In this document: positions 1 through 64,000 of the stretch, piece after piece
Layout: every line of letters starts with the position of its first letter
Numbering within the stretch: the stretch's first letter is position 1
DNA from: Reichenbachiella carrageenanivorans
GTDB lineage: Bacteria; Bacteroidota; Bacteroidia; Cytophagales; Cyclobacteriaceae
Assembly (NCBI RefSeq): GCF_025639805.1
Contig: NZ_CP106735.1
Span: forward strand, 4,373,501-4,437,500
DNA length: 64,000 nucleotides
Direction: 5' to 3'
Notes under the pieces: generated by a model
The model's input: only the letters and a program-made list of their open reading frames with translations
What the model was told of the DNA's origin: nothing
Database searches by the model: none
Program-made: the position numbers and the translations under genes

Positions 1-442
1 CTTCTTTCGAGGCAATACGTTCGGCCACTTCTTTTTGGATCATGCCTACGACATAGTTTACCTGATTTCGATTTTCTAAAACCTTGAAAAATATCTGAGA
101 AGAAATGTTATAAGGGAAGTTGCCAATGACACTGATGGGCTCATCCCCAAAAAATGCTTTAAAGTCGCATTTTAGAAAATCGGCATGTAGGATTTTTGCA
201 TTCTTGCCCACATATCTACGCTTGAGGTAGTCGATCGACTCTTCGTCCAGATCCATCAAAACCAACTCCTTGATCTCTGGCTTATCTACCATCAGATCCG
301 ACAACACACCCGTGCCTGGCCCTACCTCTAGTACCTGTTTGGCCTCTGTCACATCAAACAAGCCTTTTACGATGTCTTCAGCTATGTTTTGATCTTTGAG
401 AAAGTGCTGTCCTAGTTGTTTTTTGGGCTTTACTCCGGCCAT
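1..442 (-). CDS. rsmA: 16S rRNA (adenine1518/1519-N6)-dimethyltransferase, N-terminal part
   Basis: The gene runs off the left edge, so only about the first 147 residues are present. The N-terminus MAGVKPKKQLGQHFLKD is the KsgA/RsmA hallmark. It is followed by the SAM-binding loop EVGPGTGVLS, then LVLMDLDEES, HADFLK and the catalytic GNFPYNISSQI (NxPY type). The enzyme dimethylates two adjacent adenines near the 3' end of 16S rRNA during 30S assembly. Start is the ATG at 442. It is divergent from pdxA, with about 200 bp between them. A pdxA neighbour is common for this gene in many bacteria. Identification is secure; the C-terminus is out of view. Confidence 0.95.
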   Translation of the reverse strand, partial: MAGVKPKKQLGQHFLKDQNIAEDIVKGLFDVTEAKQVLEVGPGTGVLSDLMVDKPEIKELVLMDLDEESIDYLKRRYVGKNAKILHADFLKCDFKAFFGDEPISVIGNFPYNISSQIFFKVLENRNQVNYVVGMIQKEVAERIASKE

Positions 443-463
443 ATTTGTGTTATGATTTAATAA

Positions 464-482
464 GGAAACAGACACTGTTTCC
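464..482. promoter_or_regulatory. Short perfect hairpin in the rsmA/pdxA divergent spacer
   Basis: GGAAACA and TGTTTCC form a 7-bp inverted repeat around a 5-nt loop, 22 bp upstream of the rsmA start. It could be an operator or a 5'-UTR hairpin of rsmA. No T-run follows in the rsmA direction, so a terminator is unlikely. The role is inferred only from position. Confidence 0.3.
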
Positions 483-639
483 TCCTATATTTTCTAATTT
501 GATCCCTTTATAATTTCGTAAGGGTATCTCAAGGATTCCGTGTAAATTGCGATCAAATATTCATTCAATACATACCTAAATGTAGATGATCCAACAGCCA
601 ATTTGGTAGAAATGGATCAATAAAATTTCGACATTAGAC

Positions 640-1671
640 ATGGACAAAGAATCTAAAAGCCATAAACAAAAACCGCTCATCGGCATCACCATGGGCGACA
701 TCAACGGTATAGGGCCAGAAGTGATCATCAAAGCGCTAGCCAACAATAAGATGACTCAGTACTTCACTCCCATTATTTATGGCTCAGCAAAAGTACTTTC
801 GTTTTATAGAAAGCAGTTGAACCTCGACAATTTTAATTTCTCGCCTATCAACGACCTGTCCAAACCCTACCACCGCAAAGTGAATGTGATCAACTGCTGG
901 GAAGATACCGTGGAGGTCACTCCCGGACAAGACAATAGCACAGGAGGCGAGTGTGCCTTCCAAGCACTCGAAACCGCTACCAACGATTTGAAAGAAGGCA
1001 GAATCGACGCACTAATTACTGCCCCGATCAACAAACTCAACATCCAAAATGACAATTTCAAATTTGCTGGCCACACCGAATATTTAGCTGAAAAAGCCGG
1101 CACCAAGGAAAGCCTGATGTTTATGGTCTCCGACGCCATGCGTGTGGGCGTACTCACTGGCCACATTCCTCTCAAGGACGTAGCCGCACAGGTTACCAAA
1201 GAAAATATCATCAAAAAAGTGAAGATGATGACGAAATCGCTCAAGCAAGATTTTGGTATAGCCAAACCAAAAATTGCCGTACTGGGACTCAATCCTCATG
1301 CTGGCGAGGATGGACTACTCGGCAGTGAAGAAATAGACATCATCCGACCAGCCATAGAAGAATTCAAATCCAAAGGACAAATCGTGATGGGTCCCTACCC
1401 TGCTGATGGTTTCTTTGGGTCTGGAGAACATCACAAATTTGACGCTGTGCTGGCCATGTATCACGATCAAGGACTGATCCCATTTAAAAGTCTCACCTTT
1501 TCTACAGGGGTCAATTTTACCGCTGGACTACCGTTTGTACGCACATCGCCAGACCATGGCACGGCCTATGCCCTCGCAGGAAGAAATCAGGCAGATGAAG
1601 GCTCGATGCGTACAGCCATTTTTGCAGCACTGGACATTGCCAACTGCAGATTGGAAAACAAAGAAGCTTAG
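640..1671 (+). CDS. pdxA: 4-hydroxythreonine-4-phosphate dehydrogenase
   Basis: 343 residues, normal length for PdxA, the NAD-dependent cytoplasmic dehydrogenase of the DXP-dependent pyridoxal 5'-phosphate pathway. Family motifs are ITMGDINGIGPEVIIKAL at the N-terminus, GHTEYLAEKAG in the middle, LGLNPHAGEDG, GPYPADGFF and AMYHDQGLIPFK (metal-binding histidine and the conserved DQG). Start is the ATG at 640; the first dozen residues are a lysine-rich extension before the conserved core. The next gene begins 3 nt after the stop, so both are probably co-transcribed. Confidence 0.96.
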   Translation: MDKESKSHKQKPLIGITMGDINGIGPEVIIKALANNKMTQYFTPIIYGSAKVLSFYRKQLNLDNFNFSPINDLSKPYHRKVNVINCWEDTVEVTPGQDNSTGGECAFQALETATNDLKEGRIDALITAPINKLNIQNDNFKFAGHTEYLAEKAGTKESLMFMVSDAMRVGVLTGHIPLKDVAAQVTKENIIKKVKMMTKSLKQDFGIAKPKIAVLGLNPHAGEDGLLGSEEIDIIRPAIEEFKSKGQIVMGPYPADGFFGSGEHHKFDAVLAMYHDQGLIPFKSLTFSTGVNFTAGLPFVRTSPDHGTAYALAGRNQADEGSMRTAIFAALDIANCRLENKEA

Positions 1672-1674
1672 GCA

Positions 1675-2280
1675 ATGCAGGTGCATTGGATCAAACCCAA
1701 TCCTCATGGAACCAGCGTTGGTCTGGCAGAGGTCTCTGGCGAAAACGACAAAGACCTCGACTACCTTCGGCCTGATCTGGCGCACCTAAATCCCAAAAAA
1801 CGCATGGAATTTCTGGCTTCACGTCTATTGACGCAGCGCCTATGTGAAGCGCAGCAAATCCCCTATCACGGTATCGAAAAAGATGAGTACGGCAAGCCGC
1901 ATTTGATCCAGTCGAACTATCAGTTATCTATCTCACACAGCTATCCCATGGTGGCCTGTGCGATTCATCCCACAGCGCCATGTGGCATCGACATAGAATC
2001 TGTACGCCCACAACTAACGAACATCAAACACAAGTTTCTCAACCCTATAGAACTGAGACGCTGCGACACCAACCTCCACCAGCTCTGCATACACTGGTCG
2101 GCCAAAGAAGTACTGTATAAAATCCATGGCAGAAAACGTTTGACTTTTGCAAAACAACTAGTCATCGACGAAATAAGGGGAGACCAAATACATGCGAGAA
2201 TATTGCTCGACGATGCCGAAAAAAAACATCTGCTGAAATACGAAAAAGTTTCAGAATATTATCTGGTTTATAACGTTTGA
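1675..2280 (+). CDS. 4'-phosphopantetheinyl transferase superfamily protein
   Basis: 201 residues. The magnesium and CoA binding motif GIDIESVRPQ and the downstream HWSAKEVLYKIHGRKRLTF (W-x-A-K-E) are the two signature blocks of Sfp/AcpS-type transferases. These move phosphopantetheine from CoA to the serine of acyl- or peptidyl-carrier proteins. The length fits the Sfp-like class rather than the 120-residue AcpS class. It lies 3 nt after pdxA, suggesting translational coupling. The carrier-protein substrate cannot be told; no synthase genes are nearby. Confidence 0.88.
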   Translation: MQVHWIKPNPHGTSVGLAEVSGENDKDLDYLRPDLAHLNPKKRMEFLASRLLTQRLCEAQQIPYHGIEKDEYGKPHLIQSNYQLSISHSYPMVACAIHPTAPCGIDIESVRPQLTNIKHKFLNPIELRRCDTNLHQLCIHWSAKEVLYKIHGRKRLTFAKQLVIDEIRGDQIHARILLDDAEKKHLLKYEKVSEYYLVYNV

Positions 2281-2347
2281 GGTATGCGATTATGATGAAA
2301 ACTCAATAAAGTTTATAACTTTATTGAACGCAACCAAAACAACCGCT

Positions 2348-2932
2348 ATGAACCGTAAACTCTACCTAATATTTATCGCTTTGGTGATCACACTGCGCAG
2401 CTTTGGACAAAACTATGTAAGCAAAGAGCTCCCCCTCTACAATGTCCTGACGGACACTGACATCACGCTTGCCAAATTCGATTCGCACAGTGCCATTGTC
2501 TTGGTATATACCAGTATTCACTGCCCCTATGCCAAGCTATACAAGGAACGGATTTCGTCTATGTCTGACCAGTATGCCAGTCAAAATGTGCGCTTTGCCT
2601 TTGTGAATGCCAACGCCAACCACCCCTCCAACAAAGAAACCATCAAGCATATGAAAGACGAAGCCAATACTTCAAACCAAAATGTACTCTACCTAGCCGA
2701 CAAAAATCACACAGTAAGAAAAGCGCTAAACGTAGAGAAGAACCCTGAAGTAATCATCCTTACCCCCATATCCGAGGGCTATCGCAAAGTATACCAAGGC
2801 GCCATAGATGACAGCCCACAATCCGAATCGACTGTGCGAAAAAACTACGTGCAGATGACTCTCAATAGCATACTCACCAACAAGACCGTCCCCCTCACCT
2901 ACCAACGACCGGTCGGCTGTCGAATTAAATAG
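2348..2932 (+). CDS. Exported thioredoxin-fold (redoxin) protein
   Basis: About 194 residues from the ATG at 2348, preferred over an upstream TTG at 2324 because it places a signal peptide (LYLIFIALVITLRSFGQ) at the very N-terminus. The body has a thioredoxin/peroxiredoxin layout: a strand ending VLVYTSIHCPYAKLY with one active-site-like cysteine, FVNANANHPSN, and a late cis-proline strand NPEVIILTP. No resolving CxxC partner is visible, so a one-cysteine periplasmic redoxin is likelier than a disulfide oxidase. The partner is unknown. Array 1 of the cassette system begins about 80 bp downstream. Confidence 0.7.
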   Translation: MNRKLYLIFIALVITLRSFGQNYVSKELPLYNVLTDTDITLAKFDSHSAIVLVYTSIHCPYAKLYKERISSMSDQYASQNVRFAFVNANANHPSNKETIKHMKDEANTSNQNVLYLADKNHTVRKALNVEKNPEVIILTPISEGYRKVYQGAIDDSPQSESTVRKNYVQMTLNSILTNKTVPLTYQRPVGCRIK

Positions 2933-3014
2933 CCATACCGCCCTGCGGTTATCTAAAAAAGCAACAACGATTCCCCAAAAACAAAAAAATAAACCGTATT
3001 TTTAAACGGATAAA

Positions 3015-3063
3015 AACGACTACAATGGATATATCAACCACTAGTGTGTGATATCCGGATGTT
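3015..3063 (+). repeat. Cassette entry palindrome, copy 1 (X1)
   Basis: An imperfect palindrome: GGAT, ATATCA, a short loop around CACTAGTG, then TGATATCC and GGATGTT. Bases 3027-3063 recur almost unchanged at 12908-12945 and 24790-24826. In all three copies the final GTT is the first triplet of a cassette. The right arm (TGATATCC, five bases, GTT) matches the right arms of the larger cassette sites, so this looks like a minimal attC-like or attI-like site. The function is inferred from position and repetition. Confidence 0.7.
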
Positions 3064-4070
3064 AGCGATAATCATCAATACTTAATGAAGAAATACTTAC
3101 TAATCACAACTTTGGCGTTGGCCATTATTAGTTGTTCGGAAAAACCACCAACCAACGAACAAATTGTTAACTCGCTTATTAGTCAAATAGATAGTATTGA
3201 ATCCATACCTAAATTCAACAAGGCATATTATCGACTTATTGATAGCTTATATTCAGTTGCCCCTAACAATACGTACGTTTTGCCTAAAGTGATTAACAAC
3301 GCATTTAATGACAAAAATGACAGCTTGGTTATCGTCCTCAGCCAACAACTTTTTGATTCCCTTCCACTTTCTTATTGTAATCTTTTTTACGGTTTAAGTC
3401 TTGAGAGAATTGGCTTACAAGATTCGGCAAACCAACATTATCAATATTTATTGCAGAATTACCCAGATTCGATTACTCTCTTGAATGGAAACTTCTCGAA
3501 ATACGAACTACTAACAGTACTTCACGGTAAGGATTCGGCATTATCAGAATTGAGAACTGTTTCAGATCAGAGTTCCTACGGATACCTTCGAACTCAAAAT
3601 GATATAGAAAACTATATTGGAAATGGTATGCATGAATTCATATGGTTCGGCACTGACAAAGACTTCCCCAACGAGTATCATGCAATTATTCCAGACTCAC
3701 TTTTCTTAACAGGAAAAATTAACAGCATGAGAAAAATCAGTGAGTATTTTGTTAAGTATGGAGTCAACATTTACAATGTAGGAACAGACACAAAGAACCA
3801 GGCATATATTTTTAGCTCGAAACCTCAATATGCAGAGAAAATCAAGGCCATTAAAGAGTTAACAATTACTCGTACGAATTAAAATATCGCTAACATCCTG
3901 TATCAAATCATGGCGGTTCAGTTGTAACTGAAAGCTCTCTGCATTTTGGAATCCCCGCCATATCTCAGATTAGCACTATGGAATCAAAAAGGGATAGCGC
4001 AAATCAGAGATTTGGCTATCTTGTAGCCGAAACTTAAACTATATCACACGCCACGCTTGATACAGTGGCG
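3062..4070 (+). mobile_element. Integron-like gene cassette A (lipoprotein cargo)
   Basis: The unit opens with GTTAGCGATA (3061-3070) and its gene is followed by the exact reverse complement TATCGCTAAC (3885-3894). The second copy begins a 181-bp folded site ending in GTT at 4070-4072, where the next cassette starts. A private terminal inverted repeat plus a shared folded site is what a circular cassette integrated by a site-specific recombinase would leave. The unit is visibly more AT-rich than pdxA upstream. No recombinase is encoded within it. Confidence 0.65.
3085..3882 (+). CDS. Uncharacterised TPR-like lipoprotein, cargo of cassette A
   Basis: 265 residues. Signal peptide with lipobox (KKYLLITTLALAIISC) gives a lipidated cysteine at about residue 17. 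The mature part is helical with tetratricopeptide-like spacing (YCNLFYGLSLERIGLQDSANQHYQYLL). The C-terminal third contains DIENYIGNGMHEFIW and ends in SSKPQYAEKIKAIKEL. I do not recognise a family. Low GC and asparagine/isoleucine-rich codon use differ from the flanking chromosomal genes and fit horizontal acquisition. It is the first gene after entry palindrome X1, and its stop codon lies only 3 nt before the terminal repeat. Confidence 0.75.
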   Translation: MKKYLLITTLALAIISCSEKPPTNEQIVNSLISQIDSIESIPKFNKAYYRLIDSLYSVAPNNTYVLPKVINNAFNDKNDSLVIVLSQQLFDSLPLSYCNLFYGLSLERIGLQDSANQHYQYLLQNYPDSITLLNGNFSKYELLTVLHGKDSALSELRTVSDQSSYGYLRTQNDIENYIGNGMHEFIWFGTDKDFPNEYHAIIPDSLFLTGKINSMRKISEYFVKYGVNIYNVGTDTKNQAYIFSSKPQYAEKIKAIKELTITRTN

Positions 4071-4072
4071 TT
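3892..4072 (+). repeat. attC-like cassette site A
   Basis: 181 bp from AAC (3892) to GTT (4072). The outer arms CTGTATCAAATCATGGCG and CGCCACGCTTGATACAG pair with a few unpaired bases. An inner pair, CCATATCTCAGATT with AATCAGAGATTTGG, makes a second stem. Site E (25414-25600) has the same length, the same inner stem and recognisably the same sequence. Extra-helical bases in a long imperfect hairpin are the mark of integron attC sites; the role is inferred. Confidence 0.65.
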
Positions 4073-5323
4073 GGCATTAATTACAGGAACTGAATGAAAG
4101 CAAGTAAACTTCTTGAATTTAAATTAAAAGGAGAAAGAAACATCTCGTCAAGAAAACCACTCATAATAGGTGAACGTATTTATGTTCCTTTCATTTTTGA
4201 CAAAAAAGGTTTTGTAGCAAGCAAGATGGTCTGTTTGAATAAAAATGACTTTGAAGTCAAATGGGAATATGACTACCCTTTTGTGATTAATAACATATTA
4301 GAATCCACAAATGGGAATGTTCTGATTTGCTGCATGGACGGTAAACTAAACGAACTTAAATCACAAAATGGAGAGTTGGTATCAACACTTGAATTAGAAA
4401 TGGATAGGTGTGGACATTCTTCTGCCATCAGTGACAATAGAATCGTAATAGGTGGCGTTCAAGGAACTAAAAAAATGAACTGTCTTGATTTAGATTCTCA
4501 GTCCATAAAATGGTCTTTTGATAATGGTGGGCACTCATATATTCCATTGATTAGTAATGAAAAAGTATATCAATGCACGGAGAAACTAATTAGATGTTTA
4601 GAGTTAAACACTGGCAAACTAATTTGGGAAGCGACAGAAGAAAATACTTACATCTTTAATCCGATATCATTCAATGAATTAATTGTTGTTGGTGGTCATG
4701 GTTTGATAAACATTTATGACAGCAATAAGGGAAAGCTTCTTCACCAAATAGAAACAGGTATTAGGGAATCGATAAGAGCTATTATATCTGATAATAACAA
4801 TCTGTACTTTGGGGATAGTTCAGGTGTTTTTTATGCCTATGAGATAAACGAAAAGAAAAACTTACTTGGTAAAAGAAGTATTCAATCTAAGGAACTGTGG
4901 AGATTCGAGTCTAATGGAAGTATTGAAAGCCTACCTAAAATTGTTGGAGAATCCATTTTGTTTATGAATGACGACAATAAATTGATTTGCCTTAATATGA
5001 GAAGTGGTGAAAGCAATTGGAGTTTCAATACCAAAGGTGAAGCAGGAATATCAAGTATTATAACAGATGAAGAAAATATATTTCTATCTGTTGGAAAAGG
5101 ATATTTATACAAACTAAAAGAAGAAAACTAATGCCAACAAGGTGCATAGCCAATAGGGCATTAGAGCTAAATTGAAAGTCCTGTTCTTTGAGCAGGCAAC
5201 GCCAAAACAAAGTTTTGACGTTTGTTGAAATAAAAATTAAAAGTAAAAAAACGTTTGTTTTGGCTTAGTGGTAACCCGAAAGTGAACTGCTTCGAATCTG
5301 CCCTACTGTCCATACACAGAACG
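4071..5323 (+). mobile_element. Integron-like gene cassette B (beta-propeller cargo)
   Basis: It starts exactly where site A ends, with GTTGGCATTA (4070-4079), and ends with the perfect reverse complement TAATGCCAAC (5129-5138), followed by site B. The stop codon of its gene lies inside the right repeat. Two cassettes sit head-to-tail in the same orientation, as in an integron array. The terminal repeat differs entirely from that of cassette A, so it is not a transposon family inverted repeat. Confidence 0.65.
4094..5131 (+). CDS. Cytoplasmic PQQ-type beta-propeller repeat protein, cargo of cassette B
   Basis: 345 residues without a signal peptide. Six or seven blades repeat with the PQQ-propeller spacing, each carrying a W-x-(F/Y/A) strand: VKWEYDYPF, IKWSFDNGG, LIWEATEEN, LWRFESNGS, SNWSFNTKG, with intervening 'CLNxxSG' turns such as CLELNTGKLIW. 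The fold supports ligand or protein binding; no catalytic residues can be assigned. AT-rich composition and the cassette boundaries on both sides suggest acquisition. A plausible RBS (AGGAAC) precedes the ATG at 4094. Periplasmic relatives such as BamB are lipoproteins, so this intracellular version is a different type. Confidence 0.8.
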   Translation: MKASKLLEFKLKGERNISSRKPLIIGERIYVPFIFDKKGFVASKMVCLNKNDFEVKWEYDYPFVINNILESTNGNVLICCMDGKLNELKSQNGELVSTLELEMDRCGHSSAISDNRIVIGGVQGTKKMNCLDLDSQSIKWSFDNGGHSYIPLISNEKVYQCTEKLIRCLELNTGKLIWEATEENTYIFNPISFNELIVVGGHGLINIYDSNKGKLLHQIETGIRESIRAIISDNNNLYFGDSSGVFYAYEINEKKNLLGKRSIQSKELWRFESNGSIESLPKIVGESILFMNDDNKLICLNMRSGESNWSFNTKGEAGISSIITDEENIFLSVGKGYLYKLKEEN

Positions 5324-5325
5324 TT
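5136..5325 (+). repeat. attC-like cassette site B
   Basis: 190 bp from AAC to GTT. The left arm AACAAGGTGCATAGCCAA runs on to TAGGGC. It pairs with GCCCTACTGTCCATACACAG, followed by AACGTT. The inner part carries CTGTTCTTTGAGCAG and AACGCCAAAACA/TGTTTTGGC stems. The segment GTAACCCGAAAGTGAACTGC resembles TTAACCGATAGGTTCGTGC in site D, so B and D form a subfamily. Confidence 0.6.
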
Positions 5326-5571
5326 GATGAGTACATAACTAAAGCTCAAATTACCATCTCTGATATTCAAATTGTTTTACAAAGGGAACTCTCTCATTTG
5401 CCAAAGAAGAAAACTTTGTTTGAGGCATTTTTCAAGGAAAATCCACATAACAGACGCTGATCGATACCTTTCATAGACTTCCAAACAGGCAAAAATGAAG
5501 TTTTAGTAAAAGACGAAATCTTTAAATGTTTTGGCAACTATCAAATCAACAAGACGATATATTAGCAAACA
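5323..5571 (+). pseudogene. Remnant reading frame in a decayed cassette downstream of site B
   Basis: The frame starting at the GTT of site B reads VDEYITKAQITISDIQIVLQ and on to LFEAFFKENPHNRR. It meets TGA at 5458 and then continues in the same frame as IPFIDFQTGKNEVLVKDEIF to TAG at 5571. Both halves look like genuine protein, and there is no usable start codon. I do not recognise the family. This looks like a third cassette of array 1 that has lost function. Confidence 0.4.
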
Positions 5572-5665
5572 AACTTAAAAATTGCACTTAGTCACAACGT
5601 TTACGAAAGGCTTAGATAATGATGGGTTGGTAATTCTAATAGACATTTCTTCATATAGTGGCTTA
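5548..5665 (+). repeat. Degenerate attC-like site closing array 1
   Basis: AACAAGACGATATATTAGC fits the left-arm pattern of the cassette sites, and TTCATATAGTGGC about 90 bp later fits the right arm (compare GATACAGTGGC in site A). The expected terminal GTT reads TTA. The bases before AAC (ATCAAC) match the GTTGAT that opens this unit. Weak but consistent. Confidence 0.35.
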
Positions 5666-5678
5666 GAGACGACAAACA

Positions 5679-5740
5679 AAAAGAGGCTACCTCAACACCT
5701 ACACCCTTTACAATGGGTAGGCCGAGGCAACCTCTTTCAT
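5679..5740 (-). terminator. Terminator of the shorter GH16 gene
   Basis: Read on the minus strand, AAAGAGGTTGCCTC and GAGGTAGCCTCTTTTTG form a long stem ending in a T-run, about 37 bp after the stop codon of the GH16 gene. An inner pair (CTACCC/GGGTGTAG) extends it. Confidence 0.75.
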
Positions 5741-5774
5741 CGCAATCACTAAAAGTTAGTCTGTCAAATCAAAA

Positions 5775-8489
5775 TCACTCAACAATAATCTTTCTCAAAT
5801 AAGATTGATCTGTGGTTTCTATTTTCAACAGATACAATCCTGACAGCTGATTGGTATCTAAGGTCAACTTGCCATGCTCAAGGCGCTTTCTCAAAATCAC
5901 CTTGCCTTGTATATCCAATACGGACACTTGTCCTGCTGAGGCATCCTTCAATTCGATCTGGATATAGTCTTTAGCTGGATTAGGAAAAACCTGAAACCAG
6001 CCTTCGCTGACAGTCTCCTCCACATCAGCATCGCCTATTCTTGCAGAGCTACAGTTGCCCAAGTCTATCCACCCTGCACAAGGCCCTGGTTCACATCCTC
6101 CATTTTTCACTCCACTGGTCCATTTCACTTCATAGAGATGGCCATTGTGACTGACCTGCTCTCCTTTGCTATAAGAGGTAGGCTGCCAGGCTGGAACAGA
6201 ACACCCACCACCAGTGCTCTGCACAGAGACTACGCAGGTAGCCGTATACCCTCCATCGTTGGTAGAAACGGTAATCGTAGCACTGCCAGCTGCTACTGCC
6301 GTAATCAAACCGTTAGCCGACACGGTAGCTACAGTCGTATGACTCGAAGACCAGCTTACTGCTTTGTTGCTCGCATTGGCTGGCAACACACTGGCCATTG
6401 CACTGATGGTGGCTCCCACATTCAGTGAGGCAACACTTGGAGAAACAGCGACATTACTAACGGCAACAGAACCCGTACCACCACCTTGCTCAGTCAGCGT
6501 AAAATCATCGGCATAGTACTGTCCTCCTCCGTTATTCCAAAACCAGATTTTATAATCTTGGGTAGCGCTACCAGTCGTGAAAGTTATTTCTGAATTAACG
6601 TAAGTGGTACTGGTGATTAGTGTATTGATAATAAATGTACTGGTAGTCTCATTGGTGACACCGAGGTACACACTCTGACCACTGCTACCCACTTTGGCAA
6701 AACACGAGGCTGTATAGGTCGTATTTGGCTGCAGGCTCACGGTCTGATTGACCGACCCATTGCCATTGACATAGGCCGCATAAGCACCTGAATGGACGTT
6801 GGACGACACCACGCTGGCATTTCCTGCTGTAGTCCAGTCGGTCATATCACCCGTTTCGAAGCCGGGATTGTCCAGTTTGTTAGTATTGACTGGCGGAGCG
6901 GATACCGTCACAGCTGCAGTGGCTGTATGCCCTCCATCGACAGACTGAACGGTGATAGCCGCCGCCCCTGCAGCTACGGCAGTCACGATGCCGCTACCGT
7001 TGACCGTAGCCACTGTGGGGTTGCTAGTACTCCATGTCACTGCTTTGTTGGTGGCGTTAGATGGGCTTACCGTTGTCGCGAGGTTGCTGGTTTGGCCGGC
7101 AGTCAGGCTCAAGTTGGTTGGCGCTACAGAGACACCCGATACTGCTACATTCGTAGGAGGGTTGGTCGTTCCTCCTGTGGTCAAATCGAAATCATCGCAA
7201 TATGCGGTACCTCCACTCCAATACCAGAACCGGTACGACTCCGCAGATGCACCAGTGGTAAAGGTGATACTTCCCTGACTGTACGACGTACTGGTAAATT
7301 CAAAATTATCTATCAATTCATTAGAAATCGCCTTTGAAACACCCATAAAGGCATTGGTGCTTCCAGCGGCTACCTTCCCATACGCCGTTACGGTATAGGT
7401 TGTGTTGGCTTCTAGTGCTACGATCTGAGCCACGCTAGCATTGGACACTGAAGCACAGTAGGTGCCTGTGTGTGCATTGTTATTCACGGCTGCGATAGTT
7501 CCCGAACTGGCACCCCAATAATCGAGATTGCCCAATTCGAAGTCGTCGTTGCCTAGCTCTCCAGCAGGAAGCGGCGGGTTGTTGTTGGTGCCGGATTTCT
7601 CCCAAACTCGGACATAATCCACATACATCGATGTAGGCATTTCAGACAACAATGCATTGGCCTCTGGGTCAGTGACTGGGTTGATGGCATTGTTTCTATT
7701 GTCATAAAACTGAACAAATGGTTTTCTCAACCCCAAAGACAAAGTCACATTCATCGGACGATTCCAATAGGTATTGGGTTTTCTGCCCACCTCTACGCCA
7801 TCCACATACCAGATGATTTCATTTTCATTGACTTCACAGCCATAGATATGGAAATCGTTTCGAGGATCCCAAGGTGCTCTCCACTTGTTGAGCTGCTCGG
7901 CTGGATATTGTTTAGGTCTACGCCATTCACGGGCTCCATTCTTTTTGACCACAGCGTGCAGGTTGAGATCCATATCTCGGACATCATCTTGATGCCCTTC
8001 GTACCAGTCGAATTGCTGCAGTTCTACTACGTCAATTTCGGAATAAATAGTCTCTCCCTCTGGTGCACTGTCATCAAAATTGCTAAACAGCCAAAAAGAA
8101 GGACAAACACCAGACCCAGACAATGGCGAACCTTTGATTTTCGCCTCAAAATACCCATAGGTAAAAGTGTTGTAAGACTTGAGAATACCAGACTTAAAAT
8201 AAGTCCCCTGCGCTGGCACGTTTCCCGCATTGTGACTCATAGTCAGCTCAGCGATACCATCTTCCACCTTTACATTGTTGGTATTGTCCCAAAGCCATGA
8301 CGAGGTATTGGGTAAGTTTCCGGTTCGAATCCACTTGGCCCAATCGGGCGATCCACCGTTGAATTCATCCGAAGCACTCCATCTGATCTCCCATGTGTCA
8401 TTAGGGTTGGTCGTTTTCGCGGGCGATTGCCCGTACGTGATGTTAGCTGCAAATAGCAGTAAACATATCAGTGAATAAATTTTCATCAT
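5775..8489 (-). CDS. Secreted multidomain GH16 glycanase with T9SS sorting signal
   Basis: 904 residues. Signal peptide 1-20; GH16 domain about 35-300 with the catalytic EIDVVE (E151 nucleophile, D153, E156 acid/base; the beta-bulge form found in laminarinases, agarases and carrageenases). Then come a jelly-roll carbohydrate-binding module (about 312-440), a Big_2 Ig-like domain (about 450-530), a second binding module, a second Big_2 domain, a chitin-binding-like CxVPAW module near 760-805, and a C-terminal type A T9SS sorting domain (PNPAKDYIQIEL to the end). It would be secreted across the outer membrane to cut a beta-glucan or red-algal galactan; which one cannot be decided by eye. It follows the larger GH16 gene in the same direction. 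Confidence 0.9.
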   Translation of the reverse strand: MMKIYSLICLLLFAANITYGQSPAKTTNPNDTWEIRWSASDEFNGGSPDWAKWIRTGNLPNTSSWLWDNTNNVKVEDGIAELTMSHNAGNVPAQGTYFKSGILKSYNTFTYGYFEAKIKGSPLSGSGVCPSFWLFSNFDDSAPEGETIYSEIDVVELQQFDWYEGHQDDVRDMDLNLHAVVKKNGAREWRRPKQYPAEQLNKWRAPWDPRNDFHIYGCEVNENEIIWYVDGVEVGRKPNTYWNRPMNVTLSLGLRKPFVQFYDNRNNAINPVTDPEANALLSEMPTSMYVDYVRVWEKSGTNNNPPLPAGELGNDDFELGNLDYWGASSGTIAAVNNNAHTGTYCASVSNASVAQIVALEANTTYTVTAYGKVAAGSTNAFMGVSKAISNELIDNFEFTSTSYSQGSITFTTGASAESYRFWYWSGGTAYCDDFDLTTGGTTNPPTNVAVSGVSVAPTNLSLTAGQTSNLATTVSPSNATNKAVTWSTSNPTVATVNGSGIVTAVAAGAAAITVQSVDGGHTATAAVTVSAPPVNTNKLDNPGFETGDMTDWTTAGNASVVSSNVHSGAYAAYVNGNGSVNQTVSLQPNTTYTASCFAKVGSSGQSVYLGVTNETTSTFIINTLITSTTYVNSEITFTTGSATQDYKIWFWNNGGGQYYADDFTLTEQGGGTGSVAVSNVAVSPSVASLNVGATISAMASVLPANASNKAVSWSSSHTTVATVSANGLITAVAAGSATITVSTNDGGYTATCVVSVQSTGGGCSVPAWQPTSYSKGEQVSHNGHLYEVKWTSGVKNGGCEPGPCAGWIDLGNCSSARIGDADVEETVSEGWFQVFPNPAKDYIQIELKDASAGQVSVLDIQGKVILRKRLEHGKLTLDTNQLSGLYLLKIETTDQSYLRKIIVE

Positions 8490-8510
8490 GTGATAAGCGT
8501 TTTAGTTTGT

Positions 8511-8562
8511 ATAAAAAATTGTATTGATTGCAGGCACCTCCTCGTGAGATACCTGCAATCAA
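8511..8562 (-). terminator. Terminator between the two GH16 genes
   Basis: TTGATTGCAGG (8524-8534) and CCTGCAATCAA (8552-8562) are a perfect 11-bp inverted repeat. On the minus strand it begins 3 nt after the stop of the 1184-residue gene and is followed by TACAATTTTTT. The two enzymes are therefore probably separate transcripts or differ in expression. Confidence 0.8.
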
Positions 8563-8565
8563 TTG

Positions 8566-11500
8566 CTATTGTATGATCAATCGCTGGATGACTGACTGCT
8601 GCTGACTCTCGATTCGAAGGAGGTAAATACCCGTTTTCAGGTTTTGGGTATCAATGGTCAACTCCCCTTGCGTATATGCCTGACTCAGGATCTCTTTGCC
8701 ATACAGATCATGGATGATTACTCGCTCAAATTCATATGAATCGTCTCCGCGAACTACTACATAATCTTCTGCTGGATTAGGATAAACGACCACAGCTAAA
8801 ACTGCCGATGCCTCTTCGACTGAGCCATCAGCCAAGCGGGCACTACTGCATACACCAAGGTCTTGCCATCCGTTGCAAACACCTGGTACACATCCGCCGT
8901 TTTTAGTTCCACTACCCCAAAGCACTTGATACAAGCGTCCATTGTACGAAACTTGCGCGCCTTGAGCATAGCCTTGGGCTTCCCATGCCGGTGCCGAGCA
9001 GCCACTACTACTCGCTTCGGTCACGGTGACCGTGCAGCTTGATTGAAACCCTCCATCTGCCGTAGTGACCGTGAGGGTTGCCATACCCGCAGATACTGCG
9101 GTGACCTGACCGTTGGCAGTCACAGTGGCAACCTGAGGAGCACTCGAACTCCATGTTTTGCCCTGATTGGAAGCATTAGCAGGCGATATTGCCGCTTGCA
9201 AGACCTCTATATCACCTACTGTGAGGCTGCTCACACAGTTGATGATCGAGATGCCTGATACAGAGATGGTAGAGCTCGTGCCTTCCGCCACCAATTTCAC
9301 ATCATCTATGTAGTACTGTCCGCCTCCATTGTTCCAAAACCATATCTTGTATTGGAGATTGGTAGACCCTGTGGTAAACGAAATGGATTTCTGAACATAA
9401 CTCGTCGTGTTGAAAGACCTATTCTCTAGGAAACCGTTAGCTACATTGTCCAAGCCCATGTAAAACGACTGGTTGGCTCCACCTACTTTTCCATAAGCTG
9501 ATAAAACGTAAGTGGTGTTGGCTGCTAGTGTGACTATCTGCTCGATGCCTCCATTGCCATTGATGTATCCTGCTTTGCTTCCTGAGCGCTGGTTGCTGGA
9601 TGCTACACTGGATTGATTGTTGAGCGTCCATGACGCATTGCCAGATTCAAAACCAGGGTTATTCAATTTGTTGGTATTGGCAGGTGGTGCGGTGACCGTC
9701 ACAACTGCTGATGCCGCGAACCCACCCTCGCTGGTGGTCGCGGTGACTGTAGCCGATCCAGTGCCTAGGGCACTGACCAAACCATTGGCTCCTACAGAAG
9801 CTACAGCCGAATTGCTTGAAGACCAAGTGACTGACTTGTTGCTCGCATTGGCTGGAGCGATAACGGCCGTTAATTGGTGATTGTCGCCCACCTCCAGCGA
9901 TTGGGACGACTCAGAAAGCGATATGCCCGTCACGAGTACCGTCTCCTGATCGGTCACCTCTCGTATTTCTACATCATCGATGTACAACACTTGGTTGCCC
10001 GATCCAGAATTCCATAACGACAAGGTATCGTAATAAACGGCAGTTGTACCGTCGCCAGCTGCTGTGATAAATTCGGTAACATATTCATTGTACTGCCCCG
10101 AAACACCGTCGATCGTAATGCCCCAAGCATCCCATCCATAGCTTTTCAAGATATAATATCCAGGCTTGCTGGCTTCTGGATTGACTACCTTGGCATTAAC
10201 GGTTACCTTGTACGCCGTATTGGGTTTGACGGCATAGACCTGTCCAATATTCGCTAAAGACTCTATTTTGGCTGCATAGTTCCCCGACCGTACATGAGTA
10301 GGATTGTCTTCCATGGAGTAGGTGCCAAAATTATCCCACCATCCATTGAAACTGCCTTGCTCGAAATCGCCATTGTCAAGCAAATTGAGATTAGGCAATA
10401 CCGTAACCTGACACTGATCCATCGCACTGTTGTTGTCTTGACTGATGGCTAGGATAGTAGCTGTACCAGGTCCTACTGCCGAGATCAATCCTGCTCCACT
10501 CACTTTGGCGACATTCTCGTTGCTCGAACTCCAAATGATGCGCTTATCAGTAGCATTGGATGGTAAAAAGGAAACGCTCACATTGGCACTGTTTCGATCC
10601 AAAATCTCAATTTGACTTTCAGAAAGCGTGAGTGAGTTGACCGCTACGCTCAGGCTCGGATCGCTCATGTCTGGTGATTCAAACAAAATGAGATCATCTA
10701 CTACTACGAGTTTCTCATGCGCATTCTTATTGCCTGCGGCATTATAGCCCGTATTGGTCACATAGATCGTCGCAGAAGTAGCATTTGGGCCAGTAGTAAA
10801 GACTACTCCTTTTTGGTAAAATCGAGGCATAAAAATCATATTGTCACGAGCCACATTGCCATAGCCTTTTACGCCGACGAATGCGTTGTACCATAAGTCT
10901 GCTTCGTTGGTTTCTGGAGATTTGGCATGACAGGTCAATACATATGTGGTATTGGGATTGAGTCCCGTCACGGTTTGCTCCATAGTAGCTGCCCCGCTCA
11001 ACTGCGCGGCATACGAACCAGCCCACACGTCTCCATGCGTAGGCTTGGGGATACCTGCTACCTGCCCTTTTAGATTGGTAGCCGTCCCGCTGATCGCCTG
11101 TACGGTGCCAGTTGCGCTCCATCCATTGATAGAGCCATTTTCAAAATTGCCATTCGTCAGCAGGTTGATAGGTGCGTTCAGTGCTCCTGATGTACCCGGT
11201 GCTCTCTGCCAGACACGCACCCAGTCTGTAATAAAGTCTGCTCCGCCATCTGGAAACATGCTTTTGGTCAATGCCGAATTGGCCATTTCCCAAGCAAACG
11301 CTTCTGAGTCCAACCAAACCCGATGTGCAGGCCACATACCTCCTGCGGCATCCTGCCCTAGTGACCAGCCATCTGTTTTGTCCACTTCTTGGCGAGAAGC
11401 CATTCCGATCAAGTGACCATCCACATGGTATTTGACATACTCTGGATCCCATTCGATTCCATATACATGGAAATCATCTGCCACTCTGAATTCTAAGATG

Positions 11501-12120
11501 TTGTCATGCGACCACTTTCTATTGTTCGATTGGTTGTTGTTGCTCCCTCTCCAATCATGAATGGAGGTATGCAGTTTCACATCCGAATAGGGCTTGGTAG
11601 GATTGTGTCCATAATGCTCGAAGCAATCGATCTCTCCTCCCGGACCTGTGGTCCAAAAAGAACTTGAAATCGGTGCGTCTGCGGCCTTGCATCGAATCTC
11701 CATGTAGCCATGGGTAAAGTCATGCTGAGACTTTGAGATGAGTCCGCCAGTAGTCAACGGTGCTGGGTTTCCATATGCCTCTCCGTAATAATTAGGAGCC
11801 CAATTGGTAAAATTATCATCCCACTTGGTCGTGATATAGAGCTTACCATCTTGGACCGTCACATTGTCGGAGTTGTACTGCGAGGGGGGTCTCCCCATCC
11901 ATGCTCCCGCTCGGTTGTTGCTACCGCCTTTGGTCTGAATATGCCACTTGCTGGCATCTACCGCACTGCCCTCAAAATCGTCGGACAGGCCCTGTACTAA
12001 TACCCAGTTTTCGTTATTACTAGGATCGTAATAAGGATTCTGAGCCATCGCTCGCTGACCACCCCAAAACAGGAGTAGGCTGAGCATTGAAAGTTTAAAA
12101 AGTAAGTTTTGTTTTTGCAT
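8566..12120 (-). CDS. Large secreted GH16 glycanase with binding modules and T9SS signal
   Basis: 1184 residues. Signal peptide 1-26; GH16 domain about 40-315 with catalytic EIDCFE (E163, D165, E168), preceded by SSFWTTGP and followed by the DFHVYGIEWDPEYVKYHVDG strand pair typical of the family. It then carries a binding module (about 320-485), a Big_2 domain, a second binding module (about 585-720), another Big_2, a third binding module, a third Big_2, a CSAPAW chitin-binding-like module, and a type A T9SS sorting domain (YPNPAEDYVVVRG to the end). The C-terminal third is paralogous to that of the neighbouring enzyme while the catalytic domains are clearly different. That suggests two cleavage specificities acting on one algal polysaccharide. 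The exact substrate is not assignable. Confidence 0.9.
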   Translation of the reverse strand: MQKQNLLFKLSMLSLLLFWGGQRAMAQNPYYDPSNNENWVLVQGLSDDFEGSAVDASKWHIQTKGGSNNRAGAWMGRPPSQYNSDNVTVQDGKLYITTKWDDNFTNWAPNYYGEAYGNPAPLTTGGLISKSQHDFTHGYMEIRCKAADAPISSSFWTTGPGGEIDCFEHYGHNPTKPYSDVKLHTSIHDWRGSNNNQSNNRKWSHDNILEFRVADDFHVYGIEWDPEYVKYHVDGHLIGMASRQEVDKTDGWSLGQDAAGGMWPAHRVWLDSEAFAWEMANSALTKSMFPDGGADFITDWVRVWQRAPGTSGALNAPINLLTNGNFENGSINGWSATGTVQAISGTATNLKGQVAGIPKPTHGDVWAGSYAAQLSGAATMEQTVTGLNPNTTYVLTCHAKSPETNEADLWYNAFVGVKGYGNVARDNMIFMPRFYQKGVVFTTGPNATSATIYVTNTGYNAAGNKNAHEKLVVVDDLILFESPDMSDPSLSVAVNSLTLSESQIEILDRNSANVSVSFLPSNATDKRIIWSSSNENVAKVSGAGLISAVGPGTATILAISQDNNSAMDQCQVTVLPNLNLLDNGDFEQGSFNGWWDNFGTYSMEDNPTHVRSGNYAAKIESLANIGQVYAVKPNTAYKVTVNAKVVNPEASKPGYYILKSYGWDAWGITIDGVSGQYNEYVTEFITAAGDGTTAVYYDTLSLWNSGSGNQVLYIDDVEIREVTDQETVLVTGISLSESSQSLEVGDNHQLTAVIAPANASNKSVTWSSSNSAVASVGANGLVSALGTGSATVTATTSEGGFAASAVVTVTAPPANTNKLNNPGFESGNASWTLNNQSSVASSNQRSGSKAGYINGNGGIEQIVTLAANTTYVLSAYGKVGGANQSFYMGLDNVANGFLENRSFNTTSYVQKSISFTTGSTNLQYKIWFWNNGGGQYYIDDVKLVAEGTSSTISVSGISIINCVSSLTVGDIEVLQAAISPANASNQGKTWSSSAPQVATVTANGQVTAVSAGMATLTVTTADGGFQSSCTVTVTEASSSGCSAPAWEAQGYAQGAQVSYNGRLYQVLWGSGTKNGGCVPGVCNGWQDLGVCSSARLADGSVEEASAVLAVVVYPNPAEDYVVVRGDDSYEFERVIIHDLYGKEILSQAYTQGELTIDTQNLKTGIYLLRIESQQQSVIQRLIIQ

Positions 12121-12812
12121 TACATTTAATAGTTAGATTTTAGTTTATTATGAGCAATTATTGCCATGCACATACCCTAGATCTGGCCATCATGGATATG
12201 TCTGGTGTAGTTATTAAGACTTATTTAAAAATCAACTTCTGTGTTTAGCAGCCCTTGATTGACACAAAACATCAAAGGCACCTTGTTGACACGAATTGGA
12301 CATAGCTCTCCTCTTGACGAATTCTTATTTTTTGAATTCGAATGATTCACTACGATTCTATATGTTGGATGAGCACGGAATGAGGAGCCTCAACGATCTG
12401 TTGTCCTGTGCTTTACAAATTCTTGATTAGTATGGTTTCTCCATAGGCTGATTTTGAATGAAGGAAATCTAATTTACTTATGACTCACCATGAAATATCG
12501 AGACGAACACTTTCGCTCGGCATGATGCACTTCACAAAGAAGAATACCCTACTACACTACCATGATACCCCACTTCGTGTACGCTATACAAATTAGAACT
12601 CAGTAGCGATTACACACGCCGTTCTAATTTTTAATGTTTCAAATGTACACAGGCATAGTACCAGTTATCCTACAAATATTACCATAGACAAGCAGTATTT
12701 TACCCCTATTATTAGGCCAAGTAGTCCCATACAGGATAATTAAATACTACCCATGCAATATTGATGTTCCCTTACGCTCTCGTACACTTCCTTCATAAGA
12801 TATACCCAAAAC
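12121..12812. other. Gene-free spacer upstream of the large GH16 gene
   Basis: About 690 bp with no convincing reading frame. The right part holds a perfect inverted repeat AATTAGAAC (12591-12599) / GTTCTAATT (12621-12629) followed by TTTAAT, which would work as a weak terminator on the + strand or end a small RNA. The left part must contain the promoter of the GH16 gene. GAATTC occurs twice around a T-run near 12320-12345. Nothing else is recognisable. Confidence 0.4.
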
Positions 12813-12945
12813 TTGCAATCTACTCCACATTAATTTATTCTTGTCTAAGGCCAAGCCTAACCGCAGCCCTTCTGAGAGAAAAGAATACTTTTAAAACTAT
12901 AACATAAGGAATATATCAACCACTAGTGTGTGATATCCGGGTGTT
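12813..12945 (+). repeat. 133-bp cassette entry repeat, copy 2 (X2)
   Basis: About 90% identical by eye to 24693-24826. Shared blocks include ATCTACTCCACATT, GTCTAAGGCCAAGCCTAACC and ACTTTTAAAACTATAACATA. The last 45 bp (12901-12945) are the palindrome also found at 3015-3063. The repeat stops at the GTT where cassette C begins, in the same way as copy 3. It codes for nothing obvious. Best guess: a landing site that accepts cassettes. Confidence 0.7.
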
Positions 12946-14629
12946 ACCACCAAGCTGAAAAAAAACGTGGATTTAACCATTAAAGACATATTAAACCTTG
13001 AAGATTTAAATGAGTTCAGTTCGGAAGAAGTGACTAATTTCCTTGCAATAATATTTGAGACAGGTAGAGAATCTCGGGATATAGAGCAAATTAGGGTTGG
13101 ACTGAATTTTTCAGAGCGTCAAAAGTTAGAAAAGTTTTCCAATGACGACAAAATGACGTTTCATTACAACATAGCCAACGGGTGGTCTTATTCACAACAA
13201 TTAACGCAACAGTTAAATTCACCCGAATTTTGGAGCTTTAATTCTATTGAATTGGAGCAACAAATAATTAATTTAAGGCTTGCCTATTCATTCTCCCAAA
13301 ACAGTAAAGACAATTTTAAAAAGTGTCAAATTCTAACCAATTTAGGTAATCTTTTTAGTCATTTAGGGAGATTCTCAGAAGCTCAATTATATTGGCAAAA
13401 AGTATTGAAAATTGATTCTTCTTTTCCAATGGCTCACGGGAATATTGGATTTGGACTTTTTCATTATGCTAAAGTGCTTTACGACAATGGACACCAATTT
13501 CTATTTTTTCAATTTGCCCATAAACATTTAAAGAAATCAATCAACTCTGAAATTTATGAAGATGCCAAATTAGCCTTTAAAGAAATCGTCAGTCAATTGG
13601 AGACAATTATTAAAAAGGAAGAATTAGAAAACATTCAAGATTTGAAATCCTTTTCAATTGGAACAACTGAACAAGAGCGAGAATACAGAAAATGGTGTTT
13701 AAAAAATCAACTTTTTATAAATCCGCTCAATGATGTTACAACAGAAAACATTGCTGGGCACGATTGTCTCCTCTTACCTACAATGACTTTAAAATTTGAC
13801 CAACCTCCTGTTTATCAAACAATATTCAACCAAATAAAACAAGAATTTGTTTCTGCAAGGCATTTGCTATATAGTGGAATAAACGAAAGAGAATTGCACT
13901 ATTCTGATAAAGAAAATCTTCAACTTGACACTTTAGATTATGCAGTATATTCATACAGCAGCGAGAAAGTAAAAATTGCTTTCAGAATATGCTATTCTAT
14001 CTTTGATAAAATTGGATATTTATTAAACGATTATCTTAATTTAGGTTTTAAACCAGAAAAGGTTACGTTTAGAAATATTTGGAGTCTTTACGATAAACAA
14101 ACGAAATCTCATAAATTAAACCCAAAAGTAATTCAAACTCAAAATTGGGCTTTAAGAGGTTTGTATTGGTTAAGCAGAGATTTATTCGACAAAAACGAGG
14201 AGTTCTCTTCAAACATAGAACCTGAAGCACGAGAATTAGCTCAAATCAGAAATTTTATAGAACACAAATCATTTAAGATAATAGACATCGGACAAAGTGC
14301 TATTCAAGATAATGGATTAACATATTCTATTGCAAGAGCTGAATTTGAAACAAAGACAATAAATTTAATGAAACTAATAAGAGCGGCTATGATTTACCTA
14401 TCACTTGGTCTTAACTTGGAAGAGAAAAAAAAGAAAATCACCAAACCCGTTTTACCTATTGATTTCGTTGAATTAAAAGATGACTATAAAAGATAAAGCC
14501 AGGTGGTAACAATGTGTATAAGTAATAGCGGTTTAAGTGATAAAACGAAAGTATAAACATAAAACAAAGGTTAGTGTAAAACTGAAAGGTTTGTGAGTAA
14601 AAATCCGCTACTACTCATACATGAGACCG
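12944..14629 (+). mobile_element. Integron-like gene cassette C (HEPN cargo)
   Basis: It opens with GTTACCACC (12943-12951) directly after entry repeat X2 and closes with the perfect reverse complement GGTGGTAAC (14502-14510), which begins folded site C. The nine private bases are different from those of the other cassettes. The unit is AT-rich and carries one gene on the + strand. Confidence 0.65.
12967..14496 (+). CDS. LA2681-like HEPN domain protein with TPR region, cargo of cassette C
   Basis: 509 residues from a GTG at 12967; no ATG is available nearby. The N-terminal half is helical with a TPR unit (NLGNLFSHLGRFSEAQLYWQKVLKIDSSFPMAHGNIGFGLF, about 125-165). The C-terminal half holds the HEPN domain, with IAFRICYSIFDKIGYLLNDY near 337-356 and the RX4H ribonuclease motif RNFIEH at R428-H433. 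Layout and motif spacing match the LA2681-type HEPN family. HEPN proteins of this kind are often toxins or antiviral RNases acting on RNA; the target here is unknown. No antitoxin gene accompanies it. Low GC fits acquisition. Confidence 0.8.
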   Translation: MDLTIKDILNLEDLNEFSSEEVTNFLAIIFETGRESRDIEQIRVGLNFSERQKLEKFSNDDKMTFHYNIANGWSYSQQLTQQLNSPEFWSFNSIELEQQIINLRLAYSFSQNSKDNFKKCQILTNLGNLFSHLGRFSEAQLYWQKVLKIDSSFPMAHGNIGFGLFHYAKVLYDNGHQFLFFQFAHKHLKKSINSEIYEDAKLAFKEIVSQLETIIKKEELENIQDLKSFSIGTTEQEREYRKWCLKNQLFINPLNDVTTENIAGHDCLLLPTMTLKFDQPPVYQTIFNQIKQEFVSARHLLYSGINERELHYSDKENLQLDTLDYAVYSYSSEKVKIAFRICYSIFDKIGYLLNDYLNLGFKPEKVTFRNIWSLYDKQTKSHKLNPKVIQTQNWALRGLYWLSRDLFDKNEEFSSNIEPEARELAQIRNFIEHKSFKIIDIGQSAIQDNGLTYSIARAEFETKTINLMKLIRAAMIYLSLGLNLEEKKKKITKPVLPIDFVELKDDYKR

Positions 14630-14631
14630 TA
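14508..14631 (+). repeat. attC-like cassette site C
   Basis: 124 bp. The left arm AACAATGTGTATAAGTAATA and following GCGG pair with CCGCTACTACTCATACATGA, then GACC and GTA. The terminal triplet is GTA instead of GTT. Site D has the same length and arms. Confidence 0.6.
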
Positions 14632-14741
14632 TCTATGCCTCACCCAAAAGACGACACCAGTGAAAAAAGTTACTGAAATCAAACAGAGTTTATTAATAAT
14701 TTAGAATGAATGTTTATCATAAGTAGCTAAAGGAATTTATA

Positions 14742-15803
14742 ATGAAAGAGACATTTGACACCATTGTAATTGGGGGAGGACAAAGTGGTCTAGCTTGTGG
14801 CTACTATCTTAGAAGAGCCAAATTGAATTTTTTAATTATTGATAAACAACAAGTTGCTGGGGGTGCTTGGTTAAATGCTTGGGATAGCTTAACTCTTTTT
14901 TCACCAGCCGATTATAGTTCTTTGCCTGGATGGTTGATGCCAAAATCTGAAAATAAATTTCCATTAAAAAAAGAGGTAATTGATTATTTATCAAAATATG
15001 AAGCACATTACCAGTTAAATGTAAAACGTGGAGTAGAAACTATCCAAATCACAAAGGATAATAGTTTTTTTCAAGTTCATTCCAATCAAGGCATTTTTAA
15101 ATGTAAAACAATTATTTCCGCAACTGGAACTTGGGAAAATCCCTTCATTCCAAAATTAAAAGGCCTAGAAAATTTTAAAGGCCTTCAAATTCATTCTCGT
15201 AATTACAAAAACCCAGATGCTTTTGTAGGTTTAAAAACTTTGGTAGTAGGAGAAGGTAATTCAGGTGCGCAAATAGTAGCAGAAACCTCAAAAGTCACCA
15301 CCGTAAAGTGGTCAACTAAAAGGGATCCTGAATTTTTACCTGACGAGGTAGACGGCTATTACCTGTTTAACGTAGCCACTGCAAAATACAAAGCTGAAAA
15401 AGAAGGAAAACCTTTTGATGCATCACAATACAACTTAGGAAATATAGTAATGGTACCACCTGTGAAAGAAGCTCGAAAAAGAGGAGTTTTGGTATCGAGT
15501 GGGTCATTCCACAAACTAACTAAAAATGGTGTAGTATGGGACAGTGGTATGGAAGAGGAATTTGACGCCATAATTTGGTGCACCGGTTTTGGGTACGCCA
15601 CAGATTATTTAAAATCATTAGTAAAAACGGATGAAAGAGGTATAGCCAAAACTCAAGAAAGTAGATCACTAGAAGTTGATGGTTTGTGGTTAGTTGGTTA
15701 CGGTGGCTGGACAGGGTATGCATCGGCTACCCTCGTAGGACTAAACAGAACTGCAAAACAAACCATTAAAGAAATCGAAGAATATTTTAAGGTATATTCT
15801 TGA
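14742..15803 (+). CDS. Flavin-dependent monooxygenase (FMO-like, single-component)
   Basis: 353 residues. FAD-binding IVIGGGQSGLACGYYLRR at residues 6-23, the FMO-type signature FKGLQIHSRNY (FxGxxxHSxxY) near 145, and NADPH-binding VVGEGNSGAQI near 168. The C-terminus ends GYGGWTGYASATLVG. Small flavin monooxygenases of this type (for example the ArsO/CzcO-like group) oxidise S, N or other soft atoms; the substrate is unknown and no metal-resistance genes are adjacent. It has a good RBS (AAAGGA) and lies between attC-like sites C and D, so it is probably a second cassette of array 2, although its terminal repeats have decayed. Confidence 0.85.
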   Translation: MKETFDTIVIGGGQSGLACGYYLRRAKLNFLIIDKQQVAGGAWLNAWDSLTLFSPADYSSLPGWLMPKSENKFPLKKEVIDYLSKYEAHYQLNVKRGVETIQITKDNSFFQVHSNQGIFKCKTIISATGTWENPFIPKLKGLENFKGLQIHSRNYKNPDAFVGLKTLVVGEGNSGAQIVAETSKVTTVKWSTKRDPEFLPDEVDGYYLFNVATAKYKAEKEGKPFDASQYNLGNIVMVPPVKEARKRGVLVSSGSFHKLTKNGVVWDSGMEEEFDAIIWCTGFGYATDYLKSLVKTDERGIAKTQESRSLEVDGLWLVGYGGWTGYASATLVGLNRTAKQTIKEIEEYFKVYS

Positions 15804-15884
15804 GCAAGAAAAATTTAAACCTTAATGCAATGGAGACACATTTTAAAAAACAGTGAGATTATCAAATCCAAGTGCGAAGGCACA

Positions 15885-16008
15885 CACAATGCATATAAAA
15901 AATAGGCGAATAATTACTAAAATCAAAAGTTTTGGCTCGCATTAAACTTTATGCTTAACCGATAGGTTCGTGCTATAAAACCGCCTACTTCTCATATACT
16001 AACCTGAA
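15885..16008 (+). repeat. attC-like cassette site D
   Basis: 124 bp. The left arm CACAATGCATATAAAAAATA, followed by GGCG, pairs with CGCCTACTTCTCATATACTA. The expected AAC and GTT ends read CAC and GAA, so the site is probably worn. The inner segment TTTTGGCT...TTAACCGATAGGTTCGTGC resembles site B. Between 16009 and the next gene (16282) I see only the 13-bp GTCTAAGGCCAAG at 16192-16204, also present in both 133-bp repeats. Confidence 0.55.
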
Positions 16009-16281
16009 CGCCAATAAGCACTCCAAGCCCAACAACTCATACTGGAGGTTTCTTCAACAAAAACGCCAGCCCCCGAAAAAAACAAACTAACCCAAAGCTA
16101 TTCGGATGGATTTTAATAGCACCCCTCAACTAATCTTCTATTATTTTTACATTTTCACTACCAGTGAATTAAACCAATCACAAACCCTGTAGTCTAAGGC
16201 CAAGTCCTAATTAATTAGTAAAAAAATAGCACAAGCGAGGGCTTTAGTAAATAAACTCGTCTAAAGTAAAAATTGAATACC

Positions 16282-16689
16282 ATGAATAAAAAAACGCTTC
16301 TAATCATGCTCACCCTATTGAGTGTATCCTATTTGCAAACCCAAGCACAACCCGGCAGACGCATGAACCCTGACGACATGGTGCAAAGAGAAAAACAAAA
16401 CCTATACAGCAAAGTTGAAAACTTGTCTGAAGACCAAATAATGATCATTGATGGCATATATGAAGAATTTGCTCAATCGATGCAGGAGACTTTTCAGGAA
16501 GTAAGAAAAAGTGGTAACAGGGAAGAAATGCGTCCCAAAATGGAAGCTTTAAACAAAGAAAAAGACGGACTCATGTTTGACATACTGAGCGAAGAGCAAT
16601 ACACGATCTATGAAGAGCTTACCAAAGCCCAACGTGAGCGAATGAAAGAAAGACAAGGAAATAGACAACCAAACGAGGGAGTCCAATAA
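16282..16689 (+). CDS. Small exported Spy/CpxP-like protein
   Basis: About 135 residues from the ATG at 16282, preferred over an upstream TTG because it gives a clean signal peptide (KKTLLIMLTLLSVSYLQTQAQ). The mature protein is charged, methionine-rich and helical, with two LSEDQ/LSEEQ motifs (about residues 55 and 110) that correspond to the LTxxQ repeats of Spy/CpxP periplasmic chaperones. Its stop overlaps the start of the following outer-membrane protein in TAATG, so the two are translationally coupled. Likely an envelope chaperone or accessory factor of that protein. Confidence 0.7.
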   Translation: MNKKTLLIMLTLLSVSYLQTQAQPGRRMNPDDMVQREKQNLYSKVENLSEDQIMIIDGIYEEFAQSMQETFQEVRKSGNREEMRPKMEALNKEKDGLMFDILSEEQYTIYEELTKAQRERMKERQGNRQPNEGVQ

Positions 16690-19418
16690 TGAAGCGTATC
16701 ACCGTATGTATCGCCATGATGGCGATAACCCTAACGTCCTACGGACAGGAAATCACAAAAAGCAAAGTATTTGGCAGACTAGTAGACAAGACCGATGGCT
16801 CTATGATCATCGGTGCTACCGTCCAAATCCACAACCTCAAAGACTCCTCCAAATCCCGCTACGCCATCACGGACGTACAGGGCATCTTTTTGATGAATGA
16901 GGTCGAACAGGCTTTTTACAAAATGAGTATCAAAAGCCTAGGATACAAACCCTACACCCGTACGGTTCGGATCTCGCTAGAGGAAATGAACTTTGGCAAC
17001 CTCCTCTTGGAACAAGACCTCAAGGTGCTCGAAGACGTAGAGATTCAAGGTGCCATCGTGGCCATGGAGGTGAAAGGCGACACCGTACTATACAATGCCG
17101 ACGCCTACAAAGTGAACCCCGATGCCAGTACAGCTGATTTGGTAAAAAAAATGCCTGGTATCGTGATCGACGAAAACGGTGTGACCGCTAATGGTGAAAC
17201 AGTAGAACAAGTACTCCTCGACGGCAAGCGTTTTTTCGGACAAGACCCCCTCCTCTCTCTCAACACAATCCCTGCAGAGGTGGTACAGAAGGTAGAAGTA
17301 TTCGACCAGCAAAGTGAGCGCTCGCAGTTTACAGGCTACGACGACGGCAACACCACCCGAACCATGAATGTGGTCACCAAAGAAGACAAACGCAATGGCC
17401 AATTTGGCAAAGCCTATGCCGGCTATGGCACAGACAGCCGCTACAAGGCTGGCGCTAATATCAACAGTTTCAAAGGAGACCAGCGCCTGACTGTGATCGG
17501 AATGACTAACAACATCAACCAACAGAATTTTAGCGGAGAAGACCTGGCAGGACTCAGTGGCGGCGGAGGAGGCTTTCGCCGTGGCAACAACAACCTCATG
17601 ACAGGCACACAAAATGGGATCACCCAAACCCATTCGCTCGGACTGAATTTTACCGACGAATGGAGCGAGAAGGTAAAATTCGAAGGCAGTTATTTTTATA
17701 ATCAAACAAATAACAGCCGCGACCAAGTGACTGGACGTGAAATCTACAATGGGGACAGTATTCAATACTACGACGAAAACAAAAATGCCGATACTGACAA
17801 TCTCAACCATCGGTTTAATTCCAGAATTTCGTACGACATCAACAAAAAAAACAAATTGGTCATTCGCCCGAGCATCAGCTATCAGGACAACGAAAGCCTA
17901 ACCTATACCGATGGGTCTACCGTAGACGGGTTTGGCACAGTACTCAACCAAACGAAAAACAATTACCTCAGTGGCAATGAAGCCTTTAATGTCAACAACG
18001 AAATCAGCTACATGCACAAGTTTGACAAAATCGGCCGAACTGTATCGCTAGAAGTAGAGACGCAGTACAAAGAAACAGACCGAGAAAACTATTACGAAGA
18101 TATCTCCTTGGACTCCATCACTCAATACCTGACTGATGAAATAGACTATACCATAGGCACCACACTGGGCTATACCGAACCCGTAGGCAATACAGCTCAA
18201 CTATCGGCTACCTACGAACTCAGCTATCGAGAGCGCAATGCAGACAAAAACACTTACATCATCAACCCTGACACTGGCGTTGGCGATTTCAACGAACAGT
18301 TGTCCAACCATTTTATCAGTGGATATACTCAGCACAAAACAGAGGTGTCCTTGAGCAACCGGACTCCAGCCACCTTTTATCAATTTGGGTTAGGCTACCA
18401 ATATGCCAAGCTCGACAACCAACAAGTGCAGCCTGATGCTGGCAATTTCGTTAATGGATTCAGCAGCATACTCCCCTCCGCCATGGGAAGAGTACAGTTA
18501 GGCAGCGAGGCAGATCTATTCATAAGGTACCGTACGAGTACGTCTACCCCATCGATCAATCAGCTCCAAAACGTAATAGACAATAGCGATCCGCTATTTA
18601 TTTCGATAGGAAACCCAGAACTCAACCAGAGCTACACACATTCGCTCATGATGCGGTTCAATAAACCAAATCCAGATAAAAACAGATCGTTGTCAAATTT
18701 TACCAGAGTAGAAACCACCCACAACTACATCACCAACGAAACCACCTACGCACCCAAAGATTCCGTATACACAGGAGGGATCGTTGTACAACGCGGGGCT
18801 CAAATCTCTCGTCCGATCAACATGAACGGGTATTGGAATATCAACAACAATACTACGCACAGCTTTTTGATCGACAAGATCAAATCCAACCTCAACACAA
18901 CAGTAGGATTCAATTACCGTAGATTGCCTGGGCGTACCAACGACCAAATCAATATTTCCAACACCTATACAGGCAATATCAAATTGGCCTTGGTGAGCAA
19001 CATCAGCGAAAACTTTGATTTCAATGTATATTACGATGTGAGCTCCAATCTAGTCAACAACTCGATAGAGACCATTTCCAATACCAATTACACCACGCAA
19101 ACGACTGGAGCCAAACTCAATTGGATATTTGGTGGTGGATTTGTGTTTCGCAACGACATCTACTATCAAAAGTACAACGGCATCGAAGATTCATTCGACA
19201 GCCAGTATGTACTCTGGAACATGAGTGTGGCGCGTAAATTTCTCAAAAATGATGCAGGAGAATTGGAACTTTCTGTTTTTGACTTACTGGGACAAAACCA
19301 AAGCTTTTCGCAAAGTGTGAATGCTGCCTATGTGCAAGAAGTTCGTACAGAGGTACTGCAGCAGTATTTCATGTTGACTTTCACTTATCAGCTCCGACGA
19401 TTCGCCAGTGCCAAGTAA
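16689..19418 (+). CDS. TonB-receptor-like outer-membrane beta-barrel protein
   Basis: 909 residues. Signal peptide 1-19; carboxypeptidase-regulatory-like domain (GRLVDKTDGSMIIGATVQI onward, about 28-115); plug-like region with VKKMPGIVIDENGVTANGE and VEVFDQQSERSQFTG, typical of SusC-like and OMP_b-brl_3 proteins; then a long series of amphipathic strands ending with the aromatic-rich QQYFMLTFTYQLRRF. No SusD partner follows, so a nutrient-specific PUL role is not supported. The cognate ligand is unknown. Coupled to the upstream Spy-like gene. Confidence 0.88.
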   Translation: MKRITVCIAMMAITLTSYGQEITKSKVFGRLVDKTDGSMIIGATVQIHNLKDSSKSRYAITDVQGIFLMNEVEQAFYKMSIKSLGYKPYTRTVRISLEEMNFGNLLLEQDLKVLEDVEIQGAIVAMEVKGDTVLYNADAYKVNPDASTADLVKKMPGIVIDENGVTANGETVEQVLLDGKRFFGQDPLLSLNTIPAEVVQKVEVFDQQSERSQFTGYDDGNTTRTMNVVTKEDKRNGQFGKAYAGYGTDSRYKAGANINSFKGDQRLTVIGMTNNINQQNFSGEDLAGLSGGGGGFRRGNNNLMTGTQNGITQTHSLGLNFTDEWSEKVKFEGSYFYNQTNNSRDQVTGREIYNGDSIQYYDENKNADTDNLNHRFNSRISYDINKKNKLVIRPSISYQDNESLTYTDGSTVDGFGTVLNQTKNNYLSGNEAFNVNNEISYMHKFDKIGRTVSLEVETQYKETDRENYYEDISLDSITQYLTDEIDYTIGTTLGYTEPVGNTAQLSATYELSYRERNADKNTYIINPDTGVGDFNEQLSNHFISGYTQHKTEVSLSNRTPATFYQFGLGYQYAKLDNQQVQPDAGNFVNGFSSILPSAMGRVQLGSEADLFIRYRTSTSTPSINQLQNVIDNSDPLFISIGNPELNQSYTHSLMMRFNKPNPDKNRSLSNFTRVETTHNYITNETTYAPKDSVYTGGIVVQRGAQISRPINMNGYWNINNNTTHSFLIDKIKSNLNTTVGFNYRRLPGRTNDQINISNTYTGNIKLALVSNISENFDFNVYYDVSSNLVNNSIETISNTNYTTQTTGAKLNWIFGGGFVFRNDIYYQKYNGIEDSFDSQYVLWNMSVARKFLKNDAGELELSVFDLLGQNQSFSQSVNAAYVQEVRTEVLQQYFMLTFTYQLRRFASAK

Positions 19419-19498
19419 TTCACAGATTTCCCATCAACACAATAGCCTGAATTAGGGCTATAGTATGAGGTTTCGTCCAATTGTTGTACAGTTTGGCA

Positions 19499-19534
19499 GT
19501 GTATGGAGAGAAAAATAATTATCCTCTCCACACA
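19499..19534. terminator. Bidirectional terminator between convergent genes
   Basis: TGTATGGAGAG and CCTCTCCACACA form a stem around an A/T-rich loop, lying between the stops at 19418 (+) and 19544 (-). T-runs are weak. Confidence 0.5.
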
Positions 19535-19543
19535 GTCATTCCC

Positions 19544-20689
19544 TTATCCATTGATTAAATGTGGATAGTCTTTCTGGCGATCTTGAAACTTCAAGATATG
19601 ATCCTTTACGATAGTTCCTTGATTGACATTGATTGCGTTCTTGATGGTACTGTTTTCATCCCAGCCTTGAGGCCCTGCGATCACAGAAGACAGGTGGACA
19701 ATCAAAGCTGCAGAAAGTGATCTTGAGGCACTTTCCCAATAATAGCTCGGTGTGTGATCTACCGCATAGTAGTCTACCCCATCCACATATATGATGGGGT
19801 GCTTGAAAGTAGTAGGCTTCGCAAAATAAAAGCCCATGCCTTCGTCGCAGCTCACATCTATGATCAAAGTTCCCGGATTGAGGTTAGCTTTTTCCTCTTC
19901 GATCACAAAATCGATAGGCTCTTCAGTATCTTGATAGGTTCCATTGATAATGATTTCGGATTCTTTGATCAATTCCATCAGTGGTCTTTCTGATCCGTCG
20001 TGCTCTACGATCATCATCCGTGGTTCTCCTGGGTTTCCACTTCTCAAACGGACATAATGTACATCGAGAACTTCTTCTCTTACTTCATGATCTGGTCTTT
20101 GGATACAAATGGTGATGTCTCGAAAGCCATGTGCCTTCAGTGCATAAACAGCTCCCCTACTCACAGCTCCAAAACTAAAAATAACCACTTTGCGCTGATT
20201 GCCATAATGGCCATCTATACCTTTCAGCTGCAAAGCATGCATGACAGCACTATATCCAGCCAACTCATTATTTTTATAGAACGTGTGTCTTCCCATTTGC
20301 CCATTAGGGTGCCACACAAACATATCTTCAAATGCGATCAAAGTCAGTTTACGGTCAATCGCCACCTGAGTCACTGGCATCTGCTGAGCACAATGCGGAT
20401 ACCCCCACAGCGTTCCGCCGACTTTCAATTGTTCTAAATCTGACACGATAGGTTTGGCAATGATCGCGCAGCCTATATCTGATAAAATTTCGCTTCGCGA
20501 TGCAATCCCACCGGTTTGTGCGGCAATTTCTTCATCAGAAATATGGAAGGGTTTGCCATATCCTTTTTCAAATATGAGTTGTTTCCTTACGGATTCTGAG
20601 ATTCTACTGAGGTGCTCTGGGTGGATGGGAATGCGGTTTTCGTCTTCCTTCATAGAAGTACCGATAACGCCAAAAATTAGCTTATTCAT
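19544..20689 (-). CDS. Alanine dehydrogenase/PNT-family NAD(P)-dependent dehydrogenase, carboxyethylornithine synthase-like
   Basis: 381 residues from the ATG at 20689; a longer frame reaches 20779 but the family start is MNKLIFGVIGTSMKEDENRIP. N-terminal AlaDH/PNT domain with the RIPIHPEHLSRI strand, central Rossmann fold VVIFSFGAVSRGAVYAL, then IINGTYQDTEEPIDF and IIDVSCDEGMGFYFAKPTTF. The length and the GYPHCAQQ / FEDMFVW blocks resemble N5-(carboxyethyl)ornithine synthase, which reductively joins pyruvate to an amino acid, but saccharopine-dehydrogenase-like proteins are alternatives. Monocistronic. Confidence 0.65.
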   Translation of the reverse strand: MNKLIFGVIGTSMKEDENRIPIHPEHLSRISESVRKQLIFEKGYGKPFHISDEEIAAQTGGIASRSEILSDIGCAIIAKPIVSDLEQLKVGGTLWGYPHCAQQMPVTQVAIDRKLTLIAFEDMFVWHPNGQMGRHTFYKNNELAGYSAVMHALQLKGIDGHYGNQRKVVIFSFGAVSRGAVYALKAHGFRDITICIQRPDHEVREEVLDVHYVRLRSGNPGEPRMMIVEHDGSERPLMELIKESEIIINGTYQDTEEPIDFVIEEEKANLNPGTLIIDVSCDEGMGFYFAKPTTFKHPIIYVDGVDYYAVDHTPSYYWESASRSLSAALIVHLSSVIAGPQGWDENSTIKNAINVNQGTIVKDHILKFQDRQKDYPHLING

Positions 20690-21045
20690 GATTTTAGTTT
20701 TACGGAACTGCTCATTAATACAATGAGCTATTATTTCCTTGAGAGATGTTATGTGGAAAAGTGGTGATGACTCACACATCTACTGAATCACCAAAATTTC
20801 AATCGTTGAAAGAGCTCAACTAAAAGATTTCTACAAGGACTCGACACGAGGTAGAAATATTGAAAAGATATTCTAAATACCAAAGATACCATTTCTCCGA
20901 AGACTATCTGGTATATTCTCTCGATTAGTAATCTGGAAACCTTAATCAAGGTTCTGCACCTCTTTCTACAAAAGAAAGTAAATCCCACGAGGGATTTCAG
21001 AATAAAAACCGTCTAATCTTTTAGAAAACAGAAAATTGATTCAAC
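20690..21045. other. Gene-free divergent spacer
   Basis: About 355 bp between divergent genes. It contains an 8-bp inverted repeat ATTTCTAC (20827-20834) / GTAGAAAT (20851-20858), with a T-run on its minus-strand side, and an AACCTT/AAGGTT pair near 20938-20954. No convincing reading frame. Presumably it holds both promoters. Confidence 0.4.
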
Positions 21046-22461
21046 ATGAAAAATTCAACCTTAAATATTCGGTTTAAAACACCTGTATTATTGGTTATGC
21101 TTAGCTTTTTTGTCGCTTGTATCGACAACGACAACATCGAAGACAGTACGGATGAAACTACAGAGAGCATCGACGACACCGTTTTTGAAGCCACTGACTG
21201 GAGCGCCGATACGCACAGCAATGATGCAGACCCTAATTATGAAGAAGTATTTGAAGACGATGCCGTAAAGCGGTTGGATATTGTAATCACACCAGCTCGC
21301 TGGCAAGCCATGCTCGATGACATGACGAGCCTATACGGAACTTTTGGCACGCACAGTAACCACAGCAGTATCTTTGCAGATGAAAACCCCATTTTTGTAC
21401 CAGCAGAGGTGTTTTACAAAGACAAAGAGTGGTATAGAGTGGGCGTCCGATTCAAAGGCAATTCAAGCCTACTAAACACATGGCAAGATGGCAACTTGAA
21501 ACTTTCCTTCAAACTAGATTTTGATGAATTCGAAGATGACTATCCGCAGATAGACAACCAGCGTTTTTATGGATTCAAAAAATTGAGTCTAAAAAACAAC
21601 TACAACGACAAATCCATGCTTCGTGAAAAAGTAGCTGCCGATATCTTCAGGAACGCCGGTCTGGCTAGTTCACACACAGCCTTTTATACGGTATATGTAG
21701 ACCATGGAGACGGTCCTATTTACTTTGGCTTATATACCCTAGTAGAAGAAGTAGACGATACGGTGATCGACACACAATTTGCCGACAACGACGGCAACCT
21801 CTACAAACCAGACGGCGACGCGGCTAGCTTTGCCTCTGGCTCTTTTAGCGAGTCGGATTTTGTAAAAGAAACAAACGAAGACGATGAAGACTGGTCTGAC
21901 ATCGAAAGCCTGTTTAGCGTATTACACGACGACTCTCGCATCACGGATGCGACTACTTGGAGAACCAATCTGGAAAAAACACTCGATACGGATGTATTCT
22001 TGAAGTACTTGGCCACCAATACCGTGATCCAAAACTGGGACACCTATGGTAGAATGACTCACAACTACTTCCTGTACAACAATCCCGACAACGGACTACT
22101 CACATGGATTCCTTGGGACAACAATGAAGCTCTTCAACAGGGAAATAGGGAGGGTTCCTTGCCGTTGGATTTTGCAAAGCTCTCTGCTTCTCAGTGGCCA
22201 TTGATTGGCTATTTGTATTCTGACGATGTGTACAAAGCACAATACGACACCTACGTAGAGGAAGTCATAAATGGCGTTTTTGAAACAGCTACTATACAAG
22301 CCACATATACCAAATATGCCACACTGATAGAGCCTTATGCTACTACCGAAACTTCAGGCTATAGCTTCTTAAACAATAGTTCTGAATTTCAAACGGCAGT
22401 GAACGAGCTCAAAACTCACGCAACCCAACGCGCCACAGCAGTAGAAAATTATTTGGAATAG
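21046..22461 (+). CDS. CotH-family lipoprotein (secreted kinase-like)
   Basis: 471 residues. Signal peptide with lipobox LSFFVAC (lipidated cysteine about residue 25), followed by an acidic aspartate/threonine-rich linker. The CotH core contains VGVRFKGNSSLLNTW, LSLKNNYNDKSMLREKVAADIFRNAG, FGLYTLVEEVDD and NYFLYNNPDNGLLTWIPWDNNEAL. CotH proteins have an atypical protein-kinase fold; Bacillus CotH phosphorylates spore coat proteins. Bacteroidota versions are surface-exposed and their targets are unknown. A strong hairpin 43 bp after the stop suggests a single-gene transcript. Confidence 0.85.
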   Translation: MKNSTLNIRFKTPVLLVMLSFFVACIDNDNIEDSTDETTESIDDTVFEATDWSADTHSNDADPNYEEVFEDDAVKRLDIVITPARWQAMLDDMTSLYGTFGTHSNHSSIFADENPIFVPAEVFYKDKEWYRVGVRFKGNSSLLNTWQDGNLKLSFKLDFDEFEDDYPQIDNQRFYGFKKLSLKNNYNDKSMLREKVAADIFRNAGLASSHTAFYTVYVDHGDGPIYFGLYTLVEEVDDTVIDTQFADNDGNLYKPDGDAASFASGSFSESDFVKETNEDDEDWSDIESLFSVLHDDSRITDATTWRTNLEKTLDTDVFLKYLATNTVIQNWDTYGRMTHNYFLYNNPDNGLLTWIPWDNNEALQQGNREGSLPLDFAKLSASQWPLIGYLYSDDVYKAQYDTYVEEVINGVFETATIQATYTKYATLIEPYATTETSGYSFLNNSSEFQTAVNELKTHATQRATAVENYLE

Positions 22462-22504
22462 CTAGGTCATTGGTCTGACCAATAATATCTCATGACCACC
22501 CGCA

Positions 22505-22540
22505 GGGAGACAGTAGCAGCACCGTCTCCCTGTACTTTTC
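22505..22540 (+). terminator. Terminator of the CotH gene
   Basis: GGGAGAC (22505-22511) and GTCTCCC (22524-22530) pair perfectly, followed by TGTACTTTTC. A second perfect palindrome, ATTGGTC-T-GACCAAT, lies at about 22469-22483. Confidence 0.65.
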
Positions 22541-22733
22541 TACGCCCTCTTTCTTGCTCCCTGTTAGAACCAAAACGAATTACCATTCATCGTTTCACAC
22601 GACCAGAAAAGCATTTATTTTTTAAGTCTTTGCAACCAACAATTACAATCTTGAATTGTAAATTACTAACGGCGATGAATCATAGCAGGCTAACGCTTCG
22701 ATAGATTTCATCCTATAACGGGCAGCGAGTAGC

Positions 22734-23336
22734 ATGATTCAAGAAAATGAATGGTTGGAGCAGATGGCAAGCGGGAGCGACGAAGCTTTGGTGTGGTTTT
22801 ACAACCAATACGCCACCAAAGTGTACAACACCATCATCAGCTACACCAAAAATGCCGAAGACGCCGAAGAAGTGCTTCAAGATGTGTTTGTCACCTTGTT
22901 CAACACGGCAGCTAAATTCAAACACGAAGCCTCGGTCAGCACGTGGATCTACCGCATTGCGGTCAACAAATCTCTGGATTTTCTAAGGAAAAAAAATAGC
23001 GCCAAGCGCATGGGTGTTTTTTCCTCATTGTATAAAAAAGGTAGCAATGAGACCATCATCGAGCCCGTAGATTTTGTGCATCCTGGCGTAACACTCGAAA
23101 ACTCCGAAGATGCCAAACTTTTGTTTCGTGTGATCGATCGCCTGTCCGACAACCAGAAAACAGCCTTTATCCTAACCCAAATTGAAGGCTTGCCCCAGCA
23201 GGAAGTAGCCGACATTATGAAAATAACGCGCAAGTCTGTGGAGTCGCTGCTGCAACGTGCCAAAGCTAATTTGAGAATAGCTTTAGAAAATTATTATCCC
23301 GAACGAGGGAAAACATCAAAAAATACGTCTAGTTAA
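22734..23336 (+). CDS. ECF RNA polymerase sigma factor
   Basis: 200 residues. Region 2 includes EALVWFYNQYATKVYNTII and the DAEEVLQDVFVTLF helix, with STWIYRIAVNKSLDFLRKK; region 4 contains LSDNQKTAFILTQIEGLPQQEVADIM and an HTH ending VESLLQRAKANLR. It heads a four-gene envelope operon with a small membrane protein and two Spy/CpxP-like proteins. That resembles CnrH/ZraP-type envelope-stress or metal-sensing modules. The 23339 product would be the anti-sigma factor. Inducer not visible. Confidence 0.88.
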   Translation: MIQENEWLEQMASGSDEALVWFYNQYATKVYNTIISYTKNAEDAEEVLQDVFVTLFNTAAKFKHEASVSTWIYRIAVNKSLDFLRKKNSAKRMGVFSSLYKKGSNETIIEPVDFVHPGVTLENSEDAKLLFRVIDRLSDNQKTAFILTQIEGLPQQEVADIMKITRKSVESLLQRAKANLRIALENYYPERGKTSKNTSS

Positions 23337-23338
23337 TT

Positions 23339-23617
23339 ATGGAAGAGTGGAAAGATAAAATCATGAACAGTTTGGACGGAATGGAAAAAGCCCAACCACC
23401 CAAAGACAGATTGCAAAAAATACAAGCTGCCATCGCCCAACAACACCATATATCCGTATCTCCAAAAGGCCTCTCATGGATGGCCGTAGCTGCGGTTATC
23501 TTGTTAGTGATTTGCTCCAACGTAATGGTAGTCACGCACTATTTTGATCAAACTTCCAATATTTCTGCTTTCGAAACCTACGTACCTTTGACAGCTAACT
23601 TTAATATCTACGAATAA
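23339..23617 (+). CDS. Small single-pass membrane protein, probable anti-sigma factor
   Basis: 92 residues: a 45-residue charged cytoplasmic part (KDKIMNSLDGMEKAQPPKDRL), one transmembrane helix (WMAVAAVILLVICSNVMVV, about 48-66) and a short periplasmic tail. It starts 3 nt after the sigma-factor stop and its own stop overlaps the next start in TAATG. Position, size and topology fit a minimal anti-sigma factor that holds the ECF sigma at the membrane; no family domain is recognised. Confidence 0.65.
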   Translation: MEEWKDKIMNSLDGMEKAQPPKDRLQKIQAAIAQQHHISVSPKGLSWMAVAAVILLVICSNVMVVTHYFDQTSNISAFETYVPLTANFNIYE

Positions 23618-24102
23618 TGAAAAACAAGATTTACCAAATAGGTCTGGGTCTCATGTTGCTGGTCAATGGGATACTCATTTTCCTCTTCGTACAAGGTGCC
23701 CCTCGCCCACCTCGCCATGACAGATCGCCAAAGCAGAATGGACTCATGGAAAAAATAAGCCAACAATTGCAACTCACTCCCGAGCAACAAGCCAATTATT
23801 TTGAATTAGCGAAAGCGCATGCCACACATATGAATGTCATCGACAAATCGCATAAGAAATTGCTGAAAACCTATTTTAAATCACTCATTCTTCCTTCTGA
23901 GCAGCAACCAAACCATGACCAACTACTGCATCAGATCCAATCTTTGGAAGCTCAAAAAATCACAATAACCTACCAGCATTTCCACGACCTAAAAGCGCTC
24001 TGCAACGAATCTCAAAAGGCTCATTTTGAGCTGATTATCAACGACATGTTTGATGTTTTGATTCGCAACAGCAAAAACAATCCACCTCCCCCGAGGGATT
24101 AA
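23617..24102 (+). CDS. Membrane-anchored Spy/CpxP-like periplasmic sensor protein
   Basis: 161 residues. An N-terminal transmembrane anchor (IYQIGLGLMLLVNGILIFLF) is followed by a helical periplasmic domain with LQLTPEQQANYFELAKAHATHM (LTxxQ motif), several His/Met residues, and a proline-rich tail. It resembles CnrX/heavy-metal-resistance proteins that hold the anti-sigma factor until a ligand binds. Translationally coupled to the putative anti-sigma gene. Confidence 0.65.
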   Translation: MKNKIYQIGLGLMLLVNGILIFLFVQGAPRPPRHDRSPKQNGLMEKISQQLQLTPEQQANYFELAKAHATHMNVIDKSHKKLLKTYFKSLILPSEQQPNHDQLLHQIQSLEAQKITITYQHFHDLKALCNESQKAHFELIINDMFDVLIRNSKNNPPPPRD

Positions 24103-24147
24103 GAAAGTCTTCACGTCTATAGGGTATTCATTAAAGAAACTATAGAC

Positions 24148-24459
24148 ATGAAAAAGATCGTTATGATAATCGCAGTATTGGGTCTCACTGCCACTGCTTA
24201 TGCCCAAGGGCCTGGAAGACAGCGTCCTCAGCGCCCAAATGCAGAAGAAATGATAGCCAAGGCTACAGAAGACCTCAATCTGACAGACGAGCAAGTGGCT
24301 CAGTGGGAAGCTATTCACAAAAAATACGAATCGTCTAGCAAAAAAGATGGGCGAAAAGCTATGGGTGAAGAGCTAGAGGCCACACTCACAGAAGAGCAAC
24401 TGGTGGTATTCAAGAAAATGAGAGAAAACCAAAAGCCTCCAAGAGGCGGTAGAAACTAA
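24148..24459 (+). CDS. Small periplasmic Spy/CpxP-like protein
   Basis: 103 residues. Signal peptide KKIVMIIAVLGLTATAYAQ, then a basic helical domain with LNLTDEQVAQWEAIHKKYES and LEATLTEEQLVVFKKM, that is, two LTxxQ motifs, and an arginine/glycine-rich tail. Likely an effector chaperone made under control of the upstream sigma factor. Last gene of the operon; the following 230 bp hold nothing recognisable before the entry repeat. Confidence 0.7.
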   Translation: MKKIVMIIAVLGLTATAYAQGPGRQRPQRPNAEEMIAKATEDLNLTDEQVAQWEAIHKKYESSSKKDGRKAMGEELEATLTEEQLVVFKKMRENQKPPRGGRN

Positions 24460-24692
24460 GCCATCTGGTAACCTTATAAATAGTCTCATGATGGGAGGTC
24501 GTCTCAAAAGCTTGATCATCTAAAGCTTGACTCACAAGGCCTACACACCCTAGGAAATTTGATAGTAACAAGGCTTCGAATTTCTGGGTGCGTACTGCTC
24601 ACCTGATCGCTTTATTTGCTTTTGATTCTGCCTCCTTTTTATTTAACCTCCCTACCCTTGTCCTGAACCAGGCAAAATTCTTTGTACAAGAT

Positions 24693-24826
24693 TTGCGATC
24701 TACTCCACATTGATTTATTCTTGTCTAAGGCCAAGCCTAACCGTAGCCCCTCTGAGAAAAAAAGAACACTTTTAAAACTATAACATAAAGGATATATCAA
24801 CCACCAGTGTGTGATATCTGGATGTT
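24693..24826 (+). repeat. 134-bp cassette entry repeat, copy 3 (X3)
   Basis: Near-identical to 12813-12945, with about ten scattered differences by eye. It ends with the palindrome at 24782-24826 (AACAT at the left, ATGTT at the right), whose GTT opens cassette E. Because the conserved region extends upstream of the palindrome in copies 2 and 3 but not in copy 1, the ancestral landing site is probably the longer unit. Confidence 0.7.
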
Positions 24827-24836
24827 GTAGGTAATT

Positions 24837-25088
24837 ATGAGTAAGACTCAAGAAAAATATTATTTGAAAATATTAAGTGATAAAGATTATAATCACTCAG
24901 TTGTTGAGTTAAAATTTCAAAAGCTGGAAATTGATTTATCTAAATATAATTTATTTCAAGTGAAATCGGCTATTTCGTATTTATCTAGATATGAAGATGA
25001 AATTGATTCAATAATTATTAATGCAAATCAAAATATAGATATAATACTAAACGCTGCTACTGTAAAACAAGAACGAAGCAAAAATTGA
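24837..25088 (+). CDS. Small uncharacterised protein, first gene of cassette E
   Basis: 83 residues, beginning MSKTQEKYYLKILSDKDYNH. Mixed alpha/beta pattern: SVVELKFQKLEIDLSKYNLF, then a helix QVKSAISYLSRYEDEI and IIINANQNIDIILNAATV. No signal peptide, membrane segment or known motif. The start is 4 nt after the left terminal repeat. The next gene begins 4 nt after the stop, so the two form an operon and could be a pair (for example effector and immunity). Family unknown. Confidence 0.65.
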   Translation: MSKTQEKYYLKILSDKDYNHSVVELKFQKLEIDLSKYNLFQVKSAISYLSRYEDEIDSIIINANQNIDIILNAATVKQERSKN

Positions 25089-25092
25089 TTTA

Positions 25093-25404
25093 ATGGGAAC
25101 ATTTGGTAATAGATTTTACGAAATTGGAAGAGGTTATGAAGTCGTCTCATCTCAATAAAAAAGACCTTATATAATTGGAGTAGATTTAAACGAGAAAGAA
25201 AAGCCATTTGTTCTTGCTTCGGGTGATCATCATTCAGACCTAGGAGCAATAACAGTGAGCTTAGAGGATTTATTATCAGAGAAATGGAAAGAACATATCT
25301 CAAAATCAAATTGCACAAAATTTGTAACTGAATTACGGATAGCCATTAGTTCTGGAGAATCATTCCCACCTAAATTTCTAATAAAAAGAGTGAACAATGA
25401 ATAA
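25093..25404 (+). pseudogene. Second gene of cassette E, interrupted by a nonsense codon
   Basis: ATG at 25093 reads MGTFGNRFYEIGRGYEVVSS, then TAA at 25156. The same frame continues without break as KRPYIIGVDLNEKEKPFVLA to IKRVNNE, stopping at 25404, 2 bp before the right terminal repeat. Intact, it would be about 103 residues. Reinitiation downstream is possible but no good start is visible. A true stop, a recoded stop or a sequencing error cannot be separated here. Family not recognised. Confidence 0.65.
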
Positions 25405-25413
25405 ACTACCTAC

Positions 25414-25600
25414 AACAAGCTGTGATGAAATCATGCGTGGATAGTGCTAGACGACAGTTTTCTGTATTCTGGAAGCCCTGCCAATTCTGCGAATTGGCCT
25501 ATTGAGAAAATGAAAAAAGTAATAGCCCATTTCGCAGATTTGGCTATTTAGTATCAGAAAGATTAACTTTCCAAAAACGCACGCTTCATACAGGGGCGAT
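25414..25600 (+). repeat. attC-like cassette site E
   Basis: 187 bp. The arms AACAAGCTGTGATGAAATCA and CGCACGCTTCATACAG pair. The inner stem CCAATTCTGCGAATTGG / CCCATTTCGCAGATTTGG matches the inner stem of site A in position and partly in sequence. It ends in GAT instead of GTT and is followed directly by the 3' end of the hipT-like gene. Confidence 0.6.
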
Positions 25601-25613
25601 AAACTCCATCAGA

Positions 25614-26540
25614 TTAACCGAAAAGTTGATTGTGTTTACTTTCAATCAATTGACTATAATTCCCCATCATTTCTTCGGATAAGAAAGACTGATTTATAAA
25701 GTCTATCCAGATATTATGAAGTTTTGAGTACTTATTTAGAATATTCTCGGCCGCTTTATTAGGTATGCCAGAGGTAGTCATAGCGCTAAAAAAATCAGAT
25801 TTTCTCAGTCTTTTCTTTTTACCGCATAATGTCAAGGCAAGCTCTTCATCATCTCCTTCAACCACTAGAGCTGAAGAAACTAAATCATAAGCAGGAGCCA
25901 ATTCATAATGACCTTGCTCATTCTTTAGCAATGAAAAGTTCTTTAAATGCATGTCAGCATTTCCAGTCAGAAAACTAAAAAGAGTCAATTCATAAAACCT
26001 TACTAAATCAAGACCTGGATTTATACTACTTCGTTTGATCTCTTTAGCTATCTGCTCATGAGATGACTTGTATTTGTCTTCCGTTAGTCTTCCCAGCAGT
26101 TGGCACATATCCTCCATATGCTTTTTCACTCCCTCATTTCTATCCATTCTTTTAGTTATGTAAGCTAATTCTCCGGAATCCAATCGCACCAAAGAATGCT
26201 TGGCAGTTCTAATTCTTGATAGTTGAGCAAGATGCATGGTCAGGTCTTCTATTTGAGGAAGTTCTTCCCACATTGGCGACTGAGGCTTTAGGATATATTG
26301 ACCCCAAAGGCCAACTATTGTCAACTTTTCAGGCTCATTGTCTGGTTTTTCTATGTGCAAGGATAATTTCGGCTGAACACCTGTAACTGTTGTCTTCCCC
26401 TTAATCATCTGTTTAGCAAGGCTCAGAAGATCTGCCTCAGTGTATGGCACTTTTGGAGGTTCTGAAACTCCGAATATTTTCTTACTACAATTCGGGTGAA
26501 AATCACCTTCTGAGTCTCTATAGCAGTATAGACAATTCAT
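25614..26540 (-). CDS. hipT: HipT-like serine/threonine kinase toxin (HipA core)
   Basis: 308 residues. It begins with a zinc-ribbon-like CLYC...HPNC common in Bacteroidota HipA proteins. Kinase features: phosphate loop TTVTGVQPKLS (T51, V52, T53 where E. coli HipT has the autophosphorylated Ser-x-Ser pair), ATP lysine K85 (YILKP), catalytic NADMHLKN (D196, K200, N201) and metal ligand D219 in APAYDL. It lacks the HipA N-terminal subdomain, which is a separate gene just upstream, as in HipBST. HipA/HipT kinases phosphorylate aminoacyl-tRNA synthetases (GltX, TrpS) and stop growth. Overlaps hipS by ATGA. Confidence 0.88.
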   Translation of the reverse strand: MNCLYCYRDSEGDFHPNCSKKIFGVSEPPKVPYTEADLLSLAKQMIKGKTTVTGVQPKLSLHIEKPDNEPEKLTIVGLWGQYILKPQSPMWEELPQIEDLTMHLAQLSRIRTAKHSLVRLDSGELAYITKRMDRNEGVKKHMEDMCQLLGRLTEDKYKSSHEQIAKEIKRSSINPGLDLVRFYELTLFSFLTGNADMHLKNFSLLKNEQGHYELAPAYDLVSSALVVEGDDEELALTLCGKKKRLRKSDFFSAMTTSGIPNKAAENILNKYSKLHNIWIDFINQSFLSEEMMGNYSQLIESKHNQLFG

Positions 26541-26851
26541 ATTAATGGCTCAATTGATACAGCTCCTATGCAATCTTTGCATGCAACAAGGAGAACTCCC
26601 ATTCTATCCTTTTCACTGACTTTCCAATTTTTTTCAACTATATCCAAAATCCAACCTTCTGGAATAAGACCATCAAAAAATGGAAACAGTATATTTGAAT
26701 GAAACGGCTCTTGTTGTAATTGCAGAGTTAAACTTATGGGTGCTCTCCCTTTTGCGAAATATTCGTATTCGTATTGAAAATGATACCCTTCTTCATCTTC
26801 GGTTAGTGTCCCAGCCCACTCATCTTGGTAAAGTACTTTTGCTTTCCTCAT
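26537..26851 (-). CDS. hipS: HipS-like antitoxin (stand-alone HipA N-terminal subdomain)
   Basis: 104 residues. VLYQDEWAGTLTEDEEGYHF and the signature ILFPFFDGLIPEGWILDIV are those of the HipA N-terminal subdomain 1, here a separate protein. In the HipBST system of E. coli O127 the HipS protein, not HipB, neutralises the kinase; that role is inferred here. It overlaps hipB by 32 nt and hipT by 4 nt, so the three are one translationally coupled operon. Confidence 0.82.
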   Translation of the reverse strand: MRKAKVLYQDEWAGTLTEDEEGYHFQYEYEYFAKGRAPISLTLQLQQEPFHSNILFPFFDGLIPEGWILDIVEKNWKVSEKDRMGVLLVACKDCIGAVSIEPLI

Positions 26852-27056
26852 CTCTGTTAACTTCTATTGGTCCCAATTCATATCCAAAGAGATTTAAAAC
26901 TTGATTGACCTTGTCCATTTTCAGTGTTGGCTTTCCTTGCTCAAGCTCTCGAACAAATCTTAATCCAACCCCAGCGGCAAATGACAGATCTTCCTGTTTC
27001 ATTCTGGCTTGCTTTCTTTTCTCTTTGATGAACTGTGCTAATGTTGTTTTCATCAT
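26820..27056 (-). CDS. hipB: HipB-like HTH antitoxin/repressor
   Basis: 78 residues. An HTH_3/Xre domain fills most of the protein: LAQFIKEKRKQARMKQEDLS, then FAAGVGLRFVRELEQGKPTL (helices 2-4). First gene of hipB-hipS-hipT. It should bind the palindromes directly upstream, the nearest of which is centred about 20 bp from its start codon, and repress the operon. Confidence 0.88.
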   Translation of the reverse strand: MMKTTLAQFIKEKRKQARMKQEDLSFAAGVGLRFVRELEQGKPTLKMDKVNQVLNLFGYELGPIEVNRDEESKSTLPR

Positions 27057-27067
27057 CTCTATAACTC

Positions 27068-27203
27068 TATACCCTTTCGGGTGTAATATAGCAAATTATA
27101 ACAATTTATACCATAACGGGTATAAAATTTTCGATATCTCCACTACTATACCCTTTAAGGTATAAAAATGAAAATATAAGTTAATTACACCTTATCGGGT
27201 ATA
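27068..27203 (-). promoter_or_regulatory. Four regularly spaced hipB operators
   Basis: Four 18-bp pseudo-palindromes of the form TATACC-N6-GGTATA: TATACCCTTTCGGGTGTA (27068-27085), TATACCATAACGGGTATA (27107-27124), TATACCCTTTAAGGTATA (27147-27164) and TACACCTTATCGGGTATA (27186-27203). Centres are 39, 40 and 39 bp apart, close to four helical turns, so bound HipB dimers would face the same side. They resemble the E. coli HipB operator (TATCC-N8-GGATA). The hipB promoter must lie among them. Confidence 0.85.
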
Positions 27204-27241
27204 GTGCAAAAAAGACGACAAACAAATTACAGAGTCTAATA

Positions 27242-27347
27242 AACGACATAGCACATGCCTCTTCTGAGTTACTTGAATCCTATATACAAGACCGATATTT
27301 TAGTAGAACTTAAATGAGCCCAGAGGCACGTGCCATATCTGGTCGTT
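27242..27347 (+). repeat. attC-like cassette site F
   Basis: 106 bp from AAC to GTT. The left arm AACGACATAGCACATGCCTC pairs with GAGGCACGTGCCATATCTGG followed by TCGTT; five bases are unpaired on one side. It has no large inner stem. Together with site E it brackets the hipBST operon. Confidence 0.55.
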
Positions 27348-27387
27348 AGTCTGTATAGCAGAGATCAAAAATTTTGGAAATCTAATA

Positions 27388-27486
27388 TTGAAATCTGAAG
27401 GATTTAGTTTCTGGAAATTCTTGTCTGGACTCTTCTTTTTCATAGGTATAATCAGCCTGATTAAAAACATCAAAATCATAAAATGA
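27388..27486 (+). CDS. Possible 32-residue membrane peptide
   Basis: From a TTG at 27388 the frame reads LKSEGFSFWKFLSGLFFFIG and then IISLIKNIKIIK before TGA: a basic N-terminus, one hydrophobic helix and a lysine-rich tail. It ends 10 nt before the HEPN-like frame. It could be a small toxin-like peptide or the remnant of a larger protein; there is no independent evidence that it is translated. Confidence 0.25.
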   Translation: MKSEGFSFWKFLSGLFFFIGIISLIKNIKIIK

Positions 27487-27495
27487 TATGCCTGA

Positions 27496-27930
27496 ATTGA
27501 ACTGTCTTATTTAGGAGATATAGTAAATGGATTTGTCAGAACTGAGTTTATTCTTTCGCAAATATTATCCGAACTGGGTTTTAGGGATAATCGAATAGAT
27601 TTCTTCGCTGACAGTCGAACCGAGAAAAAACTACAGTCAATACGTATTGAATTCGAAAAGTCCGAACTTCCCAAAAAGCATGAGTTTATCAGATTGATTG
27701 ATGAACTCGATGAGTTAAGAAAGAAAAGAAATATTGTGGTTCATAGCCTGGTGTTAACTAACGTAGAAGATAGCCACAACCACATGTTTCACAACTATCA
27801 GAAAATCAAAGGAGGAATTCTGAATAAGACAACACAATTCAATACGTCAGATTTGAAGAATATTCATATCGAAATTCTAGAAATACATAACTCTCTTTAT
27901 ACCCTTCATTGGGGTGAAAGAGGTCGCTAA
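27496..27930 (+). pseudogene. HEPN-like protein lacking a normal start (frameshifted 5' end)
   Basis: Open for 144 codons from 27496: IELSYLGDIVNGFVRTEFIL, later LRKKRNIVVHSLVLT with an RX4H motif (RNIVVH), and ending SLYTLHWGERGR. The RN-x3-H block after a helical region is typical of HEPN-like proteins. There is no ATG, GTG or TTG at the 5' end; an ATG at 27489 in another frame (ATGCCTGAATTGAACTG) would join the frame if one base were restored. The gene follows attC-like site F, and its stop lies in CGCTAAC, the start of a possible further site at 27929 whose right arm I could not find. Confidence 0.5.
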
Positions 27931-28068
27931 CAAATGTTTCCATGAATGGAGTTTCATCAATCAGGATATTTTCGTGGAGATTGGAAAGTCCGCCACAAGT
28001 TTTAAATTTAAATCAAAGCTGGGCCGAGTAGGCATGGCTTTGAACGAGACGAGAGGTTAGTGCATTCT

Positions 28069-28722
28069 TTAAAGCGCCATGATGACCGCCTTCTGCTCTA
28101 CTGCCCACAACGAAAGACTATTTGATTGACCTGCTAGGTTTAGTTTATTGATGATGTTGCTCCTGTGTTTTTCTACGGTACGGGCAGAGATATGAAGCCT
28201 TTCGGCTATCATTTGGGAGCTACATTGACTAGCTACAAGCTTGAGAATCTTTTTTTCTGATGATGAAAGCAAATCCAAATTGACAGTCTTTTTGCTATCT
28301 GTGGTATGGGTAGTGGAGAGAATCGACAGACTGTAATATGAATTGCCCTTCATCACCTCATCTATGCATTTGAATATTTCTGTGCTGGTATCTTCTTTCA
28401 GCAGATAACCCGCAATATTTAGGCTTTTGGCCTGTGCGATAAACGCTGGTTCTTTGTGATACGACAAGAGAATAAACTTAGTCTCTAGCTGCTTTTTTCT
28501 ACACTCGTCTGCTATGGAGAGCCCACTCAAATAGGGCATTTCGATATCCAAAAGTGCAATATCAGGAGGGTTGTCCAAAATCAACTTTAAAGCCGCAGCA
28601 CCATCACTTACAGCACCCAATATCTCTATGCCACCCCTTTGAAGCAATAGGTCTTTTAATCCCTGCAACAGCAACGGGTGATCATCAGCTATCACTATAC
28701 GTACTACTTTTGATTCAGGCAT
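28069..28722 (-). CDS. NarL/LuxR-family response regulator
   Basis: 217 residues from the ATG at 28722, which overlaps the kinase stop by 8 bp (ATGCCTGA). Receiver domain with acidic pocket ADDH, phosphoacceptor D59 (ALLDIEMP), switch serine (ILLSYH) and K (LLKEDTS). C-terminal LuxR-type HTH with LSSSEKKILKLVASQCSSQ and AERLHISARTVEKHRSNI. It is the partner of the upstream histidine kinase. Target genes are not visible. Confidence 0.92.
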   Translation of the reverse strand: MPESKVVRIVIADDHPLLLQGLKDLLLQRGGIEILGAVSDGAAALKLILDNPPDIALLDIEMPYLSGLSIADECRKKQLETKFILLSYHKEPAFIAQAKSLNIAGYLLKEDTSTEIFKCIDEVMKGNSYYSLSILSTTHTTDSKKTVNLDLLSSSEKKILKLVASQCSSQMIAERLHISARTVEKHRSNIINKLNLAGQSNSLSLWAVEQKAVIMAL

Positions 28723-30760
28723 TTTTATTTGGTTTTGAAACATGTAACGTGACGGTTGTCCCTTTTCCTTTTACCGACTCTATCATCAACTTGCCACCCA
28801 GCAGCTGGGTTCTTTCTCTAAGTGTCTTCATTCCCAAGCTCGTCACTACTCCTGAGTCTTCGGTCAAATCAAACCCTACACCATAATCCTTTATTTGAAT
28901 CGACACGCGTCGTGGCTCATCCTTTACCACAACCGAAGCAGACTCACTCTTGGCATGCTTTAGCACGTTATTCAAAGACTCTTGAATGATCCTGTAAATT
29001 TGTAATTCCTTTGCTTCGTCAAATAAACCATCTATGGTGTCAATCTCTTCGGAAAAGAAAATGTCGGAGTATTCATCTGCGTCACTTACCAATTTTTGGA
29101 TGGCAGCTGTAAGACCCAAGTTTTCTAATACAGCTGGATGCAGTGCCTTGGAGATTGATCTCACTTCCTCTAGTGCTTTGGATACCATATTGGTGGTGTT
29201 TTCATCTTGATTCAAGGCTACCTTATTTTTGATCAAAATAAGACTTTGGCCGACTGAATCGTGCAGGTCTTGGGAGATGCGTTTTCTTTCATCCTCGTGT
29301 GCTACGATCAATTGCCGCGAATAGAGGGCTTCCATTTTTTTGGCTTGAATGGCAAACCTTGATGAGCGATAGAAATAAATTCCCGCAAAGAATAAGAGCA
29401 AACCAATCCCGATAGCCCAGCTCAGTCGGGTTTTGAATAAATTGGCTGTTGCGAGAACCTTAATTTCATTTTCTTGATCAGATATCTGCCTCTCCCTGTG
29501 CTCTTTCTCATACAATGTCTCCATATAGACCAGTGCATTGGATTTGCTGGCGCTGAGTATGGAGTCTTTGATATGAATGGAAGACTGTAGGTGTATATGA
29601 GCATTTTCAAAATCCCCTTTTGCCAAATAGCATTTATAGGTCAAATTCTCCATTTCCATCACCTCTTCGTACTTGTTTTGTGTTCGGCACTGATCGATCA
29701 ATTGCTTAGACAGAGCAATTGTCTCGTCATATCTGTTTTGACAGTAAAGGGAATAGACCTGTGCCCATAAATAAAGCTCATCCAGCCATTTGGATCCCTT
29801 AAACTTGTCTCGTTCGGCTTGCATGCGCTGAAAATAGTGATTCGCAGAATCACAGCGGTTGATTTTGGTATATGCAACCGTGAGCTTACTGTAAGCGGAA
29901 TACCTTAGGTCTGGCTTTGGGTCGCCAAGTGAGATTGCTTTTTTCAATAAACGAATCCCTAGACTGTCATTATTCAATTTGCGGGCTTCAGTGGCGTAGT
30001 TAATATAGTTCACCAGAATCAGTCCTATTTCTGTATTCGCATTGCTCAACTGAATGAGTTTTTTTCGCTGCTCGATCGCCTTTTCAGCAAATCCATTCAT
30101 CCCATATAGTATAGCCGTCTCATTGATCGTTTTGATCAGGCTAACAGTATCATAGTTGTGGGCAAATATCGCACGGGCATTTTCTAACAATTCACCTGAT
30201 TTTATAAAATCGCCCTTTTGCATGTGTCTGGCTGCCATATATAAGTAGGCCTCTCCAAATTCTCTCTGAGTTGAATCATTGAGCGTTTCATAAACATGAG
30301 CGGCATTGTTATACTCACGTAGTGAACTGTCATATTCGTTTATGTATTCGTAAATATTCCCCCGTTGAATCAACAATGCCCCCCTAGTTGAGGGTGACAA
30401 CTGATCATCCCAATGAAGTGTTCTGTTAATAATGGCGAAAGCAGAATCAGGAATGAATACTTCTGAATAATAAGTCTTAGCTAAACGGATGGCGTATTTG
30501 GCAGCAAAGTCGTACTGTTGTTCTGCTTTAGTGTTTTGGATAGCCCGAGAAAGACACTGTTGGTATAGGTCCAACTTTTCGGGGTATATCCATACGTCCA
30601 AGGTATCATACAAGGGAAGCTTAGCCTCCCAAGTAGGTTGACTATCAATGACCTGAAAAAGTGAATCATAGTCATGATTGCCATAGGACTGAGGGCCTAT
30701 CAAAAATAAAAAAACTACTAAAAGGAATAATCGCTGCACCACTTGAAAAATGTATTTCAT
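28715..30760 (-). CDS. TPR-containing NarX-type sensor histidine kinase
   Basis: 681 residues. Signal peptide about 1-28, periplasmic TPR array about 35-425 (for example IQRGNIYEYINEYDSSLREY), a coiled coil before one transmembrane helix (WAIGIGLLLFFAGIYFY, about 446-462), HisKA_3 dimerisation/phosphoacceptor region EDERKRISQDLHDSVGQSLI (near residue 500), and an HATPase_c domain with DYGVGFD and the short G2 region. This periplasmic-TPR kinase type is common in Bacteroidota and pairs with LuxR-type regulators. It overlaps the regulator gene. The signal is unknown. Confidence 0.92.
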   Translation of the reverse strand: MKYIFQVVQRLFLLVVFLFLIGPQSYGNHDYDSLFQVIDSQPTWEAKLPLYDTLDVWIYPEKLDLYQQCLSRAIQNTKAEQQYDFAAKYAIRLAKTYYSEVFIPDSAFAIINRTLHWDDQLSPSTRGALLIQRGNIYEYINEYDSSLREYNNAAHVYETLNDSTQREFGEAYLYMAARHMQKGDFIKSGELLENARAIFAHNYDTVSLIKTINETAILYGMNGFAEKAIEQRKKLIQLSNANTEIGLILVNYINYATEARKLNNDSLGIRLLKKAISLGDPKPDLRYSAYSKLTVAYTKINRCDSANHYFQRMQAERDKFKGSKWLDELYLWAQVYSLYCQNRYDETIALSKQLIDQCRTQNKYEEVMEMENLTYKCYLAKGDFENAHIHLQSSIHIKDSILSASKSNALVYMETLYEKEHRERQISDQENEIKVLATANLFKTRLSWAIGIGLLLFFAGIYFYRSSRFAIQAKKMEALYSRQLIVAHEDERKRISQDLHDSVGQSLILIKNKVALNQDENTTNMVSKALEEVRSISKALHPAVLENLGLTAAIQKLVSDADEYSDIFFSEEIDTIDGLFDEAKELQIYRIIQESLNNVLKHAKSESASVVVKDEPRRVSIQIKDYGVGFDLTEDSGVVTSLGMKTLRERTQLLGGKLMIESVKGKGTTVTLHVSKPNKNA

Positions 30761-31032
30761 TCTATATTCCCAAGATTAAGATAAAATCGACAAACGGAGT
30801 TGCATAAATGGAAAACAAAAGTTGTAAAACTAAAAAACTTCTTCCACTGCTTGCTGTCCTCTTTTTATAAAATAGCGTCAAAAAGCTCTCCTTTTCAATC
30901 TCTTGATACATTGTCTTTCTCTTCATTTTTTTCAAATATACGTACTGCCACGTATGTTTTTACGAGATGCCTCGTATTGCCTTAGCCAACAGCTGTTTTC
31001 ATCTTTGTGTTAGTAATCAGCTATGTCATTTT

Positions 31033-31310
31033 ATGAGAACAAACTTCAGTTTTCTATCCACTATTCTTACTTCGCTTATTGTATTGGTTTTTCATCCAGT
31101 CATCACCCATGCACAAAGTTTGGCCAATTTTAATACCTCGCCCACGTCAGTGTACAGTGTTCTACATACCGTTTTTTATTCACGGATCTATCCTGATACT
31201 TGACTGGCACAACAACGACTGAAATAGAGCAGACCACAGAGGATGCACTCTACACCCTCTCCTGTCCAAATCAAAACACACAAAAAGTAAAATCACGCTG
31301 ATACAATAAT
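31033..31310 (+). pseudogene. Decayed copy of a T9SS type B sorted protein
   Basis: ATG 31033 gives a signal peptide (NFSFLSTILTSLIVLVFHPV...HAQ) and stops at 31203. The next 100 bp align by eye with the end of the HYR protein gene (35150-35262): ACAACAACGACTG, CAGACCACAGAGGATG for the aspartate-rich turn, and CTCTCCTGTCCAAATC...AACACACAAAAA, with deletions and stops. It is a collapsed paralogue retaining little but its signal peptide and sorting domain. The rest of the 550-bp spacer (30761-31032) shows no gene. Confidence 0.55.
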
Positions 31311-32678
31311 ATGATGGTCTCAACAAAAATATATATCCAAACCATTTTTATAGTCAGTTTGGCTTGCTACAGTTCATTTACTTGGGCTCAGCAAATCTCC
31401 CCATTCAATCTATACAACCAGAATACATTCCTCATCAACCCCGCTGTAGCAGGGCTAAACCATTGTCTATATGGATTTGTGAACCGTAGCGTACAGACAA
31501 CTGGAGTGGATCAAGCCCCTTCTGTACAGCAATTAAGTCTATATGGAAGCATCGCGCCTTCACATGGCTTGGGTACAGCCATTCGTTACTCAGATTTGGG
31601 GCTGGTATCTCAATTTTCAGGTAACATCAGCTATGCCTATCACCTGAAAATATCACAGGAGAGCGCACTCCATGCGGCCTTTTCTCTAGGCATTGACCAA
31701 CAACGGCTCAACATGAATGAAGTCATTGCCAGCGATTACACAGACGAACTTTTGATCAAATACAGTCAACCCCAATCAAGTCTATCCAATGGTCTAGGGC
31801 TCATGTTTACCTCCCAAAAACTCACACTAGGAATCGCAGTACCTCAAACTTTTTCGAGGAAATCGGAGGTAAATTTCGTACAAAACGAACGCATCAACGC
31901 TTATGCATCTTATGGTCTAGTAAACACCCCTCAGTGGCAACTCGAAGGGTTTCTACTCTATCGAAACTATGCATCAGAAACTGACCGACTGGACATTGGC
32001 AGTAGAGTGGTTTTGAAAGACATTCTGGGTCTGGGAGCCATCTACAAAACTGGCCGTGGAGTAGCTGTAATGGCTGATCTGCAAATCAACGACCAATTCA
32101 TTTTTGCCTACAACTACGAAGTCGCTACCAAATCGCAATCTCTCGGAGGCTCTCATGGCCTCATGCTAGGAATCAGACTATGCCACAACAAAAACAAATC
32201 TGTAGACAGACAGCTCTATGTGCAATCCATCCCATCAACACCTATGGCTCAACCTGCCCCACCTAAACCGACCCTCATCACCCCTATCAAAATCGAAACA
32301 GCCCCATATGAGGAAAAAACCTTACCTGATTCACTCAACAGTATTTTCAAGCAAAAAGATCTAATCATCAGATTCGCTCAAGCTTCTCCAGACTCTGTCG
32401 TCTCTGGAAACCAACACGCCGTAGTCTCTAAAGTAGCTGGGATTTTAAAAGCGCATCCAGAACTGAAAGTCACGATCATTGGACATGCCAGCTCATCTGG
32501 TACAGAAGAATTTAATCAGCAAATATCTGAAGCTAGAGCTAAAGCTGTGGCCAATATTTTGATCAAAGAAGCTATTGACACCAATCGCATCTCTACGATT
32601 GGGAGAGGTGAACTAGCCCCTCTCTCCGAACAGGATGAAGAGAATCGATGCGTACAGGTCGTTTTTCATATTAACTAA
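31311..32678 (+). CDS. PorP/SprF-type outer-membrane protein fused to an OmpA peptidoglycan-binding domain
   Basis: 455 residues. Signal peptide about 1-26 (ends TWAQ). PorP/SprF domain about 28-300, with the family opening QISPFNLYNQNTFLINPAVA and repeated beta-strands. C-terminal OmpA-like domain about 345-455 containing VTIIGHASSSGTEEFNQQIS and AKAVANILIKEAI. PorP/SprF proteins assist T9SS secretion and anchoring of a specific large adhesin encoded next door; the following HYR protein has the matching type B sorting domain. The OmpA fusion would also tether the barrel to peptidoglycan. The two genes are 37 bp apart. Confidence 0.85.
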   Translation: MMVSTKIYIQTIFIVSLACYSSFTWAQQISPFNLYNQNTFLINPAVAGLNHCLYGFVNRSVQTTGVDQAPSVQQLSLYGSIAPSHGLGTAIRYSDLGLVSQFSGNISYAYHLKISQESALHAAFSLGIDQQRLNMNEVIASDYTDELLIKYSQPQSSLSNGLGLMFTSQKLTLGIAVPQTFSRKSEVNFVQNERINAYASYGLVNTPQWQLEGFLLYRNYASETDRLDIGSRVVLKDILGLGAIYKTGRGVAVMADLQINDQFIFAYNYEVATKSQSLGGSHGLMLGIRLCHNKNKSVDRQLYVQSIPSTPMAQPAPPKPTLITPIKIETAPYEEKTLPDSLNSIFKQKDLIIRFAQASPDSVVSGNQHAVVSKVAGILKAHPELKVTIIGHASSSGTEEFNQQISEARAKAVANILIKEAIDTNRISTIGRGELAPLSEQDEENRCVQVVFHIN

Positions 32679-32715
32679 TTCAGTAAAAATCATCCCTCAT
32701 TATTCCGATACATAG

Positions 32716-35265
32716 ATGAAAAAGATACTACTCATTGCGCTTACCTTGTCTACATTCACCCTATCCAAGGCGCAAGAATGTGATACGCTCTCCTATGAGT
32801 GGGAAAACCCCACTCCAACCACAACTGTTTTTAATTATGGATCAGGTAGACTTACAGGTATACCAGATCCATCGAACTCTACAAACCCAACAGACGCAAA
32901 AACAATCTTTGAAGGCTTTACGAGTCCTAGTCCTGGTACGACCTCAGTAGGAGCTGTTTTATTAGGTCTTGGGTTTCTTTCGGATGACAATGATAATCTC
33001 AGGATGGATGTGATGGTTTATGATGACAATGGGTCAGGCAGACCAGGCACTCAGATCGGGGGTGTAACAGGTCTTTCGCCTACTTCGTTAGGGGTAGTGC
33101 ATAATTTTAGAGAGTTTTGGATTGAGCTGCCTTCTTTGCCAGTTCCTACCACCAGTATATTTTATATTGGCGTAGTGATGCACCCTGGGGATGCCAGTGA
33201 TCAACTGGTTGTCCAAGCTAGTGCTAAAGGACAGGGCAATGGAGATGGATCCAATAGCATTACAACAACCCAATATGGAAATGAAATATTACTTAGTGTT
33301 TACAGTAGCGATATAGATCTGAAAATAATAGCAAAACTGGGGGTAGTTAGAGATCCTTCTTTTAGTTACGGTAGCAGCAGCTATTGTTCTAATCTACCTG
33401 ATCCCACGCCTACTATATCAGGGGATGCAGGAGGTACATTTACCAGTTCTCCTTCGGGTCTTTCTATCAATAGTTCTACGGGTAAAATTGATTTGTCGGC
33501 TAGCAGCGGTGGCACCTATACTGTGAGGTACACTACGGGAGGAACATGTTCTCAGTTCAAAACCCAATCTGTAGTCATTGTAGATGATCAACCTACAATT
33601 ATCTGTCCAGTCAATCAGACGATAGATTTTAACGCCAGTTGCCAATATACTTTGCCTGACTATAGGAGTTTGGCGATCGCCAATGACAACTGTAGTACGC
33701 CTACCCTTACACAATCTCCTGCTCCAGGGTCTGTTTTGTCCGCTACTCAAATCGTCACACTTACTGCCAATGATGGGGATGGAAACACAAAAACTTGCAC
33801 GTTTAGTGTAACCCCATCCGACAACACGAAACCTACTATCACGTGCCCTGCAGATCAAAATGTGAGTTTCGACACCAGCTGTGAGTACACGCTATTGGAT
33901 TACACGACTTTAGCAACCGCCGCTGACAACTGTGGAACTGCCACAGTCACACAATCCCCAGCAGTTGGGACTGTGATCACGGCAAGCCAAGTCATCACAC
34001 TCACAGCAACAGATGGCAATGGCAACACAGAGACCTGTACGTTCAACGTCACCCCAGAAGACAACACGAAACCTACGATCACTTGTCCTACAGATCAAAA
34101 TGTGAGTTTCGACACTAGCTGTGAGTACACTTTGATAGACTTTACATCACTAGCTACAGCCAATGACAACTGTGGAACTACTACAATCACACAATCCCCG
34201 GCCATCGGTACAGTAATTACGGCCAGTCAAGAGATCACGCTCACCGCTACAGACGGAAATGGCAACACAGAGACCTGTACGTTCAACGTCATCCCAGAAG
34301 ACAACACCAAGCCTACCATCACGTGCCCTGCAGATCAAAGCGTCAGCGTCGATACCAGCTGTGAGTATGCTCTGCTGGATTATACAGCTTTGGCTACAGC
34401 CAATGACAACTGTGGAACGGCTACAGTCGCACAATCTCCAGCAGTTGGCACAGTGATTACGGCCAGCCAAGTCATCACACTGACTGCCACAGACGGAAAT
34501 GGCAATACAGAGACTTGCACATTCAACGTGACCCTAGCTGACAACATCAAGCCTATTATAACTTGTCCCGCTGATCTGGAAAGCTGCGAAGAAATCATCT
34601 CCTTTGAGGAGCCTACTGCCATTGACAACTGTGCAACACTAACGGTGGTGCAAACCGCTGGGCTAGCCAGTGGATCAGCATTTCCTGTAGGAGTAACTAC
34701 CAATGAGTACCTCGTCACCGACAATAGTGGAAACACAGCCACTTGTGCTTTCACCATCACCAGACACCCCATCGTCGAGGTAGATGCGGGAGCAGACGCC
34801 ACCATCAATGCTGGCTTTCCCTATACCCTGACTCCTACTGCAGGTGATGCAAGTCTATTCGAATGGTCTCCTTACGATGGACTGGATGATCCTTTCAGTA
34901 TGACGGCAGTAGCTCAACCAACTCAAACGACCACATACACGCTACTCGCAACCAATGACAAGGGATGTTCGGCAAGTGACGACATCACCATCACTGTCAA
35001 TGACCAAATAGAAATCAATAATTTCATTAGTCCCAACTCAGATGGCAAAAATGATTTCTGGGAGATCAAAGGCAATTGGCTTATGGACAATTGCCAAGTC
35101 AGCATCTACAACAACAAGAGCGCAGTCATCTATCAGTCTACGGGCTACAACAACGACTGGGACGGAACAGATCACGGCAAATCGCTACCAGAAGGCGTGT
35201 ACTACTACACCGTATCCTGCCCAGATCGAAACACACAAAAAGGTAAAATCACACTGATGAGATAG
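32716..35265 (+). CDS. HYR-repeat surface protein with T9SS type B (CHU_C) sorting domain
   Basis: 849 residues. Signal peptide 1-19; N-terminal beta-rich domain about 20-215; then five HYR (hyalin) repeats about 290-685, each starting near PTITCPADQ and ending ETCTFNV; an Ig/PKD-like unit (VDAGADATINAG); and a C-terminal CHU_C gliding-type domain with INNFISPNSDGKNDFWEI and NNDWDGTDHGKSLPEGVYYY. It is likely a secreted adhesin retained at the cell surface and served by the upstream PorP-like protein. Repeats 2-4 are nearly identical at DNA level. Confidence 0.88.
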   Translation: MKKILLIALTLSTFTLSKAQECDTLSYEWENPTPTTTVFNYGSGRLTGIPDPSNSTNPTDAKTIFEGFTSPSPGTTSVGAVLLGLGFLSDDNDNLRMDVMVYDDNGSGRPGTQIGGVTGLSPTSLGVVHNFREFWIELPSLPVPTTSIFYIGVVMHPGDASDQLVVQASAKGQGNGDGSNSITTTQYGNEILLSVYSSDIDLKIIAKLGVVRDPSFSYGSSSYCSNLPDPTPTISGDAGGTFTSSPSGLSINSSTGKIDLSASSGGTYTVRYTTGGTCSQFKTQSVVIVDDQPTIICPVNQTIDFNASCQYTLPDYRSLAIANDNCSTPTLTQSPAPGSVLSATQIVTLTANDGDGNTKTCTFSVTPSDNTKPTITCPADQNVSFDTSCEYTLLDYTTLATAADNCGTATVTQSPAVGTVITASQVITLTATDGNGNTETCTFNVTPEDNTKPTITCPTDQNVSFDTSCEYTLIDFTSLATANDNCGTTTITQSPAIGTVITASQEITLTATDGNGNTETCTFNVIPEDNTKPTITCPADQSVSVDTSCEYALLDYTALATANDNCGTATVAQSPAVGTVITASQVITLTATDGNGNTETCTFNVTLADNIKPIITCPADLESCEEIISFEEPTAIDNCATLTVVQTAGLASGSAFPVGVTTNEYLVTDNSGNTATCAFTITRHPIVEVDAGADATINAGFPYTLTPTAGDASLFEWSPYDGLDDPFSMTAVAQPTQTTTYTLLATNDKGCSASDDITITVNDQIEINNFISPNSDGKNDFWEIKGNWLMDNCQVSIYNNKSAVIYQSTGYNNDWDGTDHGKSLPEGVYYYTVSCPDRNTQKGKITLMR
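33583..34545 (+). repeat. Four tandem 240-bp units inside the HYR gene
   Basis: Units start near 33583, 33820, 34060 and 34300. Units 2-4 are close to identical, sharing blocks such as GGCAACACAGAGACCTGTAC and GCCAATGACAACTGTGGAAC. The first unit is more diverged. Such arrays change copy number by recombination, altering protein length without frameshift. Confidence 0.8.
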
Positions 35266-35269
35266 GGTG

Positions 35270-35356
35270 ATGGGTCCAAAAACACATTACATTGAAATCA
35301 TTTTGATGATCAGCTTTGCTTTTCATAGTTCATTTACTTGGGATCAGCAGGATTAA
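35270..35356 (+). pseudogene. Truncated PorP/SprF N-terminus
   Basis: A 28-codon frame MGPKTHYIEIILMISFAFHS then SFTWDQQD and stop. It mirrors the first 30 residues of the intact gene at 31311 (FIVSLACYSSFTWAQQISPF). The bases just before it also match those before 31311. With the remnant at 31033-31310 it marks a former tandem duplication of the porP-adhesin pair. Confidence 0.6.
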
Positions 35357-35545
35357 ATCGCTAAAGTTAGAAACCATTATAAAGATTTAGAGACTATAAA
35401 ATTCAACGCAATCTCTCAAATATCAAGGCCTCTAAAGCTACTATGATGACTGGTAAATCATCTAACCTTGGCATGCCTACGATTACTTTTCATTAAAATA
35501 ATCTCCATATTTGGGATAAAATCTACAAATAATCTAAAGAAAGAT

Positions 35546-35911
35546 ATGAATCCTACGGAGCAGCACCATCAGCGAATGGCAAATATGACTTTTGCTTCTG
35601 TCTATCCCTTGTATCTCTCTAAAGTGGAAAAAAAAGGAAGAACCAAAGAAGAACTAGATCAGGTTATTTCTTGGCTCACAGGCTTCGACGACCAGCAGTT
35701 ACAAGAACTTGTCGATGAGAAGGTAACTTTTGAGACTTTCTTCCAACGCGCCACATTGAATCCAAATGCCTGCCTGATTACTGGTGTGATCTGTGGATAT
35801 CGTGTAGAGGACATAGAGAACCCACTGACGCAACAGGTTCGATATTTGGACAAACTGGTGGATGAGTTGGCCAAGGGCAAGAAGATAGAAAAGATATTGC
35901 GCAACATTTAG
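35546..35911 (+). CDS. DUF2200-type protein
   Basis: 121 residues from the ATG at 35546; the longer frame from 35468 needs a TTG start and adds an unrelated leader. The whole length fits the DUF2200 family: MANMTFASVYPLYLSKVEKKGRTKEELDQVISWLTG, later ATLNPNACLITGVICGYRVE, and an acidic/basic helical tail. Small, soluble, function unknown. It is followed 17 bp later by a carbon-nitrogen hydrolase gene in the same direction. Confidence 0.8.
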   Translation: MNPTEQHHQRMANMTFASVYPLYLSKVEKKGRTKEELDQVISWLTGFDDQQLQELVDEKVTFETFFQRATLNPNACLITGVICGYRVEDIENPLTQQVRYLDKLVDELAKGKKIEKILRNI

Positions 35912-35928
35912 ACAAGAGTCAAAATCAC

Positions 35929-36705
35929 ATGATCATCTCTCTTGCCCAAACAAGCCCCATAAAAAACAGCCTAACAGATAGCCTAAATAGCCATAAAGCA
36001 TGGGTAACAGCAGCCGTCAAAGAAAAATCCGACTGCATCCTATTTCCCGAACTATCCATCACAGGCTACGAACCAACCACTGCACACCAAAACGCCGTGA
36101 GTCCAGAAGTACAAGAACTAATGGAACTACAGGCTATGAGCGACCAACACGACATCATCATAGGGGTAGGCATGCCCATCAAAACAGGTCACCAACTAAC
36201 GATAAACCTTATCATCTTCGCCCCAAACGCTCCAGTCACCTGCTATGCCAAACAGCACTTACACCCCGACGAAACCCCTTACTTTGCCTCAGGCGATCGA
36301 CAAGTTATTTTCAAAGCAAGCGAATTGAAAATTGCCCCAGCCATTTGTTATGAATCTTTAAAAGAAGAACACCTAGAACATTGCAAAAGTCTGGGTGCTA
36401 AAGTCTATGCAGCAAGTGTAGCCAAATCCGAAAGAGGCCTAACTAAAGCCTACGACTACTATGCCTACGCGGCTAAAAAGTATAGCATTCCCATCTTAAT
36501 GTGCAACTGTGTAGGCACCTACGATCACATGATATGCACAGGCCAATCTGCCATCTGGAACGACCAAGGTGAGCTAGTAGCCTCACTCGACTCTACGAAA
36601 AAGGCACTATTAGTATACAACACCCAAACCAACCAAGCCTACAAACGACCAGCCCCCTCTCTCAACCATATGTACACAGCTTCGCACACAAAATATAAAA
36701 CTTAG
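35929..36705 (+). CDS. Carbon-nitrogen (nitrilase-superfamily) hydrolase
   Basis: 258 residues. The catalytic triad is visible: E41 in LFPELSITGYEP, K108 in CYAKQHLHPDE and C140 in APAICYESL. The superfamily hydrolyses nitriles, amides or N-carbamoyl compounds. The short length and lack of a fusion partner suggest an amidase of unknown specificity. Cytoplasmic. Probably co-transcribed with the DUF2200 gene. Confidence 0.88.
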   Translation: MIISLAQTSPIKNSLTDSLNSHKAWVTAAVKEKSDCILFPELSITGYEPTTAHQNAVSPEVQELMELQAMSDQHDIIIGVGMPIKTGHQLTINLIIFAPNAPVTCYAKQHLHPDETPYFASGDRQVIFKASELKIAPAICYESLKEEHLEHCKSLGAKVYAASVAKSERGLTKAYDYYAYAAKKYSIPILMCNCVGTYDHMICTGQSAIWNDQGELVASLDSTKKALLVYNTQTNQAYKRPAPSLNHMYTASHTKYKT

Positions 36706-36778
36706 TCACACTCTGTATTAATCTTTATTGTTACAGCGATTACCTTTGCCCAACACAATCGTAATAAAATACAAATTA

Positions 36779-37324
36779 ATGAAAGTATCTCGTAGTAATC
36801 CTTGGCATAAGGTGGCGGTTGGGAGCCGTACACCAGATGTTGTAAATGGTATTATCGAAATCCCTCAAAACACGCGGGCAAAGTATGAGCTAGACAAAGA
36901 ATCTGGCCTATTAATGATGGATAGAGTGTTGTACTCAGCCATGTATTATCCTGCCAATTATGGCTTTATCCCTCAGACCTATTGCGACGATGGAGATCCG
37001 TTGGACATCGTAGTGCTATCGCAGATAGACATCGTACCGATGTGTATCGTATCCGCCAAAGTAATCGGCGTGATGCGCATGCTAGACGGTGGCGAAGCAG
37101 ATGACAAGATCATTGCAGTAGCTGAAAATGACATGAGTGTGAACCACATGAATGACATTAGCGAATTACCAGAGCACTTTTGTAAGGAATTGAAAAACTT
37201 CTTCGAAGACTACAAAAAACTGGAAAACAAAACCGTAGAGGTAGAAGAATTTCAAAGTGCAGCTACTGCCAAGGAAATCATCCTAAAAAGCATGGAAGAC
37301 TACAAGGAATTGATTGCAAAATAA
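36779..37324 (+). CDS. ppa: Inorganic pyrophosphatase, family I
   Basis: 181 residues from the ATG at 36779 ([12 protein letters not shown]). Family I motifs: [38 protein letters not shown] with the metal-binding aspartates, and [14 protein letters not shown]. Hydrolyses pyrophosphate to drive biosynthetic reactions in the cytoplasm. Followed 15 bp later by a small membrane protein gene. Confidence 0.95.
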
Positions 37325-37339
37325 ACAACCAAACCAGCC

Positions 37340-37702
37340 ATGACCGAAATCCTGATCCCCACCATAGCGGCCCTTATAGGCACCGCTTTTGGTGGGTTGA
37401 TTACCTACCTTACCCATCGCCAGCAACTTCGCCACGACTTGAAGGTACTGAAAGAAACCTACAAGACGGATTTTATGGCAGAAGAAACCGCCAAACATTT
37501 CCTCAGTCACAAGAGCCACATCGAGCGATCCTTCGACGTGCTACAAAAGCATCTGGGTGGATTCGAAGACAACGAACTACGAAAAATCCTCGTCCGTGCC
37601 GGAGCTATTCGGGAATTTCGCGAAGACGGCAGCGAGTGGTGGAGATTGCTTTCGCGAATGGATGAATATATCAAGCGAAAGAAAAGCAGCAAGTCAAACT
37701 AA
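37340..37702 (+). CDS. Small membrane-anchored protein of unknown function
   Basis: 120 residues. An N-terminal transmembrane helix (ILIPTIAALIGTAFGGLITYL) followed by a basic, helical cytoplasmic domain: HFLSHKSHIERSFDVLQKHL, then DNELRKILVRAGAIREF and SEWWRLLSRMDEYI. The last block resembles a short winged-helix or helical bundle; no family recognised. Same direction as ppa with 15 bp between them. Confidence 0.7.
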   Translation: MTEILIPTIAALIGTAFGGLITYLTHRQQLRHDLKVLKETYKTDFMAEETAKHFLSHKSHIERSFDVLQKHLGGFEDNELRKILVRAGAIREFREDGSEWWRLLSRMDEYIKRKKSSKSN

Positions 37703-37797
37703 AGGCACATCTGACTACCCATTTTTTCACACACAAACCTGCTAGATTATTTTACCGATCTGCTGATATGCTCTAGCTTCGCAACAAACACGTATAC

Positions 37798-39726
37798 ATG
37801 GCGGGCAAAAACATACAGGAAGAACTCAAAAACTTACTCACCCTTCTCAAAAAAGAGAAAGACGCCGATCTCCAACAATACCGTAAAAAGATGGCTGGTA
37901 CCTCACTCAAAGAACGCCGAAAAAAAGGTGTCTGCTGGTACCCCATCAATCTCGAAAAAACCAAATACGATGCAGGAGAAAGACTGATTGTCAAAATCTC
38001 CCGTCCACCCGAGCATACCGACGCACACCTCTTCCAATCAGGCAAACTGATCAGCCTCTTTTCTAACAGCGCTGGACTCGGCGACCACGAAGATGCTGTC
38101 AATGGCGTGGTCAACTCCGTGACCAAGGCTCACATGCATATCACGATGAACGTAGACAGTTTACCCGACTGGCTGCATCATGGTCAGCTCGGCGTACAAT
38201 TGCTCTTCGACGAAAACGCTTATCGCGAAATGGAGCGCACCCTCACCACCCTGCTCAACACCAAAGAAGATCGACTCACCGAGATGAAAAAAATCCTCCT
38301 CGGAGACAAATCCGCTCGATTCACCGACCATGCCACCATACGAGATCTCGGCCTCAACGACAGTCAAAACGCAGCGCTACACCAAATACACAACGCCCAA
38401 GACGTAGCCATCATCCACGGCCCTCCAGGCACAGGCAAAACCACCACCGTAGTACAGGCCATTCTCGAAACGCTAAAATCAGAATCTCAAGTATTGGTCT
38501 GTGCACCTAGCAATGCAGCTGTAGACCTACTAGCAGAAAAACTCGGAGAGCAAAATATAGAAGTACTCCGTATCGGTCATCCGGCACGGGTCACCGAAGA
38601 GATCCTCAGCAAGACACTTGACGCGAAAGTAGCCAACCACAAAGACTACAAAGACCTGAAAGCATTGCGCAAGCAAGCCGACGAATACTTCGCCATGGCA
38701 GGCAAATACAAACGGAACTTTGGACATGCCGAAAAGCGACAACGCAACCAACTCCGCGACGAAGCCAAAAGTCTAAAGGCACAAGCCGAACACCTCTCCT
38801 ACTACATCATCAACGACATCATAGGCAAGGCACAAGTAATCGCCTGTACCCTTGTGGGTGCCAACAACCAAACACTCAATGGCATGACCTTCGAAACGGT
38901 CTTTATCGATGAAGCTGCACAGGCACTCGAACCCGCCTCTTGGGTACCTATCCTAAAATCCAATCGCGTCATTTTTGCTGGAGATCACTGCCAACTCCCG
39001 CCTACGATCAAATCATTTGAAGCAGCCAGAGCAGGGCTAGAAGTCACCCTGTTCGAAAAAGCCATCCAGTGCAATCAGGCCGACACCATGCTTCGGGAGC
39101 AATACCGTATGCACGAAGACATCATGAACTTCAGTAGCCGATTGTTTTACAAAGACCAGCTGATCGCCAATGAAATGGTGAAAAACTGGAAAGTGTACAA
39201 CGAAGACCAGACCGTAGAATTTATCGATACGGCAGGCTGTGGCTACTTCGAAGAAGTAGACCCCGAAACCAAAAGCTCCTTCAATACCGAAGAGGCAGAT
39301 TTGCTATTCAAACACCTGACCCAATACCTGTCTCAGCTCGACGCCATGGACAAATCGAGCGACCTCACCAGTGTAGGCATCATCTCTCCCTACAAAGCCC
39401 AGGTCATCGCCATGCAAGAGCAGCTCGCCAGCATGGAACTCGATGAGGTTACAGCCAATAAAATAGCAGTAAATACCATAGATTCCTTTCAAGGACAGGA
39501 AAGAGACGTGATCTACATCAGTCTCGTTCGCTCCAACGAAAACGGGGAAATCGGATTTTTATCTGATACCCGGCGCATGAACGTAGCCTTGACTCGTGCA
39601 CGAAAAAAACTCATCGTCATAGGAGACAGTGCCACCATTGGGCAGCATCCATTTTATGAAAAATTTTTAGACTACATCAACGAAATAGACGCCTATCACA
39701 GCGCTTTTGAATGGATCAGCGAATAA
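37798..39726 (+). CDS. SF1B DNA/RNA helicase, IGHMBP2/UPF1-like
   Basis: 642 residues. Walker A GPPGTGKTTTVV (near 206), motif Ia VLVCAPSNAAVDLL, Walker B VFIDEAAQALEP, motif III GDHCQLPPTIKS, motif IV region LREQYRMHEDIMNFSS, motif V NTIDSFQGQERDVIYISLVR, motif VI RRMNVALTRARKKLIVIGD. The N-terminal OB-like 1B domain is conserved with eukaryotic IGHMBP2. These bacterial homologues are 5'-3' helicases with roles in nucleic-acid maintenance. Monocistronic by spacing. Confidence 0.92.
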   Translation: MAGKNIQEELKNLLTLLKKEKDADLQQYRKKMAGTSLKERRKKGVCWYPINLEKTKYDAGERLIVKISRPPEHTDAHLFQSGKLISLFSNSAGLGDHEDAVNGVVNSVTKAHMHITMNVDSLPDWLHHGQLGVQLLFDENAYREMERTLTTLLNTKEDRLTEMKKILLGDKSARFTDHATIRDLGLNDSQNAALHQIHNAQDVAIIHGPPGTGKTTTVVQAILETLKSESQVLVCAPSNAAVDLLAEKLGEQNIEVLRIGHPARVTEEILSKTLDAKVANHKDYKDLKALRKQADEYFAMAGKYKRNFGHAEKRQRNQLRDEAKSLKAQAEHLSYYIINDIIGKAQVIACTLVGANNQTLNGMTFETVFIDEAAQALEPASWVPILKSNRVIFAGDHCQLPPTIKSFEAARAGLEVTLFEKAIQCNQADTMLREQYRMHEDIMNFSSRLFYKDQLIANEMVKNWKVYNEDQTVEFIDTAGCGYFEEVDPETKSSFNTEEADLLFKHLTQYLSQLDAMDKSSDLTSVGIISPYKAQVIAMQEQLASMELDEVTANKIAVNTIDSFQGQERDVIYISLVRSNENGEIGFLSDTRRMNVALTRARKKLIVIGDSATIGQHPFYEKFLDYINEIDAYHSAFEWISE

Positions 39727-39845
39727 TTTTCAGAGCCCCCTGCCCCACATTGCTTTACTCAATATGAGGAGGCATTTCAACAAATAAACACTAGAGGTAA
39801 AGCAAGTCTTTTGGGGGCTTCCTATATTTGCTCAAAAAAAGCGCA

Positions 39846-40505
39846 ATGCCCAATTCAGTCAAAATAGCCCCTTCCCTACTTTCAGCAGATTTTTCACGAC
39901 TCGGTGCCGATATCGAGATGGTAGAAAAAGGTGGTGCAGAAGTTATTCATTATGATGTAATGGATGGTCACTTCGTGCCCAACCTCACCATTGGCCCATT
40001 GGTATTGAAAGACATCAGAAAGTGCACCCAACTACCCATAGATGTACATTTGATGATTGAAAATCCAGACCAATACATTCCTGATTTTGCGAAAGCTGGC
40101 GCAGACTGGATCAGTGTACATGTCGAGACCTGCCCTCACTTGCACCGTACCATTCAGCTTATCAAAGAGCTGGGTAAAAAAGCAGGTGTAGTATTGAACC
40201 CACATACACCACTGAGTGCCATAGATGAGATCCTACCAGATGTAGATTTTGTACTGATCATGTCTGTCAATCCTGGGTTTGGCGGACAGAAGCTCATCCC
40301 TTCTTGTATCGATAAAATCATCAAGCTAAAAGGCATATTAAAAGAAAGAAATTTAGAGCACATCTTTATTGAAATCGACGGCGGTGTGAAACTCGACAAT
40401 TTGAAAAAAGTAATCGATGCTGGCACAGCTGTAGTCGTCTCGGGATCAGGCATATTCAACACCGAAGACCCGATAGCCACCATCCAGCAAATGAAAGAAG
40501 TATAA
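39846..40505 (+). CDS. rpe: Ribulose-phosphate 3-epimerase
   Basis: 219 residues from the ATG at 39846; an in-frame TTG at 39828 is less likely. Motifs are APSLLSADFSRLG, HYDVMDGHFVPNLTIGP with metal-binding His/Asp, DVHLMIENP, MSVNPGFGGQKLI and EIDGGVKLDN. Interconverts ribulose 5-phosphate and xylulose 5-phosphate in the pentose phosphate pathway. Confidence 0.96.
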   Translation: MPNSVKIAPSLLSADFSRLGADIEMVEKGGAEVIHYDVMDGHFVPNLTIGPLVLKDIRKCTQLPIDVHLMIENPDQYIPDFAKAGADWISVHVETCPHLHRTIQLIKELGKKAGVVLNPHTPLSAIDEILPDVDFVLIMSVNPGFGGQKLIPSCIDKIIKLKGILKERNLEHIFIEIDGGVKLDNLKKVIDAGTAVVVSGSGIFNTEDPIATIQQMKEV

Positions 40506-40604
40506 GACGTTTGAAATCAACAAACTAAGAGGACAAACAATTCAAAAAAGTGCATCAAAATCAACAGATTTATTGATTAAAATTGCGTTCCAAAATTTAC
40601 AAGC

Positions 40605-42284
40605 ATGAGTAGTGAGAAAGAAACGCAGGATCGCCTGCCGCTCAATTTTATTGAGCAAATGATAGAAAAAGACCTGGCAGAAGGTAAGCACGACGGACGA
40701 GTACTTACTCGCTTCCCCCCGCACCCTAATGGGTATTTGCACATTGGCCATGCCAAATCCATCTGCCTAAATTTTGGACTAGCCTTGAAATACAACGGCC
40801 AGTGCAACTTGCGCTTCGACGATACCAATCCTGAAAAAGAAGACATCGAATACATCAATTCGATCAAAGAAGACATCCAATGGCTGGGCTTCTCTTGGGA
40901 CAATGAATTTTATGCTTCAGACTATTTTGATCAATTGTATGAGTATGCCATCCAACTCATCAAATCTGGCAAAGCTTACATTGATGAAAATTCGGCAGAA
41001 AAAATCAGTGAAGAGCGTGGTACCCCTACCACCCCTGGCAAACTCAGCGAATATAGAGATCGTACTGTAGAAGAAAACCTTGCCCTTTTCGAAACCATGA
41101 AAAATGGTGAAGTAGAAGAAGGCAAGCGCGTACTCAGAGCTAAAATCGACATGGCATCTCCCATTATGCAAATGAGGGATCCTGTAATCTATCGTGTAAA
41201 AAAAGCGATCCACCACCGGACGGCTGACAAGTGGTGCATCTATCCTACCTATGATTTTGCACACGGTCAGTCAGATGCTTTTGAGCAGATCACGCATTCG
41301 CTATGCACACTGGAGTTTGCCTCTCATAGACCGTTATACGACTGGTTTATCAAAGAACTGGATCTGTACCCGTCTAAGCAAACGGAATTTGCCAGACTGA
41401 ACCTGAGCTACACAGTAGTGAGCAAAAGAAAGCTAAAAGAACTCGTAGATGATAGACATGTAGAAGGCTGGGACGACCCCCGTATGCCTACACTAGCAGC
41501 GATCAGACGACGAGGCTATACAGCAGCTTCGATCAGGGCGTTTGCCAGCAAAATAGGTATAGCCAAAAGAGACGGCGTGAGTGATGTAGCCCTACTCGAA
41601 CACAGCGTACGAGAAGACCTCAACAAAAAAGCCAACCGTGTATTGGGCGTTTTGGATCCGATCAAATTGATTATTACCAATTACCCAGAAGGCCAAACCG
41701 AACAACTCCCTGCGATAAACAACCCCGAGGACGAATCAGCAGGCAAACGCGAAATCCCATTTGGCAAAGAGCTATATATCGAGCGCGACGACTTCATGGA
41801 AGAGCCTCCAAAGAAATACTTCAGACTAGGCCCAGACAGAGAGGTGAGATTGAAATATGCCTATATCGTGAAATGCACTGGATTTAAGAAAAATGAAGCT
41901 GGTGAAATCGAAGAAGTATATGCTGAATACGATCCAGAAACCAAAAGCGGGCATGACACGACTGGCAAGAAGGTAAAAGGAACACTCGGATGGGTATCTG
42001 CACCACATGCGGTAAAGGCAGAAGTGAGACTCTACGACCGTTTGTTTAGTACTGAGAACCTAAACGACATCGACGACGATTTCAAAAATCATTTAAACCC
42101 GAACTCACTGACGATCATGGACAATGCCGTAGTAGAACCGTCGGTAGGCGAAATGGCTCCCAACACACAGTTTCAATTTGAACGCTTGGGTTACTTCATC
42201 ATCGACAAAGCTTCTACTGGCAGCAAGCCAAGGATCAACCGTACGGTGACTTTGCGAGACAACTGGGCGAAGCAAAACAAATAA
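40605..42284 (+). CDS. glnS: Glutamine-tRNA ligase
   Basis: 559 residues. Class I synthetase motifs: FPPHPNGYLHIGHAKSICLN (HIGH) and VVSKRKL (KMSKS-type), with the GlnRS-specific FDDTNPEKEDIEYI, HRTADKWCIYPTYDFAHGQS and a C-terminal anticodon-binding beta-barrel domain (IPFGKELYIERDDFMEEPPK). A true GlnRS implies direct charging of tRNA-Gln. A strong terminator follows. Confidence 0.96.
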   Translation: MSSEKETQDRLPLNFIEQMIEKDLAEGKHDGRVLTRFPPHPNGYLHIGHAKSICLNFGLALKYNGQCNLRFDDTNPEKEDIEYINSIKEDIQWLGFSWDNEFYASDYFDQLYEYAIQLIKSGKAYIDENSAEKISEERGTPTTPGKLSEYRDRTVEENLALFETMKNGEVEEGKRVLRAKIDMASPIMQMRDPVIYRVKKAIHHRTADKWCIYPTYDFAHGQSDAFEQITHSLCTLEFASHRPLYDWFIKELDLYPSKQTEFARLNLSYTVVSKRKLKELVDDRHVEGWDDPRMPTLAAIRRRGYTAASIRAFASKIGIAKRDGVSDVALLEHSVREDLNKKANRVLGVLDPIKLIITNYPEGQTEQLPAINNPEDESAGKREIPFGKELYIERDDFMEEPPKKYFRLGPDREVRLKYAYIVKCTGFKKNEAGEIEEVYAEYDPETKSGHDTTGKKVKGTLGWVSAPHAVKAEVRLYDRLFSTENLNDIDDDFKNHLNPNSLTIMDNAVVEPSVGEMAPNTQFQFERLGYFIIDKASTGSKPRINRTVTLRDNWAKQNK

Positions 42285-42298
42285 GCCGATATAAATAA

Positions 42299-42352
42299 AC
42301 CTCTTGTTGGGTGTGTTTATGTATAAAACATCCAACAAGAGGTCTTCTTTTT
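42299..42352 (+). terminator. Terminator of glnS
   Basis: ACCTCTTGTTGG (42299-42310) and CCAACAAGAGGT (42332-42343) pair perfectly over 12 bp, followed by CTTCTTTTT. Confidence 0.85.
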
Positions 42353-42553
42353 AAAATACCCCTTTCCCCTTCTATTCTGCTTTTTTTGCCACTAAAAGCA
42401 TAATATGATGAATCAAAATCCTCCACTATAACCTAAACAATCAGAGTAATCTCAAAACATTAATTTTGACATAGCTTCAAAAACGAAACTCCTATTGTCT
42501 ATCTACTCCATTTGGGAAAACAAATCAAAATTCTGCCGTTATTTTAAAGAGAA

Positions 42554-42919
42554 TCACCCTGTTGTCTGCCAATTGGGACTGAGGTGTATAGACACGAGGT
42601 TTAGCAGCTCATCGCGGCTAGTCACCTGATCTACACCTCTTCTGATCAGAACCTGATCGATAAAAGTGTCATTTTCGTAAGTGACCGCAATCAACTCTAT
42701 ATGTTGAAATTTTTGTTTGAACTGCTCCACCCGATCCAAAATACCAGATGTATACACAGACAAATCTATGATCACTAGCTGACCTTCTTTTAGTGTTTGG
42801 ATGTCCAAAAAATCATCCACTACCTTGATGTGTACCATATCGCTAAGCTTGAGTAGCTCCTGCGTTAATTGCTGCACAATAAGATCACTATTACTACCTA
42901 TTAAAATCTCCTGCTCCAT
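42554..42919 (-). CDS. Receiver-like protein with a degenerate phosphorylation pocket
   Basis: 121 residues from the ATG at 42919. Alternating hydrophobic strands and helices (EILIGSNSDLIVQQLTQELL, GQLVIIDLSVY, HIELIAVTYEN, GVDQVTSRDELLNLV) follow the response-regulator receiver fold: an aspartate sits at the end of strand 3 (IIDLS), but the acidic pair after strand 1 is missing (GSNSD). It could be a pseudo-receiver. It lies downstream of the CheC/CheY pair but behind a terminator. Confidence 0.45.
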   Translation of the reverse strand: MEQEILIGSNSDLIVQQLTQELLKLSDMVHIKVVDDFLDIQTLKEGQLVIIDLSVYTSGILDRVEQFKQKFQHIELIAVTYENDTFIDQVLIRRGVDQVTSRDELLNLVSIHLSPNWQTTG

Positions 42920-43054
42920 TTCTCTCAATCTACGCTACTAATAGAATGCAATAAACGATAGATTTAGAATAGATATCAAGCGTATAAAAACTGATTTTTA
43001 AGATTAAGAGAATTGCCTATTTGTTAGGCGTGCATAACAAATTTCAAACATGAG

Positions 43055-43090
43055 ACACAAAAAAACCACCACTAAATTAGCGGTGGTTTC
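43055..43090 (-). terminator. Terminator after the cheY-like gene
   Basis: On the minus strand, AAACCACC and GGTGGTTT pair around GCTAATTTAGT, followed by a run of eight T, about 25 bp after the cheY-like stop. Confidence 0.8.
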
Positions 43091-43113
43091 AAAGTTCTTT
43101 TCAGCTATTTAAA

Positions 43114-43476
43114 TCAGCCAATCACACGATTGACTACATCCACTAGATCATCACCAGTGAAGGGTTTTACAATGTAATCTGACGCACCTAATTCGATACC
43201 TTCGTTGATCACAGACTGTTGCCCTACTGCACTTACCATGACTACCTTAGCCGGCAGGTTTTGGCTTTTGAATACTTTTAAAATATCTGTACCAATCATG
43301 TCTGGCAAGATATTATCCAGCGTGATCAAATCCGGGTTCAATTCCAATGCTAGATCGATGGCTGTTTCGCCATTTGGTGCTTCTCCTATAATTTCATAGC
43401 CTGCTTCTGTAAGCGTATCTTTGATCAAGGTACGCATGTAAGCTGAATCATCAACGACTAATACTTTTTTGCCCAT
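43114..43476 (-). CDS. CheY-like single-domain response regulator
   Basis: 120 residues, a receiver domain only. Acidic pair DD at residues 9-10 (VLVVDDSAYMR), phosphoacceptor D54 (LITLDNILPDM), switch serine in VMVSAVGQ and lysine in YIVKPFTGDD. The closest pattern is that of chemotaxis CheY. It lies 21 bp downstream of the CheC-like gene in the same operon, suggesting phosphorylation and dephosphorylation partners. Confidence 0.9.
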   Translation of the reverse strand: MGKKVLVVDDSAYMRTLIKDTLTEAGYEIIGEAPNGETAIDLALELNPDLITLDNILPDMIGTDILKVFKSQNLPAKVVMVSAVGQQSVINEGIELGASDYIVKPFTGDDLVDVVNRVIG

Positions 43477-43497
43477 TATTCTGGTATTTATAATCTA

Positions 43498-44121
43498 TTA
43501 TTTACTTAACGCTAAGTTCTTAATTTTCTGAATAAACTCTTCTTCTAAGAGCCATATAAAGTCTGATTTGATATCGATATCATCGGTATGAAAAACAGAA
43601 CTAAATTGAATCAACGGACTCAAAGTCACTGATTCGGCATGGATATATTTATTGACCTCGCTAGCCTCCATGATGTGCAAAGATGGCACATTTCCATAAA
43701 TACCCACATTTAAACTATTGGCAAATTCGGTGATTACCGATGCCGCCATGATATTGTCTATTTCTTTGAGCAACTCTAATCGCATGACTTGAGCATCTTC
43801 GCTATCTCCATTGATCACACTTTCTGGTAGACATTTGGCGTAAATCTTTTCCACTTCATCACTTGTAAAAATCAAATGGCAAATGCCTTTCAGCTCTCCC
43901 GCCAATTCTGTTCTCAGAATATGTATTTTGTCATCTGTCTTACTAGAGTACTGAGGCTCGTCGTTGAGTACGGCTATTTCAAAATCCACATTAGTCACTT
44001 CGATAGCGCTATTGAGAATCATCTTAAGTGAAACAGCTGCACGATCCAGTCCCCTGTTAATCATTTCGACAGCTACGGCCATTTCTTGTGCTGTAAATTT
44101 TTCAATCATAAGGTTACTCAT
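43498..44121 (-). CDS. CheC-like phosphatase-family protein
   Basis: 207 residues. The order and spacing recall CheC/CheX: an N-terminal helix EMAVAVEMINRGLDRAAVSL, strands LAGELKGICHLIFTS, and a central helix LELLKEIDNIMAASVITEFAN with the E-x-x-N motif (EIDN) used for CheY-P hydrolysis. In this gliding lineage it may tune a non-flagellar signalling route. Paired with the downstream cheY-like gene. The assignment is by motif pattern and should be treated as probable. Confidence 0.65.
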   Translation of the reverse strand: MSNLMIEKFTAQEMAVAVEMINRGLDRAAVSLKMILNSAIEVTNVDFEIAVLNDEPQYSSKTDDKIHILRTELAGELKGICHLIFTSDEVEKIYAKCLPESVINGDSEDAQVMRLELLKEIDNIMAASVITEFANSLNVGIYGNVPSLHIMEASEVNKYIHAESVTLSPLIQFSSVFHTDDIDIKSDFIWLLEEEFIQKIKNLALSK

Positions 44122-44399
44122 TTTGGTTTATTCTGGTTTAGATGATTATTGCCATTATATCTGCCAACTACTGCTGTCGTCATTAGTTGCACGATTAAAA
44201 ATAAGTGGTAAGTCGCATACATCAAAAGATCCCAACAAGAATTGCCCGTTGCTCATTTTCGAACGTCAAATTTACCTCATCACGACGAAGCACACAATTA
44301 GTGATTCTACTTAATTTAAAACGATAAATCCTTTAGTGGTTTTTCCTAGTTGACTCATTTCAAATGTTGATTCCTACACTGTTGACCTAGCTCCAACAC

Positions 44400-45986
44400 T
44401 CAAGGCAAAGGCAAAGTAGCCAACAATTGAGGTACAATTCGTGCTTTGGTTTGCTGCTCGAAAGCATAGGCGATAGCGATTAAATCAGCTTCTTTATATG
44501 CTGTGGAAAAAAACGAAATACCAATGGGAAGCCCATGCACTTCACCCGCAGGCACCGTAATACTTGGGTATCCAGCCATAGCTGGCATAGACGAACTAGA
44601 GATACGATAATTGTCTCCATTCACCTGATCTATGACCCACGCAGGGTCTCCGCTAGGTGCTACTATAGCATCTAACTGATGTGTAGAAATGGCCAAATCT
44701 ATCCCTTCTACTCGAGAAATTTTCTGGCAGAGAGCCAAGGCTTCTTGATAGGTTTCATCGTTCAGGTCACCTTTGGTTTGTGCCAATTCAAATATCTCTT
44801 GCTGAAAATAGGGCATTTCTTGATCTTTGTTAACTCGATTATAAACGATCAGGTCTTCTAAATTTTTATAGGGGAAATCAGGCTTCAGTCCACCCAAATA
44901 CGCATTCAAACCATCTTTGAATTCATACAATAGTAGTTCATACTCTGCATTACCCAAATAATGCATTTCACCCAGTGCTATAGAATCTATCAAAATCGCA
45001 CCAGCTGCTTTCATAGCTAAAAAAGATTGCTCCATCACCGCATCCACTCCTTCGTGCTGCCCCATAGGCCCTCTGAATATACCTATCCGCTTACCTTGTA
45101 GTCCTTTAACATCCAAAAACTGCGTGTAGTCCTGATAAACTACTGCCGCAGTATCCTGAGTAGCTACATCGTTTGAATCTACACCCACTAGCGCACCTAA
45201 CAACGTAGCAGCATCTGCAACCGTACGAGCCATAGGCCCTGCAGTATCCTGTGTTTTAGAAATAGGAATAATACCAGTCCTGCTCCACAATCCTACAGTG
45301 GGCTTGATACCTACCACGCCATTGAGCGAAGACGGGCAAACAATCGACCCGTTAGTTTCTGTGCCTATAGCAAGTGCACAAAGATTTGCAGAAGCGGCCA
45401 CACCAGAGCCTGAACTCGACCCACATGGACTCCTGTCCATCGCGTAAGGATTACGTGTTTGCCTGCCTCGACCACTCCATCCACTAGAGGATCTTTCCGA
45501 TCGAAAATTGGCCCATTCACTGAGATTGGTCTTGCCTAGCAACACTGCACCAGCCTCACGAAGTTTGGCTACGATGTAGGCGTCTTCTTGCACCTCGCTC
45601 CCCAGCAATGCCAACGAGCCCGCAGAAGTCTCCATCTGATCGCCCGTATTGATATTGTCTTTGATCATGACTGGGATGCCATGCAAGGGGCCTCGCAGCT
45701 GCCCTGCTTTCCGCTCAAGATCCAAAGCCGCAGCTATAGTCAATGCATCTGGATTGAGCTCTAGGACGGAATGCAAACCATCCTCTCCTTGATCTACAGC
45801 CTTGATACGATCGATGTATAACTGACATAGTTCAACAGCAGAATAGGTTCCATCGCTCATAAGCTGCTGAAGCTCAATAATGGTTTTCTCTTCAAGTGGG
45901 AATGACTCTGAATGTTGATTTTCAGATGTCACACAGCTTAAGTTAAGGAGCACTAATAGCACATAAAAACTGAATACTTTTTTCAT
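44400..45986 (-). CDS. Exported amidase (amidase-signature family lipoprotein)
   Basis: 528 residues. Signal peptide with lipobox VLLNLSC (cysteine about residue 18). Amidase-signature Ser-cisSer-Lys triad: lysine in GIPVMIKDNINTG, cis-serine in SPCGSSSGSGVA and nucleophile serine in GTETNGSIVCPSS. C-terminal block AMAGYPSITVPAG is also typical. Full length for the family. Hydrolyses an amide bond in the periplasm or at the cell surface; substrate unknown. Divergent from the following sulfhydrylase gene. Confidence 0.9.
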   Translation of the reverse strand: MKKVFSFYVLLVLLNLSCVTSENQHSESFPLEEKTIIELQQLMSDGTYSAVELCQLYIDRIKAVDQGEDGLHSVLELNPDALTIAAALDLERKAGQLRGPLHGIPVMIKDNINTGDQMETSAGSLALLGSEVQEDAYIVAKLREAGAVLLGKTNLSEWANFRSERSSSGWSGRGRQTRNPYAMDRSPCGSSSGSGVAASANLCALAIGTETNGSIVCPSSLNGVVGIKPTVGLWSRTGIIPISKTQDTAGPMARTVADAATLLGALVGVDSNDVATQDTAAVVYQDYTQFLDVKGLQGKRIGIFRGPMGQHEGVDAVMEQSFLAMKAAGAILIDSIALGEMHYLGNAEYELLLYEFKDGLNAYLGGLKPDFPYKNLEDLIVYNRVNKDQEMPYFQQEIFELAQTKGDLNDETYQEALALCQKISRVEGIDLAISTHQLDAIVAPSGDPAWVIDQVNGDNYRISSSSMPAMAGYPSITVPAGEVHGLPIGISFFSTAYKEADLIAIAYAFEQQTKARIVPQLLATLPLP

Positions 45987-46153
45987 TTCTAAATCAGGGT
46001 TAATTCTTTAGGGTTATGATCATGATAAAAATACATTACATTTTTTACAATGATTACAATTCTCCTGTCTCGCCTCCTTTTTGAGCTGTTTAACGGAACT
46101 TTAAGTACCAGTTTTCAGTAGATTGAATACATACAATTAGAAAAACGCTCAAC

Positions 46154-47428
46154 ATGAAAAAAGAAACAATCGCCATCCATGGCGGGTACACTTCCGAACC
46201 CACTACTAAATCCGTAGCGGTTCCCATTTATCAAACAGTAGCATTTGAATTTGATAATGCGCAGCATGGTGCTGACCTGTTCAACTTGGCCGTACCTGGC
46301 AATATCTATAGCCGAATCATGAATCCTACTGTAGATGTACTGGAACAAAGAGTAGCTGCACTCGAAGGAGGAGTAGCCGCACTCTGCGTAAGTGCTGGTA
46401 TGGCAGCAATCAACTATGCCATCTTGAATTTGGCAGAAATGGGGGACAACATCGTCTCTACGCCTCAACTATATGGTGGAACATACACCCTTTTTGCTCA
46501 CATGCTACCCAAACAGGGTATTGATGTGAAGTTTGCTAAATCTGCCAACGCAGAAGATATCTCCGCACTGATCGACGAAAACACCAAAGCGGTCTACTGT
46601 GAATCTATCGGGAATCCTGCTGGAAATATCTGCGACATAGAAGCGATCGCCAAAGCAGCGCATGCCAAAGGTGTACCGCTGATCGTAGACAATACCGTAG
46701 CTACCCCTGCACTAATCAAACCCATTGAACTGGGTGCCGACATTGTGGTACATGCGCTGACCAAATACATAGGCGGTCATGGCACTACACTAGGCGGCAT
46801 TATTGTAGATGGCGGCACATTCGACTGGGCCAAACACAAAGAAAGATTTCCTGCTTTTAGCACACCAGAGCCTTCATACCATGGCGTAATATATACGGAA
46901 GCGTTAGGGCCTGCTGCCTACATAGGTAGAGCCAGAACAGTAGCCTTGCGAAACACAGGATCTGCCCTTTCTGCCATGTCTGCCTTCCAAATCCTACAAG
47001 GATTGGAAACTTTAAGTTTGAGAATGGAGCGGCATGGTGATAACGCATTGGCTGTAGCCAAATATCTGGAATCGCATGATCAGGTGGAATGGGTACGATA
47101 TGCAGGACTAGCATCTAGTGAATACCACGACTTAGCTAAAAAATACTGTGATGGCAAACCTGCTTCCTTACTTTCTTTTGGCATCAAAGGGGGATTCGCT
47201 AACGCAGAGAAATTTTACGATGCCTTGGGACTATTCAAGAGACTGGTCAACATCGGTGATGCTAAATCTCTGGCGTGTCACCCAGCCTCTACCACCCACC
47301 GTCAGATGACACCCGAAGAGCAACTCCAGGCTGGCGTCACTGAGGATCTTATCAGACTATGTGTTGGCATCGAACACATCGACGACATCATAGCCGATCT
47401 CGATCAGGCATTAACAGCAGCCAAATAA
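46154..47428 (+). CDS. metY: O-acetylhomoserine sulfhydrylase (Cys/Met metabolism PLP enzyme)
   Basis: 424 residues. PLP-dependent Cys/Met-metabolism fold: IHGGYTSEPTTKSVAVPIYQ, YSRIMNPTVDVLEQRVAALE, VSAGMAAINYAI, PLP lysine in VVHALTKYIGGHGTT and substrate-binding HPASTTHRQM. The length (about 425-430) and the HALTK / GHGTT region point to O-acetylhomoserine aminocarboxypropyltransferase rather than cystathionine gamma-synthase. It makes homocysteine from O-acetylhomoserine and sulfide. No SAM riboswitch was recognised in the 167-bp upstream spacer. Followed by a strong terminator. Confidence 0.9.
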   Translation: MKKETIAIHGGYTSEPTTKSVAVPIYQTVAFEFDNAQHGADLFNLAVPGNIYSRIMNPTVDVLEQRVAALEGGVAALCVSAGMAAINYAILNLAEMGDNIVSTPQLYGGTYTLFAHMLPKQGIDVKFAKSANAEDISALIDENTKAVYCESIGNPAGNICDIEAIAKAAHAKGVPLIVDNTVATPALIKPIELGADIVVHALTKYIGGHGTTLGGIIVDGGTFDWAKHKERFPAFSTPEPSYHGVIYTEALGPAAYIGRARTVALRNTGSALSAMSAFQILQGLETLSLRMERHGDNALAVAKYLESHDQVEWVRYAGLASSEYHDLAKKYCDGKPASLLSFGIKGGFANAEKFYDALGLFKRLVNIGDAKSLACHPASTTHRQMTPEEQLQAGVTEDLIRLCVGIEHIDDIIADLDQALTAAK

Positions 47429-47462
47429 TACTGGCATGAGTCTACAGTAGGCTCAGCATACT

Positions 47463-47524
47463 AAGAGGCTACCACAAAAGGCAAATTGTAATGATTTAGC
47501 TTCGTGTGGTAGCCTCTTTTTTGT
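47463..47524 (+). terminator. Terminator of metY
   Basis: AAGAGGCTACCACA (47463-47476) and TGTGGTAGCCTCTT (47505-47518) pair perfectly over 14 bp, followed by TTTTTTG. Confidence 0.88.
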
Positions 47525-47581
47525 TATTCAAAAGGATTTTAAAAACGACAGGTTTACATTTGCTGCTGATAAGCGAAAAAC

Positions 47582-48628
47582 ATGGAAAATCACCGTACAG
47601 AAATCACAAACGACATCACCCAGAGTATCCGTAATTTTCTTGACGGAAAAAAATACAGCCAAATAGCTGTAATCTGTGATGAAAACACAGAGGAACATTG
47701 TTTGCCTATCGTCTTGAACGCTTTGCCTGAGCACTTCTTGCTCCGTATAGAGAGTGGTGAAGAAAACAAGCACTTGGGTACCTGTGAGCAACTGTGGATG
47801 GCTCTTACTGAGGCAGGGTTCGATCGCAAAGGTCTCGTGATCAACTTAGGTGGGGGAGTGATTGGCGATATGGGAGGTTTTGTAGCCAGCACTTATAAGC
47901 GTGGCATGGACTTTCTGAATATCCCTACGACACTATTGTCTCAGGTAGATGCCAGTGTGGGGGGCAAACTTGGTGTGGATTTTCATGGCTTCAAAAATCA
48001 TATCGGCATCTTTGCAGAACCTCAAAATGTATTAATTGACACTTGTTTTTATGAGACACTTCCTGCGAGGGAACTCCGCTCTGGGTTTGCAGAAGTGATC
48101 AAACACGGTTTGATCTATGACAAGACTTATTGGGAGAAAGTAAACACCATAGACCTGGCTGATGCCAATTGGGCAGAACTAGTGACTAGATCTATAGCTA
48201 TCAAGAAAGAAGTAGTGACTGCAGATCCTTTTGAGTCTGGACTAAGGAAAATCTTAAATTTTGGTCATACCCTGGGGCATGCCGTAGAATCTTACTTCCT
48301 TGACAAAGGCGATCAAAAACTGTTGCATGGCGAAGCTATCGCCGTTGGCATGATATGCGAAGCCTACCTTTCACAAAAATATACAGGCTTGAGCCCAGAA
48401 GAGCTGGACGAGATCGCCAAATATCTGATCAAAATCTATCAGCCTATAGCCATAGAGAAATCACTCTTTGATGAAATCATAGGGCTTACGCTCCAGGATA
48501 AGAAAAATGAAGGCGGTGTAGTGCAATTTAGCTTGTTAAAAACAATAGGCGAGTGCCAAGTGAATATTCCAATTTCAGCGCCAGATATGCTAGACAGCTT
48601 GTTTTATTTCAACAAACTGGTGGATTAA
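47582..48628 (+). CDS. aroB: 3-dehydroquinate synthase
   Basis: 348 residues. NAD-binding GEENKHLGTCEQLW and INLGGGVIGDMGGFVASTYK, then IPTTLLSQVDASVGGKLGVD and the zinc-binding FGHTLGHAVES with HGEAIAVGM. Catalyses step two of the shikimate pathway. The stop overlaps by 4 bp the stop of the convergent gene at 48625. aroA lies 1.1 kb downstream on the same strand. Confidence 0.95.
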   Translation: MENHRTEITNDITQSIRNFLDGKKYSQIAVICDENTEEHCLPIVLNALPEHFLLRIESGEENKHLGTCEQLWMALTEAGFDRKGLVINLGGGVIGDMGGFVASTYKRGMDFLNIPTTLLSQVDASVGGKLGVDFHGFKNHIGIFAEPQNVLIDTCFYETLPARELRSGFAEVIKHGLIYDKTYWEKVNTIDLADANWAELVTRSIAIKKEVVTADPFESGLRKILNFGHTLGHAVESYFLDKGDQKLLHGEAIAVGMICEAYLSQKYTGLSPEELDEIAKYLIKIYQPIAIEKSLFDEIIGLTLQDKKNEGGVVQFSLLKTIGECQVNIPISAPDMLDSLFYFNKLVD

Positions 48629-49242
48629 ATTTCTTTTAACAATTCTTTCACCCCATAATCTGGACTAGTCAATATTTCTCGTTCGAATAACTTGAGATGA
48701 CGCTTTGCTCCTTCCATGGAAGCCTGTGCTAAAAACACCACATCAACTTCAGTTGACAAGTGTTCTATTTTTTGAGCAATGCCTTTTTCATACTCATCCT
48801 GTTGACCTGCCTCGAAGAATTGCCAACAATCAGTACAATCTATGGGGATGATTTCTACTGCTTTGTTAATGACAGTCGCCGAGTCCAACAATAGTTTCTG
48901 ACTGGCTTTATGTGTAGAAGATGCTGCATAAGCCATGCCTATTTTCTTATAGCTGTTTACTAAATATTCGGCGATGGGTCTATCTATTCTGGCCACTCCT
49001 CCTTCCTGATCGGATGCTTCTCCGTAGGTAGAGCACGAACAAATCACAAGCGAGGGTTGCTCCTTTTTGATATTCACAATTTCGCTCTTAAATAGCTGGA
49101 AGTCCACTTCACCAGTACGCAAGGCTGTGGTGAGCAATTGCTCATTGACAAAGTGTTTGACAACAACTTTATCATCGTATTGACGAACTAATTTTTCAAA
49201 CTTGTCTGCATTGGAGGCAATCGTGTGTAAAAATGCTATCAT
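48625..49242 (-). CDS. Asp/Glu racemase-like protein
   Basis: 205 residues from the ATG at 49242; a GTG at 49257 is an alternative. Two-domain alternating pattern with two cysteine sites: VICSCSTYGEAS near residue 75 and PIDCTDCWQFFEAG near 140, recalling the paired catalytic cysteines of aspartate/glutamate-racemase and arylmalonate-decarboxylase folds. It also has KIGMAYAASSTHKAS and VVFLAQASMEG. Substrate unknown. It sits convergently between aroB and aroA, with no evident pathway link. Confidence 0.6.
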   Translation of the reverse strand: MIAFLHTIASNADKFEKLVRQYDDKVVVKHFVNEQLLTTALRTGEVDFQLFKSEIVNIKKEQPSLVICSCSTYGEASDQEGGVARIDRPIAEYLVNSYKKIGMAYAASSTHKASQKLLLDSATVINKAVEIIPIDCTDCWQFFEAGQQDEYEKGIAQKIEHLSTEVDVVFLAQASMEGAKRHLKLFEREILTSPDYGVKELLKEI

Positions 49243-49299
49243 AATTATTGTATACACTTCTGTTTACCCCATTGGCAAACAGAAGGTATTTAGCTATTC

Positions 49300-49482
49300 T
49301 TAGACGAACAAATTAACCTTGGTATCGATATCTTCTGAAACGATTTGATCATCTACAGGATCTATCTGTATTTTGCCATTTTTAAAATAGAGGTATGTAG
49401 CTAACCCTACCGTAACGCCCGCTGTTGCCCCTGCAAACAACTTGCTCAAAATGCCTTTTCTTTTCTTGTGTGTGTGCTTCAT
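49300..49482 (-). CDS. Small membrane protein of unknown function
   Basis: 60 residues: a basic N-terminus (KHTHKKRKGILSKLF), one alanine/glycine-rich transmembrane segment (AGATAGVTVGLATYLYF) and an acidic C-terminal tail. Resembles short YtxH-like proteins in layout only. About 58 bp upstream of the racemase-like gene on the same strand. Confidence 0.55.
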   Translation of the reverse strand: MKHTHKKRKGILSKLFAGATAGVTVGLATYLYFKNGKIQIDPVDDQIVSEDIDTKVNLFV

Positions 49483-49588
49483 CGTAGTATTCTTTGACCT
49501 ATCTATATAACAACTTTGGGTACTATATCCCTCAAGCCATGGTTTGAATTAATTAAACGGATTTTTTCAACAATAGATTTTCAAAACC

Positions 49589-49649
49589 GAGATCAACAAT
49601 AGATTAAGTTTAAGTTTCTTGGTTCAGGGGATTATCTATTGTTGATCTC
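49589..49649. repeat. Perfect 16-bp inverted repeat upstream of aroA
   Basis: GAGATCAACAATAGAT (49589-49604) and ATCTATTGTTGATCTC (49634-49649) are exact reverse complements around a 29-nt loop. A further partial copy, CAACAATAGATTTTC, precedes it at 49569. There is no T-run on the + side. It is too long for a simple operator; it could be a small mobile palindrome or a transcript-stabilising hairpin. Confidence 0.7.
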
Positions 49650-49757
49650 CAATTAAGTATAAGCAAGTACGCTTCTATTTAAATTAAAATCCTGTCGAAT
49701 GACTTCATTTTCCTGCCTAGCCTTTAATATTGCAACTTTAAAATTCAAATCAAGAAC

Positions 49758-50987
49758 ATGAGCGGCTCCATTCGATTAAGCAAACCCACAACAACATTAA
49801 CCCTCGATGTTCCTCTGACTTCCTCCAAAAGCGAGAGTAATCGTGCCCTGCTATTGAATGAATTGGGTGGTGGCAAGTCTGAGCTAAAGAATTTATCCTC
49901 GGCTCGAGATACTGTCACGATGACAAGATTGCTCGATATCAATGAACATACGCTAGATGTGCTTGATGCAGGTACAGTGATGAGGTTCATGACTGCCTAC
50001 TTGGCCATGGGTAAGACGGAGAGAAAAATAACTGGTACACCGAGAATGTGTCAACGACCAATCAAACTGCTCGTGGATGCACTTAATGATCTGGGTGCTA
50101 ATATCACTTATGAAAAAGAAATAGGCTTTCCTCCTCTCCTTTTCAAACCATTTAGCCAGCAAAAGACCAATCAACTGACTATACCTGGTAATATCAGCAG
50201 TCAATATATATCTGCGCTACTAATGATCGCACCTACCTTGCCTGAAGGGCTTACGATCACACTAGAAGGGGATATATATAGCCGTCCATACATAGAAATG
50301 ACGCTCAACCTGATGAAGCACTTTGGGGTGTCTGGTCAGTTCGAAGGACATACGATCACTGTAGCACCTCAAAATTATAAGTCCAACAGTTATACCATTG
50401 AGTCAGATTGGTCTGGTGCCAGTTACTGGTATAGCTTGTTCGCCTTGGCTGAAGACGCCAAAATCACCCTTAAGGGGTTAAGAGAGATATCAAACCAAGG
50501 CGATCATGCCATTGCTTCCATCATGGAAGGGTTGGGTGTGAAGTCGACCTTTGATGGCGAAACGGTAACGTTGAGCAGAGGCGATATCCTAAAAGAAATG
50601 ACGATTGATTTCAAATCTTGTCCTGATCTGGCTCAAACCGTAATGGCGTGTGCTGCCGCTCTAGGGGTAAACCTCAAAATGACAGGTCTTGAAAGTCTCC
50701 GAATCAAAGAATCTGACCGAACGGCTGCTATGGCAACAGAATTGGCCAAGATAGGTGCCACACTTGAGGAACATGAAAACGGTCTTTGGGTGCTGACTTC
50801 ACCAGACAAACCACAGGTTTCTGGATTGATTTCGTTCGATACGTACGACGACCACAGAATGGCGATGGCTCTAGCTCCTCTATCTATGAAATTTGACTGT
50901 GAGATCCACGAACCCGAAGTAGTAGTAAAATCATACCCCGAATACTGGGATCATTTAGAAATGGCAGGGGTAAAAATATTGAAATAA
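49758..50987 (+). CDS. aroA: 3-phosphoshikimate 1-carboxyvinyltransferase (EPSP synthase)
   Basis: 409 residues, slightly short for the family. Motifs: LTSSKSESNRALLLNELG (substrate-binding Lys-Ser), LDAGTVMRFMTAYLAM for the phosphoshikimate/PEP loop, GTPRMCQRPI, GNISSQYISALLMIAP, and TYDDHRMAMALAPL with catalytic residues. Catalyses the penultimate shikimate step. The next gene begins 4 bp after the stop and is probably co-transcribed. Confidence 0.94.
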   Translation: MSGSIRLSKPTTTLTLDVPLTSSKSESNRALLLNELGGGKSELKNLSSARDTVTMTRLLDINEHTLDVLDAGTVMRFMTAYLAMGKTERKITGTPRMCQRPIKLLVDALNDLGANITYEKEIGFPPLLFKPFSQQKTNQLTIPGNISSQYISALLMIAPTLPEGLTITLEGDIYSRPYIEMTLNLMKHFGVSGQFEGHTITVAPQNYKSNSYTIESDWSGASYWYSLFALAEDAKITLKGLREISNQGDHAIASIMEGLGVKSTFDGETVTLSRGDILKEMTIDFKSCPDLAQTVMACAAALGVNLKMTGLESLRIKESDRTAAMATELAKIGATLEEHENGLWVLTSPDKPQVSGLISFDTYDDHRMAMALAPLSMKFDCEIHEPEVVVKSYPEYWDHLEMAGVKILK

Positions 50988-50991
50988 TGCA

Positions 50992-52569
50992 ATGAAGAAA
51001 ATCAACCTCACCTTTATACTCACCTTCTGTTTTGCTTGTGCTTTCTCTCAAAACAACCTTGACATTGGGCATTTCATTACCAACACAGGGGAACTCATTG
51101 ACCAAATGCTTGCTTTTGATCCTGCAGAAGGACAAACCATCATTATTTCTGTCAACACGAAGGAAGACTTTCTTTCAGGTTACTATATCAATAGCAACAA
51201 CGAAAGAATAGATGGCTATATCAAAGGATCATACCGATCTACAGAGTTCCTATTCAAACCAGACCAAGAAGCAGAATCAATCAAGATAAAAGTGGAGGAA
51301 GCTACTGGCTACAAAGTAGGACTTGACTCCTTTGTCGTGATGCAAAGGACAATCCCTGTCAACAGCAGCTATGACACACCTATCATCAAAAATCCGTCCT
51401 TTGTTTTGGTAGAGTCGCATGACGACAATTTGGTTTTGTATAAATCCAACAACAGCACTTGGCCATATTTCTTTGAATACCAAGACAGTATATACCGAGT
51501 CCCTTCCTCTCCCATGGGTTTTAAAGACCTGATGTCCCGTCTGTTTGACGAACTGCATCCTATGTTTGAATATATAGAAAACAACAAATTGAAAGGCGCA
51601 GGCATTATTCAATTTGCAGATGCTTATCACACCTATCAAAAATTTATAAAAAAAGACACCCTCTACCTCGATAATCACTATGCTAAATGCAAAAAAAGCA
51701 AAGCTAGCTTCTACGCATTAGTAGAAGATTTTAATGGCAGTGAATTTCAAATCACATACTATGGCATGGATGACATTAAAATAATGACTGGTCCTTACTC
51801 TTCTTTAAAACCCACAAAAAACGATGGAGACTTCACTTGGTACCATACCAATGGATTAGTTAGAAAAAAGATGACCTATAAGTATGGAGCGTACACCGAA
51901 TTATACACTTATTTCAGAAATGGCCAGTTACACCTTGATTATAGTCCACCTTCTTTTTTAGGGGTTTATTACGACCATGTCTATAGCCCTACAGGCAAGG
52001 AAATGGTGGACACAACAAAACCGAAGCAGTTTGAGACTTTTTATGATAGCACGCGTGCCCGACAGATCAAACGACAATACAATCGTGGAATAATGATTGA
52101 AAGTGCGGTATATGAAGAAGGAGAAAAATCCTACATGCAACTCACCAAGAGAAATGTAAAATTCGCAAAACCTTCAAACAAACTTTGGGAGTATTTTGAG
52201 TCTGTTTTATGCTATGATGACCTAATGGTTCAAAACGAAGAAGAAGGAATCGCTTATGTGAGGCTATTAATAGATGAAAAAGGAAAACTAGATACCGTAG
52301 AAGTGCTTAGTGGAATCAGTGAAACCACAGACAAAAAAATAATAGAAGCTTTCACCAAGACGGATGAAAAATATCAAATATGCAAGCCCGCTATGGATTT
52401 CAACGGCTTTACAGTTCCTCAAGAAGTAGTAGTGCCCATCAATTTTATAATTCAATCAGACATTATTAGAAACAATTACTATTACTACAATCCTGCATTT
52501 GATCACCAAATGATGCATCAAATTAATTTTGACAATATCCCTGTCCCTACTCGACCTACAGGGTTCTAA
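50992..52569 (+). CDS. Exported protein with TonB-type C-terminal domain
   Basis: 525 residues. Signal peptide about 1-19 (ends AFSQ). The middle part resembles toxin-immunity/MORN-like repeats of the 'YYHTNGLVRKK' kind (FTWYHTNGLVRKKMTYKYG, LYTYFRNGQLHLDY). The C-terminus (about 410-495) matches the TonB_C fold: GIAYVRLLIDEKGKLDTVEV, then SGISETTDKKIIEAF and VVVPINFII. There is no N-terminal anchor like that of classical TonB; Bacteroidota have many such periplasmic TonB_C proteins. Directly after aroA. Confidence 0.75.
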   Translation: MKKINLTFILTFCFACAFSQNNLDIGHFITNTGELIDQMLAFDPAEGQTIIISVNTKEDFLSGYYINSNNERIDGYIKGSYRSTEFLFKPDQEAESIKIKVEEATGYKVGLDSFVVMQRTIPVNSSYDTPIIKNPSFVLVESHDDNLVLYKSNNSTWPYFFEYQDSIYRVPSSPMGFKDLMSRLFDELHPMFEYIENNKLKGAGIIQFADAYHTYQKFIKKDTLYLDNHYAKCKKSKASFYALVEDFNGSEFQITYYGMDDIKIMTGPYSSLKPTKNDGDFTWYHTNGLVRKKMTYKYGAYTELYTYFRNGQLHLDYSPPSFLGVYYDHVYSPTGKEMVDTTKPKQFETFYDSTRARQIKRQYNRGIMIESAVYEEGEKSYMQLTKRNVKFAKPSNKLWEYFESVLCYDDLMVQNEEEGIAYVRLLIDEKGKLDTVEVLSGISETTDKKIIEAFTKTDEKYQICKPAMDFNGFTVPQEVVVPINFIIQSDIIRNNYYYYNPAFDHQMMHQINFDNIPVPTRPTGF

Positions 52570-52674
52570 ATGAATGATCCTCGGGCCAAGTCCACGAGGT
52601 ATTAACTTTCTAATCGGTTAATTGCTTCGACCAGAGGGTCGGGGCATTAAACCCAATGGGCTATCGCCCTGCGA

Positions 52675-54429
52675 TTAAAACCTTACCGAAACGGCATACC
52701 CTACCCAGGCCGATAGGTGCAAGTCTCCTTGGGTACTTTCATAAAAAGAAGGATGGTCGAGGTCTCCATAAGTATCTGTGTCTGCATGGTAGATTTTGGT
52801 CAGGTATAGATTCAGCACCGGTCCAGCATTCACCGACAGGTGCTTGCCGATTTGATACCCCACATTGAGATTTAGTCTGTTGAGTAGATTCAAATCATCG
52901 GCATTGCGATCTGGCTGTTCGATGTTGTGAGCGGCCAATTCCACATTGCCATACCATTTGGGCCTAATCGTGAACTGGCTCCCAAAACCTACGCCATAAC
53001 TCCACAAATTGTTGTTTGATGGGTCTATACCTGCACTCAGTACCGTGTAAAATCGGTAGATCCCAGATCTAAACGCCACTTGATACGGCATGAAATCGTT
53101 GTGCTCCGCTGCGAATTGATGCATGCCCGACCGAACGATGTTGATCAAGCCAATAGGTGTACCACTAGATACTGTGTCCGAAATATTGACAATGCCTAGC
53201 TGCATCCCTTTGAGTGTTTTTGTGACATTAAGAAATCCGCTGATTTGGGCTCCACGAGTAGCCTTGCTCTTATTCAGAAATCCTGACACCTGAGCACCCT
53301 GAACAGTCTTGGCTGAATTTAAAAAACCAGCAGCTTGCAGGCCGTTCATTTCTTTGGTAGCAAGATTCACAAAACCAGCAGCTTGCACGCCATTGACCTT
53401 GTTGGAGATATTTACAAATCCAGCTGCCTGTACGCCTTTTACATCATCTGTTACCACATTGAGAAAGCCTGCTGCTTGTACCCCATGGGTATAGCCTTTG
53501 GTGGTGTTGATAAACCCTGCCAACTGGACTCCATGAGACGCTCCTCCCACGGCATTGCCAAACCCGGCCATTTGCAAGCCGTTCATTTCACGCCGACCGA
53601 TGTTGTACAATCCGCCCAATTCTACCCCGTTTACACCGTAGGCATACCCTGCCAATACATTGACTGAAATTTTATTTCTCACCTGTCCACTTAGTTTTCC
53701 ATTAGAGCCAATCATGGGCACCAACGACACTTGCCATATCCGTTCTTCATCCATACGGACATTGCGAGCATTCTTCTGCGATTCGTCGGAAGTGAAAAAC
53801 TGAACAAGTTTTTTGGTCTCTATTTCAAACCGATCCTTTACGGAAGTTTTTTCTTTTTTGATAGGCTGAAGCGCCAATGTCATTTCTGAGATGTCTTGTA
53901 CCTGAATGATTGTATCTTGATAATTTTCTCTACTAATCGCAAAAGTGACGTAATCGGTTTTAGCCGAAACTGTTAAGTCAAATTGACCTCGCGTATCTGT
54001 GAGTGTAGCATTTAGTTTATTTATTTCATAGATGGTCACATCAGGGATTACTGCGCCTGTTTCTGCATCCTTTACCGCTCCAGAAAGTTTGACTGGATGC
54101 TTCTTTACTTCTTCTTTTTTGGGTTGGATAATGATGTAACTTCCTCTGTACTTAATATCGAAATTTGCGCCAAGCATTTTTTTCAAAACCAGATCCAAAG
54201 GTACTTGTTGAAAAGACTCATTAACCACACGGTCAGCAGGTATATGATCTGGATTATAAGACAACTTCACTCGATCAAAGGTATTGACATCGCTAAGCGC
54301 TTGCCTTAATGGTGTATTTTTAAAATCTATCGTAATCAAAGGGCGGGCAGGTTCTTGTGAACTCGCTGGCAAAGCGATCAGCCATAAAATACACCCGAGC
54401 AAAATGTAAATGCTACTGCGGACATCCAT
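52675..54429 (-). CDS. STN and carboxypeptidase-regulatory domain protein with GVQAAGF-type surface repeats
   Basis: 584 residues. Signal peptide 1-24; STN (secretin/TonB short N-terminal) domain about 30-105; a carboxypeptidase-regulatory-like domain about 112-190; then about ten 20-22-residue repeats (about 255-430) with consensus GVQAAGFLN, as in HGVQLAGFINTTK, KGVQAAGFVNIS and NGLQAAGFLNSAK; a C-terminal beta-rich part ends VGYAVSVRF. The repeats resemble the LA_2272-type surface repeat. It takes the place of a FecA-type TonB receptor in a sigma/FecR operon and overlaps fecR by 17 bp. Likely an outer-membrane partner of the FecR signal route. Confidence 0.75.
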   Translation of the reverse strand: MDVRSSIYILLGCILWLIALPASSQEPARPLITIDFKNTPLRQALSDVNTFDRVKLSYNPDHIPADRVVNESFQQVPLDLVLKKMLGANFDIKYRGSYIIIQPKKEEVKKHPVKLSGAVKDAETGAVIPDVTIYEINKLNATLTDTRGQFDLTVSAKTDYVTFAISRENYQDTIIQVQDISEMTLALQPIKKEKTSVKDRFEIETKKLVQFFTSDESQKNARNVRMDEERIWQVSLVPMIGSNGKLSGQVRNKISVNVLAGYAYGVNGVELGGLYNIGRREMNGLQMAGFGNAVGGASHGVQLAGFINTTKGYTHGVQAAGFLNVVTDDVKGVQAAGFVNISNKVNGVQAAGFVNLATKEMNGLQAAGFLNSAKTVQGAQVSGFLNKSKATRGAQISGFLNVTKTLKGMQLGIVNISDTVSSGTPIGLINIVRSGMHQFAAEHNDFMPYQVAFRSGIYRFYTVLSAGIDPSNNNLWSYGVGFGSQFTIRPKWYGNVELAAHNIEQPDRNADDLNLLNRLNLNVGYQIGKHLSVNAGPVLNLYLTKIYHADTDTYGDLDHPSFYESTQGDLHLSAWVGYAVSVRF

Positions 54430-55411
54430 ATCCTGCTAGCAAATATGCATGTCCTTGATTAGACCAAACCAGATTAAGTGTTTCTGCCATGATATCTAAT
54501 ACATTTTCCACGGGTTCGTTTTCGAAATCTACGTTGATTTTACAATAGGCAATATCTGGATTGGAGTATTCTACTTTAACCTCATAAACTTCTTGTATGG
54601 TACGTACCGCCTGGGCAACTGTAGCGCCTCTAAACGATAGCTTTTTGGTGCGCCAATAGTTGTGCATACCTACATGGTCTATAGCTACTTTCACAAGTGT
54701 CTGACTGCTACGATAATACACCCCCCTAAACCCTGGGGTAAGGATTTCCTCTTTGCCACCTACCGACATCAATACTCGTCCAGTGTCTACACTCACAATG
54801 ACACTATCAGCATTGGCATTGTTTACATTAAAAGATGTACCTAGCACCGTGACCTGTATTTCGTCCGTTTGAATCACAAAAGGTTGATCTGGGTCTTTAG
54901 TTATTTCAAAATACGCCTCTCCTTTCAAGACTACATTTCGCTGATTCTCCTTGAACCGATCTGGATAGATTAATTCACTTCCTTTATTAAGGGTCACATT
55001 TGACCCATCTGCCAATTCTACCCCTTGCGTCTCCGCTACAGCCACTGTAGTCTGTGTTTCTACCTGACTGAATAAATAAGCGAACCACCCCGCTCCTGCG
55101 ACGAGCAATATGGTTACAGCAATTTTCATCCAATTCCATGTTATGCTTTTTTGTGACATAGAGGCTACTGGCTTGCGCCTCTGTACTTTTTCCCACGCCT
55201 TCAGTACATCATACGAAGCATGATCACCGCCTATACTCCTCAGGGCTTTCACATCCAACAGAAATACTCTGACACGCTCAAATTCGGCATAATTGGCCTC
55301 AGACATGGCCTTCCAAGACAATACAGTTTCCTGTTCATCAGGGCTTACCTCCTCGATGAAATATCTGAACAATAGTTCCTCAGAAACACTATGTCTTTTT
55401 CTTTCGCTCAT
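54413..55411 (-). CDS. FecR-family anti-sigma factor
   Basis: 332 residues. N-terminal cytoplasmic region with LFRYFIEEVSPDEQETVLSW, a transmembrane segment (WMKIAVTILLVAGAGWFAYLF, near 104-124), the FecR beta-rich domain (VELADGSNVTLNKGSELIYP, GEAYFEITKDPDQPFVIQT, VTVLGTSFNVN) and a C-terminal STN-like domain (CKINVDFENEPVENVLDIM). Controls the sigma factor encoded 33 bp upstream by transmembrane signalling. Confidence 0.92.
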   Translation of the reverse strand: MSERKRHSVSEELLFRYFIEEVSPDEQETVLSWKAMSEANYAEFERVRVFLLDVKALRSIGGDHASYDVLKAWEKVQRRKPVASMSQKSITWNWMKIAVTILLVAGAGWFAYLFSQVETQTTVAVAETQGVELADGSNVTLNKGSELIYPDRFKENQRNVVLKGEAYFEITKDPDQPFVIQTDEIQVTVLGTSFNVNNANADSVIVSVDTGRVLMSVGGKEEILTPGFRGVYYRSSQTLVKVAIDHVGMHNYWRTKKLSFRGATVAQAVRTIQEVYEVKVEYSNPDIAYCKINVDFENEPVENVLDIMAETLNLVWSNQGHAYLLAGYGCPQ

Positions 55412-55444
55412 ACTCTGCTATAATGTGGACAATTACCTTTCATT

Positions 55445-56017
55445 TTACCCCCACAAGTTTTTTTGTACTATCGTAATAATCCAAAAAACCAAACTGGGTA
55501 TATGTTTACTCAATGCAGCACGCATCACTTTCAGTGCTCTTCCCATTTGATTTTCTACAGTCTTGATCGACAAGCCAAGTTCTTCGGCGATCTCCTTATA
55601 TTTTTTCTCTTCGAATCGACTCATTTCAAAAATCTGTCGACACTTATCTGGTAGCTGATCCAATGCTGCATCTATTTCACCCTGAAGCTCATCAAGTTCT
55701 AAAAAATTAGATTCATAACCCTCAGGCTTGCGTCCTTCATAGACTTCGTGCTGCCGCACTACTTTCTTATGCTTGATATGATTGAGACAGGCATTGCGCA
55801 CAGCTCCATAGAGATACGATTTTACAGCCGTTCGAATTTCTATTTGATCAGACTTAGACCATACATTGGCAAACACCTCTTGCACGATTTCTTCGGCCGT
55901 ATCATGACACGCCACATACTGATAGGCAAAAGCTGCCAACTGTTGATAGTAGGTTTTAAACACCTTTTCGAAGGTACTTTGATTAGAGAGATCGGTGATG
56001 TTTATGGCTATGTCCAA
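55445..56017 (-). CDS. ECF sigma factor, FecI-like (Bacteroidota type)
   Basis: 190 residues. Region 2: FEKVFKTYYQQLAAFAYQYV and DTAEEIVQEVFANVWSKSDQ with VKSYLYGAVRNACLNHIKH. Region 4: LDQLPDKCRQIFEMSRFEEK and YKEIAEELGLSIKTVENQMG. First gene of a three-gene sigma/FecR/STN-protein operon; it probably activates its own promoter in response to the outer-membrane component. Confidence 0.92.
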   Translation of the reverse strand: MDIAINITDLSNQSTFEKVFKTYYQQLAAFAYQYVACHDTAEEIVQEVFANVWSKSDQIEIRTAVKSYLYGAVRNACLNHIKHKKVVRQHEVYEGRKPEGYESNFLELDELQGEIDAALDQLPDKCRQIFEMSRFEEKKYKEIAEELGLSIKTVENQMGRALKVMRAALSKHIPSLVFWIITIVQKNLWG

Positions 56018-56177
56018 GTCGAATTGCTACAGCTCAACGAAGCTATCAAGATTTGAGAAAAATCACAGACATCAACCCTATTTTTAAAGGCTCATTCTTC
56101 CGTTCGACAAAATATCGATTCTTTTCGCATTATTTTTTTTGGTGAATAGGTTGATTTCTGTAGCTTAGTTTGAGCTA

Positions 56178-56197
56178 AATGGTATAAGAATACCATT
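56178..56197. promoter_or_regulatory. Perfect 8-bp palindrome upstream of the TPR kinase
   Basis: AATGGTAT and ATACCATT around 4 nt, about 40 bp before the start codon at 56237. A good shape for a dimeric regulator site; the regulator is unknown. A TAGCT/AGCTA pair lies just upstream. Confidence 0.4.
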
Positions 56198-56236
56198 CGT
56201 TCTCTAAAAAAACACGCTACATACCTTTATTCCTAT

Positions 56237-58612
56237 ATGAATTTATTGCTTGCAAAATTAAAACCCCTACTCCTTACGGTTTTATTCCTTTATTCAACAG
56301 GGACTATCGGTTTGGCACAAAGTACTAGCCATCAGGAACATGCAAGAATAAATGCCTTATTAGCCAACGCTAAAACCAATCTGAGTAATCAAAACTTAAC
56401 CACTTCCCTCAATCAAGCCCAGTCCGCACTTAGGATCGCAGAACAAATAGAGGACGTACAAAAAACTTGGGAAGCCGAAAACCTAATTGGAGAGATTTAT
56501 TTGACACAGAATGATTTTCAAAAAGCCATTCAGCTCTTTTTGGAATTAAGTATAGAAGCAGAGAAGGTCAGAAACTATAGTGTGTCAGCCAATGGCTATT
56601 TGTCTCTCGCAAACATCTATTCACACATGGGAGCGTTTGTCAAAGCCAATGAAACCTATGAAGTCGCTTACAATCAATTCAGTCAAATTGATTATGAATT
56701 AGGCATGGTGGAGGTAACAGCCGCTGCCAGTCTCAACCATCTTACTGCAAATGAGGCTAAAAAAGCCTTAACCTCATTCAAAAAACTATTGGCTCTAGCC
56801 GAAAAAGATAGTTTAGCCTATTTCAAATTGATCGCACATGATGGGCTACTCGAAGCCTATCACAAGCTGAAGGAAGACAAAAAAGGCATTGCCATAGGCG
56901 AAGCGTATCTATCCATCATAGCCAATGAAGGAGGAAGTCCACAAATGGCTGCCAATGCCAACAATAGAATGGCTAGTATGTATTTTGAAATGAAAGATTA
57001 TCAAAAAGCATTAGCTACTTTGCAAAAGTCGGAATCGATAAGCATACAAAACCGCACAAACAATAAAATACTAGTACAGAGCTACTTACAACTTGCCGAA
57101 ACATATGAAGCGCTAAACAATCAAGCGCAAGCCAATGCCTACCAAACAAAATACGAACAACTCAGTCAATCACTACCTGAAGAAATCACCTACCACCCAG
57201 ACGATCTCGAAGACGCTGAAACTCTGGCTAGAGAGCTAGAGAGAAACTCTAAAGCGATCATCACTGAAGCCTTTCTTACCAAAAAAGAAGTAGAGCGAAA
57301 TAAGCGAAAGGATGTAATGAATGATGAACTGGCTCGGTTGAAATACCTAGAACATGAGGCGCTTGTAGGCAACCGAAACATAGGACATACAGCACTAGAA
57401 GCTGAATACATCCACCAAGATCTGATGGTAGCTCAACATGAATTCGAAAGCACCGAGCGGCAATCAGAAATATTGAGCTACAAAGAAAGCCTCATTCGCC
57501 ACCAGTTAGAACTAAAAGTGGCCGAAGAAGAAAAACTCATACTAGAGCAAGAAGCTGAAATACAGAAAAGAAAGCAACAAATCTATTTGATACTGGGCGG
57601 AGCTTTTCTACTCATAACCATCATACTCGGAGTAGAATATATAAGAATTAGAAAACTGAATAAGCTACTCAAATCTCAGCAAGCAACAATACACCAAAGA
57701 AACGTGGAACTTGAAATGAGTAATGCCACCATTATGGAGAAGAACTCTAAACTCCATAAGGCACACAATGAACTCAAACGTACCCAGGCCAACCTCATAC
57801 AGGCAGAGAAAATGTCGGCACTCGGCATGCTTACTGCTGGCATTGCCCATGAAGTAAACAATCCCATCAGCTTTGTAAGCAATGGACTGCAAATTTTGGA
57901 AGAAAACATCTCAGAAGCATTCGATGACCTGACTACATTCGAACAAATCATCCAACTCAACGATATAGATGAGATAAAGAGCAATTACAATATTTTTAAA
58001 TCAGAAAACACCAGTATCTCTGTTTTGAAAAAAGATACTGCGGACCTGCTGGGAGATGTCAAATTTGGCGCAAGCCGCATTACCGAAATAGTGGATGGGT
58101 TAAGGATTTTCTCTAGAAAAGACGAGAAGAAATTCAAAAAAGCTCACTTACATGAAATTATCGATTCGGCCTTGCTAATCTCCAAATCAAAATACAAAGG
58201 TCGTGTACAAATCATCAAGGAATATGGAAGTGATATACCTTCGATCGATTGTTTCCCTGGTCAGTTGAATCAAATATTCATTAACCTAATTGGCAATGCT
58301 GCCGACGCCATAGAAGGCGAAGGATGGATCAAAATTATGCTACAAAGTATAGGTAGTAAGTACGTCCGGGTCATCGTACAAGACAGTGGTAGTGGTATGA
58401 CCGAGGAAGTAAAAAAGAAAATATTCGAGCCACTCTATACGACCAAGGAATCTGGAAAGGGTACTGGACTGGGCTTATCCATATCTATGGACATCATAAA
58501 AACCCACCGTGGTCACATAGATGTACGCAGCAAAGTAGGTGTAGGCACAGCTTTCATTCTGACCCTTCAGGTAGACCTTATGAAGTCAGAAAAAAGCTCA
58601 AATCAATCCTAA
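56237..58612 (+). CDS. TPR-containing sensor histidine kinase
   Basis: 791 residues. Signal peptide about 1-30; TPR array about 35-310 (for example SANGYLSLANIYSHMGAFVKANETYEVAY); a long coiled coil about 330-450; one transmembrane helix (IYLILGGAFLLITIILGVEYI, about 454-474); a second coiled coil; phosphoacceptor histidine in LTAGIAHEVNNPISFVSNGL (about H538); HATPase_c with NQIFINLIGNAADAIEGEG, DSGSGMTEEVKKKIFEPLY and GTGLGLSISMDIIKTHRG. No response regulator is adjacent, so the partner is encoded elsewhere. Confidence 0.92.
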   Translation: MNLLLAKLKPLLLTVLFLYSTGTIGLAQSTSHQEHARINALLANAKTNLSNQNLTTSLNQAQSALRIAEQIEDVQKTWEAENLIGEIYLTQNDFQKAIQLFLELSIEAEKVRNYSVSANGYLSLANIYSHMGAFVKANETYEVAYNQFSQIDYELGMVEVTAAASLNHLTANEAKKALTSFKKLLALAEKDSLAYFKLIAHDGLLEAYHKLKEDKKGIAIGEAYLSIIANEGGSPQMAANANNRMASMYFEMKDYQKALATLQKSESISIQNRTNNKILVQSYLQLAETYEALNNQAQANAYQTKYEQLSQSLPEEITYHPDDLEDAETLARELERNSKAIITEAFLTKKEVERNKRKDVMNDELARLKYLEHEALVGNRNIGHTALEAEYIHQDLMVAQHEFESTERQSEILSYKESLIRHQLELKVAEEEKLILEQEAEIQKRKQQIYLILGGAFLLITIILGVEYIRIRKLNKLLKSQQATIHQRNVELEMSNATIMEKNSKLHKAHNELKRTQANLIQAEKMSALGMLTAGIAHEVNNPISFVSNGLQILEENISEAFDDLTTFEQIIQLNDIDEIKSNYNIFKSENTSISVLKKDTADLLGDVKFGASRITEIVDGLRIFSRKDEKKFKKAHLHEIIDSALLISKSKYKGRVQIIKEYGSDIPSIDCFPGQLNQIFINLIGNAADAIEGEGWIKIMLQSIGSKYVRVIVQDSGSGMTEEVKKKIFEPLYTTKESGKGTGLGLSISMDIIKTHRGHIDVRSKVGVGTAFILTLQVDLMKSEKSSNQS

Positions 58613-58748
58613 CACAGCGGTCAACATTTCACATTAGGTCATCCAGCCTATTCTGTTTAGATTTGCCGATTGGCCTTTGGCAAACTTCTTGCATTCCCGC
58701 GGAAAACCGAGGCTATCAAAATCGGAGATATAGAATAATAAAGCAGCT

Positions 58749-59867
58749 ATGATCAGATACAAGTTTTCTAAAAAACAAGATCAAGAATTTACCGCCACCC
58801 TAAGATCGAGAGTTAATGCCTATTTTCAAGACAATGGCATAAACAGAGATGCAAATTCTACCATGGTGGTAAAATCGATCTGCTTGTTCGCTTGGTATCT
58901 CACCCCCTATTTCATCCTCATTTTTAGTGGCATCACTAGCATGCCTATTTTGATTTCTCTTTGGATAGTTATGGGATTAGGTAAGGCATTTATTGGCACT
59001 GCCATAATGCACGACTCACTACATGGATCATACTCCAAGAGCAAAAAAGTAAACTTCTGGATGGGGCTTTCGGCCATGCTCATAGGCGTGGACTCGCTAA
59101 TTTGGAAGATCCAACACAATGTAATCCACCATACCTACACCAATATAGAACATACCGACGAAGATATTTTACCACGCATTGTCTTTCGCTTCTCACGAAA
59201 TCAGCCTAAAATGTGGTTTCACAGGTTCCAGCACATCTATGCACCACTATTCTACTGTGTACCACTACTAGAATGGCTAACCACTAAAGATTTCCTAAAA
59301 GCATTCGACTATCGGAAAATGCGTTTGATCAAACCAGGAAAAGAATTCAGAACAGAACTATTGGGTATCATAGCTAGAAAGTTCTTCTACTACATCTTCT
59401 TCGTAGCTGTCCCTATGATCGTCATCCCTATTCCTGCTTGGATCACGTTAGTCATGATCCTAATCTCTAGCGGCGTGACGGGTATCATGCTTGCGATGAT
59501 TTTTCAAACGGCCCATGTAGTGCCTTCTGCAGCTTTCTTTGAGATAGAAGGCGAAGAAGTAGATCACAGTTGGTCTGCTCACCAACTGCTTACCACTTGC
59601 AACTACGGCATGAATGACAAAATACTAAGCTGGCTCGTGGGTGGGCTCAACTTTCAAGTAGAGCATCACCTATTTCCAGACATTTGTCACGTACACTACC
59701 CTCAGATCGCACCTATCGTGCAGCAAACAACCAAGGAATTTGGTCTGCCCTACTATGCTGTAGATACATTTGGAGATGCAGTAGCCAGTCACTTTCACAT
59801 GCTTAAAGAGCTGGGGCGAAACCAAGAATATGCTGGGCAGCCCGCATACTTTGTAGCAAAGGCCTAA
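58749..59867 (+). CDS. Membrane fatty acid desaturase (linoleoyl-CoA/front-end type)
   Basis: 372 residues with four to five hydrophobic helices. The three histidine boxes are present: HDSLHGS, HNVIHHTYTN and the terminal QVEHHLFPDICHVHY, in which the glutamine replaces the usual first histidine as in front-end (delta-5/delta-6) desaturases and related acyl desaturases. No cytochrome b5 domain, so an external electron donor is needed. It inserts a double bond into membrane acyl chains. Followed by a bidirectional terminator. Confidence 0.9.
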   Translation: MIRYKFSKKQDQEFTATLRSRVNAYFQDNGINRDANSTMVVKSICLFAWYLTPYFILIFSGITSMPILISLWIVMGLGKAFIGTAIMHDSLHGSYSKSKKVNFWMGLSAMLIGVDSLIWKIQHNVIHHTYTNIEHTDEDILPRIVFRFSRNQPKMWFHRFQHIYAPLFYCVPLLEWLTTKDFLKAFDYRKMRLIKPGKEFRTELLGIIARKFFYYIFFVAVPMIVIPIPAWITLVMILISSGVTGIMLAMIFQTAHVVPSAAFFEIEGEEVDHSWSAHQLLTTCNYGMNDKILSWLVGGLNFQVEHHLFPDICHVHYPQIAPIVQQTTKEFGLPYYAVDTFGDAVASHFHMLKELGRNQEYAGQPAYFVAKA

Positions 59868-59880
59868 AGAATAACAATCA

Positions 59881-59924
59881 AAAAAAGAGCGGTCAGGATA
59901 AGAATCCTGACCGCTCTTTTTTTG
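59881..59924. terminator. Bidirectional terminator between desaturase and thrC
   Basis: AGAGCGGTCAGGAT and ATCCTGACCGCTCT pair over 14 bp around AAGA, flanked by A6 on the left and T7 on the right, between convergent genes. Confidence 0.92.
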
Positions 59925-59936
59925 CACTTAGTTGTT

Positions 59937-61256
59937 TTATAATTTCTCCAAAATGCTCTCCAACTGACCCAAATCTGCATTTATTTCAATCGCCACTTTT
60001 TCACGCTCAATATAGTCTTGTAAACGTTGTGGAATTTCTACCTTTTCGTCAATAATAGGCTCTACTACATCCAAAAACTTAGCCGGATGAGCGGTCTCCA
60101 AGAACACCCCTATACCATCATGATCTTTCATATACTCCTTCAGACCCAAGTAGCCTACCGCTCCATGAGGATCTAACAGGTATCCAGTATCACCATATAC
60201 TTGTTTGATGGTATCGGCTGTTTGCTCATCGGAATAAGTATAGCCTTTGAGTTCATTTCTAAAATTGTCTACCTCGGCTCCAAACAGATCATTCATACGA
60301 TAAAAATTGCTCGGATTACCTACATCCATAGCATTAGAGATGGTTTCTACAGATCTTCTTGGCTCGAAATTGCCTGATCGCAAATAAGCTGGCACAATAT
60401 CGTTGGCATTAGCGGAAGCTATATATTGTTTGATAGGCAAGCCCATTTTCTTAGCGAGCAATCCAGCAGTCAAATTACCATAATTGCCACTAGGCACAGA
60501 AATATACAAATCCTTATCTCCTCCCAACATGGCATAAGTCCAGAAGTAATAAAATGACTGTGGCACCAATCTCGCCATATTGATAGAGTTGGCTGAGGTG
60601 AGATTATATTTCTCTTTAAGTTCCAAATTTAAAAAGGCATCTTTTACCATTTTCTGACAATCATCAAATGTGCCTTCTACTTCACAAGCCGTGATATTTT
60701 CTCCTAAGGTAGTGAGCTGCTGCTCCTGGATCTTGCTGATTTTCCCTTTCGGGTAGAGAATCACAACATTGATATTTTTCATTCCCAAAAAACCACTGGC
60801 AACTGCACTACCAGTATCACCAGAAGTAGCCACTAAAATGGTCGCTTTCTTGTCGCTTTGGCGTGAAAAATAGCTAAGACACCTCGCTAAAAACCTAGCC
60901 CCTACATCCTTGAACGCACAAGTAGGGCCATGATACAATTCCAATGCATAGACGTTGTCTTCGACCTCGACTAAAGGCAAATCGAAACTAAGCGTACCTG
61001 CTACTATTTTTCTTAGTTCCTCTTCAGGGATTTCGTCTTCGATATAACATTTGGCTACTTCATATGCAATATCGTGCAGCTCCATGTCATGGATATTTTC
61101 GAAAAATGCTCTAGGCAATTGTGTAATGGTTTTCGGCATGTATAATCCATTGTCATCTGGCAACCCTTGGAATATCGCTTTTTCGAAACTTACTTCTGGT
61201 ACTTGTTTATTTGTGCTGTAATATTTCATTGATTTTTTAACTCTTCTATTCGCCAA
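59937..61256 (-). CDS. thrC: Threonine synthase
   Basis: 439 residues from an ATG; the family start is probably KYYSTNKQVPEVSFEKAI, so the ATG about 30 nt inside the frame (MKYYSTN, at 61226) may be the true start. PLP lysine in LYHGPTCAFKDVGARFLARC; VATSGDTGSAVASGF; SANSINMARLVPQSFYYFW; PSGNYGNLTAGLLAKKMG. Converts O-phosphohomoserine to threonine. Last gene of the thrA-thrB-x-thrC cluster. Confidence 0.94.
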   Translation of the reverse strand: MANRRVKKSMKYYSTNKQVPEVSFEKAIFQGLPDDNGLYMPKTITQLPRAFFENIHDMELHDIAYEVAKCYIEDEIPEEELRKIVAGTLSFDLPLVEVEDNVYALELYHGPTCAFKDVGARFLARCLSYFSRQSDKKATILVATSGDTGSAVASGFLGMKNINVVILYPKGKISKIQEQQLTTLGENITACEVEGTFDDCQKMVKDAFLNLELKEKYNLTSANSINMARLVPQSFYYFWTYAMLGGDKDLYISVPSGNYGNLTAGLLAKKMGLPIKQYIASANANDIVPAYLRSGNFEPRRSVETISNAMDVGNPSNFYRMNDLFGAEVDNFRNELKGYTYSDEQTADTIKQVYGDTGYLLDPHGAVGYLGLKEYMKDHDGIGVFLETAHPAKFLDVVEPIIDEKVEIPQRLQDYIEREKVAIEINADLGQLESILEKL

Positions 61257-61269
61257 ACGAATAGATGGT

Positions 61270-61572
61270 TTACATTTTCTCTCCTTTAAACATCAGAATA
61301 GACTCTACAGATCCGTCTTTCAAATGTTTGAACTGCAAGCGGGTATCGTCTTTGAAAAACGCTTGCAATTTTTCTTCCGATTCAAAACTCACAATATGAA
61401 TTTCGTAAGGCTTTTTTTCTTCCCCTGCCACATAGGTCTCTTGGGTTGGCCGTAAACGCTGAACCAATCGACCAGTATATTTTCCCATCAATGGAATTGC
61501 CTGATTTTCAAATGCATGAAATTCAGCTTCTTTCCCAGGTTTGATATATATGAGTTGGGTAATAAAAATCAT
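61270..61572 (-). CDS. DUF1330-like small protein inside the thr cluster
   Basis: 100 residues with a dimeric alpha/beta-barrel pattern: IFITQLIYIKPGKEAEFHAF, YEIHIVSFESEEKLQAFFKD, and a final strand VESILMFKGEKM. Related in layout to DUF1330/antibiotic-monooxygenase-like proteins. It lies 4 nt after thrB and 13 nt before thrC, so it must be co-expressed with threonine biosynthesis. Function unknown. Confidence 0.65.
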   Translation of the reverse strand: MIFITQLIYIKPGKEAEFHAFENQAIPLMGKYTGRLVQRLRPTQETYVAGEEKKPYEIHIVSFESEEKLQAFFKDDTRLQFKHLKDGSVESILMFKGEKM

Positions 61573-61576
61573 AATT

Positions 61577-62500
61577 TCAAATGGTTCTTACTCCCTTTTC
61601 GCCAATCTTAGACATGTAGGTATAGGCCAAAATACCGACCTCGTCGTATTTCTCTTGCATCATAGACTTGATCTTGAGCGCCGTTTCTTCGCCTTTGCTA
61701 AACGCAAAAATAGAAGGGCCAGAGCCCGCAATACTGCAACCTAGTGCCCCATCGGCCAAAGCCTGCGCCTTTACATCATCGTACAGCGGGATCAATATTT
61801 TCCGAATCGGCTCTACAATCACATCGACCATCGAACGGCCAATCAAATCATAATTTGATTCATATAATCCAGCTACCAATCCTCCTACATTGCCCCACTG
61901 CTTTACGGCCATAGATAAGTCTACCTGCTTTTTCAAAATCTTCTTGGCATCTGTGGTTTTTACCTCTACTTGTGGATGCACGATGGTCACGTACAGATCC
62001 TCTGGCACGGGCAAAGACAAAACATCTAATGGCTCATAACTACGAACGAGAGTAAAACCACCAAGTAAATTAGGCGCTACATTGTCTGCATGTGCCTTTT
62101 TTGACACCGCCTTTTCGCCTTCCATAGCAAACTCCACCAGCTGCGCAGATGTATAGGGTCGGCCGAGCAATTCGTTGACAGCAAATACACCTCCTGCTGA
62201 GCTAGACGAACTCGTCCCCATGCCACTGCCAGGATTGATAGTTTTTTTGATTATAAACGAAAAACCTTGTTTACTGCCAACGGCATCCAACAGTGCTTGT
62301 GCTGCTACCGTAGCGGTGTTTACGGCAGGGTCTTTGGGCAGATCAAACCCTATGATCTCCTCAATAACCAATTGACCATCGTCTCGTTTAGATACTGTCA
62401 TTTCCTCACCGATCCCATCTAAGGCAAAGCCTAGCACGTCATAACCGCAGCCTACATTGGCTACGGTAGAGGGTGAGAATATTTTAATTTTATCAGGCAT
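61577..62500 (-). CDS. thrB: Homoserine kinase
   Basis: 307 residues, GHMP-kinase family. N-terminal IKIFSPSTVANVGCGYDVLG; ATP loop NPGSGMGTSSSSSAGGVFAV; C-terminal GCSIAGSGPSIFAFS. Phosphorylates homoserine for threonine synthase. It starts 3 nt after thrA and is followed 4 nt later by the DUF1330-like gene. Confidence 0.95.
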   Translation of the reverse strand: MPDKIKIFSPSTVANVGCGYDVLGFALDGIGEEMTVSKRDDGQLVIEEIIGFDLPKDPAVNTATVAAQALLDAVGSKQGFSFIIKKTINPGSGMGTSSSSSAGGVFAVNELLGRPYTSAQLVEFAMEGEKAVSKKAHADNVAPNLLGGFTLVRSYEPLDVLSLPVPEDLYVTIVHPQVEVKTTDAKKILKKQVDLSMAVKQWGNVGGLVAGLYESNYDLIGRSMVDVIVEPIRKILIPLYDDVKAQALADGALGCSIAGSGPSIFAFSKGEETALKIKSMMQEKYDEVGILAYTYMSKIGEKGVRTI

Positions 62501-62503
62501 AGT

Positions 62504-64000
62504 TTAGCTATTTGCAATTCGCATAATGTCTGCAAATATACCCATAGCAGTCACTGCTGCACCTGCTCCAGCGCCTTTTATCACCAAAGGCTGATCATCA
62601 TATCTATTGGTATTGAACAGCACAATATTGTCGCTACCTTCCAGGATATACAAAGGATGTTCTTTCGTAATTTCTTTCAATCCTACCGAAGCCTGTCCAT
62701 TGTCGTATGTAGCTACTACCTTCAACCTTGCTCCTTTGTCTTCGGCCTTTTTCACCAAAGCTTGAAAGTGAGCCTCGTGCTCTTCCAACTTAGCATAGAA
62801 TGCCTCGTTGTTTTTGGTATTCATACAATCCTCGGGGATAAACGATTCGCTCTTGATGTCAGACAGTTCGGCCTCTACTCCACATTCTCTGATTAGAATC
62901 AGGATCTTTCGCATCACATCCACACCACTCAAGTCGATCTTTGGATCTGGCTCTGTATAGCCTTGCTCTCCTGCTTGCTTTACAATATCTACGAACTTGA
63001 CCCCTGACTTGAAATTATTGAAAATAAAATTCAAACTACCTGAAAGAACTGCTTCGATCTTCTTCACCTTATCACCACTCTTAATCAAATCGTTGAGTGT
63101 GGTGATCACTGGCAAACCAGCTCCTACATTGGTTTCGTACAAGAATTTTGACTTGTACTCCCTTGCTGTGTTTTTCAATTCTTGGTAATTGTCGTAAGAC
63201 GATGCACAAGCTATTTTATTGGGTGTCACTACGGAGATGTTTTTTCTCAAAACTCCATTATACAAGGCGGCAATATCTGCGCTTGCCGTATTATCTACAA
63301 ACACACTATTGCGCAAATTCATCTCTTCGATAGACTTAATGAAAGCCGTATTTTCCATGGTCAAGTCGCTGCCCATCAGAAGGTCTTTCCATTTCGCTAA
63401 ATCGATTCCTTCCTCATCGAAATACATTTTTTTGCTATTAGCCAAGCCTACAATTCTTAGATCGACGTGCTCGTTTTCTCTGAGATATTCTTTTTGTTTA
63501 GCTATTTGCTGAATCAACGTACCTCCCACATTGCCTATACCTACAAGAAACAGGTTGATTCTTTTCTTTTCAGAAAGGAAGAAACTTTCATGTAGTACAT
63601 TGAGTGATTTTCTTAGGTGTCTTTCTTCGATTACCACCGTGATATTGCGCTCCGACGAACCTTGAGCGATAGCTTTTATGTTTACACCATTTTCACCTAA
63701 TGCAGCAAACATTTGCCCACTGACGCCTACATGGTCGCGCATTTTATCCCCTACCAAAGCTACTATGGCCAGATTTTCTTCCACCTCTAGTGGATTCAGC
63801 TTTGTGTAGACTCAATTCGAATTGAAATTCTTCTTCGATAGCAGCTCTACTTGCTGCTACATCGTTGCCGTCTATCCCTACACAGATCGAATGCTCAGAA
63901 GATGCCTGTGTGATAATGATCACATTTACTTTAGCCTCGGAGAGTGCTTTAAACAGCCTAAAAGAAAATTTAGGGATACCTATCATGCCACTACCTGACA
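62504..64000 (-). CDS. thrA: Bifunctional aspartokinase/homoserine dehydrogenase, C-terminal part, apparent frameshift
   Basis: The gene runs off the right edge. The segment 64000 to about 63804 encodes the first ACT domain (GMIGIPKFSFRLFKALSEAK, IITQASSEHSICVGID, EEEFQFELSLHK). The frame then shifts by one base near 63801-63803, where the coding strand reads CACAAAGCTG instead of the expected CACAAGCTG. From there the protein continues as LNPLEVEENLAIVALVGDKM (second ACT domain) and then homoserine dehydrogenase (INLFLVGIGNVGGTLIQQIA; VVTPNKIACAS; GAGLPVITTLNDLIKSGD; LSGSLNFIFNN; EPDPKIDLSGVDVMRKILIL). A GTG at 63784 could restart the dehydrogenase half. thrB and thrC look intact, so a sequencing error or true frameshifting is likelier than loss. 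Confidence 0.88.

Follow-up and report, generated by a model that had tools for sequence, protein, structure and literature searches.

Dispersed cassette arrays in the window

The 64,000-nucleotide stretch of Reichenbachiella carrageenanivorans analyzed here (the window, from contig NZ_CP106735.1) very probably contains three scattered arrays that belong to an integron-like system of gene cassettes, with a dedicated tyrosine recombinase encoded elsewhere in the genome. The presence of a cassette system with private ends in the window is confirmed (Table 1). Three loci open with one palindrome ending in G/TT, as the initial annotation had described, and the units behind them are AT-rich: GC content is 31-36% in the bins of 1 kb starting at 3000, 4000, 5000, 13000, 14000, 15000 and 25000, whereas the window as a whole has 42%. 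The proposed likeness to integron cassettes was borne out by private ends that pair at 9/10 or 10/10 positions, by attC-like sites and by head-to-tail arrays, cassettes A and B indeed having the GTT at 4070 in common. Two other descriptions held in part: folded sites bounded by AAC and GTT were found in A and B, whereas the right-hand GTT is missing in C and F, and genes lie on the + strand in cassettes A, B, C and F but on the - strand in the HipA-type unit.

Some units are less well preserved. In the site-like stretch of cassette D at 15880-16004 we read changes of AAC to CAC and of G to T. The HipA-type unit has a site-like right end (TCTGGTC followed by GTT at 27345-27347), yet no intact private pair was found in it; its segment 27245-27346 is 80% like L028:6978-7078. 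Within the probable degenerate cassette, positions 27928-28068 (contig 4401428-4401568) are 77% like L024:17096-17247. Site F is 87% like a site of genome G068 (L071). Four extra units returned in the window by a looser unit finder were taken as chance.

Table 1. Cassette-system features and their positions in the window.
Feature	Position	Strand	Description
Entry site 1	3027..3063	+	attI-like hairpin, GGAT spacer, G/TT 3061-3063; one of 15 genomic copies
Cassette A	3062..4070	+	Private ends 10/10 (3061 pairs with 3885)
ORF in cassette A	3085-3882		265 aa; no Pfam match
attC-like site A	3885..4072	+	R'' 3885-3894; right end C/GTT
Cassette B	4071..5323	+	Private ends 10/10 (4070 pairs with 5129)
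ORF in cassette B	4094-5131		Beta-propeller, PQQ/BamB-like (Pfam)
attC-like site B	5129..5325	+	Bottom-strand fold z -2.2
Entry site 2 leader (repeat)	12807..12908	+	About 90% identity with 24687-24789
Entry site 2	12909..12945	+	Hairpin, spacer, G/TT 12943-12945
Cassette C	12944..14629	+	Private ends 9/10 (12943 pairs with 14501)
ORF in cassette C	12967-14496		LA2681-like HEPN with TPR (Pfam PF18733)
attC-like site C	14501..14629	+	Right end GAGACC/GTA (G/TA, not GTT)
Cassette D, probable, decayed	14630..16004	+	Site-like right end; intact private pair absent
ORF in cassette D	14742-15803		FAD/NAD(P)-dependent oxidoreductase (Pfam)
Entry site 3 leader (repeat)	24687..24789	+	About 90% identity with entry site 2 leader
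Entry site 3	24790..24826	+	Hairpin, spacer, G/TT 24824-24826
Cassette F	24825..25598	+	Private ends 10/10 (24824 pairs with 25407)
ORF in cassette F	24837-25088		83 aa; no Pfam match
attC-like site F	25407..25598	+	Right end GGGGC/GAT (G/AT)
Probable HipA-type cassette	25599..27345		Genes on - strand: 25614-26540, 26537-26851
Probable degenerate cassette	27346..28068	+	Ends in attC-like module, about 27922-28068

Entry hairpins and private ends

The entry palindrome occurs in 15 copies in the 4.81-Mb genome, with no control matches, and each copy has a unit behind it, in line with the suggestion that arrays are scattered behind repeats of one entry site. In all 15 cases the unit has a 10-nt private GTT end that is the reverse complement of its AAC end at 9 or 10 positions. 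A 10/10 partner was found for 11 of the 15 entry GTTs and a partner at 9/10 or better for all of them; random GTTs in stretches of the same genome found one within 2 kb in 1.2% and 6.6% of cases, respectively. The leader of entry site 2 carries a promoter-like TTG-N20-TATTCTTG about 130 bp upstream of its GTT, and such a motif lies 129-142 bp upstream in 9 of the 15 copies (0.014 expected per 200 bp). Genome G068 has a hairpin of its own in 8 copies, G118 in 1 and G120 in 2; of these 11, private ends were recovered for 9 in the 1.5 kb of sequence examined. No copies were found in four other genomes of the genus, where the hairpins may differ.

Private ends were also recovered for sites picked by their stems, the next GTT after the right end then being scored for a private partner: one matching at 9/10 or better was obtained for 112 of 130 (controls, 10-13%), and a full 10/10 match for 59 (controls, 1.8%). 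Among 167 ends, 135 are distinct, and just 17 fit GTTRRRY, the fraction that column composition predicts, so that the arms lie outside the integron R-box consensus as had been noted. Features on which the units had not been selected were nevertheless shared: an A directly after AAC (167 of 174), a C directly before GTT (156/167) and a purine directly after it (163/167). The longest ORF was on the + strand in 148 of the 167 units, on the - strand in 11 and below 60 aa in the remaining 8; its median distances to the left end and to the R'' end were 25 and 13 nt. This is a pattern of one or a few co-oriented genes per cassette.

Inverted repeats around a gene are also what small transposons or MITEs would show, with the private ends as their termini. 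We consider this explanation extremely improbable, as the repeats are private to each unit instead of shared, the attC-like sites run some 60-240 nt onward from the right repeat, units share sites head to tail, and no target duplication was found at the junctions of three identical copies of one cassette.

Folding and strand bias of the attC-like sites

The bottom-strand folds of sites A (z -4.4), C (-2.9) and F (-5.4), like that of site B, were more stable than those of shuffled sequences, although in site A the outer L''/L' stem is absent from the lowest-energy fold. By computed energies, 141 of 157 distinct sites have an outer stem that is more stable on the bottom strand, and for the whole site the bottom strand was the more stable in 118 and the top strand in 36, as for attC-type sites folded on the bottom strand. 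Of 59 informative clusters, 58 had their mismatches biased in the same direction; there were 8 ties. A single conserved A opposite C accounts for roughly two thirds of the strand bias (137 of 206 A/C pairs); 69 A/C against 12 G/T pairs remain when it is removed. No strand bias was observed in the 140-175 nt length class (11/21). Modules of attC type were up to 97% identical across genera, the matches having their edges near AAC and G/TT. One attC family was present in 25 of the 72 genomes that have an integrase match at E 1e-60 and in 10 of the 46 that lack such a match (p 0.15).

Sites that fold and sit right behind genes could instead be terminators or RNA elements of vertically inherited genes. 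This reading has next to no probability in our assessment: on the transcript, i.e., the top strand, the bias yields A.C mismatches instead of G.U pairs, the window had no Rfam match at gathering score, one cassette is found at three places, and cassette genes are missing at the loci examined in relatives.

A linked tyrosine recombinase

The initial annotation had reported arrays without an adjacent integrase and had asked for a genome-encoded tyrosine recombinase. Such a gene lies about 361 kb beyond the window, and its 3' end is itself one of the 15 entry-site copies, with an array behind; the integrase missing from the window thus sits elsewhere in the genome. Of the entry sites, 13 are more than 100 kb from this gene, one adjoins it and one lies inverted about 6.5 kb upstream. 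CALINs are clusters of two or more attC sites without an integrase, and several distant arrays, holding at least two sites, correspond to them, though their sites differ from classic ones.

The linkage extends to other genomes. Of 36 testable integrase loci, the own locus included, 28 have a GTT near the integrase stop whose private partner matches at 9/10 or better (10/10 in 20 of them); among 660 control points the corresponding numbers were 43 and 15. Ten more integrase loci were too short and lie outside the 36. Cassettes at these 28 loci thus begin next to the integrase, as at attI, with a hairpin as a differing site type. No private partner at 9/10 was found in the other 8, in one of which (L096) the integrase is cut by a stop. 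In a plain hairpin test, only 20 of 43 integrase loci beat all 20 shuffles.

The integrase is XerA/Xer-like and scores 193 bits against the 265-bit IntI cut-off. The catalytic residues, which we assign as R239, K264, H328, R331, H354 and Y363, are invariant in 32 homologues. The boxes lie 88-93 residues apart in 40 of the 44 rows of the family (not measurable in 4) and 91 and 95 residues apart in the two Xer rows of the own genome, compared with 129-131 in 12 IntI rows; residues 180-244 of IntI4 stand opposite just 22 residues of the integrase, and the IntI-specific additional domain (I2) is accordingly absent from the family. Many members have an extra N-terminal domain; its predicted fold bears a weak resemblance to the fork-binding domains of XPB (damage recognition) and SMARCAL1 (HARP).

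A classic IntI acting in trans on ordinary, CALIN-like cassettes would account for the geometry, strand bias and C/GTT end, all of them integron-like. In 2 of 118 family genomes a classic IntI scores above the cut-off, and Bacteroidota do have IntI-type proteins. This scenario is nevertheless improbable: an IntI search of the own genome gave no match reaching E 1e-40, the linked recombinase falls short of the cut-off and lacks the insert, few ends fit GTTRRRY, and in many genomes the arrays start beside the insert-less enzyme.

Mobility and proposed mechanism

One cassette is present in three identical copies of 851-855 bp with exact G/TT junctions, one of them about 1.3 Mb away; such precise junctions are what the initial annotation had proposed to look for, and they bear indirectly on the proposed excision and insertion by the integrase. 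The refuting conditions named in that annotation gave a mixed outcome. At matching loci of genus relatives, cassette genes were found in 0 of 7, 0 of 5 and 0 of 3 cases, so the genes are not a constant presence at these loci. Clean base-level empty sites were not seen in these relatives, whose intergenic DNA resisted alignment.

We propose that the tyrosine recombinase, which carries an attI-like hairpin at the 3' end of its own gene, probably moves the cassettes. It would insert circular cassettes at the G/TT of this hairpin and of its dispersed copies, recognizing the folded bottom strand of each attC-like site in what would be a single-stranded substrate. After circularization, R'' would pair with the left end of the same cassette, and the promoter-like motif in the leader may drive the cassette genes.

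Alternatively, the Xer-like enzyme could join hairpin and site ends as duplexes, folding being incidental. The XerA/Xer-like nature of the enzyme would suit this, as would the loss of IntI1 function upon deletion of the insert, stated in the available text of PMC7790495. Duplex recombination is still unlikely, since an R arm that is private to each cassette at the crossover leaves duplex sequence recognition little to grip; the stems, moreover, are biased to bottom-strand folding.

Comparison with known systems

The system works like an integron and falls outside IntI as defined, given the missing insert, the score below the cut-off and the few GTTRRRY ends. The available text of PMC7790495 describes the insert (I2 helix) as necessary for cassette capture, as the source of single-strand recombination and as present in no other protein. 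With a probable integrase that lacks a part thought essential for integrons, the system looks like a separate branch of integron-type gene capture. It is apparently undescribed: our literature search found no description of such a cassette system, in agreement with the initial annotation, which knew of none in Bacteroidota. More tentatively, and as one joint reading to which we give somewhat less than even chances, it may be a second, IntI-insert-free integron lineage in Bacteroidota with a different way of recombining cassettes that are single-stranded and folded. In that reading the N-terminal domain of many members would read the folded DNA, and the attI hairpins themselves would have spread within the genome to serve as additional landing platforms; should IntI branch from within the integrase family, the family would represent a surviving relative of the integron ancestor. 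A widespread system of integron-like cassette design and bottom-strand bias whose enzyme lacks the insert would mean that the insert is not the sole route to recombining folded cassettes, and it makes the origin of integrons testable. Searches with IntI models would miss this cassette reservoir in Bacteroidota. Integrons of the classic kind are reported in the phylum (in the available text of PMC9668308 and PMC2426708), but the portion available on IntegronFinder 2.0 (PMC9024848) names a single complete one in Bacteroidetes proper, that of Salinibacter ruber M1.

Cassettes are also reportedly inserted at attG. As far as the accessible text of Loot et al. 2024 goes, this likewise places cassettes away from the main platform, whereas here they are scattered behind copies of one attI-like hairpin. 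The Treponema chromosomal integrons have integrases counted as IntI, and dispersed attI hairpins are not described in the available part of PMC3607928. As with IS1111-attC insertion sequences (available text of PMC11187229), an IS110-family element is inserted here precisely at the attC crossover, with G on one side and TT on the other; its targets, however, are the present non-classical sites. Unlike XerA/Xer recombinases, the present enzyme is linked to a hairpin and cassettes and has the N-terminal domain. With integrons the system shares cassette geometry, an R''-L''/L'-R' site with a C/GTT end, bottom-strand bias, head-to-tail arrays, mostly co-oriented genes and a recombinase gene beside the primary insertion site. 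It differs from them in lacking the IntI insert, in R arms of about 10 nt outside RYYYAAC/GTTRRRY with A(T) kept after the arm, in an attI-like hairpin that directly follows the stop of the integrase gene (in the own genome it overlaps the end of that gene), in dispersed attI copies and in the extra N-terminal domain of many members.

Entry sites and cassettes in the window

Behind each of the three entry sites of the window, which comprise an attI-like hairpin, a GGAT spacer and the presumed crossover point G/TT, lies a unit that is AT-rich by binned base composition. The first ten bases of each unit are the reverse complement of the AAC-ended stretch (R'') that opens its folded, attC-like site; we refer to these as private ends. 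Array 1 consists of cassettes A and B, with one site common to both. The right ends of cassettes C (array 2) and F (array 3) read G/TA and G/AT, not GTT, and the degenerate units that follow them carry a gene for an oxidoreductase, a minus-strand HipA pair and a module belonging to a widespread attC family. Among the cargo of the window cassettes, Pfam searches identified an LA2681-like HEPN protein and a HipA-type pair, together with a beta-propeller and an oxidoreductase. Four relatives of the cassette A protein, itself not counted, reached E 1e-8 or better. The HipA_C and Couple_hipA proteins, whose genes are oriented against the array, are cargo of a probable cassette. A separate ORF contains four repeat copies at 240-bp spacing with 62-71% identity to the reference copy.

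Coordinates of features in the window, the own genome and locus L028
Feature	Location	Strand	Remark
Entry site 1	window 3027-3063		hairpin, four-base spacer, G/TT
Entry site 2	window 12909-12945		hairpin, four-base spacer, G/TT
Entry site 3	window 24790-24826		hairpin, four-base spacer, G/TT
HipA_C and Couple_hipA proteins	window 25614-26851	-	
Four repeat copies	window 33590-34609		within ORF 32716-35265
Tyrosine recombinase gene	genome 4798786-4799988		outside the window
IS110-family element	L028:3413-4682		
IS110-family transposase	L028:3448-4467	-	

Entry hairpin and integrase in the own genome

The own genome, a single contig of 4.81 Mb in which the window occupies 4373501-4437500, carries 15 copies of the entry hairpin (at most 3 mismatches) versus 0 control matches. 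Private ends were found behind all 15 copies, 11 at 10/10 and 4 at 9/10; the chance level at random GTTs is 1.2% for a 10/10 partner and 6.6% for 9/10 or better. The initial annotation had named a genome-encoded tyrosine recombinase as the enzyme to look for, and a 401-aa gene of this kind was indeed found; its 3' end is one of the 15 hairpin copies, with an array downstream. An inverted 26-residue remnant of the gene end lies ~7.7 kb away. Homology among the hairpin copies ends on the right at G/TT and on the left at no clear sequence; eight of the 15 have in common a leader of ~90-140 bp or more, and nine contain, 129-142 bp upstream, the motif TTG-N19/20-TANN[TC]TTG, which we take to resemble the Bacteroidota promoter consensus.

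Residues 1-105 of the integrase (loci L002/L024) form an N-terminal domain that has no match in Pfam; its fold prediction leans weakly towards XPB damage-recognition domains, and eIF1-type and SMARCAL1 HARP folds rank lower. Adjacent tyrosine recombinase pairs with an upstream ~300-aa gene also occur in the own genome at ~4.736, 4.744 and 0.370 Mb (L004, L005 and L006); the arrangement was read in L004 and L006, and L005, 7.6 kb from L004, is a further match with an equal score. The cassette integrase shows only distant similarity to these recombinases.

Ends and strand-biased folding of the attC-like sites

We collected 174 units (29 from the own genome, 145 from relatives), the criteria being private ends, pairing of the stem and a terminal GTT. 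Outside these selection criteria, an A follows AAC in 167/174; among those 167, C precedes GTT in 156, a purine follows it in 163 and the eleventh left-end base is A in 161. When right ends were picked by the stem, the private partner of the next cassette was present at 9/10 or better in 112/130 cases and at 10/10 in 59/130, against 10-13% and 1.8% in controls. The earlier claim that the arms lie outside the RYYYAAC/GTTRRRY consensus held, with GTTRRRY fitting only 17/167 ends, the expectation from composition.

Computed energies made the bottom strand more stable for 118 of 157 distinct whole sites (top in 36) and for 141/157 outer stems; the class of 140-175-nt sites had no bias (11/21). Of 59 informative sequence clusters, 58 leaned in one and the same direction; 8 were ties. 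A single conserved A accounts for about two thirds of the bias (137/206): on the top strand it lies opposite C, so that a G.T pair forms on the bottom strand. With this A left out, A/C mismatches on the top strand still prevailed (69 vs 12). The mismatch bias is a strand mark, and it counts against selection on the plus-strand transcript.

Linkage of integrase, GTT and cassettes in other genomes

Homologues of the integrase were detected in 72/118 family genomes (E 1e-60 or better) and in at least 7/395 phylum genomes from three families (E 1e-75 or better, own included), the latter a lower bound because scoring was limited to four candidates in each genome. Our sample of 46 integrase loci covers 41 genomes (the own locus, 40 loci from the family list and 5 from the phylum list); these are not all independent, because several genomes contribute more than one. 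Among the 36 testable loci (at least 1.8 kb after the stop), a GTT within ~150 bp or less of the integrase stop had a private partner at 9/10 or better in 28 and at 10/10 in 20. Random points from the same loci, arrays themselves included, gave 43/660 and 15/660, respectively. In the other 10 loci (including L074, L084, L089 and L090 of draft genomes) less than 1.8 kb follows the stop, and four contigs end within 110 bp, which is what repeated hairpins in these genomes would produce by interrupting the assembly.

In sequence the hairpins of the relatives diverge, but their form is often retained; a plain hairpin score exceeded all shuffles in only 20/43 integrase loci. Three genus relatives contain copies of a hairpin of their own (eight in G068, one in G118, two in G120), with private ends at 9/11 copies within the 1.5 kb covered. 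Four other genus genomes, whose hairpins may differ, gave none. G255, from another family, has two hairpin copies, one with a private partner.

Mobility

One cassette exists in three copies with 100% identity over 851-855 bp, two in the integrase array and one ~1.3 Mb off, and their flanks switch exactly at G/TT. A second stretch of 715 bp is 99.7% identical between two arrays. Between genera, attC modules reach 97% identity (mostly 87-97% among the matches listed), bounded near AAC and G/TT, with cassette bodies lacking a match. The initial annotation had proposed comparing strains for single cassettes with precise junctions; the window cassette genes were absent at the matching loci of genus relatives (0/7, 0/5, 0/3), but no empty site was readable at base level. 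One attC family was present in 16/23 genomes whose integrase is close (E 1e-98 or better; this threshold was picked after the lists were seen) vs 19/95 others (p 1e-5); at the looser 1e-60 cut the link was not significant (25/72 vs 10/46).

An IS110-family element of 1270 bp occurs in seven nearly identical copies, one in L028 and six in loci L024, L025, L026, L027 (two) and L031. It sits between G and TT of attC ends at 6/6 readable left and 7/7 right flanks, which parallels the IS1111-attC elements of classic integrons.

Proposed mechanism and relation to integrons

At the level of sequence, the cassettes have private ends and precise junctions, share an entry hairpin and are linked to one integrase family, and the folding energies are strand-biased. 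In the mechanism that we propose, cassettes would circularise, R'' would pair with the left end of its own cassette, and the integrase would cut G/TT on the folded bottom strand, joining it to the hairpin.

The insert I2 of the classic integrase IntI is stated to be necessary and unique in the portion of PMC7790495 available to us, and in that of PMC8138268 it is not fully conserved in an integron-like subgroup. The available portions of these two papers and of PMC9024848, PMC9668308, PMC3607928, PMC2727003, PMC2426708, PMC8352920 and PMC11187229 contain no description of an insert-free system. Classic integrons have the defining IntI domain and the R-box consensus, whereas the cassette system here has neither: it is an integron by its function-like anatomy and a non-member by these two traits.
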